From: Bacteroidales bacterium
GTDB lineage: Bacteria > Bacteroidota > Bacteroidia > Bacteroidales > F082
Length of the DNA stretch: 64,000 nucleotides
NCBI GenBank assembly: GCA_017530365.1
Contig: JAFXMK010000007.1
Span: forward strand, 101,006 to 165,005
Reading direction: 5' to 3'
The position numbers and the translations under genes are program-made. A model generated the notes under the pieces. It did no database searches and was not told where the DNA came from. It saw only the letters and a program-made list of their open reading frames with translations. Within the stretch, counting starts at the first letter, position 1, and each line of letters begins with the position of its first letter. Of this stretch, positions 1 through 64,000 are shown one piece after another.

Positions 1-548
1 TGGCCTTGGCGGTAATTATTTTGGTCGTATATCCTGTCATCCTTCGTCTTTTCAGCAAAAAGAAGTTGGGTCAGTTCTTTAAGGCAGTGTTTCCTGTGCA
101 GATGCTGGCTTTTTCGACCAGTTCGAGTGCGGCCACTTTGCCACTGACCATGGAACGCACACAGAAGCATTTGGGCGTGTCTGAAGAGGTCTCCTCGTTT
201 GTGCTTCCGGTGGGTGTGACTATCAACATGGACGGCACCAGTTGCTATCAAGCGGTGGCGGCTGTGTTTTTGGCGCAAGTGATGGGCATTGACTTGTCTT
301 TTGGGCAGATATTGCTCATCTTAGCCACGGCCACCATCTCCTCCATAGGCACTCCGGGTATCCCAGGTGGCTCTATCGTGATGCTGATGATCGTACTCGA
401 TTCGGTGGGTATCCCGATAGAAGGGCTCGCCTTGATTTTGGGCATTGATCGTCCTTTGGATATGTTGAGGACCGTGGTCAATGTGACGGGCGACACTACA
501 GTTGCTTGTGTTGTGGATAACAAAAACGAGTTGCATATAAACGCATGA
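1..548 (+). CDS. Sodium:dicarboxylate/glutamate symporter, C-terminal part
   Basis: The frame is open from the left edge (first full codon at base 3), so only about the last 180 residues of a DAACS-family (GltPh/EAAT-like) transporter are present; the family is usually near 400 residues. Landmarks in order: the serine-rich HP1 tip SSSAATLP, the unwound TM7 motif NMDGT, the HP2 loop GIPGGSI, and TM8 with DRPLDML followed by NVTGD, which supplies conserved polar residues for substrate and ion binding. The family imports C4-dicarboxylates or acidic amino acids with Na+ or H+ across the inner membrane. The exact substrate cannot be read from this piece. Its stop codon overlaps the start of the next gene (ATGA). 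Confidence 0.9.
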   Translation, partial: ALAVIILVVYPVILRLFSKKKLGQFFKAVFPVQMLAFSTSSSAATLPLTMERTQKHLGVSEEVSSFVLPVGVTINMDGTSCYQAVAAVFLAQVMGIDLSFGQILLILATATISSIGTPGIPGGSIVMLMIVLDSVGIPIEGLALILGIDRPLDMLRTVVNVTGDTTVACVVDNKNELHINA

Positions 549-2614
549 AAAGAATCATATTTATGAAAAGGCACTTCTTGTTTTTCGTCTTTCTGTCAAT
601 GAGTTTTGTGGCTTTAGCCCAAACCCAGCAAGGCTTCGTGAAGACCAAAGGCCGCATGGTAAATGGCAAGCTCGTGCCTGGTCAAGGCTTGAAAGGCACT
701 ATGATTTCGGTTCAGGGACGAAGCGCCATATTGGTAAACCAAGCTAACGGTAGTTTTTCTTTTCCTGTGACCTCAGACCAGTTTCGTCTGGATTCGGTGA
801 AGAAGAAGGGGTATCAACTTGTGGATATGGAGGCATGCCCAAGGACATATAAATATTCCAGCAATCCGCTTTATATCGTAATGGAGACCCCAGAACAGCA
901 ACTGCAAGACCAGCTCGTTGCCGAACGGAAGATTCGCCGCAACCTTCAAAAACAACTACAGGAAAAGGAAGACGAAATCGAAGACCTGAAAGCCAACCAA
1001 CAAATCACTGACGAGGAATACCGCCAAGCCCTGCAGAAGCTCTACCAGGACCAGGAGAACAACGAACAGCTCATCAAGGACATGGCCAAGCGATATTCCG
1101 AGCTGGATTATGACCAGCTGGATGAGTTCTACCGGCAAGTCTCCTACTACATCGAGAACGGCGAATTGGTGAAGGCAGATTCGCTTCTGAAAACAAGAGG
1201 CGACATCACCGTTCAGGTTGCTGACATCAAGCTACGTGGACAAGCGCTTCAAGATGAGCGTTCCCAATTGGAGAAAGCCGAAGCCCTCCAACAAGCAGAC
1301 ATTGAGGAAGCCGCAAGACGGTGCTACAGCTATTTTGAGACCTTCAAAGCCCAGCATTTGAACGACACTGCGGCATATTTCATTGAGTTGCGGGCTAGTC
1401 TGGATACGACGAATGTTGATTGGCAGATGGATGCGGGAAAGTTTATTCAAGATTATATTGCCGATTATGACAAAGCACTGGGATATTTCTATTTAGGATT
1501 ACGTCATTCTCAACAGCAGTACGGCGAAAAGAATGGAAAAACAGCGACTTTTTACAATAACATTGGTGTTGTATACTGTTGGATGGAAGACTATGGTAAG
1601 GCCATGGAATATCAAAATAACGCACTAGCCATTTGGGAATCCCTGTTTGGCATGAATTCTTCCGATGTGGCCACGGCTTACAATAATATTGGCAATTTAC
1701 ATATCTGGCAAAGCAACTTTGAAATGGCATCGGAATGTCTAAACACAGCCTTAAACATCCGGGAAACCATATTTGAAGAATCTCATCCCGATTTAGCCAT
1801 CAGCTATCAAAACATCGGCTATTTACACGATGTTTTAGGTGACTATAACAAGGCGTTGGAATTTTATGGCAAGGCTTTATCAATAAATGAAACTGCCTAT
1901 GGTAAGGACTATCCGGGATTAGCTAATACTTATAATAACATTGGTGTTGCTTTATATCATCAAAAGGGAGTTTGTGACACTGTGTTGGAATGCTTAAAAA
2001 ATGCATTGTCCATCCAGGCTGCTTCTTATGGTGAAAACCACCCAGATGTAGCTACAAGTTACAACAATTTGGGATATATGTATGCCGAAAAAGGCGACTA
2101 CAAGACGGCATTGGAATACTTCAACAAATCATTGGGCATTCGGAAGCAATTGTTCGGAGAGAATCATACAGTTGTAGCTGGCTGTTACAATAATATTGGC
2201 ATGGTGTATAGCTATCAAGGCGACCAAGACAAAGCGATAGAATACTATAATATGGATTTATCTATCTGCAAATCCGCTCTTGGTGAAAACAATTCCGAAG
2301 TGGCCGTTAGTTATAATAGTATTGGTTTGGCGTATTACAGAAAAGGAGATTATCCTAAGGCATTGGAATTTTACAACAAGGCACTTAGTATCAGAGTGTC
2401 AGCTTTCGGAGAAAATCATCCCGATGTTGCTTGGAGTTATCACAACATAGGCTCTGTGTACCGAGGCATGAAAGAATATGGAACGGCTTTGGAATACTAC
2501 CAAAAGGCATTAACTATTTGGGAAGAAACACTTGGCCCAGACCATCAGAACACACAGATGGTAAAAGATAAAATCTCCGAAGTCAAAGCCAAAATGAAAG
2601 AATCGGAGAAATAA
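545..2614 (+). CDS. Secreted protein with coiled coil and kinesin-light-chain-type TPR repeats
   Basis: 689 residues. A signal peptide ends near residue 26 (VALAQ). Residues about 30-115 look like a CarboxypepD_reg-type beta-sandwich (GRMVNGKLVPGQGLKGTMIS). About 115-260 is a charged coiled coil rich in Q, E, K and R. From about 320 to the end run at least eight 42-residue TPRs, each starting with a variant of YNNIG and containing KALEYY-like helices (TPR_10/TPR_12 type). There is no sorting domain and no membrane helix after the signal, so it is probably periplasmic and acts as a protein-binding scaffold. The start at 545 overlaps the upstream stop by 4 bp; an in-frame ATG at 563 gives an equally good signal peptide. 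Function unknown. Confidence 0.85.
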   Translation: MKRIIFMKRHFLFFVFLSMSFVALAQTQQGFVKTKGRMVNGKLVPGQGLKGTMISVQGRSAILVNQANGSFSFPVTSDQFRLDSVKKKGYQLVDMEACPRTYKYSSNPLYIVMETPEQQLQDQLVAERKIRRNLQKQLQEKEDEIEDLKANQQITDEEYRQALQKLYQDQENNEQLIKDMAKRYSELDYDQLDEFYRQVSYYIENGELVKADSLLKTRGDITVQVADIKLRGQALQDERSQLEKAEALQQADIEEAARRCYSYFETFKAQHLNDTAAYFIELRASLDTTNVDWQMDAGKFIQDYIADYDKALGYFYLGLRHSQQQYGEKNGKTATFYNNIGVVYCWMEDYGKAMEYQNNALAIWESLFGMNSSDVATAYNNIGNLHIWQSNFEMASECLNTALNIRETIFEESHPDLAISYQNIGYLHDVLGDYNKALEFYGKALSINETAYGKDYPGLANTYNNIGVALYHQKGVCDTVLECLKNALSIQAASYGENHPDVATSYNNLGYMYAEKGDYKTALEYFNKSLGIRKQLFGENHTVVAGCYNNIGMVYSYQGDQDKAIEYYNMDLSICKSALGENNSEVAVSYNSIGLAYYRKGDYPKALEFYNKALSIRVSAFGENHPDVAWSYHNIGSVYRGMKEYGTALEYYQKALTIWEETLGPDHQNTQMVKDKISEVKAKMKESEK

Positions 2615-2636
2615 TCAGCTTTCTCAAAATTTTTTT

Positions 2637-2644
2637 TATTTTTG
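2637..2644 (+). promoter_or_regulatory. Bacteroides-type -7 box for the 2663 operon
   Basis: TATTTTTG matches the Bacteroidota -7 consensus TAnnTTTG and ends 18 bp before the start at 2663. No clear TTTG lies at the usual -33 spacing, so this rests on one box and its position. Confidence 0.45.
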
Positions 2645-2662
2645 TAGGTGTGAAATCAAATA

Positions 2663-5161
2663 ATGACGCCTATGAAACGATGCTTTACCCTTTTGCTTAT
2701 GCTACTCTTTATGGGAGGTGCATTTGCCCAAGTGCTTGTCAACGAGACTTTTGAAACAGGAAATACAGTAGATCAACCACCGGTAGGGTGGATCTGCGAC
2801 GATGGTGGCTGGAAGGCTGGCATCACCATTCCCGACGACAATATTGCTCGTGGAAGGAAGCCGCATACAGGCGACTGGTATATGTATGCTACCTATAACA
2901 CTGACGTGTGGGCATACAAGGAAATCAACGTTACCGCTGGCAGCTACTATCGCGTGTCGTTCTGGTACGCCACCTGGCATGTTGATCATTTTGACCTGGA
3001 AGTGAAAGCTGGAGCGAGTGCCACACCTTCAGCGATGACCATCACGGTGCTGCCACAGATACAAGTCAGCAACGAAGCGTTCGAACAAGCCTCGGCGGTG
3101 TTCCAAGCTACCAACACGGGCTCCTGCTATGTGGGCTTCCACAGCACTGCCACCAACTCGCCTTGGTATTTGTCGATCGACGATGTGGTTATCGAGCAAA
3201 CACAGCAGTATAACTTTGCCATCGACCAGCTCACTCCCGACACCACAGTCTATTTTGGTGAGTCGGCTTACCTGCGCTTCCTGCTCAGCAATACTGGCGA
3301 ACAGGATGACACGTATCAGTTTGCCAACACAGGAACCCTGCCAATGGAATTCTATCAGAACGGTTCCCAAGTGACCCAAGTGGCGTTGCCATACAACAGC
3401 GCCGTAGAACTAGTGGCAAAGGCCACTTTGCCCATGGATTTGACCGATGGCGAGATATTACATGCCACTTTCGATGTGACTTCTTCGCATTCTGCGCCGA
3501 CCCAAAGCGGAGATTTCCAAATCACGGCTTTGGAACCTGTCAACGCTTTCCCCTTGTCGGAAGGATTTGATGACGCGACTTTCCCTCCAGCTGGATGGCA
3601 GAATGTGGCGACCAACGGCACCTACGTTTATGAGCGCAGGACTTCAAACGATTGGCCGAATTGCTTGCCTCATGATGAAAGTGCCGCAATGGCTCGTTAT
3701 TACAGCTATTCTGCTCCGGAAGGATGGACGTGCTCTTTGATCTCTCCCAAACTGCATCTCAATGCCACTGACAACGTCGTTCGCTATTGGATTTTCCGTA
3801 ACTTCAACAACAATATCAACCGTCCCGACAGGATCAATGTCTATTATTCTCCGACTACGAACACCGCTGATGGAACTTTGCTTGGCACCGTACATCGTAA
3901 CACCATGATGGAGCCAGTGGTGGGGGAGAATAGCGATTGGTATGAATACACCTATACTTTTGATAGCCCAGAAGGCTACGGTTTTGTCATCTTTGAAGCT
4001 GAGAGCGGCTATGGATGGGACCTTTGCATCGATGATGTTTACATCAACGCTACTTCGGTGGACAACAATCCTCCCACTGTCGTTTCGCTCAAGGGCGCCC
4101 AAACATGGGCTGACACTGAGATGAACATCTCGTTGAAGGTTTACGATGAATCGAATGTGCCCAATCAGATGCAGGCCACCTATACGATAGACGGACAATC
4201 GCACGACATCACCTTGAACAGATCGTCAAAAGCGAATTATGATTTCACGGCTACCTTGCCTGCACAGCCCAATCACACCACGGCAAGCATCGTGTTCCAT
4301 CTGACTGATGATCTTGGTCATGCCGCCGACTCTGATCCTTACGACTTACATTGGGATTGGCAGGCGCCCATCCTTCTCGAAGGTTTTGAGGATGAACAAT
4401 TCCCGCCAGCGGGATGGACGATAGAATCGCTCAACATGAGCTGGTTCGGATGGTATAGCTTCCGAGCTGAATATGCCACCAACTATTTTGGCGATGAGTA
4501 TTATGTGGTGCCTCCGCAAGGCACGAGAATGGCCGGTGTGGAATGGGATGAGTCGGAAGAGTGGGGGCCTCAAGACGAGAGCCTTGTAACCCCGCTGATG
4601 GCTATCGATCGCCCTGCTGCTCTTTCCTTTGAGACCTTCTGCCAATATGGTGTAGCGGAATATCAAGACCATTATAAAGTGGATGTGTTGAACACCAACA
4701 CAGGCTCTTGGAGTACCCTTTGGGATGCTGTGGATCAGTCGGAGTGGGTCAACCAGTTCCAAGAACCTGTCCACATCGACTTGTCTGCGTACCAAGGACA
4801 GAACATCAGGTTGAGGTTCCGTGCCCATAACAACGGAGCGGATGTGCTGACCTATTCATGGTTTATCGACAATGTGAAGGTCGTGGCCTCGGATACCACT
4901 GGCGTCGTTGTGGGTGAAACCTTGACCGATGACCACACTGTCAGTTTGTATCCAAATCCGGCCAAAGACAAACTGCATGTTGGGGCTAAAACCATGATCC
5001 GTCAGATGGATTTGGTTGCCATGGATGGACGTCGGATGAAGCAATGGCTCGTAGATGCTACTGAGGCGGACGTGGTATTGGAAGGTCTTGCCAAGGGAGT
5101 TTATTTATTGCAGATTGTAACTGACGATGGCGTTTTAACGAAGAAGTTGGTGCTTAAATAA
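2663..5161 (+). CDS. T9SS cargo with three choice-of-anchor J / cleaved-adhesin modules
   Basis: 832 residues. The signal peptide ends at GGAFAQ; the real start may be the second Met (2672), MKRCFTLLL. Three jelly-roll modules are visible, each opening with a short F/E-rich strand and 'PPxGW': near residue 27 (ETFETG, PPVGW), near 300 (EGFDDATFPPAGW) and near 570 (EGFEDEQFPPAGW). This is the pattern of the gingipain-type cleaved adhesin (PF07675) and choice-of-anchor J domains, which bind ligands or polymers. The last 75 residues are a T9SS type A sorting domain (LYPNPAKDKLHV, GVYLLQI, KKLVLK), so the protein should cross the outer membrane and be anchored or released. It leads a run with the two C10 proteases, 15 bp before the first. 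Ligand unknown. Confidence 0.85.
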   Translation: MTPMKRCFTLLLMLLFMGGAFAQVLVNETFETGNTVDQPPVGWICDDGGWKAGITIPDDNIARGRKPHTGDWYMYATYNTDVWAYKEINVTAGSYYRVSFWYATWHVDHFDLEVKAGASATPSAMTITVLPQIQVSNEAFEQASAVFQATNTGSCYVGFHSTATNSPWYLSIDDVVIEQTQQYNFAIDQLTPDTTVYFGESAYLRFLLSNTGEQDDTYQFANTGTLPMEFYQNGSQVTQVALPYNSAVELVAKATLPMDLTDGEILHATFDVTSSHSAPTQSGDFQITALEPVNAFPLSEGFDDATFPPAGWQNVATNGTYVYERRTSNDWPNCLPHDESAAMARYYSYSAPEGWTCSLISPKLHLNATDNVVRYWIFRNFNNNINRPDRINVYYSPTTNTADGTLLGTVHRNTMMEPVVGENSDWYEYTYTFDSPEGYGFVIFEAESGYGWDLCIDDVYINATSVDNNPPTVVSLKGAQTWADTEMNISLKVYDESNVPNQMQATYTIDGQSHDITLNRSSKANYDFTATLPAQPNHTTASIVFHLTDDLGHAADSDPYDLHWDWQAPILLEGFEDEQFPPAGWTIESLNMSWFGWYSFRAEYATNYFGDEYYVVPPQGTRMAGVEWDESEEWGPQDESLVTPLMAIDRPAALSFETFCQYGVAEYQDHYKVDVLNTNTGSWSTLWDAVDQSEWVNQFQEPVHIDLSAYQGQNIRLRFRAHNNGADVLTYSWFIDNVKVVASDTTGVVVGETLTDDHTVSLYPNPAKDKLHVGAKTMIRQMDLVAMDGRRMKQWLVDATEADVVLEGLAKGVYLLQIVTDDGVLTKKLVLK

Positions 5162-5176
5162 TGAAGTGATAGTGCT

Positions 5177-7690
5177 ATGAAAAGAGCAATATTGATTGTA
5201 ATATGCTTGGTGTCGATGCTTTCTATGAAAGCGTCGCCGGTTCATCGCTCAGAGGCCGTAAAAATGGCAGCTGCATTTTTAAAAACCAATGAATTGCAAC
5301 TGGTTGATTTGGGGGGTAAATTTGGTTTCAACAATCTCTATGCTGTTTCAGGAGAGAATAGTTTCGTGTTGTTGTCGGCAGATGACCGGGCTTTTCCTGT
5401 GCTGGCTTATTCCTTTGAAAAACCTTTTTCATTGGATGTTGCTGAGAGCACCTTGGACTGGATCCGTTCCTACGACCAAGAGATTCAGTCGTTAAATGAC
5501 AATCGGGTTGAGGCGACAGAGGAGGTGAGACGGGCATGGTCAGATCTCATGCAGGGAGTTGCTGGTCAGGTGTCAAACCGGGCCATAGTGAAGCCGTTGG
5601 TCTTCAGTCAGTGGGGACAGCGTGCACCGTACAATCTTTATTGTCCTGGAGACTGTGTTACGGGATGTGTGGCGACAGCGATGGCTCAGCTTATGAAGTA
5701 TTGGGAGTATCCCAATCAAGGGACAGGGTATCACTCCTTTACACATCCCACTTACGGATCGCTCTCCGTTTCTTTTGGAAACACTACATATGATTGGGAT
5801 CATACGCCGAATGGGGCGACTTCGGATAGTCCGACAGCAGTTCAACAAGCCCTTGGGACACTGCTCTATCATTGCGGAGTGGCGGTTGATATGAATTATG
5901 GAACCGATGGGAGTAGTACCCCGGCAAACAAAGTGCCTGAAGCCATGACCAACTATTTTGGCTATTCGTCTTCAATCTCATTAGTACACAAAAAAAATGG
6001 CTACACGGATGCCACATGGAAGTCGTTATTGAAAAATGAGCTGGATGCCTCAAGACCTTTGTTTTATGCAGGTCAGGATCGGGCATCTGCCCATGCGTTC
6101 ATCTGTGACGGTTATGACAGTCGTGACTATTTCCATTTTAACTGGGGTTGGAATGGCCAAAACGATGGCTACTATATGATTGGTGCTTTGAATCCTGACC
6201 ATGAGCAAAGCTATAATGTGAATAACTATGTCATTATGGGCATTGAGCCCCGTCCGGTACCAGTCAGTGCGCCAAACAATCTCGTTGCCGCTGTCAATGG
6301 CAGCAATGTGCAACTGAGTTGGAACGCTGCCTCGGGTGCCTCGTATTACAAGGTGTATAGAAATGGTGAGCTGATTGCTAGTCATGTCACTGGATTGTCC
6401 TATACGGATTCCTCTGTGGTTTTTGGACGTCATCGTTATTTCGTGAGGGGCGTCTCCAGTTCAGGCGATCGTTCCCGGAAATCCAATGAGGCGGAAGCCG
6501 TGGTGACGATACAGGTTTCCACTCCCACTGGGTTGTTCGCATATGTTGTTGATGGAGAACTGGAATTGTATTGGAACAATCCGGCAACGGAAACGGGTAC
6601 TATATTTTACAAAAGGTCTGGGTATGAGGATGATAGCTATGGCTATGGCGGTACATCGACCACCTACTGGGCACAGCGTTATCCAACCAGCATGATCGCC
6701 AAATACGAGGGCTTGGGTGTTGATTTTGTGGAAGCATATTTTAGATATCCTGGAGAATATACGGTGTATCTGTGTAAAGGTAATCATGCCGGCGTGACAG
6801 AAACGATCACCCAACAGACGCTTACCATAACGGAAAGTGGAACCCAATCGTTTTACTTGGATGAGCCATTCTTGCTGGATTGCACCAAGGACTTGTGGAT
6901 GGTATTGTCTGCTCCCGCTTCCATTCCGTATCCCGTGGTCTATTGCAATTATGACGGACCTGGTTTGGAAGATGCTTGCTATATCAGTTCGGACTTTTCT
7001 TCTTGGGAGTCCATGGCAAGTGATCATGTGTCATGGAGGATGGCAGTGGAGGTTTCGGATTGCCCTTTTATCTATAAAGTATTGAGAAACGGGACCGTCA
7101 TTGCCGACGACGTCCGCTATTGTTATTATATTGACAACGATCTTGCTGCCGGCACTCAACGCTATCAGCTGATAGCCAGTTTCAACGGGGTGGAATCGTC
7201 TGCTTCTGAAGCTTGCACGATCTCTTTGGTAAATGTGGATGTGCGTGTTTCGGGCTATGGCAAGGTGGAAGGTGATGGTTTTTATGAAGACGGAGATTAT
7301 GTTGAGTTGAAGGCTGTTCCCAACCCCGGCGCATCCTTTTTTGGATGGAGAGAGAATGGAGTGACAGTTAGCACTGATCTAAATTACAGATTCTATGCTT
7401 ACGAATCGCGCCAGCTGGAAGCACGCTTCACAGGGGCTGGAATAGATGAGAATGAATCGCCAATAATGGAAGTCTATCCTAACCCGATCCAATCGCACAT
7501 GCATATCAAGTCACAAGCCCTCATTCGCAAAATGGAAATCACTGACCTGAATGGTGAAACGGTAGATACCAAAGATGTTGATGCCGATGAGTTGGATTAT
7601 TCGATGGAGGATTTGGCAAGTGGAGCATATTATTTGCGCCTGTTTACTGATAAAGGTATTGTAATGAAGAAAGTGATATTAAGCAGATAA
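5177..7690 (+). CDS. C10 (streptopain-like) cysteine protease, T9SS-secreted
   Basis: 837 residues. After a signal peptide (about 1-19), residues 20-120 match the I69 (Spi) propeptide that keeps C10 enzymes inactive (SFVLLSADDRAFPVLAYS). The peptidase domain holds the nucleophile Cys164 in VTGCVATAM and His306 in AHAF, with the FNWGW motif near 321-325. Then come a fibronectin-III domain (PNNLVAAVNGSNVQLSW), a beta module of about 150 residues shared with the other two C10 proteins here (YWAQRYP, DLWMVL), an InlB-B-like repeat (GKVEGDGFYEDGDYVEL, FFGW) and a T9SS sorting domain (VYPNPIQ, YYLRLF). Expected to be secreted as a zymogen and activated outside. The next gene is a tandem paralogue 20 bp downstream. 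Confidence 0.93.
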   Translation: MKRAILIVICLVSMLSMKASPVHRSEAVKMAAAFLKTNELQLVDLGGKFGFNNLYAVSGENSFVLLSADDRAFPVLAYSFEKPFSLDVAESTLDWIRSYDQEIQSLNDNRVEATEEVRRAWSDLMQGVAGQVSNRAIVKPLVFSQWGQRAPYNLYCPGDCVTGCVATAMAQLMKYWEYPNQGTGYHSFTHPTYGSLSVSFGNTTYDWDHTPNGATSDSPTAVQQALGTLLYHCGVAVDMNYGTDGSSTPANKVPEAMTNYFGYSSSISLVHKKNGYTDATWKSLLKNELDASRPLFYAGQDRASAHAFICDGYDSRDYFHFNWGWNGQNDGYYMIGALNPDHEQSYNVNNYVIMGIEPRPVPVSAPNNLVAAVNGSNVQLSWNAASGASYYKVYRNGELIASHVTGLSYTDSSVVFGRHRYFVRGVSSSGDRSRKSNEAEAVVTIQVSTPTGLFAYVVDGELELYWNNPATETGTIFYKRSGYEDDSYGYGGTSTTYWAQRYPTSMIAKYEGLGVDFVEAYFRYPGEYTVYLCKGNHAGVTETITQQTLTITESGTQSFYLDEPFLLDCTKDLWMVLSAPASIPYPVVYCNYDGPGLEDACYISSDFSSWESMASDHVSWRMAVEVSDCPFIYKVLRNGTVIADDVRYCYYIDNDLAAGTQRYQLIASFNGVESSASEACTISLVNVDVRVSGYGKVEGDGFYEDGDYVELKAVPNPGASFFGWRENGVTVSTDLNYRFYAYESRQLEARFTGAGIDENESPIMEVYPNPIQSHMHIKSQALIRKMEITDLNGETVDTKDVDADELDYSMEDLASGAYYLRLFTDKGIVMKKVILSR

Positions 7691-7710
7691 ACAATAAAAA
7701 TATTAAAGTT

Positions 7711-10266
7711 ATGAAACGAATTCTATTCTTACTCATGGCCGTTACGACGATGATTTCGTTAAATGGCGCTCCTGTATCACATGTTGAGGCATTGAAGATT
7801 GCCTCCAACTTCATGAAAGCCAAGATGGAGGAGAAAGCATTGCCAATTGAGACCTTGGTGGAGGTGTCGCTTGACCGGAGTTCGCGGTTGGAGCACTTGT
7901 ATGTGTTTACTGGGGATCACAGTTTTGTCATTATGTCGGCTGACGACAGGGCGATGCCAGTTTTGGGCTATGCGCTGGACCGGCCATTTGACAAAGAAAA
8001 CATTCCCTGCAACATGCTGTCATGGCTTCAGGGATATGAAAATGAAATGCTTTACCTGGAAGAGCATCGGATTGAAGCCCCTGAAAGTGTTAGAGAGGCT
8101 TGGGAGACCCTGAAGCAGGGATCCCTTTGGCAGCCTGTTAATCGTGCTGAGGTGTTGCCATTGATAGACTCAAAATGGGGTCAGCACGCTCCTTTCAACT
8201 ACTATTGTCCGGGCAATAGTGTTACGGGCTGTGTGGCAACGGCCATGTCTCAGATTATGAAGTATTGGGAATACCCGAACAAAGGCACAGGATCGCATTC
8301 GTATTACGATTATACCTACGGCACCCAAAGCGCCAATTTCGGAAACACTACTTACGACTGGGATCACATGACCTTTACGCCGAGTGCTTCATGTTCTTTG
8401 GCTGAGAAGCAAGCCATTGGTACTTTGGTGTATCAATGTGGTGTGGCTGTGGAGATGGAATATGGAACAGAAGTAAGCTCTGCCGCTTCGTCTGATGTCC
8501 CCGATGCCATGATCCAATATTTTGGTTATAACCCCGGAACAGTGATGGATGAGAAGGTGTATTATACTGATGCTGGATGGAAAACCTTGATCAAAGACGA
8601 ACTGAATCAGTCTCGTCCAGTGTATTATTCAGGAAACAATGCAACTAGTGATGGAGGTCATGCTTTTATTTGCGATGGCTATGATAACCGCGACTATTTC
8701 CATTTCAATTGGGGATGGGCGGGCACCCATGACGCCTATTTTATGATTGGGTCGCTGAATCCTGATGGTTCAACAGATCTGAACTACATCAACAGGATTA
8801 TCACAGGGTTGTATCCTGCCTCTTATGCTGTTCAAGCTCCAACAAATCTCCGTGCTACAGTTGATGGAGAGAATGTCCGCCTTACATGGAACGCCTCGTC
8901 GGGCGCGTCCAGTTATAATGTGTATCGTGATGGTTCTTTGATTGCTTCACAGGTGAGTGGGACAAGCTATGTTGATCCAAACCTTTTTTATGGGAACTAT
9001 GTCTATTATGTCAAGGCCTTGAAGAGCAACGGAGACCGTTCTCCGCGGTCAACTTCAGTCGAAGTTCAGATTGAGTTTACTTTAGCTGCCCCAACAGCAG
9101 TGTCTGGTCAATTCAATCAGAACGATGCTTCCTTGATGCTGACATGGGATTCTCCCATTCCTCAAAGTGCTGCGTTAGAGTACGGTACGGGATCCGCTCA
9201 AGGTCAAGTTGGTTACGAGGGTTATGCCAATTATTGGGCACAGCGTTATCCTGTAGCTGATCTTGTGGAGTTTGCAGGTATGAGCATTACGGAAGTGCAG
9301 GTGTATCTTTACGAGGTTGGTGCATATAAATTGTATCTCTATGCTGGTGATCCATCGAATTCCGAGAATCTTCTATATGAGCAATCTTATAATTGTACCT
9401 ATTTGGGATATAATGACGTTGAATTGACGACAAGTGTTCCACTGGATTATAAGAATGACCTTTGGGTGGTCTTCTATGCTCCAGCTACTGTGGGGTATCC
9501 AGCTGTTTATTGCTCTTATTCGGGACCAGGGGTAGAAGATGCTTCCTATATCGGAAAGTCGTGTTCTGCATGGTATTCATACGCGTCACAAAACCGTTCG
9601 TGGATGTTTACTGTCACTCTTGAGGCTTCTGGTCTCACTTATAAGGTGACCAGAAACGGGACTACCATTGCCGATCATATTACAAAGACTGAGTATCGTG
9701 ACGAACATCTGGTTTCTGGCTCCTTGATGTATCGGGTTTTGGCGAGTGGTTTAGGAGGAACATCCAATCCTTCAGACGCCTATTCCATTTCATTGGCCGA
9801 CATCCAGGTCAGCGTTGAAAACGCTGTGGGAGGTTCTGTGAGTGGTGGCGGATTGTATAAGGTTGGTGATAACGTCACTGTGAGAGCTAATGCCAATACT
9901 GGGTATCAATTCAAGGGTTGGAAAGAAAACGACGTGATGGTCAGCACTAATGCCGTTTATACATTTGCTGCGAGCGCAAATCGCAACCTTAAGGCCAGCT
10001 TCCAAAAGAACAATAATAGCGTGGGAGATTTGCAAGAGTCATTCGTGCTATATCCGAATCCTGTCAAGACACAGCTGCACATAGAATCCAGTTTGGTCAT
10101 TCGCCAGCTTGAGGTGGTTACTGTGGACGGAGTACTGGTGGAGACGAAGAAAGTCGATGCCGCTGAAGTGGAATGCTCTATGGCTGGATATGCAAAAGGA
10201 GTGTATTTTCTCCGCCTTGTCACTGACGAAGGGGTTGTCGTTAAGAAAGTGGTGTTGAGTGAGTAA
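7711..10266 (+). CDS. C10 (streptopain-like) cysteine protease, T9SS-secreted, tandem paralogue
   Basis: 851 residues with the same architecture as its neighbour: signal peptide, I69 propeptide (SFVIMSADDRAMPVLGYA), C10 peptidase with Cys174 (VTGCVATAM) and His317 (GGHAF) plus FHFNWGW, one fibronectin-III domain, the shared beta module (YWAQRYP, DLWVVFYAPA), an InlB-B-like repeat (VGGSVSGGGLYKVGDNVTV, GWKENDVMV) and a T9SS sorting domain (LYPNPVKTQLHI, GVYFLRLV, KKVVLSE). All visible catalytic residues are intact, so both copies should be active. The propeptide and the beta module have diverged more than the catalytic core, which suggests an old duplication with different activation or binding. 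Six bp separate it from the methyltransferase gene. Confidence 0.93.
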   Translation: MKRILFLLMAVTTMISLNGAPVSHVEALKIASNFMKAKMEEKALPIETLVEVSLDRSSRLEHLYVFTGDHSFVIMSADDRAMPVLGYALDRPFDKENIPCNMLSWLQGYENEMLYLEEHRIEAPESVREAWETLKQGSLWQPVNRAEVLPLIDSKWGQHAPFNYYCPGNSVTGCVATAMSQIMKYWEYPNKGTGSHSYYDYTYGTQSANFGNTTYDWDHMTFTPSASCSLAEKQAIGTLVYQCGVAVEMEYGTEVSSAASSDVPDAMIQYFGYNPGTVMDEKVYYTDAGWKTLIKDELNQSRPVYYSGNNATSDGGHAFICDGYDNRDYFHFNWGWAGTHDAYFMIGSLNPDGSTDLNYINRIITGLYPASYAVQAPTNLRATVDGENVRLTWNASSGASSYNVYRDGSLIASQVSGTSYVDPNLFYGNYVYYVKALKSNGDRSPRSTSVEVQIEFTLAAPTAVSGQFNQNDASLMLTWDSPIPQSAALEYGTGSAQGQVGYEGYANYWAQRYPVADLVEFAGMSITEVQVYLYEVGAYKLYLYAGDPSNSENLLYEQSYNCTYLGYNDVELTTSVPLDYKNDLWVVFYAPATVGYPAVYCSYSGPGVEDASYIGKSCSAWYSYASQNRSWMFTVTLEASGLTYKVTRNGTTIADHITKTEYRDEHLVSGSLMYRVLASGLGGTSNPSDAYSISLADIQVSVENAVGGSVSGGGLYKVGDNVTVRANANTGYQFKGWKENDVMVSTNAVYTFAASANRNLKASFQKNNNSVGDLQESFVLYPNPVKTQLHIESSLVIRQLEVVTVDGVLVETKKVDAAEVECSMAGYAKGVYFLRLVTDEGVVVKKVVLSE

Positions 10267-10272
10267 GGAGAT

Positions 10273-11430
10273 ATGTCAGAAAGTATAGGGAGATTCCTAA
10301 ATATTGTTGAAGAGGCAGTTGCTCAAAACGTCATGGTGAAAATGACATTGAGCAAGCCGGTGCAGAAGCATGACGAACTGCGCAACATCTATGTGAAACC
10401 TGTCCTGATCAAGGAGCAACGTCTATTCGCTTTTACTTATCGTTACGATCGCCGCGACGAGGTGAAAAACTATGATGCGGCGCAGATGATGGATGTCTTG
10501 TGGGAGATGGTTCCGAAGCGCTTTTTAAATGCTGTGCTTTTCACGGTAAACGAGGATGTCATTTTGTTGGTCTCAAGTAAAGGCAAAGCGACGATTCAAA
10601 CCAAGAGGGTTCAGGAATGCCGCGAGCAGAACTTGGAACATGACAAGCAGAAGGTCCGTCTTATCAATCCAGCGAATCCTTGGTGGTACCAATTGGGTCT
10701 GACTACCCGCGAGGGCAAGATTACCGCCGACATGCAGCATAAGTTCAAGCAGATTTACAAGTATGCCGAGATCGTGGAAAGTCTTGTCAAGCCAATGAAA
10801 TTCGACGGCGCTGTCCACATCGCCGACATGGGAGCAGGGAAGGGCTATCTCACCTTTGCTCTTTATGAATTGCTGACCCAGCGGTTACATCTGGATGTCG
10901 ATATCAAAGGCGTTGAGATACGGCCGGACCTGGTGCTGAAGATCAATGAGATCATTAAGTCATCGGGGTTGAAAGGTTTGGAATTTGTAGAGAGCAGTAT
11001 CGGGACTTTTCGTCCTGAGAAGCTGAATGTGTTAATTGCCCTTCACGCGTGCAACACGGCCACTGATGATGCCATTGCCAAAGGTATCAGGGCGGGAGCG
11101 GAGTTGATTGTTTGCGCCCCCTGTTGCCATAAGCAGATTCGTCAGGAGATGGAACGCTCTGGGAAAGTCGATGCCATTACACGCTATGGGATTTTCATGG
11201 AACGCCAAGCCGTGATGATCACCGACACGATACGAGCCTTGATGATGGAATATTACGGCTACAAGACCCAAGTGATGGAATTCATCGAAATGGAACATAC
11301 GCCGAAAAATGTTTTGCTGGTAGGACGGAAGACTGATAAAGAACCTGATAGACTGATGATTAGCAAAGCCATCAGCGACCTGAAGCGGCAATACGGCATT
11401 CAACAACATTACCTTGAAACCATCCTGTAA
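10273..11430 (+). CDS. Class I SAM-dependent methyltransferase (PF13679-like)
   Basis: 385 residues, cytoplasmic, no signal peptide. The SAM-binding motif I is IADMGAGKGYLTF near residue 183, followed by an acidic end of beta 2 (VEIRPDLV). A later CAPCCHKQI segment near 281 is typical of the Methyltransf_32 (PF13679) family. The N-terminal 150 residues form a separate domain of unknown role. The substrate of these bacterial members is not known to me; relatives are often guessed to act on RNA. It follows the second C10 gene by 6 bp and so is probably its operon partner by position, though no functional link to protease secretion can be read from the sequence. Confidence 0.8.
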   Translation: MSESIGRFLNIVEEAVAQNVMVKMTLSKPVQKHDELRNIYVKPVLIKEQRLFAFTYRYDRRDEVKNYDAAQMMDVLWEMVPKRFLNAVLFTVNEDVILLVSSKGKATIQTKRVQECREQNLEHDKQKVRLINPANPWWYQLGLTTREGKITADMQHKFKQIYKYAEIVESLVKPMKFDGAVHIADMGAGKGYLTFALYELLTQRLHLDVDIKGVEIRPDLVLKINEIIKSSGLKGLEFVESSIGTFRPEKLNVLIALHACNTATDDAIAKGIRAGAELIVCAPCCHKQIRQEMERSGKVDAITRYGIFMERQAVMITDTIRALMMEYYGYKTQVMEFIEMEHTPKNVLLVGRKTDKEPDRLMISKAISDLKRQYGIQQHYLETIL

Positions 11431-11471
11431 AATAATTCTAAAAGAAATGGTTTTTATCAAAAGATTCTTCG

Positions 11472-11479
11472 TATCTTTG
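11472..11479 (+). promoter_or_regulatory. Bacteroides-type -7 box for ilvE
   Basis: TATCTTTG fits TAnnTTTG. The T-rich TTTTTAT at 11451-11457 lies where a weak -33 element would. The box ends 38 bp before the ilvE ATG. Confidence 0.5.
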
Positions 11480-11517
11480 TTTCCAAACAACTAATTCAAA
11501 AAAACACAAATTATATC

Positions 11518-12543
11518 ATGCAAAACATCGATTGGGGAAGTCTCCCATTTGGTTATTATCCAACGAATTACAACGTCCGCTGCTATTATAGAAACGGTCA
11601 GTGGGGCGAGTTTGAAGTCAGTTCAGAAACCACCATCAACATCCACATGGCTGCCACCTGCCTGCACTATGGTCAGGAAGCCTTCGAAGGTCTGAAGGCT
11701 TTCCGTGGCAAAGACGGCAAGGTGCGCGTCTTCCGCATGGACGAGAACGCCAAGCGTCTGCAATCGTCGAGCCACGGCATCATGATGGCCGAATTTCCTA
11801 TCGACAAGTTCGAAGAAGCCATTGTGAAGTGTGTGAAGCTGAATGCCGATTTCATCCCGCCTTACGAGAGTGGTGCTTCTTTGTACCTCCGTCCATTGCT
11901 GATTGGTACGGGCGCCCGTGTAGGTGTGAAGCCTGCTGATGAGTATCTGTTCTTGGTGTTTGCTACACCTGTAGGACCTTATTTCAAGGGTGGTTTCATG
12001 GCCAACCCATACGTCATCACTCGTAAGTATGACCGTGCCGCTCCGCTTGGCACTGGTATCTATAAGGTCGGTGGCAACTATGCCGCTTCCATGCGTCCTC
12101 ACGTTGAGGCATGCCATGGTGGACAGTATGCCTGCGAGTTCTATCTCGATGCCAAGGAGAAGAAGTATATCGACGAAGCTGGTGCAGCCAACTTCTTCGG
12201 TATCAAGAACGGCACCTATATCACTCCGCTGTCATCATCCATCCTCCCATCCATCACCAATAAGAGCTTGATCCAGATTGCCGAGAGCATCGGTATGAAG
12301 GTGGAACGTCGTCCTATTGCAGAAGAGGAGCTTGCTACCTTCGAAGAGGCTGGCGCATGCGGCACCGCTGCTGTCATCAGCCCGATCTCACGCATCGACG
12401 ATCCTGAGAATGGCAAGTCTTACACTTTCGGTGACGGCAAACCTGGTCCTTGGAGCGAGAAGCTTTACAACAAGCTCCGTGGCATCCAGTATGGCACTGA
12501 ACCTGATGAGTTTGGCTGGACTACCATTATTGAAGGTGTTTGA
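11518..12543 (+). CDS. ilvE: Branched-chain amino acid aminotransferase
   Basis: 341 residues, a normal length for the large BCAT subtype of fold-type IV PLP enzymes. It transfers the amino group between glutamate and the 2-oxo acids of leucine, isoleucine and valine. The PLP lysine is Lys183 in GIYKVGGNYAAS. Other family marks are YGQEAFEGLKAFR near residue 51 (substrate loop), YLRPLLIGTG near 123 and the cofactor-phosphate region EAGAANFFG near 220. It stands alone between a promoter and a strong terminator, so it is likely a single-gene unit. Confidence 0.95.
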   Translation: MQNIDWGSLPFGYYPTNYNVRCYYRNGQWGEFEVSSETTINIHMAATCLHYGQEAFEGLKAFRGKDGKVRVFRMDENAKRLQSSSHGIMMAEFPIDKFEEAIVKCVKLNADFIPPYESGASLYLRPLLIGTGARVGVKPADEYLFLVFATPVGPYFKGGFMANPYVITRKYDRAAPLGTGIYKVGGNYAASMRPHVEACHGGQYACEFYLDAKEKKYIDEAGAANFFGIKNGTYITPLSSSILPSITNKSLIQIAESIGMKVERRPIAEEELATFEEAGACGTAAVISPISRIDDPENGKSYTFGDGKPGPWSEKLYNKLRGIQYGTEPDEFGWTTIIEGV

Positions 12544-12563
12544 TCCTTGTTTTGAGGAAAATG

Positions 12564-12597
12564 AAAAAAATGCGCTCTTTATGGGCGCATTTTTTTT
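12564..12597 (+). terminator. Rho-independent terminator of ilvE
   Basis: An A-tract and TGCGC (12571-12575) pair with GCGCA (12585-12589) and the following T-tract around a 9-base loop. It lies 20 bp after the ilvE stop. Confidence 0.85.
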
Positions 12598-12605
12598 GTT
12601 TATAT

Positions 12606-12613
12606 TATATTTG
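12606..12613 (+). promoter_or_regulatory. Bacteroides-type -7 box for the Omp28-like gene
   Basis: TATATTTG fits TAnnTTTG and ends 29 bp before the ATG at 12643. The upstream -33 position falls inside the ilvE terminator and shows no clean TTTG at the right spacing. Confidence 0.45.
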
Positions 12614-12642
12614 TAGCGGAAAACCAATCAAATATCGATTAT

Positions 12643-14697
12643 ATGAAAAAGTTTACATTCATTTTACTATCGTTGTTGGCCTTTAGTTTTGCACTGAAAG
12701 CCCAGCAGTATGTTTCTACCGTGCCAGCGAACAGAAATGTTGTTATTGAGGAATTCACGGGTCGTGGTTGTGGCTATTGCCCGATTGCCCATAGGGTTAC
12801 CCATGAAATAATGACAGCCAATCCTGGCCGCGTTTTCGGTGTCTCGGTTCACTCTACGGGGTCATTGTCTCCCACCTCGTTCCCCAACCTGAATACTACC
12901 ATTTCAGGAACGCTTTCCAATGCATTCCCTCATAATGGTATCCCAGCTGGGGTTTTTAATAGAAACACTTCTGAAGCCAGTGGCATCACCGAAACAGGAT
13001 CTACATGGGTAAACTATGTTAATCAACAACTCAGCCAAGCTGCAGAATGCAATGTGGCAGGTGTTGCCCGTGTCAATCCTGATACGCGTGTGGCTACTAT
13101 TACTGTTGAGGTATATTACACTGGCAATAGTAGTGTGACTGAGAACTATCTTACCGTGATGATGCTGCAGGATAGTATTATTGGAGCCCAGTCGGATTAT
13201 GGTAGTCCAACAAGTTATAATCCTGGTGGTTGGTTGAATGGACAATATGTACACATGCATGTATTGCGTGATATGGTGACTTCTGGTGTATGGGGTGAGA
13301 CGATTTCACCTGCGACTCAAGGCACGCTGATTACGAAGACCTACGAGTATCAAATCCCTGCAAGCATCGGCAGTCCCAATGGCGTGGCGGTGAATCTTGA
13401 ACACATCAGTTTCATTGCGTTTGTTTCGGAAAGATATCAAGGCGTTCCCACTCGTCCTATCCTGAATGCCTGCGAGCTTGAGAAGACCACAATGACTAAC
13501 GAGCCCATTTATCCGATGGTGAATGCTGTCACTCAAGAGTTCGGCGCATCCTGCAGCCAGAACCAAACGTTTAATCTCACTCTTTCGAACATTGGAACTA
13601 GTGAACTTACTTCCCTCAAATTCAATGCTGAAGTTGGCGTTGGCACCACCCAGGAGTTTGAATGGAATGGAAGTCTCCCGTCGGGCGACATTATTCAAAT
13701 ACAGTTTGATATGAATCTCCCCTTTGGCCTGCACAACGGAACTCTTCGTATTGTTGAAGCCAATGGAGCGCCTCATGACTACGTCACAAACTTCACTGCC
13801 GAGTGTCTCGAATGGGCCGAAGTGTCAGTGGAAGAGGATGTCACCACTTTGAAAGTATATGTCATTCAAGATCAGTTTGGAGAGCAGATCACTTGGGACA
13901 TCATCAATTCAGCCGGTGATTTGATCGCCGAAGGTGGTCCCTATCCACATTTGATTGGCTCTGGTTCTACGCAGCCTAATGTCCAAAATATTGAAAACGT
14001 TCCTGTTAACGATTGTTATTTGTTCAGAATCTACGACAGCAATGGCAATGGCATCTGCTGCAATTACGGAAACGGCTATTATTATGTAAAGGATGGTCAA
14101 GGCAATGTGATCTTTGGAGGGGAGGGCAATGGTAATTTCGGTGAAGAAGCCAAGCATCTCATATCGATCACCAATCCTAGTGGTGTGACTGTAACTACAG
14201 CAGAACCTCAAATTATTGGCGATCATGAAGCTATGTTTATCGGCTCACTGAATGGCTCTGCTTCAGAAGTCGGCTTTGAATACAAGAAGCTTGTCGATCC
14301 CACTCCTCATACCGTAGAGGGCGTGTTGGACGGCAAGACTTTCACTGCAAATGTGGACGATTTGGAATTGAATACCATGTATTCAGTAAAAGCATACGCT
14401 ATGGTCGGTGGTAATAAGGTTTATGGCAATGAAGTCCATTTCCACACTTGGGTACAAGGCGTCAGTGAGCTGGAGAAGTCATTGATGGTGTATCCAAATC
14501 CTGCGCACGACTATCTGAATGTCGAAGGCAGCATGACCTTGGTTGAAGTTTACAACACAATGGGTCAATGCCTGATGGCAAGACAAGTCAATGGCGATAC
14601 TAAGATTGATTTGTCGGGATTCACTAACGGCATCTACTTCCTCCGTGTATATAATAACGGTGAGATGGCTGTCCGCAAGTTCTCGGTGAATCGATAA
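12643..14697 (+). CDS. Omp28-like thioredoxin-fold protein with T9SS sorting domain
   Basis: 684 residues. The signal peptide ends near residue 20 (ALKAQQ). The N-terminal 250 residues match the Omp28-related family (VVIEEFTGRGCGYCPIAH), a thioredoxin-like fold with a CxxC pair at Cys43 and Cys46; whether it is redox active is not known. Middle domains are Ig-like or unassigned, with a GNGICCNYGNGYYYV segment near 475 typical of secreted Bacteroidota proteins. The last 75 residues are a T9SS sorting domain (VYPNPAHDYLNVEG, GIYFLRVYNNGEMAVRKF). Its own promoter box and terminator suggest a single-gene unit. The CxxC could also be structural, holding a surface domain together. Confidence 0.82.
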   Translation: MKKFTFILLSLLAFSFALKAQQYVSTVPANRNVVIEEFTGRGCGYCPIAHRVTHEIMTANPGRVFGVSVHSTGSLSPTSFPNLNTTISGTLSNAFPHNGIPAGVFNRNTSEASGITETGSTWVNYVNQQLSQAAECNVAGVARVNPDTRVATITVEVYYTGNSSVTENYLTVMMLQDSIIGAQSDYGSPTSYNPGGWLNGQYVHMHVLRDMVTSGVWGETISPATQGTLITKTYEYQIPASIGSPNGVAVNLEHISFIAFVSERYQGVPTRPILNACELEKTTMTNEPIYPMVNAVTQEFGASCSQNQTFNLTLSNIGTSELTSLKFNAEVGVGTTQEFEWNGSLPSGDIIQIQFDMNLPFGLHNGTLRIVEANGAPHDYVTNFTAECLEWAEVSVEEDVTTLKVYVIQDQFGEQITWDIINSAGDLIAEGGPYPHLIGSGSTQPNVQNIENVPVNDCYLFRIYDSNGNGICCNYGNGYYYVKDGQGNVIFGGEGNGNFGEEAKHLISITNPSGVTVTTAEPQIIGDHEAMFIGSLNGSASEVGFEYKKLVDPTPHTVEGVLDGKTFTANVDDLELNTMYSVKAYAMVGGNKVYGNEVHFHTWVQGVSELEKSLMVYPNPAHDYLNVEGSMTLVEVYNTMGQCLMARQVNGDTKIDLSGFTNGIYFLRVYNNGEMAVRKFSVNR

Positions 14698-14714
14698 GTG
14701 CTGGTTAAAGTCAT

Positions 14715-14745
14715 GAAAAAAGGCAGCCCGAAAGCTGCCTTTTTT
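14715..14745 (+). terminator. Terminator between the Omp28-like gene and pyrF
   Basis: AGGCAGC and GCTGCCT form a perfect 7-bp stem around CCGAAA, flanked by an A-tract and a T-tract. Because both flanks are A/T tracts it can serve the plus-strand gene and the converging pyrF transcript. Confidence 0.85.
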
Positions 14746-14763
14746 GTTGTTGCTATTTGACCA

Positions 14764-15573
14764 TTATAACAATGCGGCCATTTGTTTTTGAAGCTTCTCC
14801 GCTTCTTCTGCTGCGCGGTCGGCGAAGTCGAACTTGTTGGAGGCGTAGATGATGCCTCTTGACGAGTTCACCAACAAGCCGCAGTCCTTGTTCAAGCCGT
14901 ACTTGGCGACAGTTTGAAGGTCGCCGCCTTGGGCGCCTACACCAGGAACAAGGAAAAAGTAGTCGGGCAACATCTTGCGGATCTCGCCCAGCTCCTCAGG
15001 ATGGGTGGCACCCACCACGAACATCATCTTATCGGAAGAAGCCCATGTGGTAGCGGTTTGCAGCACTTGCTGGTAGAGCAGCTTGTCACCTGTATTTAGA
15101 TATTGGAAGTCCTTGGAACCGGCATTGGAGGTCAAGGCCAACAAAATGACCCATTTGTCCTCGAAGCCGAGGAAAGGCTCCACCGAGTCCTTGCCCATAT
15201 AAGGGGCCACGGTCAGGGCGTCGGCCTTCAAAGTGTTGAAGAAGGCTTTGGCATAGTTTGCCGAGGTGTTGCCGATATCGCCGCGCTTGGCATCGGCGAT
15301 GATGAAGATCTCGGGGTAGTTTACCTTGATGTATTGGATGGTGCGTTCTAGGCTCTGCCAGCCTTTGGCGCCATAAACCTCGTAGAAAGCGGTATTGGGC
15401 TTGTAGGCCACGGCGTATTCCGCTGTCTTGGTGATGATTTGTTTGTTGAATTCAAAAACGGGGTCTTCCAAAGACAATAGGTCTTGTGGAATCTTGTTGA
15501 TGTCGGTATCCAGACCCACGCAAAGGAAGGATTTCTTCTTCTGGATTTGTTCGATGAGTTGCTGCTTGTTCAT
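14764..15573 (-). CDS. pyrF: Orotidine 5'-phosphate decarboxylase (type 2)
   Basis: 269 residues, the size of the longer type 2 subfamily. It decarboxylates OMP to UMP, the last step of de novo pyrimidine synthesis. The catalytic DxKxxD is DAKRGD at residues 94-99. The phosphate-binding loop is [10 protein letters not shown] near 210, and the N-terminal strand is LCVGLDTD near 18. It starts 2 bp after the prfA stop, so it is translated from the same message as prfA and purM. Confidence 0.95.
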
Positions 15574-15575
15574 AT

Positions 15576-16682
15576 TTATTGTTCGATGTTTTCTTTCAGT
15601 CGTTCAGCGTTTTCCGCCATCTGCAGGCGGTTGATGATCTCGTTGAGGTCGCCGTCCATGACAGCGGCGAGGTTATAGACGGTGAGGCCTTCCACGCGGT
15701 GGTCGGTGACGCGGCCTTGGGGATAGTTATAGGTGCGGATCTTCGCCGAGCGGTCGCCGGTGGAGACCATGGTCTTGCGCTTGGCGGAGATGTCGCTGAT
15801 GTATTTCTGGTATTCCATGTCATAGATACGGGTGCGCAGTCTCGCCAAGGCACGTTCGCGGTTCTTGGGTTGGTCGCGGGTCTCGGTGCATTCGATGAGG
15901 ATCTCCTGCATCTCGCCCGTGTTGGGGTTCTTCCACATATAACGCAGGCGCACGCCTGATTCAACCTTGTTCACGTTCTGACCACCAGCACCTGAGGAAC
16001 GGAAGGTGTCCCACTTGATTTCGCCCTCGTTGATTTCCACGTCGAACTCTTCGGCTTCTGGCAACACGGCCACCGAAGCGGCAGAGGTGTGGATGCGGCC
16101 TTGGGTCTCGGTTTTGGGCACACGCTGCACACGGTGAACGCCAGACTCAAATTTCAAAATACCATAGCAGCCGTTGCCCGTCACGGTGAAGTCGATTTCC
16201 TTGTAGCCGCCGCTGGCACCTTCGCTTACAGAGGTGACTTCGGTTTTCCAGCCGCGAGCTTCGCAGAATTTGCTATACATGCGGAACAAGTCCCCAGCAA
16301 AGAGGCAGGCCTCATCGCCGCCTGTGCCGGCACGGATTTCCATGATGGCATTTTTGCTGTCCTGCGGGTCTTTGGGAATCATCATCACGCGGATGTCCTG
16401 CTCCAACTGCTCGATGCGCGTTTGGGCAGTGTCCAACTCCTCTTGGGCCATCTTGCGCATCTCCTCGTCCTTTTCCGTGGCCAGGATTTCCTTGGCTTCT
16501 TCTACATTGGCTTTCAAGGTCTTGTATTCCTTGAAGGCCATGACGATAGGCTCCAAGTCCTTATAGTCCTTGTTGAGCTTCACGAACTTCTTCATGTCGG
16601 AAGCCACGGCAGGGTCGGCGAGTTGTTCGCCCATTTCCTCCCAGCGGTGACGGATGGTTTCGAGTTTTTCGGTGATGTCCAT
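15576..16682 (-). CDS. prfA: Peptide chain release factor 1
   Basis: 368 residues, full length. It recognises UAA and UAG at the ribosomal A site and triggers peptide release. The GGQ hydrolysis motif is at residues 233-235 (GAGGQNVNK). The class PxT tripeptide that reads the stop codon appears as PKT at 189-191 ([14 protein letters not shown]). The N-terminal 100 residues are helical domain 1. It lies 3 bp after purM and 2 bp before pyrF, a tight purM-prfA-pyrF cluster on the minus strand. Confidence 0.97.
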
Positions 16683-16685
16683 GAT

Positions 16686-17849
16686 TTAGTATTCGAAGAT
16701 GCCGAACTTGCTCTTGATGGTCAACTGCTTTTTGTCCGATGCCTCCACATGACCGATAATCTGACTATCAATATTGAATTCCTTGGCAATGGCAATCATC
16801 TCGTTGGCGGCCTTCTCGTTGGTGTAAATCTCCAAACGAGAACCCATGTTGAAGACCTTGTACATCTCGTGCCAGTCGGTGTCCGAAGCGGCTTGGACCA
16901 TCTTGAACAAAGGTGGAAGGGCCATCATGTTGTCCTTCACAATGTGCAGTTTGTCAACGAAATGCAGTACTTTGGTTTGGGCACCACCGCTGCAATGGAT
17001 AATGCCGTGGATCTGCTTGCGGAACTCCTTCAATATCGGGATCATCAGCGGGGCGTAGGTGCGGGTGGGCGAGAGGATAAGTTTGCCCACGTCCACGCCG
17101 GGGATCTCAGTGGGGTCGGTGAGCTTGTGCGGACCGGAATAGACCAAATCTTCAGGGATGCTGTGGTCGTAACTCTCGTCGTATTTCTCAGCCAGATAAT
17201 GGTTCAGCATGTCGTGGCGGGCGGAGGTGAGACCGTTGCTGCCCATGCCGCCGTTGTAGCTGTCCTCGTAGGTGGCTTGTCCGTAAGAGGCGAAGGCCAC
17301 GATGACGTCGCCAGGCTGCAGGTTGTTCTCAATCACTTCGTCGCGGCGGATGCGTGTTGTCACGGTGCTGTCGACGATGACGGTGCGTACCAAGTCGCCC
17401 ACGTCGGCGGTCTCGCCGCCCGTGAGGTAGATGCCAATGCCGAGCTTACGTAGTTTTTCCAAGAAAAGCTCTGTGCCGTTAATCAAAGCGGAGATCACCT
17501 CGCCCGGAATCAGGCTCTTGTTGCGCCCGATGGTGGAGGAGAGGAGCATATTGTCGGTGGCGCCCACGCAGATGAGGTCGTCGGTGTTCATCACCACGGC
17601 ATCTTGCGCCACGCCTTCCCACACGCTCATGTCTCCGGTTTCTTTCCAATAGAGGTAGGCCAATGAGGATTTGGTGCCGGCGCCGTCGGCATGCATGATG
17701 TTGCAGTATTCAGGGTCGCCACCGAGGATGTCGGGGATGATCTTGCAGAAAGCATTGGGATAGAGCCCTTTGTCGAGGTTCTTGATGGCGTTGTGGATGT
17801 CTTCTTTTTCGGCGGAAACGCCGCGTTGAGCGTATCGTTGTTGTTCCAT
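16686..17849 (-). CDS. purM: Phosphoribosylformylglycinamidine cyclo-ligase (AIR synthase)
   Basis: 387 residues. It closes the imidazole ring of FGAM with ATP to give AIR in purine synthesis. It belongs to the PurM/SelD/ThiL fold: the metal and ATP region shows HADGAGTKSSLAY near residue 53 and AVVMNTDDLICVGA near 84, and the glycine-rich TGGETADVGD near 142 is conserved. It is longer than the E. coli enzyme (about 345), as seen for Bacteroidota homologues. The 83 bp upstream hold degenerate GC-rich repeats and no clear promoter box, so it may be read through from the OmpA-family gene. Confidence 0.92.
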   Translation of the reverse strand: MEQQRYAQRGVSAEKEDIHNAIKNLDKGLYPNAFCKIIPDILGGDPEYCNIMHADGAGTKSSLAYLYWKETGDMSVWEGVAQDAVVMNTDDLICVGATDNMLLSSTIGRNKSLIPGEVISALINGTELFLEKLRKLGIGIYLTGGETADVGDLVRTVIVDSTVTTRIRRDEVIENNLQPGDVIVAFASYGQATYEDSYNGGMGSNGLTSARHDMLNHYLAEKYDESYDHSIPEDLVYSGPHKLTDPTEIPGVDVGKLILSPTRTYAPLMIPILKEFRKQIHGIIHCSGGAQTKVLHFVDKLHIVKDNMMALPPLFKMVQAASDTDWHEMYKVFNMGSRLEIYTNEKAANEMIAIAKEFNIDSQIIGHVEASDKKQLTIKSKFGIFEY

Positions 17850-17851
17850 TT

Positions 17852-17926
17852 TGACTCGGGACCCGGGACTTCGGGACTCGGGTTGTTGACGAGAAAGGTC
17901 TCGCGTCCCGGGTCTCTAAGTCTCGT
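17852..17926. repeat. Degenerate GC-rich short repeats between the OmpA-family gene and purM
   Basis: Variants of GACTCGGGAC and CCCGGGACTTCGGGACTC follow one another, then an inverted relative (CGCGTCCCGGGTCTC). The spacer reads as reshuffled copies of one short phrase and could fold on itself. It lies between two genes of the same strand. Confidence 0.6.
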
Positions 17927-17932
17927 GTCATT

Positions 17933-20383
17933 TTATTTAAAAATCAGTTTTCTTTCTTTGGTGTCGAATTCGTAGTTGCCCATCTGGCTCATGGTCTTCT
18001 TGCCGATGACCCAGTCTTCAATCATCTTCTGGACGACTTTTACAGGCACATTCGTCAAGGTCTTGTTGGCGATACGGATCTCTTTGATGTTGACAATGGC
18101 ACCATTGGCTACGGTTCCTGTGCCGAGGATCTTCTCGACGTCGCCTTGGAAGTTCTCACGTCTGATACGTCCTTCCTTCAGGAGTCTCAAGGCGGTCTTT
18201 TCCGACATGCTGAATTCGGCGTTCTGGCTGTAGGTAAAGGTCTCCCTGTATGCATCTACGATGGCGGTGAAGGTGAAGTAACCGCGTTTGTCGGTGGTGA
18301 ATTCGATGTCTTTGGCTTCCATCGGGTTGATGGCGATATTGACGCTGTCGTTGACGCCGATTTCGGTGCGAGGCACGTAGTCCTTCGAGAGGATACGGAA
18401 CTCGGTGCGGCGGTTCAGCTGGTGAGCGGCTTCTCTGGCTTCATTGCTAGGCAGCTTATTGATGTAGTCTTCGGTGAGTTGAGTTCCTGCTTTAAATGTA
18501 TAGCCTCTCACGGTCATGTCTTTCTGGATGGTGCGAGGCACACGCTCGCCGTAACCTTTAGCCGTCAGACGCAATGGGTCGATGCCACGGATGATGAGGT
18601 AATCGACGACGCTTTGGGCACGTTTCTGGGAAAGGATGTCATTGCTTTCCTCAGAGGCACGGGCGTCGGTGTGGGATGCCAACTCGATGGTGATGGTCGG
18701 GTTGACTTGAAGGGTCTCGATCAGGCCTTGGAGTGAGTCTTCAAATTGGGTTTTGAGATCCCATTTGCCCAGATCATAAAGGATGTCGGGCAGCATGATG
18801 GGTTCGTCGGGGATGGGCTGGATCATGAATTCTTTCACGAAATCTTTGCTGAATTCCAATCCCACGGTGGTCTCGGTGGCACTGAGGGTGAAGTAGTTGT
18901 CTTTATCGATGGTGATTTCGTAAGTGGTGTTCTTGTTGACTTGCGAATCACTGAAATTGAAGTAGCCTTTTTCGTTGGTACGGGTGCTCATGACGGAGCC
19001 GTCAGAGCCCACGAAACGCACGGTGGCGTTGGAGACGAGCTGCAGGGTGTTTTCGTCTTTGACGGTGCCCGAGAACGTGAACTTGATGCTGGGCTCCTCA
19101 AAGTAATAAATATCGTCAACGCCTCTATTGTTGCCTCTGTTGGAGGAAACGAAGCCCTTTTCTTGAGTGGGGTGGAAGCAGATGGCAAAGTCGTCGCCCG
19201 TGGAGTTCATGGGGTATTTCATGTTGACAGGTTTGCCCCAGTTGCCAGCGGTATCGATGGTGGCGACAAAGACATCGAGTCCGCCCATGCCACCGTGTCC
19301 GTTAGAGGAGAAGTAGAGGGTGGTGTCGTTGCGGAGGAAGGGGAACACTTCATCGCCGGCGGTGTTGATGTTCTCACCTAGGTTGAAAGGCCTTCCGAAG
19401 GGCTCGGTGGTGGATTTTCTAGTGGAGATCCAAAGGTCTTTTCCACCGAAACCTCCTGCACGTTCAGCGGAGAAATAGAGGATCAGCTCATCGCTGGTGA
19501 GGGTAGGATGCCCCACGATGTCAAGGGTGTCAACGGTAGCGATTTCGACGGGGATGGCATTGGAGAAGGCACCACCCGATTTGGAAGCGACCATGATTTG
19601 GCAGCCGTTTTTTCGGTGTTCGCCGGCTTGGCAACGGGTGAAGTACAGCTTGGTGTAGTTGGCGTTCATGAAACCTGCGCCATCGCTGTCGTCGGTGTTG
19701 ATGTTTTCATTCTCATCGGCGAGGGTAGGAGTGCTCCAATCGCCTTTTCGGTCTTGCTTTGAAGTCCAGAAGTCGGTGAAGTTTTGTCCAGTGATTTCTT
19801 CTTTCTCGCCACCCGTGGAACCTTTGCGTGAGGAGGTAAAGATAATCTCGTTGTAGTTGCTATTGGTCCAGATGGCACCAAAATCGGAGTTTTTGGAATT
19901 GACTTTTTTCAATAGTGTAAGTTGGTATCGCGATGGGTTGTCGATCCATTCCTGGATGAGGTTGGTGGTCTCTATGCCCAGTTGGCCGCGTGGATCGCTG
20001 GGAACCATTTTTTGGTACATCTCATAGCATTCGAGAGCTTCCTTGAACTTCTGGTTGGTCTTATAAGTTTCTGCCAGATACAGATAGGTCTCAGGATGTG
20101 TAGTGGGATAGTCGGTGTTGAGCAAGCGTTTATAGTAGGGCTCTGCGCGTTTGGTAAGGCCGATCAGGCGGTAGCATTCTCCCATCTGGAAGCTGATGCG
20201 TGCTCTCTCGGCTTTGTTGCGTTTGCTTTTCTTATAGGCTTTCTTGTAGCGGTCTGCAGCCTCGAGGTATTGTTTTCTTCCAAAGGCCAGATCTGCGTTT
20301 TTGGCATAGTTCCTTTGTGCAAAGAGATCGGTGTCGAGTCCGAGGCACAGGATGGAAAGCAGGATGATGATATATTTCTTCAT
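17933..20383 (-). CDS. OmpA-family TPR/PD40 envelope protein with C-terminal retropepsin-like domain
   Basis: 816 residues. The signal peptide ends at LFAQ (residue 23). TPR helices cover about 25-150 (GRKQYLEAADRYKKAYKK), then PD40/WD40-like propeller blades about 150-420 (GGKDLWISTR, GGLDVFVATID). A carboxypeptidase-regulatory-like domain spans about 430-520 and an OmpA_C peptidoglycan-binding domain about 535-680 (ELASHTDARASEESN, KGYGERVP). This order matches PorE-like T9SS-associated proteins, which link the periplasmic secretion apparatus to peptidoglycan. The unusual part is the last 120 residues, which read as a retropepsin-like fold with the catalytic DTGA replaced by SQNA at 719-722. 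No lipobox is present, so it is probably soluble in the periplasm. A role in T9SS is inferred only from architecture. Confidence 0.85.
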   Translation of the reverse strand: MKKYIIILLSILCLGLDTDLFAQRNYAKNADLAFGRKQYLEAADRYKKAYKKSKRNKAERARISFQMGECYRLIGLTKRAEPYYKRLLNTDYPTTHPETYLYLAETYKTNQKFKEALECYEMYQKMVPSDPRGQLGIETTNLIQEWIDNPSRYQLTLLKKVNSKNSDFGAIWTNSNYNEIIFTSSRKGSTGGEKEEITGQNFTDFWTSKQDRKGDWSTPTLADENENINTDDSDGAGFMNANYTKLYFTRCQAGEHRKNGCQIMVASKSGGAFSNAIPVEIATVDTLDIVGHPTLTSDELILYFSAERAGGFGGKDLWISTRKSTTEPFGRPFNLGENINTAGDEVFPFLRNDTTLYFSSNGHGGMGGLDVFVATIDTAGNWGKPVNMKYPMNSTGDDFAICFHPTQEKGFVSSNRGNNRGVDDIYYFEEPSIKFTFSGTVKDENTLQLVSNATVRFVGSDGSVMSTRTNEKGYFNFSDSQVNKNTTYEITIDKDNYFTLSATETTVGLEFSKDFVKEFMIQPIPDEPIMLPDILYDLGKWDLKTQFEDSLQGLIETLQVNPTITIELASHTDARASEESNDILSQKRAQSVVDYLIIRGIDPLRLTAKGYGERVPRTIQKDMTVRGYTFKAGTQLTEDYINKLPSNEAREAAHQLNRRTEFRILSKDYVPRTEIGVNDSVNIAINPMEAKDIEFTTDKRGYFTFTAIVDAYRETFTYSQNAEFSMSEKTALRLLKEGRIRRENFQGDVEKILGTGTVANGAIVNIKEIRIANKTLTNVPVKVVQKMIEDWVIGKKTMSQMGNYEFDTKERKLIFK

Positions 20384-20411
20384 GGTCTGAACAGAATTCT
20401 CATTAATTCAG

Positions 20412-20419
20412 CAAAGATA
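20412..20419 (-). promoter_or_regulatory. Bacteroides-type -7 box for the OmpA-family gene
   Basis: Reads TATCTTTG on the minus strand, a full TAnnTTTG match, about 30 bp before the start codon at 20383. No clean -33 TTTG was found. Confidence 0.5.
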
Positions 20420-20455
20420 CGAAAGATTTGCCTAATTATTCAGAAATAAAGGAAT

Positions 20456-20488
20456 AAAAAAAGGCCCCATCGAAAGATGGAGCCTTTT
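20456..20488 (-). terminator. Terminator of secDF
   Basis: On the minus strand a stem (AAGGC, one mismatch, then CCATC pairing with GATGG and GCCTT) closes on a 4-base loop and is followed by a run of T. It lies 23 bp after the secDF stop. Confidence 0.8.
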
Positions 20489-20510
20489 CTTGTGTTGTTT
20501 GGAAGAAAAC

Positions 20511-23500
20511 TTATTTCTTCTTGTTGTTCTCTTCAGCCTCGGCGAGTGCCTTTTCCTGCTTGTGACCTTTGAGAAGGTTGTAAGCGATGGGTGAGGACAG
20601 GAACACTGAGGAGAAGGTACCAGCCAGGATACCGACCAACAGGGCGAAGATGAATCCGCGGATGGTGTCGCCGCCGAAGAAGAAGATGGCGAGCAACACG
20701 ACGAAGGTGGATCCTGAGGTGTTGAACGAACGGGTCAAGGTGCTGTTGACGGCGTTGTTGATGTTCTCTCTCCAAGTGGCCTTCGGGTGCAGGTTGGTGT
20801 TTTCACGCACACGGTCGAAGATAACCACGGTAGCGTTGATGGAGTAACCGATGATGGTCAGCACGGCGGCAATGAAGGCCTGGTCAACTTCCATAGTGAA
20901 AGGCAGGATGTTGAAGAACAGGGAATACATACCGAGCATGATGATGGTGTCATGGGTCAAAGCTGCCAGGGCGGAGAGACCATACTGCCATCTGCGGAAA
21001 CGGATGGCAATGTAAGCGAACATCAGCACGAGCGATACAGCGATAGCCCAGACGGACTTGCGTTTGACGTCGCTGGCGATGGTGGCGCCGACTTTCTGTG
21101 TGCTCAACACACCGATGGTCTCGTCCTCAGAGGAGAACTGCTCGGCGGTGAGCTTTTGGCTGAACAAGCCGTTCAGACCTTGGTAGAGGATGCCTTGGAT
21201 CTCATTGTCCACATCAGGATTGTTGTCTTCAATCTTGTACTTGGTCGTGATCTTCACCTGGCCGTTAGGACCGTAGGTCTTCACTTCAGGAGTCTCCCAA
21301 CCTTCAACATTGATAGCTGACAGAGCTTCACGGACTTGGTCAACCTTCACATCTTGGTCGAAACGAACGATGTAGTTACGACCCCCCTTGAAGTCGATAC
21401 CGAGGTTCAGACCCTTGAAGGCGAGAGAACCAACGCTGATGACGATCATGACGAGGGCGATGATGTAAGCGGTCTTGCGGAACTTGATGAAGTCGAAGTG
21501 AGTGTCCTTCAGGAAGTTCTCAGTGAACTTGGTGGTGAAGGAGATTTCCTTTTCCTTGTCAAGCATTCTCGTGAAGATGAGACGGCTAATGAAGATGGAG
21601 GTGAACAGTGAGGTAAGGATACCGATGCAGAGGGTGACGGCGAAGCTGTGGACAGGGCCGGTACCCAGGATGATCAGCACGATACCAGTGATCAAGGTGG
21701 TGACGTTACCGTCGATAATGGCGGAGTAGGCGTTCTTGTAACCAGCGTCGATAGCGGCACGGAGTGCTTTGCCACCGCGGAGCTCTTCCTTGATACGTTC
21801 AAAGATGATCACGTTGGAGTCCACGGCCATACCGAGGGTCAACACGATACCTGCGATACCAGGCAAGGTCAGCACGGAGCCGAGGCAAGCCAGCACACCG
21901 AACAGGAAGAACACGTTAACGATCAAGGCGACGTCGGCGACCAGACCGGCTTTCTTGTAGAAGAAGACCATGTAGATCAGCACGAGGATGAAAGCGAACA
22001 CCATTGACCACATACCTTTTTGAACGGATTCTTGACCCAGTGAAGGACCAACCACCTGTTCTTCGAGGATACGGGCGGGAGCCGGAAGTTTACCAGCTTT
22101 CAGGATGTTGGCCAAGTCTTGAGCTTCTTCGATTTGCATGCCGCCGCCGGAGATGCTTGAACGACCGTTTGGGATCTCGTCATTGACGACAGGGAAGCTA
22201 TAGACGTAGTTGTCGAGGACGATGGCCACTTGTTTGCCAATGTTCTCTCCAGTGAGGCGTTTCCAAGCTTTGGCACCTTCGGAGTTCATCTGAAGGGTGA
22301 CTTCCACTTGGTTGTTCTGACCGTAGTCCTGACGGGCGTCGGTAATGACTTCACCGCCGAGGGCGCATTTGTTGTCACGCGACATCTTCAGTGCGACGAG
22401 TTCAAGGTACTCGGTCTCACCACCGTAGTTCTGAGGCTTCACGCTCCAAGCGAGCTTCATGGTGCGGGGGAAGATGTTGGCGGTTTCAGCCAGCATGCGG
22501 TTGATGTTGGCGGTGTCTTTCACCTGGGCAATACCCACGCGAGCGGTCTGTGCAGGGCCTTGCTGCGTATAGGAAGGCTGCAGGAGAGCGTACAGAGGGT
22601 TCTCAGCTTGGAACTTGGCCAGGGCCTCGTCGTCGTTGAGTTCTTCTTCGCTCTTGTCTTCGGCAAGTTGCTCAAGGAGGTTGCCTTCAGCGTTCGTGGT
22701 GTCAGCTTCAGCAACGACTTCGGTTTGACCTTCGGCAGGAGTTTCGCCTTCGACTTCTTCGGCGTTTTCTACAACCTCTCCAGTCTCTTCGAGATTCTTG
22801 GCGGCCTTGGTCTTCTCAGCCAGTTTAGCGTTGGCTTGATCGAAGTACTGATAAAGCTCGCTGAAGTTGTAGGTCTCCCAGAACTCGAGTTGAGCGGTGC
22901 CTTGGAGGAGCTTACGGACACGTTGTGGATCCTTGATGCCAGGAAGCTCAACCAAGATGCGGCCGCTGCCTTCCAGCTTCTGGATGTTGGGCTGTGCCAC
23001 ACCGAAACGGTCGATACGGGTTCTCAGAATTTGATAGGAACGATCGATGGCGCCGTCGCTTTCTTCCTTCAACACTTTCAGCACTTCACTGTTGGTGGAG
23101 TTGACCGTGATGCCCTTGTCTTTGAATTCGAACAGGAAGATCGAGGCCAATTTGGCGTTGGGATCAACTTCTTCGTAGGCTTGTCCGAACAGGCTCACGA
23201 AGTCGCCTTCGCTCTTCTGCTGACGTTCGGTGGCAAGCTGCATGGCCTTCTGGAAGGTGGGGTCAGTGGCATTGGCACCGGCCAAAGCGTTGACGATGTC
23301 CTTCACGGAGACTTCGAGGGTGACGTTCATACCGCCCTTCAAGTCCAGACCTAAGTTGATTTCTCTTTCTTTAGCTTCACGATAGGTGTACTTCTTCACT
23401 AACAGGTTGTACACGTTGACGTTGCTCACGGAATCCAAATAGTAGTTTTCCTTGGCGACATCACCCTGGGCGAACTTGGCAGCTTTCTTCTCAACGATTT

Positions 23501-23585
23501 TCGTCACCACAGTGAATGAAAGCTGGTACAAGAAGATCAACCCGAAGATGATGGCTAGCGTCTTGATTGCTCCTTTGTTTTGCAT
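20511..23585 (-). CDS. secDF: Protein translocase subunit SecDF (fused)
   Basis: 1024 residues, a fusion of SecD and SecF as is usual in Bacteroidota. It uses the proton motive force to help pull proteins through SecYEG. The SecD half begins with one membrane helix and the DLKGGMNV strand (near 80), has a large periplasmic P1 region, and a six-helix membrane block from about 510. The SecF half starts near 695 (DTHFDF) with GIDFKGGRN near 735 and its own six helices. Residues about 265-335 form a very acidic, E- and A-rich low-complexity insert (EVEGETPAEGQTEVVAE). The lysine-rich tail (NNKKK) ends in the cytoplasm. Its own promoter and terminator make it a single-gene unit. Confidence 0.96.
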   Translation of the reverse strand: MQNKGAIKTLAIIFGLIFLYQLSFTVVTKIVEKKAAKFAQGDVAKENYYLDSVSNVNVYNLLVKKYTYREAKEREINLGLDLKGGMNVTLEVSVKDIVNALAGANATDPTFQKAMQLATERQQKSEGDFVSLFGQAYEEVDPNAKLASIFLFEFKDKGITVNSTNSEVLKVLKEESDGAIDRSYQILRTRIDRFGVAQPNIQKLEGSGRILVELPGIKDPQRVRKLLQGTAQLEFWETYNFSELYQYFDQANAKLAEKTKAAKNLEETGEVVENAEEVEGETPAEGQTEVVAEADTTNAEGNLLEQLAEDKSEEELNDDEALAKFQAENPLYALLQPSYTQQGPAQTARVGIAQVKDTANINRMLAETANIFPRTMKLAWSVKPQNYGGETEYLELVALKMSRDNKCALGGEVITDARQDYGQNNQVEVTLQMNSEGAKAWKRLTGENIGKQVAIVLDNYVYSFPVVNDEIPNGRSSISGGGMQIEEAQDLANILKAGKLPAPARILEEQVVGPSLGQESVQKGMWSMVFAFILVLIYMVFFYKKAGLVADVALIVNVFFLFGVLACLGSVLTLPGIAGIVLTLGMAVDSNVIIFERIKEELRGGKALRAAIDAGYKNAYSAIIDGNVTTLITGIVLIILGTGPVHSFAVTLCIGILTSLFTSIFISRLIFTRMLDKEKEISFTTKFTENFLKDTHFDFIKFRKTAYIIALVMIVISVGSLAFKGLNLGIDFKGGRNYIVRFDQDVKVDQVREALSAINVEGWETPEVKTYGPNGQVKITTKYKIEDNNPDVDNEIQGILYQGLNGLFSQKLTAEQFSSEDETIGVLSTQKVGATIASDVKRKSVWAIAVSLVLMFAYIAIRFRRWQYGLSALAALTHDTIIMLGMYSLFFNILPFTMEVDQAFIAAVLTIIGYSINATVVIFDRVRENTNLHPKATWRENINNAVNSTLTRSFNTSGSTFVVLLAIFFFGGDTIRGFIFALLVGILAGTFSSVFLSSPIAYNLLKGHKQEKALAEAEENNKKK

Positions 23586-23661
23586 TGTAAAAACGATTTA
23601 ATTATTTGACTTTTAATATTTTACTTCGAATTTTTATAGATTTTACTTAAAATCGAGCCTG

Positions 23662-23693
23662 CAAAATTACTGCTTTTTGTTCGAATTCACAAA
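23662..23693 (-). promoter_or_regulatory. Full Bacteroides-type promoter of secDF
   Basis: On the minus strand: TTTG (23693-23690), 20 bp, then TAATTTTG (23669-23662). Both boxes and the spacing match the Bacteroidota sigma-A consensus. The leader would be about 70 bases. Confidence 0.65.
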
Positions 23694-23700
23694 TTGTTTT

Positions 23701-25011
23701 TTAATATTTTAGCCATTTGAAGATTTCCTTATAGCTCAACTTCTTTCCGTACATGAGGATGCCGGTCCTGTAGATCTTGGATGCGACCCATGTCATGCCG
23801 ATGAAAGTACCGACCAAAATGAGGGCGGAAACGAGGACCTGCCAAATCGGGATGCCGAAGGGGATGCGCACCATCATCACCACGGGCGAGGTGAAAGGAA
23901 TCATCGACATCCAGACGGCCAGACTACTGTCGGGGTCGTTGACGACGTAGATGGCGGAGAGCATGGCGATGATAAGGGGAACCGTCACAGGTAAGGTGAA
24001 CTGCTGTGAGTCGGTGTTGTTCTCGACGATGGAACCGATGGCGGCGAACATGGTGGCATAGAGCAGGTAACCTAGCAGGAAGAACACAATGAAGCTGATG
24101 ATGACGGTTCTGAAGTCGATCGAGTGGACGATGTTGAGCACGTTTTGCACCGCCTCGTTGTCCATGATGTTGCTGGAGCTGATCTGTTGGCTCATCACCG
24201 TCCCTGCGCTGATGGCCTCTGGATGGCTGATGCCCACGGCAGCGGAGAATCCGATGTAGATGGCGCCCGTAAGCAGGACCCACATCAGGAACTGGGTCAG
24301 GGCGACCAGCGAGACGCCAATGATCTTGCCCATCATCAGCTGGAAGGGCTTGACGCTACTGACGATGACCTCCACGATGCGGCTGCTCTTCTCTTCCGTG
24401 ACACCTTGCATCACCTGTCCGCCGAACAACATGATAAACATGTAGATGAGGATGGCTAGGATCATGCCCAAGATGAACTGCACTTCGGTGAAGGTCTCTT
24501 TTTCTCCACCCTCCTCGTCCATGCGGATCACAGAGAGGTTGATGCTGGTCTTGATGCTTTCAAGGATATCAGGGTCCACGCCAGAGGCCAGTAGCTTCTG
24601 CACCTGGATCTCGTTTTTCATCACATCTCGGATATGGTCTTCGACGCTCATGGGGACTTGTTTCATGCTATATACCATGGCGCTTGAGGGTATGTTGAGC
24701 TGTGTCTCCGGGATGAACAGGGCAATGTCGTAAACCCCTTCTTGAATCAGCTTTTTCGTGGAGTCGATGCTGATGTCGTCGAGGCGAACAAATGTCTGGT
24801 TTTCGGTGTTGGTGAACTGGCGCTCAAACCAATGGCTCTGATCGACCACCGCGATGGTGCGTTTCTCGTTGTCGCCATGCAGCGCCAGCAGGATGGGAAT
24901 GATATAGACGGCAGCCAGGAGCAGGGGCCCCAAGAAGGTCATGATGATGAAGCTACGCTTCTTGACGCGTGTGAAATACTCACGCTTGATGATGAGTCCG
25001 ATCTTGTTCAT
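23701..25011 (-). CDS. ABC-2-type transporter permease (NatB-like)
   Basis: 436 residues. A membrane helix near 22-44 is followed by a periplasmic domain of about 130 residues, then five or more C-terminal helices (VQFILGMILAILIYMFIMLFGG, ISFIVFFLLGYLLYAT). This is the ABC2_membrane_3 pattern of NatB and YhaP-type permeases. Its ATPase partner lies directly upstream and overlaps it by 4 bp. Exported substrate unknown; NatAB relatives extrude sodium, but most members are uncharacterised. Confidence 0.88.
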   Translation of the reverse strand: MNKIGLIIKREYFTRVKKRSFIIMTFLGPLLLAAVYIIPILLALHGDNEKRTIAVVDQSHWFERQFTNTENQTFVRLDDISIDSTKKLIQEGVYDIALFIPETQLNIPSSAMVYSMKQVPMSVEDHIRDVMKNEIQVQKLLASGVDPDILESIKTSINLSVIRMDEEGGEKETFTEVQFILGMILAILIYMFIMLFGGQVMQGVTEEKSSRIVEVIVSSVKPFQLMMGKIIGVSLVALTQFLMWVLLTGAIYIGFSAAVGISHPEAISAGTVMSQQISSSNIMDNEAVQNVLNIVHSIDFRTVIISFIVFFLLGYLLYATMFAAIGSIVENNTDSQQFTLPVTVPLIIAMLSAIYVVNDPDSSLAVWMSMIPFTSPVVMMVRIPFGIPIWQVLVSALILVGTFIGMTWVASKIYRTGILMYGKKLSYKEIFKWLKY

Positions 25012-25925
25012 GACTGGCGGTTTTTGGATTGAACTTCTTGAATGAAAATGTCGTTCATCGAAGGCAGGATCTCATGGTAAGAAACCAAAGAGCCGAGCTC
25101 CATCACCTTATGTAACAGGGTGTTTGGGGATTCGCCTATGAAAGTGATCTTCAGCGTGTCTTGTGTGTCACCGTCTTCGATCTTCAGGTTGAAGTCGTCG
25201 GTAAGTGCAATGATGGGTTGTGGGTCTTCGGCATGGACTACGATTTCGTGCGTCGAGGTGTGGTGCTGACGTTTGATGTCTGCCACTTTGCCTTCCAGGA
25301 TTTTCTCACCTTTATTAATTAAAGAGATGCTGTCGCAGAGTTCTTCGACGGAACTCATGTTATGGGTAGAAAGCAGGATGGTGGCGCCTTTGTCGCGTAG
25401 CTCAAGGATGGACTCCTTCAGCAGGTTGGCGTTGATGGGGTCGAAGCCAGAGAAGGGCTCGTCGAAGATGAGGATGTCGGGTTCATGGATGACGGTGGTG
25501 ATGAACTGCACCTTCTGTTGCATGCCTTTGGAGAGTTCTTCCACGGCCTTGTTCCACCAGTCGCCGATTTCGAACCTGTCGAACCATGACTTGAGCCTTC
25601 TGGTGGCTTCAGGCTTTTCAATGCCTTTGAGTTGGGCCAGATAGATGGCTTGTTCGCCCACTTTCATCTTTTTGTAGAGTCCGCGTTCTTCGGGAAGGTA
25701 TCCGATGCGTTCCACGTGTTGAGGGCTCAACGGCTTCCCGTCAATGAGCACCTGACCAGTGTCGGGTCCGGTGATCTGGTTGAGGATGCGGATGAGGGTG
25801 GTCTTTCCGGCTCCGTTGGGTCCCAGGAGTCCGTAAATGCTTTGCTCGGGCACCTGGAGACTCACGTTGTTGAGTGCCAGATGATCGGCATAGCGTTTGG
25901 TGACGTTGGTGACTTCGATTTTCAT
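25008..25925 (-). CDS. ABC transporter ATP-binding protein (NatA-like)
   Basis: 305 residues. Walker A is GPNGAGKTT near 36, the signature is LSKGMQQKV near 132, and Walker B is ILIFDEPFSGFDP near 151, with the switch His in LSTHN near 186. The C-terminal 80 residues form a DUF4162-like extension found in NatA-type ATPases. It starts 18 bp after the dnaJ stop, so grpE, dnaJ and this transporter may share one message. Confidence 0.92.
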   Translation of the reverse strand: MKIEVTNVTKRYADHLALNNVSLQVPEQSIYGLLGPNGAGKTTLIRILNQITGPDTGQVLIDGKPLSPQHVERIGYLPEERGLYKKMKVGEQAIYLAQLKGIEKPEATRRLKSWFDRFEIGDWWNKAVEELSKGMQQKVQFITTVIHEPDILIFDEPFSGFDPINANLLKESILELRDKGATILLSTHNMSSVEELCDSISLINKGEKILEGKVADIKRQHHTSTHEIVVHAEDPQPIIALTDDFNLKIEDGDTQDTLKITFIGESPNTLLHKVMELGSLVSYHEILPSMNDIFIQEVQSKNRQS

Positions 25926-25943
25926 TAGCGTAGAGTGTCAGTA

Positions 25944-27101
25944 TTAGCTGAAATAGTCGCGCAGTTTCTTGAAGAACGAGCGGTCGTCCTCAGTGGGGTG
26001 GGGCTTGAAGTTGTCGGAGGTGTTGAGTCCCTGAAGCACTTTTTCCTCATCTTTTGACAGTTTCTTCGGGATCCACACGTTGACGTAAACTAACAAGTCG
26101 CCGTTTCCATAGCCGTTTACGACAGGAAGGCCTTTGCCTCTCAGTCTCAAGATCTTGCCGCTTTGTGTGCCAGGGACGATCTTGACCCTGACCTTACCGC
26201 TGACGGTGGGCACTTCGGCTTCGGTGCCGAGGATGGCTTGAGGCACGGAGATGAAAAGGTTGTAGATCAAGTTGCTGCCATCGCGTTCCAGCTCAGGATG
26301 TTTTTCTTCCTCGATGAGCACGTAGAGGTCGCCGTTGATGCCGTTGTGTGGGCCGGCGCCGCCTTTGCCGCGCATGGTGAGTTGCATGCCTTCGCCGACA
26401 CCGGCAGGGATGTCGATATCGATGACTTCCTCGCCTTTTACGATGCCGTCGCCATGGCAGTGGGTGCACTTGTTCTTGATGACTTTACCGGTGCCGCCGC
26501 AGTTGGGACAGGTCGAGGCGGTCTGCATCTGTCCGAAGAGGGAGCTGACCGTCCTCAGGACTTGTCCGCGACCCTTACAAGTTGGGCAGGTGTCGGTGTT
26601 GCCGTCTTCCGAACCAGAGCCGTGGCAGTGGTCGCAAGTGACATATTTGTTGACTTTGATCTTTTTCCTGACGCCCTTCTCGATCTCTTGAAGGTTCAGC
26701 TTGACTTTGACACGGATGTTACCGCCGCGTTCACGTACTGTGCCACCCGAACGCGATCCGCCACCGAAGCCTCCGCTGAAGAAGCTTCCCAGACCGAAGT
26801 CGGCGAAGAGGTCGCCGAACTGGCTGAAGATGTCGTCCATTGACATGCCTTGGCCGCTGTAGCCTCCAGCACCGCTCATGCCGGCGAAGCCGAACTGGTC
26901 GTAGCGTTGACGTTTCTCGGGGTTGCTCAGCACCTCGTATGCCTCAGCCGCCTCCTTGAACTTCTCCTCGGCCTCCTTGTCGCCAGGGTTGCGGTCGGGG
27001 TGGTATTGCAAGGCCAGCTTCCGGTAGGCCTTCTTCAGCTCCTCCGGAGTGGCGCTTTTGCTGACGCCCAATACCTCGTAATAATCTCTTTTTTCTGCCA
27101 T
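25944..27101 (-). CDS. dnaJ: Chaperone DnaJ
   Basis: 385 residues. The J-domain carries HPD at 34-36 ([16 protein letters not shown]), which stimulates DnaK ATPase. A G/F-rich linker follows (about 75-120). Four zinc-binding repeats are intact: [24 protein letters not shown] and CTHCHGDG (about 155-220). Then come the two C-terminal substrate-binding beta domains. It lies downstream of grpE, and the pair would feed the DnaK refolding cycle; dnaK itself is not in the window. Confidence 0.97.
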
Positions 27102-27151
27102 TATATTATTGTTTTTATTTTCTACCGAGCTTTAACCCCTAACGGGGTAAA

Positions 27152-27208
27152 TTCCTCACTACTCCTCACTCCTAACTCCTCACTCCTAACTCACTCCTAA
27201 CTCCCCAC
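27152..27208. repeat. Short tandem repeats (ACTCCTCACTCCTA type) between grpE and dnaJ
   Basis: About seven degenerate copies of CACTCCTA / AACTCCT run through the gap and into the last codons of grpE. A small ACCCC/GGGGT hairpin sits just before them, near 27136-27149. The period is irregular, and the array lies between two genes of the same strand. Confidence 0.7.
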
Positions 27209-27808
27209 TACCACTCTTGCAAACCGGATCACCGTGCCATTGAGCTTGTAGCCTTTTTGGATGACATCGAGAACCTTGCCTTTCTTGGATTCGTCGGGGG
27301 CAGGGATCATCGTGAGGGCTTCGTGCTCGTCGGTGTTGAAGTCGCAGTCGATGGCTACGATTTCTTCCAGTCCTTTCTTTTGAAGGGTGGTTTTTAGTTT
27401 GTTATAAATCAGCGTGACACCTTGCAGATCGGCCTCGTTGCCGTTTTTTTCCATGTTCTGGATAGCGCGTTCGAAGTCATCAAGCACGGGAAGCAGGTCT
27501 CTCATGACTGCTGCAGAGGCAGTGGCTGAAAGTTCAAGTTTCTCTTTGGCAGTGCGCTTACGGTAGTTGTCGAATTCCGAATAGAGACGGAGATACGTGT
27601 CGTTAAGTTCTGCATACTTTGCCTTGGCCTCTTCCAATGCCTTGACATGGGCGCGTCTGCCTTTATGGCGTTTGTCCGAAGACACTTCCTCTGACGGTTT
27701 TTCCGTTTCAGGAGCTGTGGTTTCGGATTTCACTTCTGTTTCGAGTTCTTGTTGGGTTTGATTCAATTGTTCATCTTCCTGAATCTCAGGTTTTTTCTCT
27801 TCTTCCAT
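27197..27808 (-). CDS. grpE: Nucleotide exchange factor GrpE
   Basis: 203 residues. The first 70 are acidic and probably disordered (EEEKKPEIQEDEQL). A long helix follows (YLRLYSEFDNYRKRTAKEK near 95) for dimer formation, then the four-helix and beta-wing part ending in the family motif GYKLNGTVIRFARVVV. GrpE swaps ADP for ATP on DnaK. No CIRCE element was found upstream. A GC-poor repeat array overlaps its 3' end and separates it from dnaJ by 95 bp. Confidence 0.95.
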   Translation of the reverse strand: MEEEKKPEIQEDEQLNQTQQELETEVKSETTAPETEKPSEEVSSDKRHKGRRAHVKALEEAKAKYAELNDTYLRLYSEFDNYRKRTAKEKLELSATASAAVMRDLLPVLDDFERAIQNMEKNGNEADLQGVTLIYNKLKTTLQKKGLEEIVAIDCDFNTDEHEALTMIPAPDESKKGKVLDVIQKGYKLNGTVIRFARVVVGS

Positions 27809-27894
27809 AATAAATATTTATTTAATGATGCCGTGACATCATCAAATCGTTTGCCAATAAGATGATTTTGACAAAATGGCAGTAAAGAATAACT

Positions 27895-30800
27895 TTACTT
27901 TTTCTTTGCACCCTTGTTCGAGGTGAAGATGAGTGTCTTGGTTTCTTGGCTGTTGGAGTAGTACATGAAGCCTTGGCCAGGTTCCATCGTCTCCAGCTCG
28001 CCATACCATCCAAAGCCTTCGTAGTAGTCTGTGGAGGCCTCGCTGTTCTTCAGGATGTCGCCATCTTTAGCTTGGAAACCGGCCAGAGCGTCCGCGACGC
28101 TCATCGCTTCGGCGCACGGGTATCCGATCCAGTTCCAGCCATGATGGATGGTAATGCTGACTTCAGCGGGATTGGCGGGCACGCCTTCCAGCTCCACCGT
28201 GCAAGCGGCGTTGGTTTGGATCATGTACATCAGACCGTTCATCAACCCCTCGTCGTCAAGGTCTCCATACCATCCATAGTCATCGTAATAGTCCGTGGAG
28301 ACAGCATTGCTCTTGATCACGATACCGTTTTCGCCAAGGCCGTTTTCAAGCATCTGGAGCAACTCCGTGGGCTCGCCGGATATGTACGTACTGAACCAGT
28401 TCCAGCCCGCAGACAATGGTATAGTTTGAATCTCGCTGCCGCCACAATCCACCGTAAAGGTGAAAGGATCGCTCATCATATCGGAACCAGCAAAGATTTC
28501 GTTTCCATTGCTGTAAGTCACCGTGTAGGAGCACTCTCCATCCCAACTACCGCTGACCCACTCGAAGCGCAGTTCCCGGCCGTCGCAAACAAAGAATTCA
28601 AAGGTATCGGTGGTAGTAGTATTGCTAAGGCCATGGTCTGTTGCAGACATGGTGGTCAAGCAGGTGCTGGTTGTCACATCAATTACGTTGATGGCAGCAT
28701 CGTTCCAGCCGTCTCCGTAGGCGTCGCTGAGTGTGAAGATGAGTTTACATTGGTCTTCTTGAGCGCAATAAGCTGGCACGACGCTGAAGTTGTCAAGAAG
28801 AAGATAATACTGGTCGTTGGAGGTAAGCTTGACAGCGACATACTTGGTGCCTTCGGGGAAGAAATCTTCATAAAGCATCCAAGTGTATTGGTCATGGGCG
28901 GTCACCTCCTCGCTCCAGATGAAGGCATTAGGCGATTTTGTAGTTGTGGAGTAACCCACTTGGAAAGTCTCGGTCCAGCCGTCCGAATCATTCCGGTAGT
29001 AGAATGAAACGTTCATTCCAGTGGTTCCTTCAAATTTGGGAGATATGAGGTATTGTGGTGGATTGGTGCTCCAGTGAAACCTAAAGCCATATCCGCCTTC
29101 GTAAGCGGCATTGTTGTTGATGGCTGAAGAGTTATGGCAATTCAGCTTAGTCCAGCAGTCGAACTCCTCGGGATCTTCGAAGCCATAAGTGTAAGGCAAG
29201 GTTTTGGTCTCACAAGCGGGAATGAAGCCGAAAGTGGTCTTGGGGATGAAGTCGCGCTGGGTGGGGTGCACATTATCCAGGCTAGCCATATTGTATCCCG
29301 AAATGGAAGCTCCATTCACCGTTTGTCCTTGGAATGAAATGTTAATATAAGAGTTTCTTTGAGTGTTCTCAATGCCAATCAGGAGGTCGCCGCCTTGGTA
29401 GGTGTAAGGCGTGCTGAAGTTGATGGTCATTTTTCCGCCATTATCTGCGCTCACGATGTCAAAATAGCCACTATAGACGATGGTGGCGGACGACTTGGGC
29501 TCGAAGGCACTAATTGAGGTGTAATTCACCTCCTTCAGATAGACATCGGCAGGGCTTTCCGTGGTGTAAGGAACATTGAAACTGGTGGTATAGAACGTCA
29601 TGCTGGTGATAGGTGCGCCTATCATTTCCACCAAGTCGTTGGCGGGAATGACGAATTGGCTCTTGGTGAATTGGTCAAAATAGAAGATGTAGGCGGGGAC
29701 TGTGTTGGTGGTGCTCGTCCCTTCATATACGGTCAGCGTTTCGACGTCTTCCTGTCCCACAATCACCGTCGCTGTGTTCGATTGGTCTGACTCACCGGCA
29801 TAATAATTGGTTTTCAAATAGTAGGTGTAAGTGCCTGGCGACAAATTGCTGTCGGTATAAGTCGTGTTGCTCACGTTGTTGGCAATGCTGGAACCATTTC
29901 TATAAAGCGTATAAGTATAGGTGCCGTCGGTAACAAAAGCGCGGATGAGGAAAGCAACTCCTGAATAAGTATTTGGGATGTATGAATAAATATTTGATGA
30001 ATAATAGTTGCCATCGCTACCACTATAATTAGCGTAGGATGCGGGATAGTCTCTGCCTTCTGGATCATAGATGAACACCCAATAATCCTTGGAAGCATCA
30101 ATGACGATTGGAGTGGTCAGGTCCACATCATGCCACCCTGTTCCCGGCACTGAAACAGTTTGCTCGCAAAGTTTTGTTTGTGGCCCTACGCCGCTGGAAT
30201 AAGTGTTGGTCCCATTAAGAATATGGATCTGATAGGATCCACCTTCATTGGTATAGAACGACACTTTATAAATGGTCTTGTTATTATAAGAACTGAGGCT
30301 TGATGCAAGATAACGATGGCCCCAATATATGTTATTGCCGTTATTATATCCTAAACTACTACCTGAAAGAACACCATTCCCGATGGTCACAGTGGCCGTA
30401 GGCGAGGAAGGATAGCACCAATCGGGGGCAGACCAAGTGAGTGTCACATTATTGTCGGTCAGGGAGGCCTCCAAATTGTCAACCACAGGGTTGACGTAGG
30501 GAATCGTAACTGTCACTATGTTGGACGAGGTTGACAATTCTTGTGCCGAATTCACACTGCGCACATAAAACGACATGGTGCCATGACAATGGGAAACCGT
30601 ATAGGAAGTAGAAGTGGTAGTGGCAATCCTATATCCATCACGGTAAATGTAATAATCGGTAGCCCCTGAGACAGAGGTCCAACTTAAGTTGACGGCGGTA
30701 CCACTAATGCTATGGTTAAGACTGGGCGGAGTAGATGTATTTGACGAGGGGTGAATGCCCATAACGGCACCTTGCGAATCATTATATACTCCGAAGGAAC

Positions 30801-31884
30801 CGGAGCCGATGCCACCAGGCCCAGGATTGAGGTTGTTGACAGTATAATACTCGTCACAATACCCGCTCCATCCCCAATTGAAATGGAAATAATTGGAAGA
30901 ATTGTATCCATCACACACGAAAGAGTGACCACCACCCGAGCCAGAACCATGATACTGAATAGGACGTGATTGATCCAAATCGGCTTTCAGCATGGCGATC
31001 CAATCACTGTCACTATAGCGGGAACGAGAATAGTGATGGACATCTTTAGAATAACCAAAATAGGATTTCAAGGCATCGGCAACAGCTCCAGTGCTGGCGC
31101 CACTACTTTCAGTGCCATAATCCATATCGACAGAAACGCCACAATGGTACATCAAAGTGGCAACGGCATTTCTTTGTGCGCTGGAGTAGCCACTGCTGTA
31201 GGAGTTAAGCATATTCGACCAATTGTAGGTGGTATTCTGGAAGTTGGCCGACTGTTCACCAAAGTTGGCATGGGTGTAAGTGTGTGTTCCTATACCGCGT
31301 GTAGGGTAATTCCAGTATTTCATCACCTGCGCCATAGCTGTGGCAACACAACCTGTCACGGCTCTCACGTTGCCCGATGCGGGACAAAGATAATTGTAAG
31401 GATCATCTTGGTCCCAGGTGGTTTGCAGCAAAGGACTTACGACGACTGCCATGGCGCTTCTGTTCAAATGACCTTCGGCCAAATCACGCCATTGTTGCGT
31501 CACTTCCGATGTTGCACTCATACGTTTGTCAACGACATGCTGGATAGCGTCGCTGTATTCTTGAATCCATGCCCTCTTGTTGTCGGGCATGTTCTCCACA
31601 TCGAAGTGGCCGTTCAAAGAATAGCCAAGAATGGGTTGCACACGGTCGTCGGCAGCCAGCAAGACGAAGCTTTTCTCGGTTGTGAACACATAAACGTTTG
31701 TAAACCCAGCTTCAGCTGAGATATCTATCAGATCTGCAGAGCGGTTGATGTTTAGGAAGTTCGCTGCCACTTGGCGTGCTCTTTCGCTGTCAACGGGATT
31801 GGCATTTGCGCTGGCGAAGCATGCCAACCAAATCCCCAACAAGACAACAATGGTCTTGGTTTTTTTCAAATAATTGTTTTTCAT
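27895..31884 (-). CDS. Very large C10 cysteine protease with duplicated C-terminal GWNW modules
   Basis: 1329 residues. The signal peptide ends near ANAN (29). An I69 propeptide follows (SFVLLAADDRVQPILGYS), then the C10 peptidase with Cys179 (VTGCVATAM), His320 (GGGHSF) and FHFNWGW. After it come FnIII domains, the beta module shared with the other two C10 proteins (YWGHRYLA, DYWVFIYDP), and a cleaved-adhesin-like jelly roll (YGFEDPEEFDCW near 910). The end is not a T9SS sorting domain: it is two copies of a module of about 80 residues opening with GWNWFS or GWNWIG and containing GWYGDL or GWYGEL. Either this is another sorting or binding domain, or the protein is released by another path. 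It has its own full promoter. Confidence 0.9.
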   Translation of the reverse strand: MKNNYLKKTKTIVVLLGIWLACFASANANPVDSERARQVAANFLNINRSADLIDISAEAGFTNVYVFTTEKSFVLLAADDRVQPILGYSLNGHFDVENMPDNKRAWIQEYSDAIQHVVDKRMSATSEVTQQWRDLAEGHLNRSAMAVVVSPLLQTTWDQDDPYNYLCPASGNVRAVTGCVATAMAQVMKYWNYPTRGIGTHTYTHANFGEQSANFQNTTYNWSNMLNSYSSGYSSAQRNAVATLMYHCGVSVDMDYGTESSGASTGAVADALKSYFGYSKDVHHYSRSRYSDSDWIAMLKADLDQSRPIQYHGSGSGGGHSFVCDGYNSSNYFHFNWGWSGYCDEYYTVNNLNPGPGGIGSGSFGVYNDSQGAVMGIHPSSNTSTPPSLNHSISGTAVNLSWTSVSGATDYYIYRDGYRIATTTSTSYTVSHCHGTMSFYVRSVNSAQELSTSSNIVTVTIPYVNPVVDNLEASLTDNNVTLTWSAPDWCYPSSPTATVTIGNGVLSGSSLGYNNGNNIYWGHRYLASSLSSYNNKTIYKVSFYTNEGGSYQIHILNGTNTYSSGVGPQTKLCEQTVSVPGTGWHDVDLTTPIVIDASKDYWVFIYDPEGRDYPASYANYSGSDGNYYSSNIYSYIPNTYSGVAFLIRAFVTDGTYTYTLYRNGSSIANNVSNTTYTDSNLSPGTYTYYLKTNYYAGESDQSNTATVIVGQEDVETLTVYEGTSTTNTVPAYIFYFDQFTKSQFVIPANDLVEMIGAPITSMTFYTTSFNVPYTTESPADVYLKEVNYTSISAFEPKSSATIVYSGYFDIVSADNGGKMTINFSTPYTYQGGDLLIGIENTQRNSYINISFQGQTVNGASISGYNMASLDNVHPTQRDFIPKTTFGFIPACETKTLPYTYGFEDPEEFDCWTKLNCHNSSAINNNAAYEGGYGFRFHWSTNPPQYLISPKFEGTTGMNVSFYYRNDSDGWTETFQVGYSTTTKSPNAFIWSEEVTAHDQYTWMLYEDFFPEGTKYVAVKLTSNDQYYLLLDNFSVVPAYCAQEDQCKLIFTLSDAYGDGWNDAAINVIDVTTSTCLTTMSATDHGLSNTTTTDTFEFFVCDGRELRFEWVSGSWDGECSYTVTYSNGNEIFAGSDMMSDPFTFTVDCGGSEIQTIPLSAGWNWFSTYISGEPTELLQMLENGLGENGIVIKSNAVSTDYYDDYGWYGDLDDEGLMNGLMYMIQTNAACTVELEGVPANPAEVSITIHHGWNWIGYPCAEAMSVADALAGFQAKDGDILKNSEASTDYYEGFGWYGELETMEPGQGFMYYSNSQETKTLIFTSNKGAKKK

Positions 31885-31926
31885 GTTATTATGCTTTGGT
31901 TATTATTTAGACACCTAAATCATCAT

Positions 31927-31941
31927 CACTGATAATCAGTG
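31927..31941. promoter_or_regulatory. 15-bp perfect palindrome at the C10 promoter (candidate operator)
   Basis: CACTGAT-A-ATCAGTG lies directly downstream of the -7 box of the large C10 gene, covering the expected transcription start. Position and symmetry suit a repressor site; the binding protein is unknown. Confidence 0.45.
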
Positions 31942-31942
31942 A

Positions 31943-31973
31943 CAAAGATAGCAAAAACAACATGATTTACAAA
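31943..31973 (-). promoter_or_regulatory. Full Bacteroides-type promoter of the large C10 gene
   Basis: On the minus strand: TTTG (31973-31970), 19 bp, TATCTTTG (31950-31943). Both boxes are exact. The leader is about 55 bases. Confidence 0.65.
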
Positions 31974-32005
31974 TTTTATATTAAAAAAATTAAGGTTTAG
32001 AAACA

Positions 32006-33307
32006 TTAAATCCTCTCAATCTTTGCTCCAAGGCTGTTCAGTCGCAGGTCGATGTATTGGTAGCCGCGGTCGATCTGGTCGATGTTGTCGATGATGCTGA
32101 CGCCCTTGGCTGACATGGCAGCGATGAGTAGGGCTACGCCGGCACGGATGTCGGGGGAACTCATGCGGATGCCGCGCAAGGCGTGGTGATGGTCGAGGCC
32201 GATGACGTTGGCGCGATGGGGATCGCAAAGGATGATCTGGGCACCCATGTCGATGAGCTTATCGACGAAGAACAGACGGCTCTCGAACATCTTCTGGTGG
32301 ATGAGCACGGTGCCTTTGGCTTGGGTGGCGACCACCAGAATGATACTGATCAAGTCGGGGGTGAAGCCAGGCCATGGGGCGTCGGCGATGGTGAGGATGG
32401 AGCCATCCATGAAGGTCTCGACCTCGTAATGGTCCTGAGCCGGGATATAGATGTCGTCGCCTTTGTATTCCATTTGAACGCCGATGCGGCGGAACATCTC
32501 GGGGATGATGCCGAGCTGCTCGATGCCTGCATTCTTGATGGTGAGCTCGGATCCCGTCATGGCGGCCATGCCGATGAAGGAACCGACTTCGATCATGTCG
32601 GCCAACAGTCTATGTCTGGTGCCTTTCAGCTTCCTGACACCGGTTATCTTTAATAAGTTGGATCCGATGCCTTCGATCTTGGCGCCCATGCTGACGAGCA
32701 TCTTGCAAAGCTGCACCAGATAGGGCTCGCAGGCGGCGTTGAAGATGGTGGTCTCTCCTTCGGCCATCACGGCAGCCATCACGATGTTGGCAGTACCGGT
32801 CACAGAGGCCTCATCGAGGAGCATGTAGCAGCCGTGAAGGCCGTTGGGAGCGGTGGCTTTCTGAACCGTGCCGTCGTTGTTGAAGATGGCGCCGAGTTTC
32901 TGGAGACCGATGACGTGTGTGTCGAGGCGGCGTCGGCCGATCTTGTCGCCGCCGGGCTTAGGCATATAGGCCGTGCCGAAGCGGGCGAGCAGGGGACCGA
33001 TCATCATCACGCTGCCACGCAGACGCGAGGCTTTTTGAATGAAATCAGCAGTCTGGAAATAATCGAAGTCGATCTCGTTTGCCTGTAGTGACACCACATC
33101 GGGGGTGTTGCGAACCACTTTCACGCCCATGCCTTTCAGCAGGTCGATGAGGTTGTTGATGTCGAGGATGTTCGGTAGGTTCTCTATGATGACCTCCTCG
33201 TCGGTGAGCAGGCTGGCGCAGATAATCTGCATGGCTTCGTTCTTGGCGCCTTGAGGCACAATCTCGCCTTTGAGCTTGTGACCTCCTTCAATCCGGAATG
33301 ATCCCAT
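32006..33307 (-). CDS. murA: UDP-N-acetylglucosamine 1-carboxyvinyltransferase
   Basis: 433 residues. It adds enolpyruvate from PEP to UDP-GlcNAc, the first committed step of peptidoglycan synthesis. EPSP-synthase fold marks include the N-terminal GGHKLKGEI and the KNEAM near 22. In the active-site loop the segment is KPGGDKIGRRRLDTH, with Asp121 where most MurA have the catalytic Cys115 (GGCxIG). That change is known in mycobacterial and chlamydial MurA, keeps activity and gives fosfomycin insensitivity. It starts 3 bp after the DUF4290 gene and is last in the uvrD-DUF4290-murA run. Confidence 0.95.
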   Translation of the reverse strand: MGSFRIEGGHKLKGEIVPQGAKNEAMQIICASLLTDEEVIIENLPNILDINNLIDLLKGMGVKVVRNTPDVVSLQANEIDFDYFQTADFIQKASRLRGSVMMIGPLLARFGTAYMPKPGGDKIGRRRLDTHVIGLQKLGAIFNNDGTVQKATAPNGLHGCYMLLDEASVTGTANIVMAAVMAEGETTIFNAACEPYLVQLCKMLVSMGAKIEGIGSNLLKITGVRKLKGTRHRLLADMIEVGSFIGMAAMTGSELTIKNAGIEQLGIIPEMFRRIGVQMEYKGDDIYIPAQDHYEVETFMDGSILTIADAPWPGFTPDLISIILVVATQAKGTVLIHQKMFESRLFFVDKLIDMGAQIILCDPHRANVIGLDHHHALRGIRMSSPDIRAGVALLIAAMSAKGVSIIDNIDQIDRGYQYIDLRLNSLGAKIERI

Positions 33308-33310
33308 GGC

Positions 33311-34000
33311 TTATTGCTGTTGTTGTTTGCGTTTCTTGTATGCGGGGTTGTTGGGGTTGTTCATGTCGGCCTTGAGGTTCGACTGTTTCTTTTTCTTCTT
33401 CTTGCCGTTTTGCTTTTGTGACAAGACGGGTTTGGTAAGGATCTCGTTGGTGCCGTTAAGTTTGGTCTCTTCATCCAGCACGAGGCGGCCTTTCGACATG
33501 GCTTTCAGGTCGGCAATGATCTGCTGGTCGTTAACCACGTTGCCGCTCCATTCCAGGTAGTTGCGTTTCATCTGGTTGGCGATGGAGTGGGCCAATGCCT
33601 GACGCATCTCATCGTCTTCCGTCTCGGAGGCGATCTCGATCATCTTGGCCATGTAATAGCCGTAGTGGCCATATTGGATGTTGTGGTTTTGGTAATCCAC
33701 ATGATGTGGCTTCGTTGACTCCGTCAGAGGTTGCGGAGGTGGGAAGGGACTATCGACATCCAGTTGGTAGTCGGAGATGATGTAGAGATGATCCCAGAGC
33801 TTGTGGATGTAATCGTCCGTCTGCTTCACTTGGGGGTTCATCTGTGCCATCACGGAGATGATGAAGTTGGCGGCTTCAGTGCGTTTCTCGCGGTCTTCGA
33901 TCTCCATGAGGTGGCGGATCATCTCCTGCATGTTGCGACCGTATTCGGAGATGATGATCCGGCCGCGTTCAGTATTGTATAATAAGCCTTGTTTGTCCAT
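33311..34000 (-). CDS. DUF4290 family protein
   Basis: 229 residues, helical, no signal peptide. It matches the Bacteroidota-specific DUF4290 family (LLYNTERGRIIISEYGRNMQEM at the start, SPFPPPQPLT near 105). The C-terminal 40 residues are basic and Q/N-rich (QNGKKKKKKQSNLKADMN, KKRKQQQQ), suggesting RNA or membrane contact, but no role is known. Its place between uvrD and murA, 3 bp from murA, suggests joint expression with cell-wall synthesis. Confidence 0.85.
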   Translation of the reverse strand: MDKQGLLYNTERGRIIISEYGRNMQEMIRHLMEIEDREKRTEAANFIISVMAQMNPQVKQTDDYIHKLWDHLYIISDYQLDVDSPFPPPQPLTESTKPHHVDYQNHNIQYGHYGYYMAKMIEIASETEDDEMRQALAHSIANQMKRNYLEWSGNVVNDQQIIADLKAMSKGRLVLDEETKLNGTNEILTKPVLSQKQNGKKKKKKQSNLKADMNNPNNPAYKKRKQQQQ

Positions 34001-34004
34001 GGGG

Positions 34005-34034
34005 GAAGTAAGAATTTAGAAGTAAGAATTAAAT
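34005..34034. repeat. Short tandem repeat (AGAAGTAAGAATT type) between uvrD and the DUF4290 gene
   Basis: Two copies of AAGTAAGAATT separated by TAG. The reverse complement of the same phrase recurs at 39203-39235, so it is a dispersed family. It overlaps the last codons of uvrD. Confidence 0.6.
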
Positions 34035-36383
34035 TATTTTTAGTTTTGCAAATTTAAGCATTAATTGTTTTGTTCCAGCAGTGTCGAAGCGAACGGTGGC
34101 TTTTTTATTGGCGCCGGCGCCATCGACGGAGATGACGGTGCCTTCGCCGAACTTCTGGTGGAGCACACGGAATCCCTCTTGCAGCAAGTCGGGATTGGAT
34201 GCCTCAAATGGCTCGCCTGAAATGCTTGCCGCAGGTTGATAAGAAGGAGTGTCGGAAACCTTTTTGAAGCCATGCTTTTCGGGATCGGAGATGGTCTTTC
34301 CGGTCTGGGAATTACTGCCATAGCCACTTCCGCTTGATCCGAAACCGGGTCTGCGTCCCCAGCCACGACGTTCTTCGTCGAAAGATGAAGTGCCATGGAA
34401 GGAGGCTTTTCTTGGCTTGTCGATGAGCTTTTCGTCAATCTCCTCGATAAACCTTGAAGGTTCGCTGAGGGTGAGGTTGCCGTAACGATAGCGGGTCTCG
34501 GCGCAGCTCAGGGTAAGCTTGGTCATGGCACGGGTGACGGCCACGTAGAACAGGCGGCGTTCCTCTTCCAGCTCTTCTCTCGTGCTGAGTGACAGGATGC
34601 CAGGGAAGAGGTTCTCTTCCAGTCCAACTACATAGACGTAGGGGAACTCCAATCCCTTGGCGGAGTGGATGGTCATCAGGCTCACGCAGTCCTCGGTGTT
34701 GTCGTCCTTCTTCATCTCGTTGTCTGTGAGTAGGGCGACGTCTTCCATGAATCGCACCAGATCCACTTGTGCAGCCTCACCGGTGGTCTCATCGACTTGC
34801 TGGTCGCTGAACTCCATGATGGCGTTGAGCAACTCTTCGATGTTCTCCACGCGGCTGATGCTCTCCGGAGTGTCTTCTTCCTTCAACAGCTTGATGATGC
34901 CGATGCTGTTGGTGATGTGCTTGGCCAACTCGAAGGCGTTCATCTTGCCTTGCAGGCTCTGGAAGCTCTTGATGAGCACCACGAAGTCGCGCACCCGATT
35001 GACGGTTCCCATGTTGAAGTCCTGGGGAAACTGGTCGTTGGAGATGCACTGCCAGATGGAGGTCTTGCGCTCGTTGGCAAATACCATCATGCGTTCGATG
35101 CTCTTCTCGCCAATGCCTCGGGCGGGGTAGTTGATGATTCTCAACAATGACTGTTCATCCTCAGGGTTGATCACCACGCGGAAATAAGCCAGCAGGTCCT
35201 TGATCTCCTTGCGGTCGTAGAACGAGAGGCCTCCGTAGATCTTGTAAGGGATGTTCTGCTTGCGCAGGGCGGCTTCCATGGAACGGCTCTGGGCGTTGGT
35301 TCGATAGAGGATGGCGAAGTCCTTGTTGTTGAGTTGCCGCGACATCTTGTAATGGAAGATGGAGTTGGCCACCATGACGCCTTCCTCGGAGTCGGTGGCA
35401 GCGTGGAGCAGGGTAATCAGCTCGCCTTGCTCGTTGTCGCTCCAGACCCGTTTCTTGATTTGGTCTTTGTTGTGTGCTATGATATTGTTCGATGCCTCGA
35501 CGATGGTCTTGGTGGAGCGGTAGTTTTGTTCCAGTCGGATGAGCTTGTAGTCGGGGTAGTCGTTCTTGAAATTCAGGATGTTTTGGATGTTGGCTCCGCG
35601 GAAGCCATAGATCGACTGTGCGTCGTCACCGACTACGCAGAGGTTCTCGAAGAGGGCAGCCAGCCTTCTGACGATCAGGTATTGCGCGAAGTTGGTGTCC
35701 TGGTACTCGTCCACCAAGATGTACTTGAAGTGGTTCTGGTACTTATAAAGGATCTGAGGATTGTCGCGGAGCAGCACGTTGGTGTAGTATAGGATGTCGT
35801 CGAAGTCCATGGCATTGGCGCGATGGAGTCGGTCGTTATACACCTGGAAGATCTGTCCGATCAACGGCTTCTTGGCTTTATTGTCGGTCTCTTGGATATC
35901 GGGGTCTTTGGCGTAGTCCTCGGGTGAGTAAAGGCTCGACTTGGCGGCTGAGATACGTGCCAGCACGGACTTGGCTGGATAGACCTTGGGGTCGAGCTGC
36001 ATATCTTTGATGATCTGGTTGATGAGCGATTTGGAGTCGTCGGTGTCGTAGATCGTGAAGGTGGAGGTGAAGCCGATGTATTGGGCCTCGATGCGGAGGA
36101 TGCGGGCGAAGATGGAGTGAAAGGTGCCCATCCAAACGTTGCGCGCATCGTCGGCATTGACGAGCTTGACGATACGGTCCTTCATCTCGCGGGCAGCCTT
36201 GTTGGTGAAGGTCAGCGCCATGATTGAGAAGGGGTCGATACCTTCGGAGATCATGTACGCGATGCGGTAGGTGAGGGCGCGGGTCTTGCCCGAGCCGGCA
36301 CCGGCGATGACCATCAGCGGGCCGTTTACCGTAGTGACAGCTTCGCGTTGGGGTTCGTTGAGTTGGTCAAGTATGTTGGACAT
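34029..36383 (-). CDS. uvrD: ATP-dependent DNA helicase, UvrD/PcrA family
   Basis: 784 residues from the ATG at 36383 (MSNILDQL). An upstream in-frame ATG at 36410 lies inside the likely -7 promoter box, so it cannot be in the message. SF1A motifs in order: Q-motif LNEPQREAV, Walker A AGAGSGKT, motif II DEYQDTN, motif III GDDAQSIYGFRGA, motif IV EQNYRST, motif V TIHSAKGLEF, motif VI VAVTRAMTKL. It unwinds DNA 3' to 5' in excision and mismatch repair and clears replication blocks. The C-terminal 70 residues form a Tudor-like tail (LHQKFGEGTVISVDG) that binds RNA polymerase in PcrA/UvrD. The symbol uvrD is used for the family; pcrA would be equally fitting. Confidence 0.94.
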   Translation of the reverse strand: MSNILDQLNEPQREAVTTVNGPLMVIAGAGSGKTRALTYRIAYMISEGIDPFSIMALTFTNKAAREMKDRIVKLVNADDARNVWMGTFHSIFARILRIEAQYIGFTSTFTIYDTDDSKSLINQIIKDMQLDPKVYPAKSVLARISAAKSSLYSPEDYAKDPDIQETDNKAKKPLIGQIFQVYNDRLHRANAMDFDDILYYTNVLLRDNPQILYKYQNHFKYILVDEYQDTNFAQYLIVRRLAALFENLCVVGDDAQSIYGFRGANIQNILNFKNDYPDYKLIRLEQNYRSTKTIVEASNNIIAHNKDQIKKRVWSDNEQGELITLLHAATDSEEGVMVANSIFHYKMSRQLNNKDFAILYRTNAQSRSMEAALRKQNIPYKIYGGLSFYDRKEIKDLLAYFRVVINPEDEQSLLRIINYPARGIGEKSIERMMVFANERKTSIWQCISNDQFPQDFNMGTVNRVRDFVVLIKSFQSLQGKMNAFELAKHITNSIGIIKLLKEEDTPESISRVENIEELLNAIMEFSDQQVDETTGEAAQVDLVRFMEDVALLTDNEMKKDDNTEDCVSLMTIHSAKGLEFPYVYVVGLEENLFPGILSLSTREELEEERRLFYVAVTRAMTKLTLSCAETRYRYGNLTLSEPSRFIEEIDEKLIDKPRKASFHGTSSFDEERRGWGRRPGFGSSGSGYGSNSQTGKTISDPEKHGFKKVSDTPSYQPAASISGEPFEASNPDLLQEGFRVLHQKFGEGTVISVDGAGANKKATVRFDTAGTKQLMLKFAKLKII

Positions 36384-36403
36384 GTAGAATGTGGTCAAAT
36401 TAA

Positions 36404-36435
36404 CTTGCAAAGATACGCAGATTTTGTTAGTTTTG
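36404..36435 (+). promoter_or_regulatory. Bacteroides-type promoter of the GLUG-repeat gene
   Basis: CTTG (36404-36407), 20 bp, TAGTTTTG (36428-36435), ending 27 bp before the ATG at 36463. The -33 half overlaps the divergent uvrD -7 box. Confidence 0.5.
36408..36415 (-). promoter_or_regulatory. Bacteroides-type -7 box of uvrD
   Basis: TATCTTTG on the minus strand. It overlaps the upstream in-frame ATG (36410), so it decides in favour of the start at 36383, leaving a leader of roughly 18 bases. Confidence 0.55.
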
Positions 36436-36462
36436 CGTCATGTTTTTTAAAAGAAACCTGTC

Positions 36463-38082
36463 ATGAAGAAACTTTTTACCCTGCTGGGCGCTATTGCGCT
36501 GACATGTAACTTGATGGCCGTCAACGTGTGGGACGGCAGTTCCGAACCTTGGACCAATGGCAGCGGTACCATGGAAGACCCCTATCTGATTGAGACAGCC
36601 GCCAACTTGGCGTATCTCGCGGAAAAGGTTAACGAAGGCTATGAAGCTCAGGGTATGGCGGTTTTTAAAAACGTCTATTTCCTGATGACCGACGACCTCG
36701 ATCTGAATAACATCAACTGGACACCGATTGGGAATGTCAACATGAACATGGAGGGATTTTATTTTGCTGGTATTTTCGACGGTTGGTATCACAATATCGA
36801 TCATTTGAGAATCCAGTCGAATGCTGATGTCTGTGGCCTGTTCGCAGGTCTGGGTGGAGAACAAGGTCCGCCGCCTTCTGATTTGACGGGTCAAATACGG
36901 CATCTGTCGGTTACCAACGGCAACATCACCTCCACTGGCATCGGCGTTGGTGGCATTGTGGGCGGCATGGCTGGCGAAGCGCTGGTGTTCCAATGCAGTT
37001 TTTCAGGCACCATCAGTGTGAGCAACGGTGGGTCTTTTTGTGGGGCGGGTGGTATCGTGGCAGCCATGGCTGAATCGTCCCGTGTCGTTGAGTGTTCGTT
37101 TCAGGGCAGCATCAACGCAACAAATAGCGCTTTCACCGGCGCTGCAGGTGCAGGCGGCATCGTCGGAATAGCGATGGATAACGCGACGGTAAATGAATGC
37201 TTCAACACTGGCAGCGTCACTGGTAGCGCCATTTTATTAAGTGTGGCGGCTGGCATTTTGGGAGCTACCTTGCAAGAGAACCAAGTCTCTATTTATAGCT
37301 GCTACAATGTTGGGACCCTCAATGGAAACACTAAAGGCGGTATCTTTGGCATGGTGAGTCCTATCAACCCAATGAAAGGGGAGGCTTCGATCGATGTCAG
37401 CAACTGTTTCTACCTGAACACGTGTGGCGGCACTACCGCATACGGTACTAGCATGACTTCCGACGAGATGAAAACCGAGCAATTCAAGAACCAAATCGAT
37501 ATGAGTTCGCATTCATTTGTGATGGACAATGGCACCAACAACGGCTATCCGGTGCATAGCCTGGCGTCATTTCGCTATTACCCGGTTGCTGACATTACTT
37601 GCCATTCTGCCAAGCTGTCTGCGCAGATCCATCAGGGCAATGACGACATTGCGAGGGCGTATTTCCTGTACAAGCACTGGGAATCTGATGAATGGATTGA
37701 GATTGATGTACCCACAGACGGTTATGTGGAAGTGCTTCTTGAGGATTTGGAGCCTGAAACCTATTATGAGTATGGCCTTACATTGATGTTTGCTGATGGC
37801 ATTATGATGTCTGGTGGCCCGAGAGCTTTCCAGACAGCTGTTTATGATGCTGTTTCTGATCACACCACTGATGTTAGTATTTATCCGAATCCTGCCGCGG
37901 ATGTTGTCCATGTCGAAGGTGTAGATGCCGTTGAGGTAAGGGTTTACACTATCTTGGGCCAGATGATGAAAACCGTAAACAGTACAGAAATAAATGTGAG
38001 CGATTTGCCGGAAGGGGTTTATTTGCTTCACATCAAAGATAGCGAGGGGAGGGTGATAGAGACGAGGTTTACCCGCCTATAG
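36463..38082 (+). CDS. GLUG-repeat surface protein with T9SS sorting domain
   Basis: 539 residues with a signal peptide (about 1-19). An N-terminal strand VWDGSSEPWTNGSGT leads into a right-handed beta-helix-like region with GLUG-type repeats of about 40 residues (GGIVGGMAGEALVFQCSFSG, GGIVAAMAESSRVVECSFQG, GGIVGIAMDNATVNECFNTG). An FnIII-like domain spans about 370-455. The T9SS sorting domain has IYPNPAADVVHVEG and GVYLLHI but ends in the unusual RFTRL rather than a lysine-rich tail; its stop codon lies inside the first REP palindrome. GLUG repeats occur in adhesins; the ligand is unknown. Confidence 0.83.
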   Translation: MKKLFTLLGAIALTCNLMAVNVWDGSSEPWTNGSGTMEDPYLIETAANLAYLAEKVNEGYEAQGMAVFKNVYFLMTDDLDLNNINWTPIGNVNMNMEGFYFAGIFDGWYHNIDHLRIQSNADVCGLFAGLGGEQGPPPSDLTGQIRHLSVTNGNITSTGIGVGGIVGGMAGEALVFQCSFSGTISVSNGGSFCGAGGIVAAMAESSRVVECSFQGSINATNSAFTGAAGAGGIVGIAMDNATVNECFNTGSVTGSAILLSVAAGILGATLQENQVSIYSCYNVGTLNGNTKGGIFGMVSPINPMKGEASIDVSNCFYLNTCGGTTAYGTSMTSDEMKTEQFKNQIDMSSHSFVMDNGTNNGYPVHSLASFRYYPVADITCHSAKLSAQIHQGNDDIARAYFLYKHWESDEWIEIDVPTDGYVEVLLEDLEPETYYEYGLTLMFADGIMMSGGPRAFQTAVYDAVSDHTTDVSIYPNPAADVVHVEGVDAVEVRVYTILGQMMKTVNSTEINVSDLPEGVYLLHIKDSEGRVIETRFTRL

Positions 38083-38246
38083 GCGGTGGGTGCTCGCTGT
38101 GCTCGTACCACCGTGGGTGCTCGCTGTGCTCGTACCCACGGTTACTGAGAGGTGACGCCTTCAGCGTCACCAGTGATGGAGGGGGACGATAGATGTAGAC
38201 CGCGGAGCGGTCTCCTCTCAATAACTGCAGCGTCCGAAGGACCTGC
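38073..38246. repeat. REP-like hairpin cluster
   Basis: Five inverted repeats in a row: CCGCCTATAGGCGG (38073-38086, a perfect palindrome that contains the stop of the preceding gene); CCGTGGGT...ACCCACGG (38111-38141), preceded by a direct copy of its core at 38086-38109; GGTGACGC-cttca-GCGTCACC (38151-38171); AGACCGC-gga-GCGGTCT (38197-38213); and an imperfect GCAG/GTCC...GGACCTGC hairpin (38227-38246). Such clusters are typical substrates of RAYT transposases, a remnant of which follows. Confidence 0.75.
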
Positions 38247-38286
38247 GGGTGACCACAAGGTATGTGTAGAGTATGTAGCAGTGGCT

Positions 38287-38529
38287 TCGTTTGTTCATGA
38301 TCTCAAAATAGCCACCCATAATTTCATGAAAGCGAGGAAGGATTGTTTTCCAGATTTTGTTAAATGGGAACGTGGGTATTGTGCACTTACCTATGCTGAG
38401 TCGGAAAAACAGCGTGTTATCAATTATATCATAAACCAAAAGAAACATCATCGTGTTGTGACAGTACGCGATGAGTTAATAACCCAACTGAGAGATAGTG
38501 GGGTGGAGTTTGATGAGAGTTTTATCTGA
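38287..38529 (+). pseudogene. Broken RAYT / IS200-type Y1 transposase (C-terminal part)
   Basis: From about FVHDLK to the stop (80 residues) the translation matches the end of IS200/REP-associated tyrosine transposases: ATHNFMKARKDCFPDF, KWERGYCALTY, INYIINQKKHH, ELITQLRDSGVEFDE. The Y-x3-Q pair of the nucleophile helix (YIINQ) is kept. The N-terminal half with the HUH metal site is missing, so it cannot be active alone. The frame is open upstream to an ATG at 38152, but that part only translates the REP hairpins. It lies directly beside a REP-like cluster, its expected substrate. Confidence 0.8.
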
Positions 38530-38572
38530 CGCTCGTGCCACCGTGGGTGTGAACATCAACAGTAGCGACCAG

Positions 38573-39190
38573 TTATATAATCTCAGCCATTCCGCTCACC
38601 GTATAGCTTCTGCCGTTATCCAAACACTCGCACTGATACCTTGTCCGGCGTTTTGGACCTTTGCGGAACGTCATGCCGTTGGTTAGTTGGAAGACGGCGC
38701 CCTCGGGGAGGTCATCCACGGTGAGGGGCTTCTCGCCTGATGGGGTGCTGTCGTAGCGTTTCATCACCTTGGCCAAGTTGGCGTCGGCAGTTGAGCTGGC
38801 CTTGATGTGGCGTAGATGCTGATGCAAGGCCTCAAGGATGTCATCGGGAAAAATCTCGGGTTTCAGATAGGGTTGCAGCAATTGGGCAAAAGTCAGTTTC
38901 CAGAGGTCGCCATGAGGCTCGATGTATTTCTTTGGAGCAAGCATGTAAACGGCGTAATGGGCAAACTCATGGACGAAGGTGACCAGCATCTGGTAAGGGT
39001 TGAGGTTGCCATTCAGCGTGATGCAACTGATGCCGTTGTCATCTCTGGGAGGACGGAAATCACCCAGTTTTGAGTTCCTTGGCTTCTTGAACTTCAGCTG
39101 GAAACGCGAGTTCTCATACGCCTCCGCCACCATGGGGACCGCCGCGGCAGGGAAGTAACGTCGCAAGATTTGAAGCTCTTTTTCTTTCAT
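38573..39190 (-). CDS. SprT-like zinc metallopeptidase
   Basis: 205 residues. The zinc motif HEFAH (His74, Glu75, His78) sits in TFVHEFAHYAVYML, as in SprT/Spartan-type proteins (PF10263). The C-terminal part (FRKGPKRRTRYQCECLDNGRSYTV) resembles the zinc-ribbon tail but keeps only one visible CxC pair. Eukaryotic Spartan cleaves DNA-protein crosslinks; the role of bacterial SprT is unsettled. It is divergent from the CobW metal GTPase. A -7 box ends only 5 bp before its ATG, so the message may be leaderless. Confidence 0.82.
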   Translation of the reverse strand: MKEKELQILRRYFPAAAVPMVAEAYENSRFQLKFKKPRNSKLGDFRPPRDDNGISCITLNGNLNPYQMLVTFVHEFAHYAVYMLAPKKYIEPHGDLWKLTFAQLLQPYLKPEIFPDDILEALHQHLRHIKASSTADANLAKVMKRYDSTPSGEKPLTVDDLPEGAVFQLTNGMTFRKGPKRRTRYQCECLDNGRSYTVSGMAEII

Positions 39191-39194
39191 GCTG

Positions 39195-39202
39195 CAAAAA
39201 TA
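39195..39202 (-). promoter_or_regulatory. Bacteroides-type -7 box of the SprT-like gene
   Basis: TATTTTTG on the minus strand, placed so that transcription would start at or next to the ATG at 39190. No good -33 TTTG is visible; the expected site falls in the repeat array. Confidence 0.4.
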
Positions 39203-39235
39203 ATTCTTACTTCTTACTTCTGTCTCCTGTCTTCT
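39203..39235. repeat. Short tandem repeat (TTCTTACTTCT type) in the sprT-cobW divergent region
   Basis: Runs of TTCTTAC followed by TTCTGTCTCCTGTCTTCT. The first part is the reverse complement of the repeat at 34005-34034. It fills the space between the two divergent -7 boxes. Confidence 0.6.
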
Positions 39236-39245
39236 AAAAAAATCT

Positions 39246-39253
39246 TATTTTTG
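39246..39253 (+). promoter_or_regulatory. Bacteroides-type -7 box of the CobW-family gene
   Basis: TATTTTTG, 25 bp before the ATG at 39279. The -33 position lies in the TTCTG part of the repeat array and matches poorly. Confidence 0.5.
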
Positions 39254-39278
39254 CGCTCCAATTTAAAAAGCGAAAACA

Positions 39279-40478
39279 ATGGCAGTACCTCAAATACCCA
39301 CCCTGCTGCTCACGGGATACCTCGGCAGTGGCAAGACCACCTTGGTCAACAAGATTCTCAACAACCGCAAAGGCATTAAGTTTGCCGTCATCGTCAACGA
39401 CCTCGGCGAAGTCAACATCGATGCCGACCTCATCGAAAAAGGTGGTGTCGTCGGTCAGGGCGACGATAGTCTGATGGCCCTCCAAAATGGCTGCATCTGT
39501 TGCACTTTGAAGATGGACCTGGTGAAGCAGTTGAGTGAGCTTACCTCTATGCGGAAGTTCGACTACATCGTCATCGAGGCCAGTGGCATCTGCGAGCCGG
39601 AGCCGATCGCCCAGACGTTGTGCACTTATCCGCGTATGGGTTATGAGTTCTACAAAGATGGCCTGGCCCGTCTTGACTGCATCGTCACGGTGGTGGATGC
39701 TTTGCGTCTGCAAGACGAGTTCGCTTGTGGCGACAACCTCGTCGGTAAGACCCTCAAGGAAGACGACTTGGAGAGCCTTGTTATCCAACAGATTGAGTTC
39801 TGCAATATCATCCTTTTGAACAAAGCCTCCGAGGTCTCTGACAGCGAACGTGGCCGTATCAAGCAGATCATCCGTGCTTTGCAGCCCAAGGCCGAGATCA
39901 TCGAGTGCGACTACTGCGATATCGACTTCGACAAGATTTTAAACACTCATTTGTTCGACTTTGACGAGGTGGCTACTTCGGCCACATGGATCCAAAAGGT
40001 GGAAGGTCACGACGAGGACCACGACGAGGATCACGATGATGACCATGATCACGAAGAACATCATCACCACCATCATCATGACCATGATCATGAAGAAGGT
40101 GAAGCCGAGGAATATGGCATCGGTACTTTCGTTTATTTCCGCCGCCGGCCTTTCAACTTGGCCCGTTTCGATGAGTTTGTTGCCCGCAAGATGCCCCGTA
40201 ACGTGATCCGTGCGAAAGGCATTTGTTGGTTCAAGAACGAAGACGAGGTCTGTTATATCTTTGAGCAGGCTGGCAAACAAGTGCAGTTGCGCAATGCCGG
40301 TGCTTGGTTTGCCACCATGCCCGAAAGGGATCTTCGCGAGATGATGGCTCAGGACGAAGGCCTTCGTCGTGACTGGGATGAGACCTACGGCGACCGTATG
40401 CAGAAACTGGTCTTTATTGGCCAGAAGATGGATGAAAAAGCTTTGACGGAGGCGCTGGATGAGTGTTTGACGGTGTAA
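39279..40478 (+). CDS. CobW/COG0523 G3E-family metal GTPase with His-rich loop
   Basis: 399 residues. Walker A is GYLGSGKTT (13-21). The metal-binding CxCC is CICC at 72-75, the hallmark of COG0523 zinc or cobalt metallochaperones. A long Asp/His stretch (about residues 243-276, with a run of seven His) lies between the GTPase domain and the CobW_C domain (GIGTFVYFRRRPF), as in zinc-responsive members such as ZigA or YciC-like proteins. It probably delivers Zn2+ to a client enzyme. The divergent neighbour is a zinc protease. I saw no convincing Zur-type palindrome in the short promoter. Confidence 0.9.
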   Translation: MAVPQIPTLLLTGYLGSGKTTLVNKILNNRKGIKFAVIVNDLGEVNIDADLIEKGGVVGQGDDSLMALQNGCICCTLKMDLVKQLSELTSMRKFDYIVIEASGICEPEPIAQTLCTYPRMGYEFYKDGLARLDCIVTVVDALRLQDEFACGDNLVGKTLKEDDLESLVIQQIEFCNIILLNKASEVSDSERGRIKQIIRALQPKAEIIECDYCDIDFDKILNTHLFDFDEVATSATWIQKVEGHDEDHDEDHDDDHDHEEHHHHHHHDHDHEEGEAEEYGIGTFVYFRRRPFNLARFDEFVARKMPRNVIRAKGICWFKNEDEVCYIFEQAGKQVQLRNAGAWFATMPERDLREMMAQDEGLRRDWDETYGDRMQKLVFIGQKMDEKALTEALDECLTV

Positions 40479-40511
40479 ACTACAACAAATGATGTTTTTA
40501 ACCGGGAAAAG

Positions 40512-40543
40512 ATTGACTTTCTAAAAATATTTTATTATATTTG
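40512..40543 (+). promoter_or_regulatory. Bacteroides-type promoter of R1
   Basis: ATTG (40512-40515), 20 bp, TATATTTG (40536-40543). A GTG-initiated longer frame would start at 40545, before transcription begins, so the ATG at 40575 is the start. Confidence 0.6.
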
Positions 40544-40574
40544 CGTGGTGGTCATCAATGACGACCCAACCGCC

Positions 40575-42293
40575 ATGAAAAAGAAAGCCACGCTTGTTTT
40601 CCTCATCTTGTCACCACTGTGTATCCATGCCCAGAGTGGTGACACGGAAATGTCGTTGCCTGATTCCTTGGTGGATCGGTTGCGAATGAACAGGAATACC
40701 GATGAGGCGAGGGCGGAGGCTTTGGATGCGGTCATTCAGTTCTATGTTGAAGAGGAAAGGGTGCTGGAGGCTCAGCCATACATCAACGAGCTCTCAGCCT
40801 TGGCGGAGGAGTTGCAAGACCATTATTGGAAAGCTTCGAGTCTGTTGTATAGGAGCAAGTGCGCTTTTAAGAACTTTGATTTTTCAGAATCCACTTCTTT
40901 GATCAATGAGGCCTTGCGGATTGGAGAGACCTTGCGTGACACGCGGCGAACTCGGAAGCTCATGACGCGGATTTATTTGGCGAAGAGCGGGTATTGTCTT
41001 TATTACGATTATCTTCCTGAATGTTTGGATTATATTGAAAAAGGAAAGCGACTCGCTGAGGCTAACGGCTTTGACGAATTGAGGGAGAGTATTCGTAACA
41101 ATTATGGTGTTTTATTGTTGAGAATGAATCGTCCCGATGAGGCCATTACTGTATTTAAATCAATGTTGACAAGTAAGGACCGTCTAAAATCTTTGCTCAA
41201 CATCGCTTGTTGCTTTCAGGTGACTGAACAATATGATTCCGCCTTTTGCTATTTTGATAGTCTAATCTTTGAGCTGTCGGTGAGGCCGCTTTATGATTAT
41301 GAGTTGCTTATTAAGGCACATATGGAGAGAGTTTGGTGTTATTTGTTGATCGGAGAGTATGAAGAGGCGTTTTCTTTCTTGAGCCAGTCTTATGAGATTA
41401 TCAATGCTTATGGTGAGACAGAGTTTTTTACGTTATATTATTACCTTCTTGCAGGATGTTATTTTGGAGTGGGTGAGTTTGAGGAGGCTTTGAGCTTGGC
41501 GGATACTGCTATTTTACTGTCAAGGGAAATCGGACAGATTTCATGGGAGCGGGATTTTGTCATGCTGAAATCCCACATTTTGAACAATTTGGGAGATCAT
41601 GAGGGAGAGGCAGTATGTTTACGTTATTTCAACGAATTGACGGATAGCCTTGACCATCGCAAGAACAGGGAGCGGATTTTGGAACAACAATACCAGGCGA
41701 CTGCGAGGGAGCAAGCGCTGGAGTACGAAAAGCAACGGATGATTTCGCATCAGCAATTGTTGTTTACGGTGGCATTATGCTCAACGCTTGTGGCGGTGGT
41801 CGTGCTGCTGTCGATGGTGTTTTTGTATAGGAGAAAGAAAAAAGCTGAAAAGATAGCATTGGATTTGGATTTGCGCAACCGTGAAATGGCGTCGAAGACG
41901 ATGAATCAGATGCAGGTCAACAAGGTGTTGGGCGAGGTGATCGAGAAACTCACCTATTTGAAAAACCATCCCAATAGTGGCGCTGTGAATTTGTCGATGG
42001 TGATTCGTGATTTAAGGAGCATGATCGACAATGGCTCGAAAAAAGACTTCGACTATTATTTTGTGCAGGTGCATCCTGACTTTTATTCGCGTTTGCAAGC
42101 GGACTATCCTTCGCTTACCCATAACGAGTTGCGCCTTTGTGCTTTCATCAAAGCCAACCTCAGCACCAAGGAGATTGCGGCTGTCACCAATATTGCTGTG
42201 GATAGTGTGAAAACGGCCCGAAAGCGACTGCGGAGGTCGTTGGGGTTGTCAGGCAAGGACATTACTTTGCAGGAGCTCCTTTCGCAGTATTGA
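40575..42293 (+). CDS. R1: transmembrane TPR-HTH regulator
   Basis: 572 residues from the ATG at 40575. A signal peptide (MKKKATLVFLILSP, cleavage near IHAQ) leads to TPR-like helices (about 25-360). The first block, LPDSLVDRLR then EARAEALDAVIQFY, recurs in R2-R4. A coiled stretch precedes one membrane helix at about 395-418 (VALCSTLVAVVVLLSMVFLY) followed by RRKKK. The cytoplasmic end has a conserved DFDYYFVQVHPDFY and a LuxR/GerE-like helix-turn-helix at about 514-556 (LTHNELRLCAFI, KEIAAVTNIAVDSVKTARKRLR). The topology puts TPRs in the periplasm and DNA binding inside: a ToxR-like one-component design. I infer that it controls the cargo genes 186 bp downstream. Confidence 0.82.
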   Translation: MKKKATLVFLILSPLCIHAQSGDTEMSLPDSLVDRLRMNRNTDEARAEALDAVIQFYVEEERVLEAQPYINELSALAEELQDHYWKASSLLYRSKCAFKNFDFSESTSLINEALRIGETLRDTRRTRKLMTRIYLAKSGYCLYYDYLPECLDYIEKGKRLAEANGFDELRESIRNNYGVLLLRMNRPDEAITVFKSMLTSKDRLKSLLNIACCFQVTEQYDSAFCYFDSLIFELSVRPLYDYELLIKAHMERVWCYLLIGEYEEAFSFLSQSYEIINAYGETEFFTLYYYLLAGCYFGVGEFEEALSLADTAILLSREIGQISWERDFVMLKSHILNNLGDHEGEAVCLRYFNELTDSLDHRKNRERILEQQYQATAREQALEYEKQRMISHQQLLFTVALCSTLVAVVVLLSMVFLYRRKKKAEKIALDLDLRNREMASKTMNQMQVNKVLGEVIEKLTYLKNHPNSGAVNLSMVIRDLRSMIDNGSKKDFDYYFVQVHPDFYSRLQADYPSLTHNELRLCAFIKANLSTKEIAAVTNIAVDSVKTARKRLRRSLGLSGKDITLQELLSQY

Positions 42294-42329
42294 AAGCCGG
42301 AATACCAGGCCTATCACCTCATTGTATCC

Positions 42330-42353
42330 CCCTGTTGAAGGGGCGTGTCCCCC
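42330..42353. repeat. CCCTGT/GGGG/TGTCCCC element after R1
   Basis: CCCTGTTGAAGGGG followed by CGTGTCCCCC. It closely resembles the element after R2 (CCCTGTCAAAAGGGG at 48772-48786, then ACATGTCCCC). Both can fold through CCCC/GGGG pairing. Attenuator, REP relic or binding site; not decided. Confidence 0.45.
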
Positions 42354-42396
42354 TCGTGTCCCCTATAAGTTAATGACATACAAGTGTTTTGCGATT

Positions 42397-42404
42397 TAAT
42401 TTTG
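42397..42404 (+). promoter_or_regulatory. Bacteroides-type -7 box for E1a-E1b
   Basis: TAATTTTG, 75 bp before the E1a ATG. No -33 TTTG at the right spacing, which would fit a promoter that needs an activator. The long leader is AT-rich with three TTAACA-like repeats. Confidence 0.45.
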
Positions 42405-42479
42405 CATTTGGATTCGATTCTCAATTTGGATTCGGTTTCAACACAATTAACATCAATTAACAATTAAAACATTTGTATT

Positions 42480-44726
42480 ATGAAAAAACACATTTACCTT
42501 ATCGCAATGGCGTCATTGTTTTTGTTCAGTGCCGCCCAACTCAACGCGCAGAACCGCCGCGTGTGGCAAAACGACAACGGGGCGACTGAAATCCTTACTT
42601 ATTCCGACGATTATAAGGTTTTGCGAAGCGACGACCGATCAATTGAATTAGTGTCATTCCGAGAAGTCAAGCCACAACAAAATGTAAATGGGCAGACCCA
42701 CACGTTGAATATTTATTTACCGCCGCCAGATTCTTCGTCCGTATATTTATTAGCTGTCTCTGACGGTTTTGACATCGTATATGCAAATGATGATATTTCG
42801 TTTTCGCAACTGAATCTAGAACTAAATGAAGGTGTGTATCATGTGATTGTAAGTGGCGTAACGGTTCATAGTGATGGACAACTTTATAGTGGTATTTGGA
42901 TTGAGGAGTGTATAAATCTTTTTTATGAAACAGATATATATGTTGATTTTACTGAATGTACTTATTCTATTCATTCTTATTTTGAGGATGAGAACGGAAA
43001 TCCTTTAGAAAACAATGAATTCGTTGGCTTTGCTTCAACATGTCATTTTATATGGAATGACATGTTAATTATTACGTATTTTCAAGTATTCAACGAAATT
43101 ACAGATTATAATCCGCTTATGCTGCCATCTTGGAATTTTAATGGATTTAGTAATAAGAGTATGTTTACGACTGCCCTTTTTGCTGAAGCAGAAGGCCAGA
43201 AGTCATATCACATTTCATATTACTGTGAGGGTTTACAAGAGGATGTGATTTTTTCCGTGACAGCTGAAGATCTGACCTCGTCAACGCAAATGTTTACAGC
43301 ACCTTATGAATCTGATAATCTATTTCGTTATTTGGCATGGAAGACCGTAGCTAGTAAAGGACCGTGGCTTATGGATGAACGTATTGATACAAGATTGCCG
43401 TATGACGCCAACCAGCCTTATACCGTTGTCTCTAATGTTCCAAAAGAAACTTCGAACCCTCAAAGACAAATTGCATTTATATTGCTTCCAAGTGTCTATA
43501 ATTATACCAATCTAGACCCGGATTATTGGTCAAGCTACGGTTATTATATAGGATCTTCGTTGTACTTCAATGAGAATGGAGAAGCGATTAGAGAGGCACT
43601 TCCTATGTTTAGACAATCCTGTTTTATCTCCGTGGGCTCTCCTAGCTTTCCCAACCATTTTCCTGAGACACCAGCCATGAAAGTCACTCCCCCCGACAAA
43701 ACACTCTATTTTGGTGAAAGAACGCCTTTGGCGACATACTACCCTCAGGCTTTTAATGCGCTCAATACTCCACTGCACATGAATTTCTTTTTGGGAGGCT
43801 TCTTCTTCAGTGGAGAGAACAGCTGTGAGCGATTGTGTGATTATGTCTCGCCCATTCGTGTTACTGTTGGTAATTATGAAATATATAACGATAGTCTTAG
43901 GAAGTTTAACTGGAGGTTGGGGCTCGGAGGAATTCAAATTGCTGGTGCTCCTTTGCCGGTGGAGGTGGAAGTGTACAATGACTACCTGATGGTTGAAGGA
44001 GTGCCCAAGAACAATTCCACTCAGGTCAATTTCGACCTCAACCGCGACGATGCCATGCCGCCGACTACGACTTTCCTACGAGTACTTGACGGTGATGGAG
44101 ATGAGGCCGTCCGTCTTGATGACTTGTCTCAATCGACATTGGTGTTCGGCTGTGGCGATTTCACATACCATTTTGAGCCATTGGTTAACGCTTATAATCT
44201 GAGGCTATACGATGCAAAACCCAGTGTAGAGGTTCTTTACAGCATAGAAGGAGAGGGTTGGCAGCCGCTTGCCATCACCGAAGACGAAAGCTTGTTCCAT
44301 ATTGAATACGGCAACGTGTTTGTCGCCGACTTGTCACAGCTTGAGAGCCGTGCGCTTAACAAGTGGGTGTCGTTGAAATTCATGTTGGAAGACGCAGCGG
44401 GCAACACCCAGGAGCAGACCCTTGAGAACGTGTTTTATGCGGGACATACCATCTCGGTCGATGAATATGCGGCCGAACGTCTTGAACATGAAGTAATCCC
44501 CAATCCGTTCACGGATGAGGTGCGCATCAAGTCAGCGCAGCCACTGGACGGCGTGGCTCGTGTCCAGCTCTACGATGTGCTTGGTCGGAGGGTGTATGAC
44601 GCCACGGAGAACGGCCATGCCGTCAACGAGTTCATCATCGATGGCAGCGCCTTGAAACCAGGCGTCTATTTTTATGACATCAACACCGAAAAAGGGGTGA
44701 TGCGAGGAAAAATCGTTAAACAATAA
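42480..44726 (+). CDS. E1a: T9SS cargo of an unknown family (R-linked)
   Basis: 748 residues. The signal peptide ends at LNAQ. The first mature residues NRRVWQNDNGATEILTYSDD and the later VKPQQ...HTLNIYLP recur in E1b and E2. A second shared region from about 395 reads ETPAMKVTPPDKTLYFGERTPL, then SGENSCERLCDY, then NRDDAMPPTTTFLRVLDGDGDEA and STLVFGCGDF. Near 580-655 an Ig-like strand set (VLYSIEGEGWQPLAI, DESLFH, YGNVFVADLS) precedes the T9SS sorting domain (IPNPFTDEVRIKS, GVYFYDI, KIVKQ). No enzyme motif is visible; it may be an adhesin or structural surface protein. The last 87 codons are almost identical to those of E1b. Confidence 0.8.
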   Translation: MKKHIYLIAMASLFLFSAAQLNAQNRRVWQNDNGATEILTYSDDYKVLRSDDRSIELVSFREVKPQQNVNGQTHTLNIYLPPPDSSSVYLLAVSDGFDIVYANDDISFSQLNLELNEGVYHVIVSGVTVHSDGQLYSGIWIEECINLFYETDIYVDFTECTYSIHSYFEDENGNPLENNEFVGFASTCHFIWNDMLIITYFQVFNEITDYNPLMLPSWNFNGFSNKSMFTTALFAEAEGQKSYHISYYCEGLQEDVIFSVTAEDLTSSTQMFTAPYESDNLFRYLAWKTVASKGPWLMDERIDTRLPYDANQPYTVVSNVPKETSNPQRQIAFILLPSVYNYTNLDPDYWSSYGYYIGSSLYFNENGEAIREALPMFRQSCFISVGSPSFPNHFPETPAMKVTPPDKTLYFGERTPLATYYPQAFNALNTPLHMNFFLGGFFFSGENSCERLCDYVSPIRVTVGNYEIYNDSLRKFNWRLGLGGIQIAGAPLPVEVEVYNDYLMVEGVPKNNSTQVNFDLNRDDAMPPTTTFLRVLDGDGDEAVRLDDLSQSTLVFGCGDFTYHFEPLVNAYNLRLYDAKPSVEVLYSIEGEGWQPLAITEDESLFHIEYGNVFVADLSQLESRALNKWVSLKFMLEDAAGNTQEQTLENVFYAGHTISVDEYAAERLEHEVIPNPFTDEVRIKSAQPLDGVARVQLYDVLGRRVYDATENGHAVNEFIIDGSALKPGVYFYDINTEKGVMRGKIVKQ
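44460..44720 (+). repeat. Near-identical CTD-coding segment, copy 1 (E1a)
   Basis: This 261-bp stretch aligns without gaps to 46687-46947 in E1b. By hand count about 19 bases differ and only one changes the protein (Val/Ile). The upstream parts of the two genes are far more diverged. Confidence 0.85.
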
Positions 44727-44739
44727 AAACCACAAAGTT

Positions 44740-46950
44740 ATGAAAAGATTATTTACATTCATTTCAACGACGGTCTTGCTCGTTGCAGGAGCCGCCCAAC
44801 TCAACGCGCAGAATCGCTGCGTGTTGCAAAACGACAAAGGAGCGACGGGTGTCATTACTTATTCTGACAATATGAAAGTCGCTCACCAACACAATGACCA
44901 ATCGGTCATGCTGATGACAAAAACCGAGGTCAAACCCCAAGTTAAAGGAGATCGTCCGACGCATACCCTTAACGTTTATTTGCCAGATGATTATACGCTT
45001 GATTTTGTGATATTAGTCAGTGATGGTGTGGATATCGTCGCTGCTCTTGATTCATGGAAGAAAGAAAACTTTCTCTCAGTTGACCTTGAGGAAGGCGTTT
45101 ACCATGTGTTGGCAAATGGTTATGCCGAACTTAACGATGACTTCAATGAATGCTTTTGGACCTACGAGGATTTTGAACTTACCCAGGATAGCAATGTCTA
45201 TATTGATTTCAATGAATGTGTTTACGGCTTGGATTGGTCCTTTGAAGATGAAAATGGGAATCCTTTAAATGAGTTGGAATTTCTTGATGTTGTTGAGGAT
45301 GTCTCATTAATATGGCAAAATTGTGTCTTGTTTTCATTTAATTATTTCACGGATATCATTGCGGCGGAAGACGTTAACCTTCGCTTTAATGGCTTCAGTG
45401 AGAACAGCAGTTTGTCATTGAATGTTTATGCTATGGCTGAAGGCCAAAAGAGCTACTGTTTCTCAAATTTCATAAAAGGTATGCATGAAGCTCCGGTGTT
45501 CACTGTGGCTGCTGAGGATTTGACCAAGACAACGCAATTGTTTACAGTGACAATGGGAATTGATTCCTGCTATTACCATACCGACAATAAAACAGTATTT
45601 ACTCAATTGGGTGGTTGGATGATGACTGCTGTGTTTAACGAAAGGCTTGTGTATTATCCGCAAGACCCCTATACCATCGTTGCGAATGTTAACAAGGATG
45701 CTTTAGCTGGCGGCGAAAGAAGAGAAGTTGAGGTAATCTTGCTTCCAACTGTTTATGAACGGCTTGATCCATTCGGATATGAGTTTCCTTTTATAGGTTC
45801 TTCCTTGTATTTCAATGAGAATGGAGAAACATGCTGGGAAGCCATGCCGTATTTTCGAGATGTTTCCAATCCGGCGCCTCCGAGTTATCCCGACTATTTT
45901 CCTGGGACACCAGCCATGAAGGTTACTCCAGCTGACAAAGTGGTCAATTTCGGGGAAAGAACGCCTTTGGTCACTTACTATCCACTGGCTGTCAATGCGG
46001 ACAATACACCGCTGAACCAGACTATTCTTCGAGGCGGTATCTATTTCAGCGGTGAGAACAGTTGCGAGCGCCAGTGCGACTATGACTCTTTCATTCAGGT
46101 TTATGTAGATGGACAGGAAATTTACAACGATAGCGTTTATAAGTTTAATAATTGTTGGGGTGAGTTTCAGCTTGATCCAGCTCCCGTTGTTGTTCAAACG
46201 ACAAACACACATTTGGTGGCTAATTGGGCGGGTAAAGGCAACGCTACTCGGATTGATTTCGACCTCAACCGCGACGATGCCATGCCTCCGACATTGACTT
46301 TCCTGCGGGTGTTGAACCAATATGGAGACGAAACCGTGTGGCTGGATGACCTGTCGCAATCGACCTTGGTGTTCGGCTGTGGCGATTTTGCCTATAACTA
46401 CGTGGATGAGGGGGGCTATTATTCAAACTTGATTTATGACGGCAAACCTGACGTGCTTATTCGATGTGGGCCTAACCCTATGCAAATGAGACCGCTATCA
46501 TTCCAGGAAGACGAGAGCCTCTTTCATCCGAATTATGGTAATGTGCTTGTGGCAGATTTGTCTGGGATTAACGGTCAGTTCGATAACCAGTGGCTAATAC
46601 TGCAAATTCTCCTCACCGATGGGAGTGGCAACACTCAGCTGCAAACGCTTCAGAACCTGTTTTTTACCGGCAATCCTTTATCCATAGATGAATATGCAGC
46701 CGAACGTCTTGAACATGAAGTGATCCCCAATCCTTTTACGGATGAAGTGCGCATCAAGTCGGCGCAGCCTCTGGACGGCGTGGCCCGTGTGCAGCTCTAC
46801 GATGTGCTGGGCCGGAGGGTGTATGACGCCACGGAGAACGGCCATGCCGTCAACGAGTTCATCATCGATGGCAGCGCTTTGAAGCCTGGCATCTATTTCT
46901 ATGACATCAACACCGAAAAAGGGGTGATGCGAGGGAAAATCGTCAAGTAG
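44740..46950 (+). CDS. E1b: T9SS cargo, tandem paralogue of E1a
   Basis: 736 residues, 13 bp after E1a and therefore in the same message. The signal peptide ends at LNAQ. It has the same order as E1a: NRCVLQNDKGATGVITYSDN, VKPQ...HTLNVYLPDD, VSDGVDIV, DLEEGVYHVLANG; then GTPAMKVTPADKVVNFGERTPL, SGENSCERQCDY, NRDDAMPPTLTFLRVL, STLVFGCGDF; then DESLFHPNYGNVLVADLS and the sorting domain. The middle (residues 150-380) is the most variable part, which suggests that it carries the specificity. Function unknown. Confidence 0.8.
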   Translation: MKRLFTFISTTVLLVAGAAQLNAQNRCVLQNDKGATGVITYSDNMKVAHQHNDQSVMLMTKTEVKPQVKGDRPTHTLNVYLPDDYTLDFVILVSDGVDIVAALDSWKKENFLSVDLEEGVYHVLANGYAELNDDFNECFWTYEDFELTQDSNVYIDFNECVYGLDWSFEDENGNPLNELEFLDVVEDVSLIWQNCVLFSFNYFTDIIAAEDVNLRFNGFSENSSLSLNVYAMAEGQKSYCFSNFIKGMHEAPVFTVAAEDLTKTTQLFTVTMGIDSCYYHTDNKTVFTQLGGWMMTAVFNERLVYYPQDPYTIVANVNKDALAGGERREVEVILLPTVYERLDPFGYEFPFIGSSLYFNENGETCWEAMPYFRDVSNPAPPSYPDYFPGTPAMKVTPADKVVNFGERTPLVTYYPLAVNADNTPLNQTILRGGIYFSGENSCERQCDYDSFIQVYVDGQEIYNDSVYKFNNCWGEFQLDPAPVVVQTTNTHLVANWAGKGNATRIDFDLNRDDAMPPTLTFLRVLNQYGDETVWLDDLSQSTLVFGCGDFAYNYVDEGGYYSNLIYDGKPDVLIRCGPNPMQMRPLSFQEDESLFHPNYGNVLVADLSGINGQFDNQWLILQILLTDGSGNTQLQTLQNLFFTGNPLSIDEYAAERLEHEVIPNPFTDEVRIKSAQPLDGVARVQLYDVLGRRVYDATENGHAVNEFIIDGSALKPGIYFYDINTEKGVMRGKIVK
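46687..46947 (+). repeat. Near-identical CTD-coding segment, copy 2 (E1b)
   Basis: Partner of 44460-44720. Differences are nearly all at third codon positions, which points to selection on the protein after a duplication or gene conversion. Confidence 0.85.
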
Positions 46951-46974
46951 TAAAACTTTTTTCAGTTCATTTTT

Positions 46975-47004
46975 GAAAAAGGGTGGCGTCAGCTGTCCTT
47001 TTTC
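46975..47004 (+). terminator. Terminator after E1b
   Basis: AAAAAGGGTGGC pairs with GCTGTCCTTTTT around GTCA, with G-T wobbles. It lies 25 bp after the E1b stop and ends 12 bp before the R2 -7 box. Confidence 0.7.
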
Positions 47005-47016
47005 TGCTAAAAACAA

Positions 47017-47024
47017 TAATTTTG
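47017..47024 (+). promoter_or_regulatory. Bacteroides-type -7 box of R2
   Basis: TAATTTTG. The ATG at 47026 is only 2 bp beyond it and so is upstream of the transcript; the ATGs at 47044 and 47050 are the usable ones. Confidence 0.55.
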
Positions 47025-47049
47025 CATGAACTATCTAGGAAAAATGACC

Positions 47050-48735
47050 ATGCGAAAGATGCTTCTTTTCTTTGTTTTCCTTTGCTCAATCAATGTTTTG
47101 GCGCAAAGCGAAGAACCTTTCCCGTTGCCCGACTCATTGGCTGGCCGGCTTAGGGAGTTTAGGAAGAACGACTTTGCGAGGGCGGAGGCCTTGGATGCGG
47201 CGATCAGGTTCTATCAAGAGATTGACAAAGTGCAGGACGCTAAAGGTTATATTCGAGAGCTGTCGTCATTGGCATATAACTTGAAAGATAATTATTATAT
47301 TGCTTTAAGTGACTATTACTTGGCAATTTATGACCTTGACAGGATGGATTATGAAGAGGCGCTTTATAGAATCCACAAGGCACTTGAATGCGTGGAGATG
47401 CTTCCAACATCAGGACGTACGGAACGATTGACGGCAAGACTCTATATGGCTCTGGGCAACTATTATTCCGATAAAAGAATGTTATCCGAAAGCTATGATG
47501 CGATTCAAAAAGGACTTGAGGTCGCTGGCGAGAACGACCGGGAAATCTATCTCAAGTTAATTAACAATCTTGGAAACGTCTATTTAAAAGGAGGAAACAG
47601 TCTGGAAGCGGAGAGGCTTTATAGGGAATCCCTAAAACTCCATAAATCGTTGCCCTACAGGAATATGGCAACGATTTATGCGGAAAACCAGAATTATGAT
47701 ACAGCGCTGATTTATACCGATTCAGCACTGATGTACGCGATTTCCTCCTATGATACTATGAGTGTTAATCACTTTAAAGGAGTGATTTGTTTAGGGAAAG
47801 GTGATATAGCACAAGCGAGCCTTTACTATGATAAGTGCCTGAGAGGAGTGCATTCTTGCAGCGATGCTTTTTTTAATTCGGTGGTGTATCAGAATTCTGC
47901 CTATATTTCCATGGAAAAAGGTGATTTTGAGCAAGCCATGGCTTTGATTGACACTGCTATTATGATTGCAGATGAGATGAACAATGTTCACAGAAAACTG
48001 GATTGTCTGCGACTTAAAGCCATACTCTTAAGCGAGATGAATGATCTTGAGAATAGCTTGAAATGTATGGCTGAGTATAGTTTCACTCGCGATTCCATCT
48101 TGGTGAAGCAGGATAACGAGAGGTTTCTCACCCATGTTCATGACTATGAAACAGGAATAATCGAACAACGTTACGAAGCCGAAAAAGCCATTGCGAAACA
48201 GCGACAAGGCTTTATTCTTGTCATAGCAGTCTTAATAGTCTTCTTTACTGTGATGACGACTTCTATCTTTATCAGGAATCGTCGTCAAAAGGAATTGTTG
48301 TTGAAACAAGAGCTTGACTTGAAGAATCGGGAGGTTACTTCCGATTCGATTGGCAAAATACAAAGCAACGAAATGCTGAACGACATCATTGAAAAGCTGA
48401 CCGAGATGGAAGTTCGCACCGATAAAGATATGCTGCCAAGTGTCATCCGTGATCTGAAAACGCTTGTTCATAACGATGCCAAGAAAGATTTTGACCTGCA
48501 TTTCGTTCAGATTCATCCTGATTTTTATCAAAAACTGCTGGCAGATTATCCTAGACTTACCCAAAATGAATTGAGGCTCTGCGCACTCATAAAATCGAAC
48601 CTGAGCGTCAAGGAGATAGCCGCCATCAATGGAATATCCGCAGAAAGCGTCAAAACAGCCCGAAAGCGTTTGCGCAAATCCTTAAACCTGACAGGAGAGG
48701 ATGAGAGTTTGTTGAGTTTTTTATCAAAGTATTGA
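47050..48735 (+). CDS. R2: transmembrane TPR-HTH regulator
   Basis: 561 residues from the ATG at 47050 (MRKMLLFF), which has AGGA at a good distance upstream; 47044 is also possible. Same plan as R1: signal peptide to VLAQ, block LPDSLAGRLREFRK then ARAEALDAAIRFY, TPR helices (YLKLINNLGNVYLKGGN), membrane helix at about 387-408 (FILVIAVLIVFFTVMTTSIFI), coiled linker, DFDLHFVQIHPDFY, and the HTH at about 503-545 (LTQNELRLCALI, KEIAAINGISAESVKTARKRLR). It is closest to R4 in its N-terminus and promoter. I infer control of E2, 160 bp downstream. Confidence 0.82.
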   Translation: MRKMLLFFVFLCSINVLAQSEEPFPLPDSLAGRLREFRKNDFARAEALDAAIRFYQEIDKVQDAKGYIRELSSLAYNLKDNYYIALSDYYLAIYDLDRMDYEEALYRIHKALECVEMLPTSGRTERLTARLYMALGNYYSDKRMLSESYDAIQKGLEVAGENDREIYLKLINNLGNVYLKGGNSLEAERLYRESLKLHKSLPYRNMATIYAENQNYDTALIYTDSALMYAISSYDTMSVNHFKGVICLGKGDIAQASLYYDKCLRGVHSCSDAFFNSVVYQNSAYISMEKGDFEQAMALIDTAIMIADEMNNVHRKLDCLRLKAILLSEMNDLENSLKCMAEYSFTRDSILVKQDNERFLTHVHDYETGIIEQRYEAEKAIAKQRQGFILVIAVLIVFFTVMTTSIFIRNRRQKELLLKQELDLKNREVTSDSIGKIQSNEMLNDIIEKLTEMEVRTDKDMLPSVIRDLKTLVHNDAKKDFDLHFVQIHPDFYQKLLADYPRLTQNELRLCALIKSNLSVKEIAAINGISAESVKTARKRLRKSLNLTGEDESLLSFLSKY

Positions 48736-48771
48736 TAATCAAAAGATCAGATTGCTTGTCTCCCAATTGTT

Positions 48772-48796
48772 CCCTGTCAAAAGGGGACATGTCCCC
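48772..48796. promoter_or_regulatory. CCCTGT/GGGGACATGTCCCC palindromic element after R2
   Basis: GGGGACATGTCCCC (48783-48796) is a perfect 14-bp palindrome. It is preceded by CCCTGTCAAAA, matching the element after R1. It sits 21 bp upstream of the E2 -33 box, a place that suits an activator or repressor site. Confidence 0.5.
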
Positions 48797-48816
48797 GATT
48801 TGCATAAGGTTGTACT

Positions 48817-48847
48817 ATTGACAAAGACTTGGTTTGACATACTTTTG
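48817..48847 (+). promoter_or_regulatory. Promoter of E2 with TTGACA repeats
   Basis: ATTG (48817-48820), 19 bp, TACTTTTG (48840-48847). TTGACA occurs at 48818, 48834 and 48860, and inverted (TGTCAA) at 48775. The whole element aligns without gaps to the E4 promoter. Confidence 0.6.
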
Positions 48848-48895
48848 TCGAAAAATGATTTGACAAAACTATACGTATTACCAATTCTTATGATC

Positions 48896-51097
48896 ATGAA
48901 AAAGATTATAACCTTATTCGCATTGACTGTTCTTTTGTTGACGACAGTCAAACCTACTCATGCTCAAAACCGTTACGTTTTGAATCATGGCAACGGCTCA
49001 ATGGAGTCGATTTCTTATTCTGATAATTTGGTCATTTGGAACCAAAGCGAGAACTCGGTTTCTTTATCCTCTAAGACTGAGGTTAAACCCCAGCAAAGAG
49101 GGAGTGCCTCCTCTTATACACTGAATGTGTATTTCCCCGAAGATTCTCATTGTGTCATTTATGTCAGTGATGGCGACAATATCCTTGCTCAATTGGACAA
49201 TATGGATGGCGAGTTTCTTTCTGTTGAGTTGGAAGAAGGAACTTATCAGCTTTTGGCAAAGGGACAAGAGAATGCCACGGATAGAATTTGCTATTGGATC
49301 ATGGATGATTTGGAACTTATGGATGACACTGACATTCAAGTTGATTTCAGCCAGTGCGAATATAATTTGATGACCCATCTCGTTGATGAGAACGGAACAC
49401 CCTTTAGTGAAATAGAAGCATTGGGATTGCTTTACTGTGTCAACTTTTATTGGTTAGGAGGAGTTCATCTGGCAATGGATTTTTCAACACGTCATGGTTA
49501 TGAAGAACAAGTCCCTGACCGATGGTTTTCCCACTTCGATGAACGGAGCGCCTTGGAGTTCAACGTTACGATAGAGACAGGTGGCAACAAATCCTATTTT
49601 ATTGAGACTCCCAAATACTTTGGTCTGTCGGACCAACTGACGTTTGCCAATACTGCTGACGAGTTGAATACGGTTCAAGAGAAGTTTCATCTCCAAGGCT
49701 ATGGTCCATACTATAATGTTTTGAGCAACAAGCATTTATGTAGAAAACAAGGCGGAGGAGGTTTTTTTGTTACCTACTATGAGTTTTTAAACGACGATTA
49801 TCTGTTTGATCCATCGTTGCCTTATTCGATCGTCACCAACGCCAAGATAGAGAATTCAAATGTTTACGAAGCTGTTGAAACAATTTTGGCCCCTACGGTT
49901 TACGAGGCTTTCGATTGGAACGCTAGCGGACCCAATGTATATCGCGACTGCATCTTGGCACCTTTTTATCTGAACACAGACGGAGAAGTGGTGAGAGAGG
50001 CTTTGCCATATTACCAAGAAGACTTCTGTATGATCAGCACTAATTGGTTTCCTGAGACGCCAGCTATGGTAGCGATGCCAACCGAAGAAATCACCAGTTA
50101 TGGCGAGCGAACGCCATTGTCATGCTATGCTCCTTCAGCATTTCGCGGCGATTCGTTCCCCTTGGGCATGAATGTCATCCTTGGACTTTTCCAGATAAGT
50201 GGGGAGAATAGCAGTGAACGCACCTGCGATTATGACCGGCTTATCAAGGTGAATATCGATGGAGAGGATGTTTATAATGACAGTATATATCTCTTTAATA
50301 AAGATGGTAATGTTTTTATGCCTGAAGTTGCAGCTCCCGTGGTTGTTGAGGTGGAAAACAATCATCTTGTTGCCAATGATGTGGAGAAAGCCAACCATAC
50401 CCGCGTGATGTTCAACTTGGAAAACGATGACGCCATTCCTCCAACGATGACATTCCTGCGAGTTTTGGATGGAGAAGGAGATGAAGCCATTGAGCTTACC
50501 AACCTTGGCAGCTCCACTTTGACTTTCGGTTGTGCTGATTTCACATTCACTTTCGACATGGAATACTACGTCTTTGTGCCTGGATATCAGGGCAGGCCTG
50601 AGGTAGAACTCCAATATTCCATTGATGGAGTTGAATGGCTTCCTTTGAATGTCGTTGAGGATGAGAGCCTGTTCCACGAAAACCATGGCAACGTATTCGT
50701 CGCTGATTTGTCTCGGCTTGATAGTCAGGTTGCTAACCATTGGGTGTCCTGTAAGTTCACTCTCACTGATGAAGCAGGCAACTCTCAAGAGCAGGAATTG
50801 AGCAATCTATTCTTCGCGGGCGATTTGGAATCCGTCAATGAACAGGTGTCCATCAAGCATTCGGTCTATCCTAACCCCTTCACCAACGAGGTTAGGATTA
50901 CGGCTTCCGATGCCGTGAACGGCTTGGCCAATGTCCAAGTTTACAATGTGTTGGGGGCTCAAGTCTATCAAAATACTGTCAATTGCAAAGAAGCCAAGGA
51001 GTTCGTCATTGACAGCAGCACGTTGAAGCCTGGCATCTATTTCTATCGCATCAACACCGAAAAAGGTGAGATGCGAGGGAAAATCGTGAAAGAGTAA
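48896..51097 (+). CDS. E2: T9SS cargo of the E1/E4 family
   Basis: 733 residues from the ATG at 48896 (MKKIITLFALTVLLL). Longer frames back to 48752 would run through the promoter and lack a signal peptide. The mature start NRYVLNHGNGSMESISYSDN, then VKPQQ...TLNVYFPED and VELEEGTYQLLAKG match E1a and E1b. The second shared region has ETPAMVAMPTEEITSYGERTPL, SGENSSERTCDY, ENDDAIPPTMTFLRVLDGEGDEA and STLTFGCADF. The sorting domain reads YPNPFTNEVRITASDAVNG, GIYFYRI, KIVKE and is closest to that of E4. Function unknown; likely cell-surface. Confidence 0.8.
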   Translation: MKKIITLFALTVLLLTTVKPTHAQNRYVLNHGNGSMESISYSDNLVIWNQSENSVSLSSKTEVKPQQRGSASSYTLNVYFPEDSHCVIYVSDGDNILAQLDNMDGEFLSVELEEGTYQLLAKGQENATDRICYWIMDDLELMDDTDIQVDFSQCEYNLMTHLVDENGTPFSEIEALGLLYCVNFYWLGGVHLAMDFSTRHGYEEQVPDRWFSHFDERSALEFNVTIETGGNKSYFIETPKYFGLSDQLTFANTADELNTVQEKFHLQGYGPYYNVLSNKHLCRKQGGGGFFVTYYEFLNDDYLFDPSLPYSIVTNAKIENSNVYEAVETILAPTVYEAFDWNASGPNVYRDCILAPFYLNTDGEVVREALPYYQEDFCMISTNWFPETPAMVAMPTEEITSYGERTPLSCYAPSAFRGDSFPLGMNVILGLFQISGENSSERTCDYDRLIKVNIDGEDVYNDSIYLFNKDGNVFMPEVAAPVVVEVENNHLVANDVEKANHTRVMFNLENDDAIPPTMTFLRVLDGEGDEAIELTNLGSSTLTFGCADFTFTFDMEYYVFVPGYQGRPEVELQYSIDGVEWLPLNVVEDESLFHENHGNVFVADLSRLDSQVANHWVSCKFTLTDEAGNSQEQELSNLFFAGDLESVNEQVSIKHSVYPNPFTNEVRITASDAVNGLANVQVYNVLGAQVYQNTVNCKEAKEFVIDSSTLKPGIYFYRINTEKGEMRGKIVKE

Positions 51098-51117
51098 GCT
51101 TTTTCGTTTCATTTGTG

Positions 51118-51146
51118 AAAAAGGACGGCAAAAGCCGCCCTTTTTT
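51118..51146 (+). terminator. Terminator after E2
   Basis: A stem of AAAAAGG, one mismatch, CGGC closes on AAAA with GCCG, CC and a T run. It is a diverged relative of the terminators in the two duplicated blocks. Confidence 0.75.
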
Positions 51147-51210
51147 GCTAATTGGACGTATTTTCCTGCTGTTTGCGAAAAAGCGCTTGCCTTGTATTTT
51201 TTAAAAACAC

Positions 51211-51218
51211 TACTTTTG
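51211..51218 (+). promoter_or_regulatory. Bacteroides-type -7 box of R3
   Basis: TACTTTTG with CTTG 21 bp upstream (51186-51189). A TTG-initiated frame from 51192 would start before the transcript, so the ATG at 51246 is chosen. Confidence 0.5.
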
Positions 51219-51245
51219 CAAGTATTACCGAACGAACTTGCCGTA

Positions 51246-53009
51246 ATGAAAAAAACTCTTCTTATTATATTATTGATTCTTGCGGGCATTTCAGCAACTG
51301 CACAGAAAGACGGTTTCCATATTCCAGACAGCCTCCTTGTTGCACTCGAAAAGAATCCACAACAGGACATGGCTCGTGTAGAAGCCTTAACTCGTATAAT
51401 CATCTATTATACCAAGAACAGACAAATCATCCAAGCCGAACCGTATATTGATGAGATAATTCAAATCTCAGAAATAATTGACGATGAATATGTTAATGCA
51501 TTAGCAGACCTCTATGAAGGCAATCTGTTGTTCAGCCAGGACAAATATCAAGATGCGCTGATGTACTTAAAAAAGAGTCTTAAACAGGTGCCGTATTTGC
51601 CACAAAACGATAAGACACTCGAACTTGAAGCAAAGGTTTTAAACTCACTCGGAGCTCTGTTTTGTAACATGCGTTTGTATTATGAGGGATATGAGTATCT
51701 ACTGAAAGCACTGGAAACATGCAAAAAGATCAATGACCAATACTTGATTTCTGTAATTGAGACAAATATGGCAACGCCTCTCAACCAAATTGGAAGATGC
51801 GATGAAGCAATAGCTTTGTGTGAAAAGAATCTGACAAAAGGAGTAGGTTTAACCCCCAATAGGTTTATTCTGTATTTGATATTGTCCCAAAGTTACAAAA
51901 ACAAAGCCTCTTATGACACAGCACTAATATACAACGATTCCGCATTCATGCATGCAGTGAATCGTTACGATGAATCAAAAAATTTAACAGAACAAGCAGC
52001 GCTATATATAAAAAAAGGAGACAATGAAGCTGCCATAAAAACTTATAAGTATATATTGGACAATTACAGAAATGAAATGTTCAAAGACGCAGAGATTATT
52101 GCATTATGCGATTATGGTTATTTGATCGGCCTAGATTCCATGTCGGATTTGGCAATCAGCTATATTGACAGTGCTATAGTAAAGGCCAAAGAATTCGGAA
52201 TCCCAAAACTCGAAAAAGAGTGTTATGCGAGCAAGGTAGAGTTGTTTTACAAGCATCACGAATATCAGGAATTTGCCGAAAGTACCGCAAAATACATTTC
52301 ATTACGCAACAGTATCGATTCTGCAAACGACCTTCGGCGGTTGGAAAACGCCTGGATTTCACAGGAATTCAAGAAGACAGAGGAACAATTGCGGCTGGAA
52401 AAAGAATTGAGCGATATGAAAAATGAGAGGGCAAAAATGCGTCTCTATTTTATTATTTCTGGCTTAATATCAATCATTGTAATCTTGGCCCTGGCTTTCA
52501 ACAGAAGAAACATCTTGATGAAAAACAAAGACATACAGCTGAAAAAACAGGAGTTGGAGAAAGAAGTCCTGAACAGGGAAATAGAAACACGCAATCGGGA
52601 ATTGACCGCCAAGGCTTTGGTGCAAGTGCAAAGACAGGAATTACTGACCGAAATGGCCGACAAGCTTAACGCAATTGTCGATGACAAACATAAAATTGCT
52701 CAGAATCTGAAAGAAGTGATAAACGACATTGAAAAGTACAAAAACTCCACAACACCAGAAGATTTCGACTATTACTTCACCCAAACCAACCCCGATTTCT
52801 ATAAGCATCTGCTTGCCGATTTTCCGAATCTTACCCCATACGAACAGCGGCTCTGCGCATTCTTGCGATTGAACCTAAGCACCAAGGATATAGCTTCAAT
52901 CATCAATATAAGCCCAGAAAGTGCCAAAGTGGCAAGAGCACGTCTTCGCAAAAGTCTAAACCTAGTAGGAAAAGAAGAGGATCTGACGGCATTTCTATCA
53001 AAATATTGA
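51246..53009 (+). CDS. R3: transmembrane TPR-HTH regulator (divergent member)
   Basis: 587 residues from 51246 (MKKTLLIILLILAG, cleavage near ATAQ). The opening block is IPDSLLVALEKNPQQ then ARVEALTRIIIYY, more distant from R1, R2 and R4. TPR helices follow, then a membrane helix at about 398-418 (YFIISGLISIIVILALAF), a long K/E-rich coil (LKKQELEKEVLNREIETRNREL), DFDYYFTQTNPDFY and the HTH at about 528-570 (LTPYEQRLCAFLRLNLSTKD, INISPESAKVARARLRKSL). Its codon use is more AT-rich than that of its neighbours. Its cargo, E3, belongs to another family. Confidence 0.82.
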   Translation: MKKTLLIILLILAGISATAQKDGFHIPDSLLVALEKNPQQDMARVEALTRIIIYYTKNRQIIQAEPYIDEIIQISEIIDDEYVNALADLYEGNLLFSQDKYQDALMYLKKSLKQVPYLPQNDKTLELEAKVLNSLGALFCNMRLYYEGYEYLLKALETCKKINDQYLISVIETNMATPLNQIGRCDEAIALCEKNLTKGVGLTPNRFILYLILSQSYKNKASYDTALIYNDSAFMHAVNRYDESKNLTEQAALYIKKGDNEAAIKTYKYILDNYRNEMFKDAEIIALCDYGYLIGLDSMSDLAISYIDSAIVKAKEFGIPKLEKECYASKVELFYKHHEYQEFAESTAKYISLRNSIDSANDLRRLENAWISQEFKKTEEQLRLEKELSDMKNERAKMRLYFIISGLISIIVILALAFNRRNILMKNKDIQLKKQELEKEVLNREIETRNRELTAKALVQVQRQELLTEMADKLNAIVDDKHKIAQNLKEVINDIEKYKNSTTPEDFDYYFTQTNPDFYKHLLADFPNLTPYEQRLCAFLRLNLSTKDIASIINISPESAKVARARLRKSLNLVGKEEDLTAFLSKY

Positions 53010-53122
53010 TTTTGGCCAATTTAACTCCCGCACCACGCAGTGGTAAACAAAAAATCTCTTCATGTTATATTAAAGTTTCCGTCAGGACTAGGCTTTGTTA
53101 TCCTCATGTTATCCTCAAAAAT

Positions 53123-53153
53123 TTTGCCTGTCATGGGTTGATGTGCAATTTTG
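53123..53153 (+). promoter_or_regulatory. Candidate promoter of E3
   Basis: TTTG (53123-53126), 19 bp, CAATTTTG (53146-53153): an imperfect -7 box with a good -33. It lies 27 bp before the ATG at 53181. Confidence 0.45.
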
Positions 53154-53180
53154 CATCGCTAACCTTAAATTTTAAGCAAA

Positions 53181-54416
53181 ATGAAAAAACTTTACAAATT
53201 ATCAATTGCAGTGGCATTGTTATTTGGTGCCACTAGTGCAAATGCACAAAACCCCGATGTTTATGTCGGAGGAATCAAAAATAATCAAGCCGCTATCTGG
53301 AAAAACGAAGATCCGACGGTAATTGCTAATGGCGATGATGTATCTGCTATGGTAGTAATCGGCGATGACGTATATGCCGCTGGCAAGAGCCAGGGAGGTG
53401 GATCGGTTTGGAAAAACAACGAAGTGCTATTCACTCTCAGTGAATTTGATTTTTATGACAGATTCGTAACTTCCATGGCCATTCACGGCGACGACGTGTA
53501 TGTAACCACTAATGAAATGTCATCTTCGGATTGGTCGTTTATTGGCAGGCTGTGGATTAACGGAGTCGCTTCTGACGATTATGCTGATGCAGCGGAACTC
53601 TCTGGAATTTGCTTTGATGGCGATGACATTTATGTTGCAGGTAGAACTAATGAAGAAGCAGTAATATGGAAGAATGGAGAACCACTTTACACGTATACTT
53701 CAAGCGTCACGGGGATGTTCACCGACGTGAAAGTGGTCGATGGCGATGTGTATTATATCGGTGGTGATTTTGGCGGAAATGGAAAATGCACAGCGATAAA
53801 GGATCGAGAGTGCCTTAATGTAAATCATGAGAATAACAGGGATCTCAGTATTAATATATGGAAAAACGGCGAAGTTCTCTATACTCTTGCCAATGAAGCT
53901 TATGGGCTAACACTTGCCGTCTCCAACGGGACAGTCTATGCTTCCGGACAAGTCCCCAACAGTTCAATATTCAAAGCCATAGTTTGGGTAAATGGTGAAG
54001 GTACTATAATATCCGACGAATGGAGTGGCGCCCAAGGAATGTGCGTACATAATGATAATGTATATGTGACAGGTTTTGCGGGTAACCTACCTGAATTAGA
54101 TACTTTTATATGGAAAGATGGAGTACTTACAACCTTTACCTCAGATGGATATGATATGGGATACTGCATTGAAGTAGTGGACGGAAGTACTGGAATTGAA
54201 CAAATAGATAACTACAGTGCTATATATCCCAATCCGGCCGACAGTTTTATTACAATAGAAGGCGTCCGTTTTGAAGAAGCTGTCATCTACAATAGTTCAG
54301 GTCAAGTAGTTGTTACTTCTAGAAACAACACAATTGATGTATCCTCTTTGGAATCTGGAGTTTACTTGTTAAAAGTTGATAATAATCTCACAAGAAACAT
54401 TGTTATCAGGCACTAA
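53181..54416 (+). CDS. E3: seven-bladed propeller-like T9SS cargo
   Basis: 411 residues. The signal peptide ends at ANAQ. The mature part is seven repeats of about 45-55 residues, each with a strand like DDVYVAG followed by a W(K/I/V)(N/D) turn: AAIWKNE, GSVWKNNE, GRLWING, AVIWKNGE, INIWKNGE, AIVWVNGE, TFIWKDG. Seven units fit one closed beta-propeller. The final 70 residues are a T9SS sorting domain (IYPNPADSFITIEG, GVYLLKV, NIVIRH). Propellers of this kind bind proteins or sugars; no catalytic residues are evident. It is unrelated to E1, E2 and E4 outside the sorting domain. Confidence 0.8.
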   Translation: MKKLYKLSIAVALLFGATSANAQNPDVYVGGIKNNQAAIWKNEDPTVIANGDDVSAMVVIGDDVYAAGKSQGGGSVWKNNEVLFTLSEFDFYDRFVTSMAIHGDDVYVTTNEMSSSDWSFIGRLWINGVASDDYADAAELSGICFDGDDIYVAGRTNEEAVIWKNGEPLYTYTSSVTGMFTDVKVVDGDVYYIGGDFGGNGKCTAIKDRECLNVNHENNRDLSINIWKNGEVLYTLANEAYGLTLAVSNGTVYASGQVPNSSIFKAIVWVNGEGTIISDEWSGAQGMCVHNDNVYVTGFAGNLPELDTFIWKDGVLTTFTSDGYDMGYCIEVVDGSTGIEQIDNYSAIYPNPADSFITIEGVRFEEAVIYNSSGQVVVTSRNNTIDVSSLESGVYLLKVDNNLTRNIVIRH

Positions 54417-54447
54417 ACGAGAACTTTGTTAAATTGTTTGAGTGCAA

Positions 54448-54468
54448 GGCCGGATTGTGAAAGAGTAA
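54448..54468 (+). pseudogene. Fossil tail of a lost E-type gene
   Basis: The bases translate as GRIVKE-stop, the exact ending style of E2 and E4 (GKIVKE, GRIVKE), but no cargo frame leads into them. They are followed by the same terminator and promoter block as E1b to R2. Confidence 0.65.
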
Positions 54469-54489
54469 AACTTTTTTCAGTTCATTTTT

Positions 54490-54519
54490 GAAAAAGGGTG
54501 GCGTCAGCTGCCCTTTTTC
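54490..54519 (+). terminator. Terminator between E3 and R4
   Basis: AAAAAGGGTGGC with GTCA loop and GCTGCCCTTTTT. A better stem than its copy after E1b. It may serve E3, about 70 bp upstream. Confidence 0.75.
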
Positions 54520-54531
54520 TGCTAAAAACAA

Positions 54532-54539
54532 TAATTTTG
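54532..54539 (+). promoter_or_regulatory. Bacteroides-type -7 box of R4
   Basis: TAATTTTG, identical in context to the R2 box. The ATG at 54541 is too close to be in the message. Confidence 0.55.
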
Positions 54540-54564
54540 CATGGACTATCGAAGAAAAATGACC

Positions 54565-56262
54565 ATGCGAAAGATATTGTTCCTTTTCCTGCTCCTGTTT
54601 TCGATCAACGCCTTTGCCCAAAGTGCGGAAAATCCGTTGCCCTTGCCCGATTCGCTGGCCGGGCGGTTGCGGGAGTTCAGAAAACCTGACCTTGCACGAG
54701 CCGAGGCTTTGGATGCCGCCATCGTGTTTTATCTTGAGAAAGACCGGATATTGGAAGCTCAAGGGTTTATCAATGAACTGGTCTCATTGGCAAATGACTT
54801 GGGCGAAAACTACTATTGCGCCTTGGGTGGCTACTATCGTGGCCTTTGTGAGTTGAAGAAATATCATTACGGTGAAGCAATCACTGTGCTCGATGAGGCA
54901 TTGCGGCGCGCGGAATTGTTGCTCCTCACTGACAAGACCAGAGTGCTGACAGCGCGTATTCATCTGGCCCGCAGTTCCTACTTTACGTCCATGAGCATGT
55001 TTCCCGATGCTTTTGAAACCATCAATAAAGGATTGGAGGTGATTCAGAATGCCGATGTGGAGGTGAGAAGCCGTTTATTGAACAATCTGGGAAATATCTA
55101 TGCTGACACTGATAACAGCCGAAAGGCTCTGAAGACCTATTCGGAAGCTTTGGCGAGTCATGCGATGATGGTGCACCATTATAACATAGCAACGGTTTAC
55201 TGTGATCTGGAAAGCTACGACAGTGCATTGGTTTACATCGACTCCGCATATATGCTGTCCGCGTCTTTGAGCGACAGCTTGAGGATAAAACAACTGGAAG
55301 GATCGGTTTGTCAACGGCAAGGAGACATTGGCAGACGCAACCAATGCAATGAATATTGCTTGGGCAAGATACCCCTTTGTCATGATGACGGCATTGTGAT
55401 GACTATTTATTTGAACAGTGCGGATTTGGCGGCGGCTAGCGGTGAATATCGACAGGCTTTGGACTTGGTCGATCTTGCTATTGATGTGGCGTTTCGGCTC
55501 CAAAACGAGACTATGATCATGGATTGCCTCAAACAGAAAGCTTATATTTTGAAAGGAATGGGGGATTATGAATACAGCTTGGAATGCATGATGCGATACG
55601 ACTCTATCCGTGATGCCATGTTGGGGCATCAAAATAGGGATAGGGTGAATGAAAGCATTCGCAGGATGGAAACCGAGCGGTTGGAGCGTCAATTCGAGGC
55701 AGAGAGGAGAGAGGCGAGGCTTCGACAGCGTTTCATTGGCATCATCGCTTTGCTGGCCGTGGTTCTTGTCGGCTCCATAGTCTTCTTCTGGGTGCGAAAC
55801 AAACGGCAACGCGAGGCGTTGCTGAAGAAGGAATTGGATTTGCGCAACCGTGAAGTGACCTCCAAGACCATGAGCCAGATGCAGACCAACGAAGTGCTGA
55901 ACGAAGTCATCGAGAAGTTGACACATTTGTCGAATAATCCCAAAGGCACTGGAAATCCACTCCCCATGGCGATTCGGGAGCTGAAGAGCCGAGTGGATGA
56001 TGGTGCCAAAACAGATTTCGATTACTATTTCGTCCAGGTTCATCCTGATTTTTATGCTCATTTGAAAAAAGACTTCCCCGATCTCAGTCAGAACGAATTA
56101 CGCCTTTGTGCCCTCATCAGAGCCAATCTCAACATCAAGGAGATTGCTAACTTGAACAATGTCAGCATCGACAGTGTGAAGTCGTCCCGAAAAAGATTAC
56201 GTAAATCATTGGGAATCCTTGACTCCAAGGTTGACCTGGTGGACTTTCTTTCAAAATACTGA
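54565..56262 (+). CDS. R4: transmembrane TPR-HTH regulator
   Basis: 565 residues from 54565 (MRKILFLFLLLFSI, cleavage near AFAQ); 54559 is an alternative. The block LPDSLAGRLREFRK then ARAEALDAAIVFY is nearly that of R2. TPR helices (VRSRLLNNLGNIYADTDNSRKAL), membrane helix about 390-411 (FIGIIALLAVVLVGSIVFFWV), coil, DFDYYFVQVHPDFY, and HTH about 506-548 (LSQNELRLCALI, KEIANLNNVSIDSVKSSRKRLR). Likely controls E4, 154 bp downstream, whose promoter region holds repeated TTGACA sites. Confidence 0.82.
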   Translation: MRKILFLFLLLFSINAFAQSAENPLPLPDSLAGRLREFRKPDLARAEALDAAIVFYLEKDRILEAQGFINELVSLANDLGENYYCALGGYYRGLCELKKYHYGEAITVLDEALRRAELLLLTDKTRVLTARIHLARSSYFTSMSMFPDAFETINKGLEVIQNADVEVRSRLLNNLGNIYADTDNSRKALKTYSEALASHAMMVHHYNIATVYCDLESYDSALVYIDSAYMLSASLSDSLRIKQLEGSVCQRQGDIGRRNQCNEYCLGKIPLCHDDGIVMTIYLNSADLAAASGEYRQALDLVDLAIDVAFRLQNETMIMDCLKQKAYILKGMGDYEYSLECMMRYDSIRDAMLGHQNRDRVNESIRRMETERLERQFEAERREARLRQRFIGIIALLAVVLVGSIVFFWVRNKRQREALLKKELDLRNREVTSKTMSQMQTNEVLNEVIEKLTHLSNNPKGTGNPLPMAIRELKSRVDDGAKTDFDYYFVQVHPDFYAHLKKDFPDLSQNELRLCALIRANLNIKEIANLNNVSIDSVKSSRKRLRKSLGILDSKVDLVDFLSKY

Positions 56263-56265
56263 ATA

Positions 56266-56287
56266 TCAATATTTTGAAAAATATTGA
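56266..56287. repeat. AT-rich inverted repeat after R4
   Basis: TCAATATTTT and AAAATATTGA form a perfect 10-bp inverted repeat around GA, starting 3 bp after the R4 stop, with CACCTTTTT next. A weak terminator or a binding site. Confidence 0.5.
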
Positions 56288-56349
56288 CACCTTTTTGACA
56301 CTTTCTTCTTTCGTTTTGACACCCGTAAAACACGTCTTTGCCCTTGACA
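56284..56349 (+). promoter_or_regulatory. TTGACA direct-repeat array upstream of E4
   Basis: TTGACA starts at 56284, 56295, 56316 and 56344. The first three steps, 11 and 21 bp, keep the sites on one face of the helix; three of the four continue as TTGACAC. The last copy overlaps the -33 box. Candidate operator for the neighbouring regulator. Confidence 0.5.
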
Positions 56350-56373
56350 AACTTTTGGCTTGAGTTACTTTTG
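56343..56373 (+). promoter_or_regulatory. Promoter of E4
   Basis: CTTG (56343-56346), 19 bp, TACTTTTG (56366-56373). It matches the E2 promoter in both boxes, in the TTGACAAA lead-in and in the AAAATGAT that follows. Confidence 0.6.
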
Positions 56374-56416
56374 TGCTCAAAATGATCAGTCAAAAAAATG
56401 TCAAACTAAAAAATTA

Positions 56417-58585
56417 ATGAAAATGAAAAAACTATTACTTTTAAGCATGACACTTTTTGTGGGATTTTTCAGCATTCCCATCATGGGTCAAAACAAATGT
56501 ACGGTTGGTAATACCACTGTTTACAGTTCTGAGAATGTCATATGTTGTCCTTTGGGGGACGATGCCATAGCGACCGTTGCCCTGCCGAAAACAAAAAAAA
56601 CCGTAGATTTCTGTGGCCGTGATATGTTCGCCCTATCCGTTGAGCCTACTTTTGAGTGCAATCACATTGGTATCTGGAGCGACAATGGGTTTGAGTATTG
56701 GGAGAATGTCAGTTCTGCAAATGTTGAAGTGCCCGAAGGACATTATAGCGTTTCATTGACAGGAAGTGATGATGAAGGTTTTATACTTCTTGCTTACGAA
56801 ATCGATGTGCATGAGAATACTAGCCTAAGTCCGGAAGCCAGTGAAGCTACAACATATTTTGTAATTGAGGCGGAGGACGAAAATGGCAACAATCTGTACG
56901 ATGCCCCTTTGGGAATTGATTCTCGGATTTTCGTTGATTATTACTGGAAGGGAGATTATAGCTATGGCATAAGTCAAACGCTGTCCCCCAATCCTTTCAA
57001 GTACAATTTTATCCCTGATGATTGTTTTATTGTTCCTGTTGGTTTTTATTATACTACGGAAGGCCAAAAGGAATATTGTATTAGATTTGATACGATTTTT
57101 GAATCATCCAATGGTCATACAATTAATCATGGAGAGGATTTATTGACTTTAAAGCAATACTATCATTTCAGCGATTCTGATTCCACTGCTTGTTTCAACA
57201 TGAATTATCGTGTCGATTTTGGTAACAATGGTTGGTCTAAATCGACGCATGGTGCTGGAAGGGACGCTTCCTTCGATGAGAAAATCCCGTTGTCAATCAT
57301 TACTAATATTAAGGATGACCATCCAGAGAGGTTTGAGCCCAAAGAGATGAAATACCGTATTTTCCCCATTGTGTATGAATCACTGGTCCATTATGACATG
57401 TTGTTCCATGATGATTTTACCCATTCGGCCATGTCTATCAACGCCGATGGTCAGTTTGTTAGGGAACCCTTCGACGAGATCCTTAACCAAGATTTACGTG
57501 CCTTGTATCATCAAAGTTACCCCAACCATATTCCACTGACACCTGCTTTGATGGCTATGGAACCCAATGAGAGTCATTACATTGGATTCAGGACGCCAAT
57601 GTGGTATTTCCAAGGTATCGGATTCAGTTCCAATGGCCCAATGGGATTCCCGTTTTATGGAGGCATACTATGCTCTTTCGGAGAGGAGGGCGTAATGCGC
57701 CCTATGGATGACGAGTTGTTGGTAAATGTGATCTACAATGGTGAGGACCAGATCTACCATGATTCAATTTATCTCTTTAATTGGGAATGGAATTTCGTAT
57801 CGCCTGGTGAAGGAGTCATAGCCATGGATGTTGAAAACAACCGTGTTGAAAATCAAGGATTGGTCATGGCAAACAGAACACATATTGAGTTTGACTTAAG
57901 CAAAGACGATGCTTATCCCCCAACAATGACCATTCTTCAAGTTGTGAACCAGAATGGCAAAGAAAGTATTGATATTCATAATCTTAATAATTCCTCCATA
58001 AACATTGCTGCTGGAGATTTTATTATTGATATGGATATCGTCCAGCAGCAGATTAATTGCATGAACTATTATGATAAACCAGAAATTGAGGTGTTGTATT
58101 CCATCGACGGCGCTAATTATGAGCCGTTGGAGGTGTATGAGGATGAATCCATGTTCCACGTGAATTATGGCAACTTTTTCGTGGTCGATTTGGGTCAATT
58201 GGAAGGAATTGCCAACGACAAATGGGTCAGCCTGAAAGTCACTGTGACCGATGCGCAAGGTAATTTCCAGACACAGGAGTTAGACAACTTGTTCTATGCT
58301 GGCCAATTTACTTCTATTAATGAGGATATGATGACGAGCAAGAACCACACCGTTCACCCCAACCCCTTCACCGACGAGGTTAGGATTGCGACTTCCGATG
58401 CCGTGAACGGCTCGGCCAATGTCCAAGTTTACAATGTGTTGGGAGAGCAGGTCTATCAAAAGACCGTCAATTGCACGGATACCAAAGAGTTCATCATCGA
58501 TGGCAGCGCCTTGAAACCAGGCATCTATTTCTATAGCATCAACACCGAAAACGGCCTGATGCAAGGAAGGATTGTGAAGGAGTAG
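56417..58585 (+). CDS. E4: T9SS cargo of the E1/E2 family (divergent N-terminus)
   Basis: 722 residues from the ATG at 56417 (MKMKKLLLLSM, cleavage near IMGQ). The N-terminal third differs from E1a, E1b and E2, with only NKCTVGNTTVYSS as a faint echo. The second half is shared: TPALMAMEPNESHYIGFRTPM, then SKDDAYPPTMTILQVVNQNGKES, DESMFHVNYGNFFVVDLGQLEG. The sorting domain (HPNPFTDEVRIATSDAVNG, GIYFYSI, GRIVKE) is close to that of E2, and a DNA stretch in it equals E1a, a sign of patchwork exchange. Function unknown. Confidence 0.78.
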   Translation: MKMKKLLLLSMTLFVGFFSIPIMGQNKCTVGNTTVYSSENVICCPLGDDAIATVALPKTKKTVDFCGRDMFALSVEPTFECNHIGIWSDNGFEYWENVSSANVEVPEGHYSVSLTGSDDEGFILLAYEIDVHENTSLSPEASEATTYFVIEAEDENGNNLYDAPLGIDSRIFVDYYWKGDYSYGISQTLSPNPFKYNFIPDDCFIVPVGFYYTTEGQKEYCIRFDTIFESSNGHTINHGEDLLTLKQYYHFSDSDSTACFNMNYRVDFGNNGWSKSTHGAGRDASFDEKIPLSIITNIKDDHPERFEPKEMKYRIFPIVYESLVHYDMLFHDDFTHSAMSINADGQFVREPFDEILNQDLRALYHQSYPNHIPLTPALMAMEPNESHYIGFRTPMWYFQGIGFSSNGPMGFPFYGGILCSFGEEGVMRPMDDELLVNVIYNGEDQIYHDSIYLFNWEWNFVSPGEGVIAMDVENNRVENQGLVMANRTHIEFDLSKDDAYPPTMTILQVVNQNGKESIDIHNLNNSSINIAAGDFIIDMDIVQQQINCMNYYDKPEIEVLYSIDGANYEPLEVYEDESMFHVNYGNFFVVDLGQLEGIANDKWVSLKVTVTDAQGNFQTQELDNLFYAGQFTSINEDMMTSKNHTVHPNPFTDEVRIATSDAVNGSANVQVYNVLGEQVYQKTVNCTDTKEFIIDGSALKPGIYFYSINTENGLMQGRIVKE

Positions 58586-58613
58586 GTTTATAGCTGATTT
58601 TGCTGTTTTGCAG

Positions 58614-58644
58614 ATAACGGCCAGCCAGTACGGTTGGCCGTTAT
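58614..58644 (+). terminator. Hairpin after E4 (probable terminator)
   Basis: ATAACGGCCA pairs perfectly with TGGCCGTTAT; inner bases extend the stem. Only a short T-rich stretch follows, so termination may be partial. Confidence 0.55.
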
Positions 58645-58648
58645 TGTT

Positions 58649-58687
58649 TGTAAAGTTTCTTTACACCTACTGTAAAGTTTTTTTACA
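58649..58687. promoter_or_regulatory. Two tandem 17-bp palindromes (candidate upstream activator sites)
   Basis: TGTAAAGTTTCTTTACA (58649-58665) and TGTAAAGTTTTTTTACA (58671-58687), start to start 22 bp or two helical turns. They lie 54-92 bp upstream of the sigma-54 -24 element, the usual place for an NtrC-type activator dimer pair. Confidence 0.6.
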
Positions 58688-58740
58688 ATTGATCGAAATC
58701 GTTAATTCTTAAATTGTTGGAATTTAGGTAGTTGTGTTTC

Positions 58741-58756
58741 TGGCACAACAAATGCT
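58741..58756 (+). promoter_or_regulatory. Sigma-54 (RpoN) promoter of the efflux operon
   Basis: TGGCAC-aacaaa-TGCT: GG at 58742-58743 and GC at 58754-58755 are exactly 10 bp apart, the required -24/-12 spacing. Transcription would start near 58767, about 20 bp before the ATG at 58787. Confidence 0.6.
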
Positions 58757-58786
58757 ATCACTCATCACATCAAAATACATGTTGTG

Positions 58787-60139
58787 ATGAAAGTTAGTAT
58801 GTTTTTTAGCCTTGTGATGATGTTCTTTGGCGCCTTGACTTCGGTCAAGGCCCAGGACACCGTCACGATGAATCTGAAAGAATGCATGCGCTATGCCGTG
58901 GAGCATTCCACCAAGATGCGCATTGCCCAAGCCGACAACCGCGATGCACAAATCGACCGCCGTGATGCCATCCTTGCGGCCTTTACGCCTTCGATTGAAG
59001 GAAGCACTTACGCCTATTATAACTTCGGACGCAGCATCGACCCTGAGACGAATACCTATAGTCTGACGACCTCGTTCCATAACGGCTACAGCCTCTCGGC
59101 GGGCATTAATCTGTTTAATGGATTCCAAGCGGTCAATAACCTTAAGATTACTAAGACGGCGCAAAAGATGGGAGTCACCAAGGAGCAACAGGTCGAAGAC
59201 CAAGTCTGCCTTGCCACCATGGAAGCCTATTGTAATGTGTTGTACTATAACGAATTGGAGAAAGCCCTGCAAGCCCAGGTGGCCACGGCGGAAAAGTCCT
59301 TACAGTTGGTTACTCGGCAAGAGGAATTGGGACAAAAATCCCATGCCGATGTGGTGCAGATGCAAAGCGATCTCGCCGAGCGGCAATACCAACTGACTCA
59401 ATGCCGCAACCACCTCAATGAAGCGACGATCACCCTAAAAGATGTGATGTTTTGGCCGATTGAGGAACCGTTGAAAATCGACGGTTTGTCTGTAGAGACA
59501 CCCTATTATGACGTCTCTACGAAAACCGTTTCCAAAACGGTGGAATACGCCAAAAACAACACGCCCGCCATCCTTTTGGCCGAAGGCACGATGAAGAACG
59601 CCCGCCTTGCCCTCAAGACGGCCCGTTGGCAGTTGTTGCCCCGACTCTCGCTCTACGGTGGCTGGTCGACAACTTATTTTACATATCCTGGGATGGAAGG
59701 CTATGTGCCCACACCCTATTTTGAGCAGTTGAAGAACAACGGTGGCGAGTATGTGCAACTCTCATTGAGCATCCCTATCTTCGATCGCCTCTCGAAACAT
59801 TCCAACATCGCGAAGCGTAAGAACGCATACGACCGCGCCCAAGCCGACTACGAGCAGACGCTGCAAACCGTGGAGGCCGAGGTGCGCCGCGCCATCGCCG
59901 ACCGCGACGGCTCAGCCGATGCGCTGCGACAGGCCGCCGTCCGCACCGAATTGCAGGAAGAGGCATATACACTCAACGGCAAGCGTTTCGAGCAGGGCTT
60001 GATTTCGTCCATCGAATACCAGACGGCCTCTAACAGCTATTTGAACGCCTTGGCGGAACAATTGAACGCCAGGCTTCAATATTATATTAAAAACAGTGTT
60101 GTAACTTATTATAGCGGAGTGCCGTATATAAAGCAGTAA
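58787..60139 (+). CDS. TolC-family outer membrane efflux protein
   Basis: 450 residues from ATG 58787 (MKVSMFFSLVMMFFGAL, cleavage near VKAQ); a GTG at 58784 adds one residue. Two OEP repeats are visible: MNLKECMRYAVEHSTKMRIAQAD with long helices, and a second half starting near 270 (AEGTMKNARLALKTARWQLLPRLSLYGGW). It forms the trimeric outer-membrane duct of a tripartite pump. It is first in an operon with permease, adaptor and ATPase. Confidence 0.92.
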   Translation: MKVSMFFSLVMMFFGALTSVKAQDTVTMNLKECMRYAVEHSTKMRIAQADNRDAQIDRRDAILAAFTPSIEGSTYAYYNFGRSIDPETNTYSLTTSFHNGYSLSAGINLFNGFQAVNNLKITKTAQKMGVTKEQQVEDQVCLATMEAYCNVLYYNELEKALQAQVATAEKSLQLVTRQEELGQKSHADVVQMQSDLAERQYQLTQCRNHLNEATITLKDVMFWPIEEPLKIDGLSVETPYYDVSTKTVSKTVEYAKNNTPAILLAEGTMKNARLALKTARWQLLPRLSLYGGWSTTYFTYPGMEGYVPTPYFEQLKNNGGEYVQLSLSIPIFDRLSKHSNIAKRKNAYDRAQADYEQTLQTVEAEVRRAIADRDGSADALRQAAVRTELQEEAYTLNGKRFEQGLISSIEYQTASNSYLNALAEQLNARLQYYIKNSVVTYYSGVPYIKQ

Positions 60140-60157
60140 CCAAACGCCATTTTCACA

Positions 60158-62527
60158 ATGAATCATCTCTCCGACAAACTCATCAAAATCCTATCGTTAG
60201 GCATAGGTCTCGCCATTGGCATCGTGCTGATTGCCAAGGTGTGTTTCGAACTGTCGTACGACAGTTTCTACAAGGATGTGGACCGTATCTATATGATTAC
60301 GGAAAGTATCATCTTTCAAGAAGGGGGCGACCCCAATGACTTTTGGGGCACTTCGGGAGGCATTGCGCCGGGTTTCAGGGCGGAAGTGCCTGGCGTGGAA
60401 GCCGCAACGCGCTATTCCAACCTGCTCAACGGTAACCTTTATGATGAAAACGACAACCTCATCACAGGCCTATGCATCGGTGCCGACACCTGCTTTTTCG
60501 ACTTTTTCGACCGCGAATTTCTTGCGGGCGACCCGATGCAGGCCTTGCAACAATACAATGGCGACATTGCCGTCAGCCGCAATTTTGCGGAGAAGTTGGG
60601 CGGCGTGAACGAGGCAATTGGCAAACAAATCTATAGTGAAGTTTGGGGACCAAAAACAAGACTGACCGTGGTGGGTGTTTTTGAAGATTTTCCGGAGAAT
60701 GGCAGCGTACAATGCGACATGGTGACGACCATCGCTGCGTTTGGCGAGTGGAGCATCAACAATTGGCTTGGCAACGACCGTTATCGCGGCTTTGTCAAGT
60801 TGGCGCCCAATGTGGACCCCAACAGCCTGAAGGACGCTATTCGCAAGATGCAAGAGGCACACCAGCCTTTGGAGGAGTTGGAACGTGACGGCTCCACGAT
60901 TTGGTACACGCTGACCCCTCTTGCCACCATGCATCGTCATGAGCCTACTATCAAAAACTATGTGTTGATTCTTTCGGTGGTGGCGGCCTTGTTGCTTTTG
61001 GTCTCGGTGCTCAACTACCTGCTAATGGCGGTTTCGGATGTGGTGCGCCGCTCCAAAGAAATGGGCGTCAGGAAGTGCTACGGTGCCAGCGCAGGAAGCA
61101 TTTACGGAATGCTCATCAAAGAGACGGCTTTGAACCTGCTGGCTTCGTTGGCAGTGGCGGCCTTGGTGATATGGGCTTTCAGCGGGGTCATCGAGTCGTT
61201 GTTGGGCGTACCGGTTGCCAGTCTTATGGTGCCGCAAACACGATGGGTGCTTGTCGGTATCATCGCTTTCATCTTCCTGGTTTCGGCACTCATTCCCGCG
61301 ATGATGTTCGTCAGGATTCCTGTCTCGACGGCCTTCAGCGGCTACAAGGAAAGCAAGCGCCGTTGGAAACTCTCATTGCTGATGTTGCAGATTGGCATCA
61401 ATGCCATACTGCTGCCTATGGTCCTCGTGGCCGACGGACAATATGAAAGGGCTTTGAATGCCGACATGGGCTACGAATATGAGCATTTGTTGTATTCCCC
61501 GTTGAGAGGCGCGGATAAGGACAAATTGATACTGATTACGGAAAAACTGCGGCAATATCCCGAGGTGGAAGCCGCCGAACTGACCTATTGCATCCCTTTG
61601 TACAAGTCGTCGGGAAATAATATTATGCTGCCCGACAACCCGACAAAGTATCTGATGGGCGTGTGTGACCAATACGTGGCGACAGAAGCCTTTTTCGATA
61701 TGATGGGCTTCCGTTTGACAGAGGGCAAAGCGCCTTCAAAGCCGAAAGATGTGGCCGTGAGCCAAAGTTTCGTGAAGGAGATGAACCTTTATGCCGACTG
61801 GAGCGACGGCGCAGTAGGCAAGGATATCTTGATTTCGGAGCACAGCGATGGCGACGATGACGTTTACACCATTTGTGGCGTTTATGAAGATTACGTCATC
61901 GGCTCGATGTTGGGCAACGACGACCGCGCGAGCATCCGCTTCTGCTGGAACATGGATTGGAACTATGGCTCCGAAGACTGGTCGAGGGTGATGAACACCT
62001 TGGTGGTAAAAGTGCGCGAGGTGAATCCCCAAGCCATCGCCAAGGTGAAGGCGGTCGTCGAGGAATGTCTGCCCGAGCGGAACAATGTCGAAGTGACGCC
62101 TTACACCGAATTGGTCAAGAAGGAGTACACCCACCTGTATCAGATGCGGCGCACATTCATTATAGGTGCCTTGTTCGCTTTGGCGATTGCCTTGTTTGGT
62201 CTGATAGGCTTTGTCCGCGACGAGGCCAACCGCCGCAGCAAGGAAGTGGCCATTCGCAAGGTGAACGGTGCGGTGGCGGGCGAAATCATCCGCATGTTCC
62301 TGGTGGACGTGCTGAAATTGGCTGTGATTGCTGCCTTAATCGGTGTGGCGATAGCCTATTTCCTCGCCGACAAATGGTTGGAGTTGTTCGCCATGCGTAT
62401 TGGCCTCTCGCCGCTCTATTTCATCATCGGCGCGGTGTCGGTCTTGCTTATCGTGACTGCCGTGGTCGTCATGAGCAGCAACCGCGTTGCCCGAATGAAT
62501 CCTGTTAAGTCTTTGAAAAATAATTAA
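60158..62527 (+). CDS. ABC transporter permease with two MacB/FtsX units
   Basis: 789 residues. An N-terminal helix (about 10-30) is followed by a MacB-type periplasmic domain (YDSFYKDVDRIYMI, GDIAVSRNFAEKLGG). FtsX helices lie near 268-290 (YVLILSVVAALLLLVSVLNYL), 325-345 and 365-385. A second periplasmic domain follows, then helices from about 668 (FIIGALFALAIALFGLIGF). The cytoplasmic coupling motifs RRSKEMGVRKCYGA and RRSKEVAIRKVNGA mark both halves. It is the long Bacteroidota form, twice the size of MacB. Substrate unknown; these pumps export small toxic compounds, lipids or peptides. It lies 18 bp after the TolC gene. Confidence 0.9.
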   Translation: MNHLSDKLIKILSLGIGLAIGIVLIAKVCFELSYDSFYKDVDRIYMITESIIFQEGGDPNDFWGTSGGIAPGFRAEVPGVEAATRYSNLLNGNLYDENDNLITGLCIGADTCFFDFFDREFLAGDPMQALQQYNGDIAVSRNFAEKLGGVNEAIGKQIYSEVWGPKTRLTVVGVFEDFPENGSVQCDMVTTIAAFGEWSINNWLGNDRYRGFVKLAPNVDPNSLKDAIRKMQEAHQPLEELERDGSTIWYTLTPLATMHRHEPTIKNYVLILSVVAALLLLVSVLNYLLMAVSDVVRRSKEMGVRKCYGASAGSIYGMLIKETALNLLASLAVAALVIWAFSGVIESLLGVPVASLMVPQTRWVLVGIIAFIFLVSALIPAMMFVRIPVSTAFSGYKESKRRWKLSLLMLQIGINAILLPMVLVADGQYERALNADMGYEYEHLLYSPLRGADKDKLILITEKLRQYPEVEAAELTYCIPLYKSSGNNIMLPDNPTKYLMGVCDQYVATEAFFDMMGFRLTEGKAPSKPKDVAVSQSFVKEMNLYADWSDGAVGKDILISEHSDGDDDVYTICGVYEDYVIGSMLGNDDRASIRFCWNMDWNYGSEDWSRVMNTLVVKVREVNPQAIAKVKAVVEECLPERNNVEVTPYTELVKKEYTHLYQMRRTFIIGALFALAIALFGLIGFVRDEANRRSKEVAIRKVNGAVAGEIIRMFLVDVLKLAVIAALIGVAIAYFLADKWLELFAMRIGLSPLYFIIGAVSVLLIVTAVVVMSSNRVARMNPVKSLKNN

Positions 62528-62541
62528 ATATTAGTCATATT

Positions 62542-63810
62542 ATGGAACACTCAATGGATCGTAAAATCGAGAAGAAAAAAGGAATCCGCCGCGCATTCAC
62601 AAAAAAGGCGTTGCCGTTCTGGGGCGGAGCATTGCTATTGGCGTTTGTCCTTTGGCTCTTCCTAAGGGATGACTCGAAGAAACTCCGCATCGACGCGGAC
62701 AACATCACCGTCAGCACCGTCACCTCGGGCGAGTTCAACGACTACATCCGCATCAGCGGACAAGTCGCGCCCATGACGACCATCCAAATCAGCCCTTTGG
62801 AAGGCGGCGTGGTGCAGCAGATTGTCACTGAGGAAGGTAGCCGCGTCAAGGCGGGCGATGTCATTCTTATCTTGAGCAATGAAAACCTCGACATGCAAAT
62901 CCTCTCCTCCGAGGCCGACCTCGCCGAGAAGGAGAACATCCTGCGCAACACCATGATTCAGATGGAACAGCAGAAGTTGAGCGTGGAGCAGGAGAAACTG
63001 CAGCTGCAGATGGAGGTGCAGCGTAACCGCCGCACCTACGAGGCGCAGAAGACGCTCTACGACGACGGCCTCATCGCCCGCGAGGACTATTTGAAGGCCG
63101 AAGAGGACTTCACGCTCTCCAACAGCCGCCTGAAGTTGGTGGAGAACCGCGCCAAGCAGGATAGCCTTCACCGTTCGGTGGAAATCGACCGAATGCGCGA
63201 GAGCCTCGAAAACATGCGCGTCAACATGATGATGATTCGTAAGCGCAAGGAAAACCTGACCATCAAGGCACCCATCGACGGCGAGTTAGGGCTGTTGGAT
63301 GTGGTGTTGGGCCAATCGGTGGGCGCAGGCTCCAAGATCGGGCAAATCAACAATCTCAACAGCTACAAGATTGAGGCCCAAATAGATGAGCATTACATCG
63401 ACCGCATCACCCCTGGCTTGGAGGCTACCTTCGAGCGGCAGAGCGAGCGTTATCAGGCGCAGATCCGCAAGGTGTATCCCGAGGTGCGCGACGGCAAGTT
63501 CAAGGCCGACTTCAAGTTCATGGAGCAGCAGCCCGAGAACATCCGCAGTGGCCAGACCTATTACCTCAACCTGCAACTCGGCCAGCCCGTGGAGGCGGTG
63601 CTCATCCCGCGTGGCGCCTTCTACCAAAAGACCGGCGGCAAGTGGATCTATGTGCTCTCTTCCGATGGCAGCAAGGCCACCAAGCGCGACATCAAAATCG
63701 GGCGACAGAACCCGCAGTATTACGAGGTCGTCGAAGGTCTGGAGGCTGGCGAGAAGGTGATTACTTCTTCGTATGACAACTTCGGGGAGAGTGAAGTGCT
63801 GGTGTTTTAA
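62542..63810 (+). CDS. HlyD/MacA-family periplasmic adaptor
   Basis: 422 residues. A basic N-terminus and one membrane helix (about 26-42, LPFWGGALLLAFVLWLFL) lead to a biotinyl-lipoyl half (ISPLEGGVVQQIVTEEGSRVKAGDVIL), a long alpha-hairpin (about 115-235) and the second half (LTIKAPIDGELGLLDVVLGQSVGAG). A beta-barrel and membrane-proximal domain follow (VLIPRGAFYQKTGGKWIYVL). It joins the permease to TolC. The first Met is kept; Met5 (62554) is possible. It lies 14 bp after the permease gene. Confidence 0.92.
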   Translation: MEHSMDRKIEKKKGIRRAFTKKALPFWGGALLLAFVLWLFLRDDSKKLRIDADNITVSTVTSGEFNDYIRISGQVAPMTTIQISPLEGGVVQQIVTEEGSRVKAGDVILILSNENLDMQILSSEADLAEKENILRNTMIQMEQQKLSVEQEKLQLQMEVQRNRRTYEAQKTLYDDGLIAREDYLKAEEDFTLSNSRLKLVENRAKQDSLHRSVEIDRMRESLENMRVNMMMIRKRKENLTIKAPIDGELGLLDVVLGQSVGAGSKIGQINNLNSYKIEAQIDEHYIDRITPGLEATFERQSERYQAQIRKVYPEVRDGKFKADFKFMEQQPENIRSGQTYYLNLQLGQPVEAVLIPRGAFYQKTGGKWIYVLSSDGSKATKRDIKIGRQNPQYYEVVEGLEAGEKVITSSYDNFGESEVLVF

Positions 63811-63872
63811 GAAAATAGAAAAGGATAAAACAAATCGAAAAATAATGAGTTAATCAATTAAAACCTAAAACA

Positions 63873-64000
63873 ATGATCAATGTAGAAAACCTGAAGAAAG
63901 TCTTCCGCAGCGAGGACATTGAAATCGAAACCATCGCATTGGACGGCGTTTCGTTCGAAATCAACGACGGCGAGTTTGTCGCCATCATGGGGCCTTCGGG
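63873..64000 (+). CDS. MacB-type ABC ATPase, N-terminal part
   Basis: Cut by the window end after 42 codons. MINVENLKKVFRSEDIEIET then ALDGVSFEINDGEFVAIMGPSG: the A-loop region and the start of Walker A (GPSG) as in LolD/MacB ATPases. It completes the TolC-permease-adaptor-ATPase set. Confidence 0.9.
   Translation, partial: MINVENLKKVFRSEDIEIETIALDGVSFEINDGEFVAIMGPS

Follow-up and report, generated by a model that had tools for sequence, protein, structure and literature searches.

Four membrane-spanning TPR-HTH regulators encoded in a row in the genome of a gut Bacteroidales bacterium (R1 to R4) are, in our judgement, each likely to be a one-component transmembrane regulator dedicated to the following gene, which in every case encodes a T9SS cargo. 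The window, that is, the whole stretch of DNA analysed, comprises 64,000 nt of a Bacteroidales bacterium (F082; GCA_017530365.1, contig JAFXMK010000007.1, positions 101,006-165,005 of the forward strand); its features are collected in Table 1. The regulators align over their full length, R2-R4 being 29-39% identical to R1. All four contain TPRs over a Pfam cut-off, a single hydropathy peak located 173-187 residues before the C-terminus (the weakest, 1.81, in R2) and a DFD-F-Q-PDFY block with the variants DFDLHF in R2 and NPDFY in R3. Their N-terminal signal was judged by eye, the hydropathy threshold being passed there by R3 and R4 only. The preliminary description had assigned them a signal peptide, TPRs, one helix, this block and an HTH; the architecture is confirmed, with an HTH that lies below threshold for GerE (PF00196: 14.5 bits for R1, 19.1 for R2 and 13.3 for R3, gathering cut-off 23.5; no PF00196 match listed for R4 in the Pfam profile search). 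The one-component topology is supported by profile comparison and by hydropathy, since a transmembrane peak is present in 117/117 unique R homologues (83 of them from the window's family); in 90 of these 117 the charge after the helix is more positive.

Table 1. Regulators, cargo genes and putative control elements of the array (positions in the window)
Feature	Position	Strand	Details
R1, signal peptide-TPR-TM-HTH regulator	40575..42293	+	start ATG 40575; profile, alignment, hydropathy
Operator of E1a	42313..42363	+	boxes 42313 (degenerate), 42324 GTATCCCC, 42345 GTGTCCCC, 42356 GTGTCCCC; p=0.002
Presumed -7-like box TAATTTTG of E1a	42397..42404	+	no -33 TTG at the usual spacing
E1a, T9SS cargo	42480..44726	+	PF18962 39.5 bits
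E1b, T9SS cargo	44740..46950	+	PF18962 39.6 bits
Terminator-like hairpin after E1b, then R2 -7 box	46951..47025	+	hairpin by eye; -7 box TAATTTTG at 47017
R2, regulator	47044..48735	+	alternative start 47026; profile, alignment, hydropathy
Operator of E2	48756..48807	+	boxes 48756 TTGTCTCC, 48767 TTGTTCCC, 48789 ATGTCCCC, 48800 TTGCATAA; p=0.01
E2 promoter	48818..48847	+	TTGACA...TACTTTTG; -7 box 51 bp past box 3
E2, T9SS cargo	48896..51097	+	PF18962 50.9 bits
R3, regulator	51246..53009	+	profile, alignment, hydropathy
Operator of E3	53062..53113	+	boxes 53062 ATGTTATA, 53073 AAGTTTCC, 53095 TTGTTATC, 53106 ATGTTATC; p=0.002
E3, T9SS cargo	53181..54416	+	PF18962 45.1 bits
R4, regulator	54559..56262	+	alternative start 54541; profile, alignment, hydropathy
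Operator of E4	56284..56334	+	boxes 56284 TTGACACC, 56295 TTGACACT, 56316 TTGACACC, 56327 AAAACACG; p=0.002
E4 promoter	56344..56373	+	TTGACA...TACTTTTG; -7 box 50 bp past box 3
E4, T9SS cargo	56417..58585	+	PF18962 46.6 bits

That each regulator is followed in the same direction by T9SS cargo (E1a and E1b, E2, E3, E4) had been noticed earlier and is borne out by two profiles. All five proteins exceed the cut-offs of PF18962 (27; 39.5-50.9 bits) and of TIGR04183 (23; 41.1-49.6 bits), and with a signal peptide recognised by eye the five have the characters of T9SS type A cargo. E1a, E1b, E2 and E4 are homologous to one another; the likeness of E3 to the others is recognisable in the signal peptide and tail only. 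E1a and E1b, separated by 13 bp, are probably on one transcript, and E2 is likely to start at ATG 48896 rather than at TTG 48752. The E profile gave six matches in the PDB, the best three covering its C-terminal part, and a Padloc scan of R1, R4, E1a, E3 and E4 returned no match. The SprA translocon is encoded in the same genome (1923 and 592 bits, in one 2568-aa frame).

The pairing of R and cargo is conserved above chance. We examined 14 genera of the window's family together with other named genomes, a sample in which both R and cargo are divergent. A sorting domain is present in the +1 gene in 4/4 window cases and in 56 of 89 homologue cases with a visible C-terminus, and in the gene preceding R in 17 of 101; it is this difference that places the pairing above chance, despite the 112 places matching PF18962 at E<=0.001 in the 2.67-Mb genome, and the enrichment check put forward in the preliminary description is therefore positive. 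The other +1 genes lie on the same strand without a sorting domain (24) or on the opposite strand (9). All 39 family-sample cargos, which had been picked by a purpose-built profile, match PF18962 as well (E<=0.001). For comparison, among 22 rows of sampled TPR-histidine kinases, sorting-domain cargo stands at +1 in one and at +2 in five. Elsewhere in the window's genome, lipoprotein-type TPR-TM-HTH genes adjoin T9SS cargo on contigs C21 and C1, the two that were scanned being weakly DUF6377-like, and on contigs C30 and C50 wider R-like TPR-TM-HTH genes are not beside T9SS cargo; the pairing counts were made without these genes.

Helically phased direct repeats lie between R and the gene that follows it, the boxes, at most four, being placed at 0, 11, 32/33 and 43/44 bp. 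Each box consists of a TTGT core with 4-5 variable bases, the boxes being 11 bp apart within a pair and 32/33 bp apart between pairs. This arrangement is significant in all four R-E gaps of the window (Table 1), and the gaps upstream of R1-R4 gave p values of 0.60, 0.38, 0.99 and 0.70. Box sequence differs between R1/R2, R3 and R4, and every window box pair has a single occurrence in the genome: TGTCCCC-N4-TGTCCCC of E1a, TGTTATCC-N3-TGTTATCC of E3 and TTGACAC-N4-TTGACAC of E4 with up to one mismatch, and the first pair of E2 with up to two. Agreement with the TTGT register is poorer for the E1a boxes, and no -33 TTG was found at the usual spacing from the E1a -7-like box. In the E3 gap, CAATTTTG occurs at 53146, 51 bp past box 3. 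The region containing the hairpin after E1b and the R2 -7 box has a near-copy before R4 (95.7% over 116 bp).

Across genomes, of 63 R-to-cargo gaps 29 were significant in the four-box test at p<=0.05 (expected 3.2; 0-5 for four control spacings) and 34 were not; without the four window gaps, where the operator was first noticed, the count is 25/59. The test was also significant in 14/41 other R gaps (control spacings 0-6) and in 10/29 phylum gaps of distant R (controls 1 each), and positive in only 1/57 gaps upstream of R. Grouping of similar gaps left the operator in 37 of 94 clusters. A period of 11 was detected in 13/63 R-to-cargo gaps (expected 0.5) versus 0/57 upstream of R. Two features unused in detection agree with this geometry. 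For the fourth box, matching positions number 4.64 of 8 in phase but 2.38 when the phase is wrong (n=45, p=2.6e-8), and among the 16 of 46 operators with an exact -7 box (TAnnTTTG) downstream, 30 being without, it lies 50-51 bp past box 3 in 10.

We propose that R probably acts as an activator of the next gene. The TPR domain would reside in the periplasm, and the single helix with its coiled-coil-like linker would pass a change of state to the cytoplasmic HTH. The latter may bind the direct repeats in two pairs, the spacing placing all boxes on one face of the DNA, and from there, ahead of the -33 and -7 elements, R would activate transcription of the cargo gene. Because of the promoters and terminator-like hairpins, R and E appear to be separate transcription units. 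Control of the adjacent surface protein by R had been suggested before; the new evidence in its favour is the phased operator in front of the cargo promoter, a location expected of the target of a one-component cis regulator.

Other readings of the locus were considered. Since the genome is rich in sorting-domain genes and the array contains duplicated stretches, an accidental pair might have been spread by tandem duplication. Such a coincidence is extremely improbable: the pairing recurs over the 14 genera and the other named genomes with divergent partners, it is directional, and the R-cargo gap bears the operator, so that the operator and the pairing counts already contradict it. The repeats might also be sites of another DNA-binding protein serving surface genes generally, as a slight surplus elsewhere between genes would allow (15/164 other intergenic gaps at p<=0.05 where 8.2 are expected, 7 at p<=0.01). 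We regard this as very improbable, given that the repeats are rare upstream of R, that in several instances from different genomes box sequence tracks the R helix and that the window box pairs are found nowhere else in the genome. Repression of the next gene by R is a more serious alternative, albeit an unlikely one. Some repressors work from upstream sites, and the sequence would be compatible with repression; yet the location of the boxes ahead of the -33 element is as expected for an activator, as is the 50-51 bp from box 3 to the -7 box in 10 of the 16 operators with an exact -7 box, and the distant homologue SusR is described as activating (PMC3878776).

Matches between the HTH helix and the boxes were observed across genomes in several cases, and differences in both may keep R3 and R4 separate, each from the other and both from R1/R2. 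The similarity of boxes rises with that of the TPRs (r=0.31) and with that of the HTH (r=0.30) to nearly the same extent, the partial coefficients being 0.15 and 0.14, and partial Mantel tests did not separate shared ancestry from a recognition code; one locus (L148) combines an R2-like helix with different boxes. An orthologous locus (L151) contains R2-E2-R4-E4 only, within the same flanks, which points to gain and loss of cassettes. Sensor, operator and cargo would form a unit that may come, go and take on different cargo at a single place in the chromosome. On balance, we lean towards a broader view in which a phylum-wide class of Bacteroidota TPR-HTH regulators reads a common two-plus-two phased operator through a readable helix-to-box code; in F082/Limimorpha-type Bacteroidales, self-contained plug-in cassettes, each made up of a sensor, its private operator and a T9SS cargo, would accumulate at a hot spot, providing an orthogonal induction channel for each surface protein.

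The preliminary description knew of no described system of this kind, a statement that holds in part. A full-text literature search, judged by titles and the beginnings of abstracts, found no described pairing of such regulators with T9SS cargo. The regulator type, in contrast, has a known relative: profile comparison with six SusR homologues (hhalign 99.3%, 1e-20, 470 columns) shows R to be homologous over its full length, though distantly, to SusR of Bacteroides thetaiotaomicron, described as a membrane-spanning regulator (PMC3878776). By hydropathy and profile comparison, R shares with it a periplasmic repeat sensor, one transmembrane helix and a C-terminal HTH. The predicted sites of SusR are direct repeats too, 67 or 77 bp apart (PMC3878776); the phased-repeat scan placed the putative R boxes 11 and 32/33 bp apart. 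Against the SusR family (NF058541, cut-off 480 bits) R1 scores 21.1 and R2-R4 are not listed at E<=0.1. SusR controls starch uptake, and a member of its family would be expected next to SusC/SusD or glycan enzymes, whereas the neighbours and putative targets of R in the window are T9SS cargo; at SusR-homologue loci the phased-repeat test (p=0.05) was positive in 1/6 downstream and 0/4 upstream gaps. The BT3442 family (NF053779) matches R4 from before the transmembrane helix to the HTH (1.2e-9), but R reaches at most 37.5 bits against a cut-off of 940, and the phased operator was found in none of four loci (two over the family cut-off, two below). BT_3442 itself is described as a TPR protein at the head of a putative operon in which predicted lipoproteins and pore-forming proteins abound (PMC2954219). 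TPR histidine kinases such as FimS (NF053520) have a TPR-TM sensor half homologous to R, some matches ending near position 440, and a kinase where R has the HTH. PorX/PorY/SigP is a global two-component and sigma-factor route to T9SS genes; R would likewise regulate such genes, but as a one-component protein tied to a single cargo gene or operon.

What might R sense? The preliminary description had considered unexported cargo, a proposal that we find unsupported. In such a feedback, the periplasmic TPR domain would bind its own unexported cargo or the sorting tail, tuning cargo transcription to export capacity. TPR similarity does correlate with cargo-body similarity (Mantel r=0.78, or 0.67 given the HTH; 60 pairs), a sign that sensor and cargo tend to diverge in step, and the TPR profile matches the peptide-binding NprR and Rap among many other TPR proteins (of the 335 PDB matches that the R profile gave, the best 60 are TPR proteins). 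Nevertheless, linked vertical inheritance yields the same correlation. Moreover, R3 shares 61% and 51% identity along its full length with the R of two loci (L070, L072) with different cargo: their +1 genes are E1-family cargo, which E3 matches in the signal-peptide region only. Outside the window's relatives, same-type regulators with the operator precede TonB receptors (five confirmed at +1 of distant R), a cupin or a globin, and the class is therefore not T9SS-specific. Cargo feedback thus keeps a small chance, and the cargo itself seems a less likely signal than a ligand that is exported or derived from the surface, as in the case of SusR.

Bacteria with a T9SS may secrete many surface proteins, as the number of sorting-domain places suggests here, and our literature search, by titles and abstract beginnings, returned nothing on how single T9SS cargos are switched on. 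Four adjacent membrane switches, each with its own surface protein and box set, suggest a private on-switch per protein. As regulator, likely DNA site and target can be read from sequence, what each periplasmic TPR domain senses becomes directly testable. The operator sequences would help to predict the targets of TPR-HTH regulators across Bacteroidota, and orthogonal regulator-operator pairs may serve gene circuits in gut Bacteroidales.

The array consists of five T9SS cargo genes alternating with four regulator genes on a single strand. R1-R4 are homologous from end to end; their TPRs exceed a Pfam cut-off, and R1-R3 show a sub-threshold match to a GerE-like HTH. The cargos E1a and E1b (3' of R1), E2 and E4 form a single family, in which the sorting tail is the only Pfam domain above cut-off, and the similarity of E3 (3' of R3) to them is confined to signal peptide and tail. 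Together with the recurrence of the pairing elsewhere, these features bear out the preliminary description of four regulators, each followed by T9SS cargo. The window belongs to a metagenome assembly of 2.67 Mb, 88% complete, which also encodes SprA. Among named genomes, the closest R proteins come from gut and rumen Bacteroidales, namely bacterium F082, RUG265, Candidatus Limimorpha equi and Tb.RUG.288.

R homologues at E<=1e-30 occur in 68/119 genomes of the family and in 15/16 genera. Pairing was scored in 80 regions, mostly best scorers, from 14 of the 15 R-positive genera and in 59 loci from named genomes, which gave 117 R once duplicates and proteins of <450 residues were dropped. The predicted enrichment was found: the next gene carried a sorting domain for 56 of the 89 R whose next-gene C-terminus was in view, against 17/101 preceding genes, 14 of these 17 lying on the same strand and including previous-cassette cargos. 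The rest of the 89 had a same-strand next gene without a sorting domain (24) or an opposite-strand one (9); outside the 89, 19 next genes were cut and 9 were not visible. PF18962 was matched at E<=0.001 by 39/39 same-strand next genes called as cargo by profile in the family sample. Among 40 distant R of the phylum sample, 4/38 visible next genes carried a sorting domain, and in 22 rows of TPR histidine kinases cargo stood at +1 in one and at +2 in five, four of these five after a response-regulator-like gene. By these counts, R and cargo are strongly paired in the family of the window and its near relatives, and weakly in other groups. At the loci L280, L283, L291 and L296, the order of TPR histidine kinase, response-regulator-like gene and T9SS cargo is possibly a two-component version of the pairing.

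The topology also agrees with what had been proposed. The 117 unique R homologues have one hydrophobic stretch, at a median of 184 residues before the C-terminus, and in 90/117 the 15 residues on its C-terminal side are more positively charged than those on its N-terminal side. Taken with an N-terminal signal assigned by eye, this makes the HTH cytoplasmic and puts the TPRs on the outer side of the inner membrane.

The Bacteroidota-type promoter motif is TTG, then TAnnTTTG. The R-E gaps of the window hold elements of this type and, 5' of them, short direct repeats (boxes) 11 bp apart that differ between gaps. Across 63 R-to-cargo gaps, repeat periods peaked at 11 (13 gaps, 0.5 expected), 21/22 (6/5 gaps) and 32/33 (9/7 gaps); period 11 was found in 0/57 gaps upstream of R and in 2/90 other gaps. 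A four-box test (boxes at 0, 11, 32/33 and 43/44; p<=0.05) was passed by 29/63 R-to-cargo gaps (four control spacings, 0-5), by 14/41 R gaps that lead to other or truncated genes (controls 0-6) and by 10/29 phylum gaps (controls 1 each); 1/57 gaps upstream of R passed, as did 1/7 TPR-kinase gaps and 15/164 other gaps, where 8.2 were expected. In the window, p was 0.002, 0.01, 0.002 and 0.002 for the R-E gaps of R1-R4, and 0.60, 0.38, 0.99 and 0.70 for the gaps upstream of them (500 shuffles). When the four window gaps, where the pattern was first seen, were removed, 25/59 R-to-cargo gaps passed, and with similar gaps grouped the pattern was present in 37/94 clusters. The fourth-box match and the -7 distance are independent of operator detection. 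The missing fourth box agrees with the others at 4.64/8 positions vs 2.38 out of phase (n=45, p=2.6e-8), and an exact -7 box lies downstream of 16/46 operators, 50-51 bp after box 3 in 10/16. The corresponding window distances are 51 for E2, 50 for E4 and about 52 for E1a; for E3 the distance is 51 to a CAATTTTG. The location of the putative sites 5' of -33, at a constant distance, points to R as an activator.

Several recognition helices recur with a single kind of box across genomes. The helix SIDSVKSSRKRLRK goes with the box TTGACACC in R4, L069 and L151, and the helix SLRSIDVARTRLR with TTGTAGTAAA-like boxes at L093, L098, L103, L122 and L096, these same-helix, same-box loci including some close orthologues; ESAKVARARLRK and a TGTTATCC-like pair are common to R3 and L072. 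L148 is a counter-example: its helix is R2-like but its boxes differ. Over 46 operators, HTH similarity correlates with box similarity (Mantel r=0.30, p=0.0005; r=0.14, p=0.005 after controlling for TPR). The TPR-box correlation is just as high (r=0.31; r=0.15, p=0.0005 after controlling for HTH), and common descent may therefore still be the source of the HTH-box correlation. Each window box pair occurs once in the genome, in its own gap, with <=1 mismatch allowed for R1, R3 and R4 and <=2 for R2. TGTCCCC-like boxes are common to R1 and R2, and cross-talk between these two may occur.

L151, at the same site and with the same flanking genes, holds R2-E2-R4-E4 only (identity to the window 68% for R2 and 78% for R4). 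R3 is 61% identical to the R of L070 and 51% to that of L072; the cargo of both loci is E1-like and has the signal-peptide region alone in common with E3. The content of L151 and the R3/E3 mismatch thus indicate that cassettes (regulator, operator and cargo) are gained or lost, and that cargo can be swapped under a retained sensor. Divergence of TPRs and cargo bodies is generally coupled (r=0.78, 60 pairs), as linked inheritance and a sensor-cargo relation would both lead one to expect. The segments before R2 and R4 are a likely site for the recombination events that add or remove cassettes, and the E1a and E1b tails suggest gene conversion or recent tail exchange. The E-family protein of L069 has no recognisable sorting domain and has possibly lost its tail; the regulator of L077 may be degraded.

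Coordinates of the array and of related features
Feature	Sequence	Coordinates	Remarks
R1-R4 and cargos	window	40575-58585 (+)
E1a tail	window	44400-44716	88.6% DNA identity to E1b tail; bodies 47% identical in protein
E1b tail	window	46627-46943
Segment before R2	window	46945-47060	95.7% identical to segment before R4
Segment before R4	window	54461-54575
Gene resembled at L077	window	39279-40478	L077 site lies 3' of a similar gene
TPR protein with signal-like start, then three T9SS cargos	window	545-10266
E-family protein	L069 (same genus, G118)	14-2101	695 aa, after R4-like R; operator present
Shortened R and two E cargos	L077 (same genus, G072)	4951-10251	R 216 aa in frame
Lipoprotein-type TPR-TM-HTH genes (three in all) adjoining T9SS cargo	L036 (own genome, C21)	6147-7613
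	L039 (own genome, C1)	8178-11038	two regulators flanked by two cargos; GATAGCTATCA-like repeat between regulators

The lipoprotein-type genes of the own genome look like a second regulator-cargo pairing. Near the start of the window, two of the three cargos that follow a TPR protein presumably resemble streptopain-type peptidases. Distant TPR-HTH regulators lie immediately 5' of TonB-dependent receptors at L251, L254, L258, L263 and L268; a phased operator is present at L251, L263 and L268, the last two being alike, which provides testable operators at other loci.

PMC3878776 describes SusR as a membrane protein whose sensor is periplasmic and whose DNA-binding part is cytoplasmic; it binds maltose and activates the sus operons, and its predicted sites are direct repeats with a spacing of 67 or 77 bp. 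R matches six SusR homologues over the whole length, but falls below the SusR family cut-off. BT_3442, a relative, is presented in PMC2954219 as a TPR protein whose gene comes first in a putative operon of Bacteroides that encodes predicted lipoproteins and pore-forming proteins; the operator is absent at 4/4 BT_3442-family loci tested. The examined parts of PMC5127042 and PMC10316084 describe, for Flavobacterium, a two-component system and a SusR homologue, and not a pairing of TPR-HTH regulators with T9SS cargo. Full-text searches, which covered few subscription journals and preprints, turned up no paper whose title or opening lines of the abstract report such a pairing, and we found no description of the operator. 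Altogether, the system appears to belong with the membrane-spanning regulators of the SusR type, as a new variant dedicated to single T9SS cargos.
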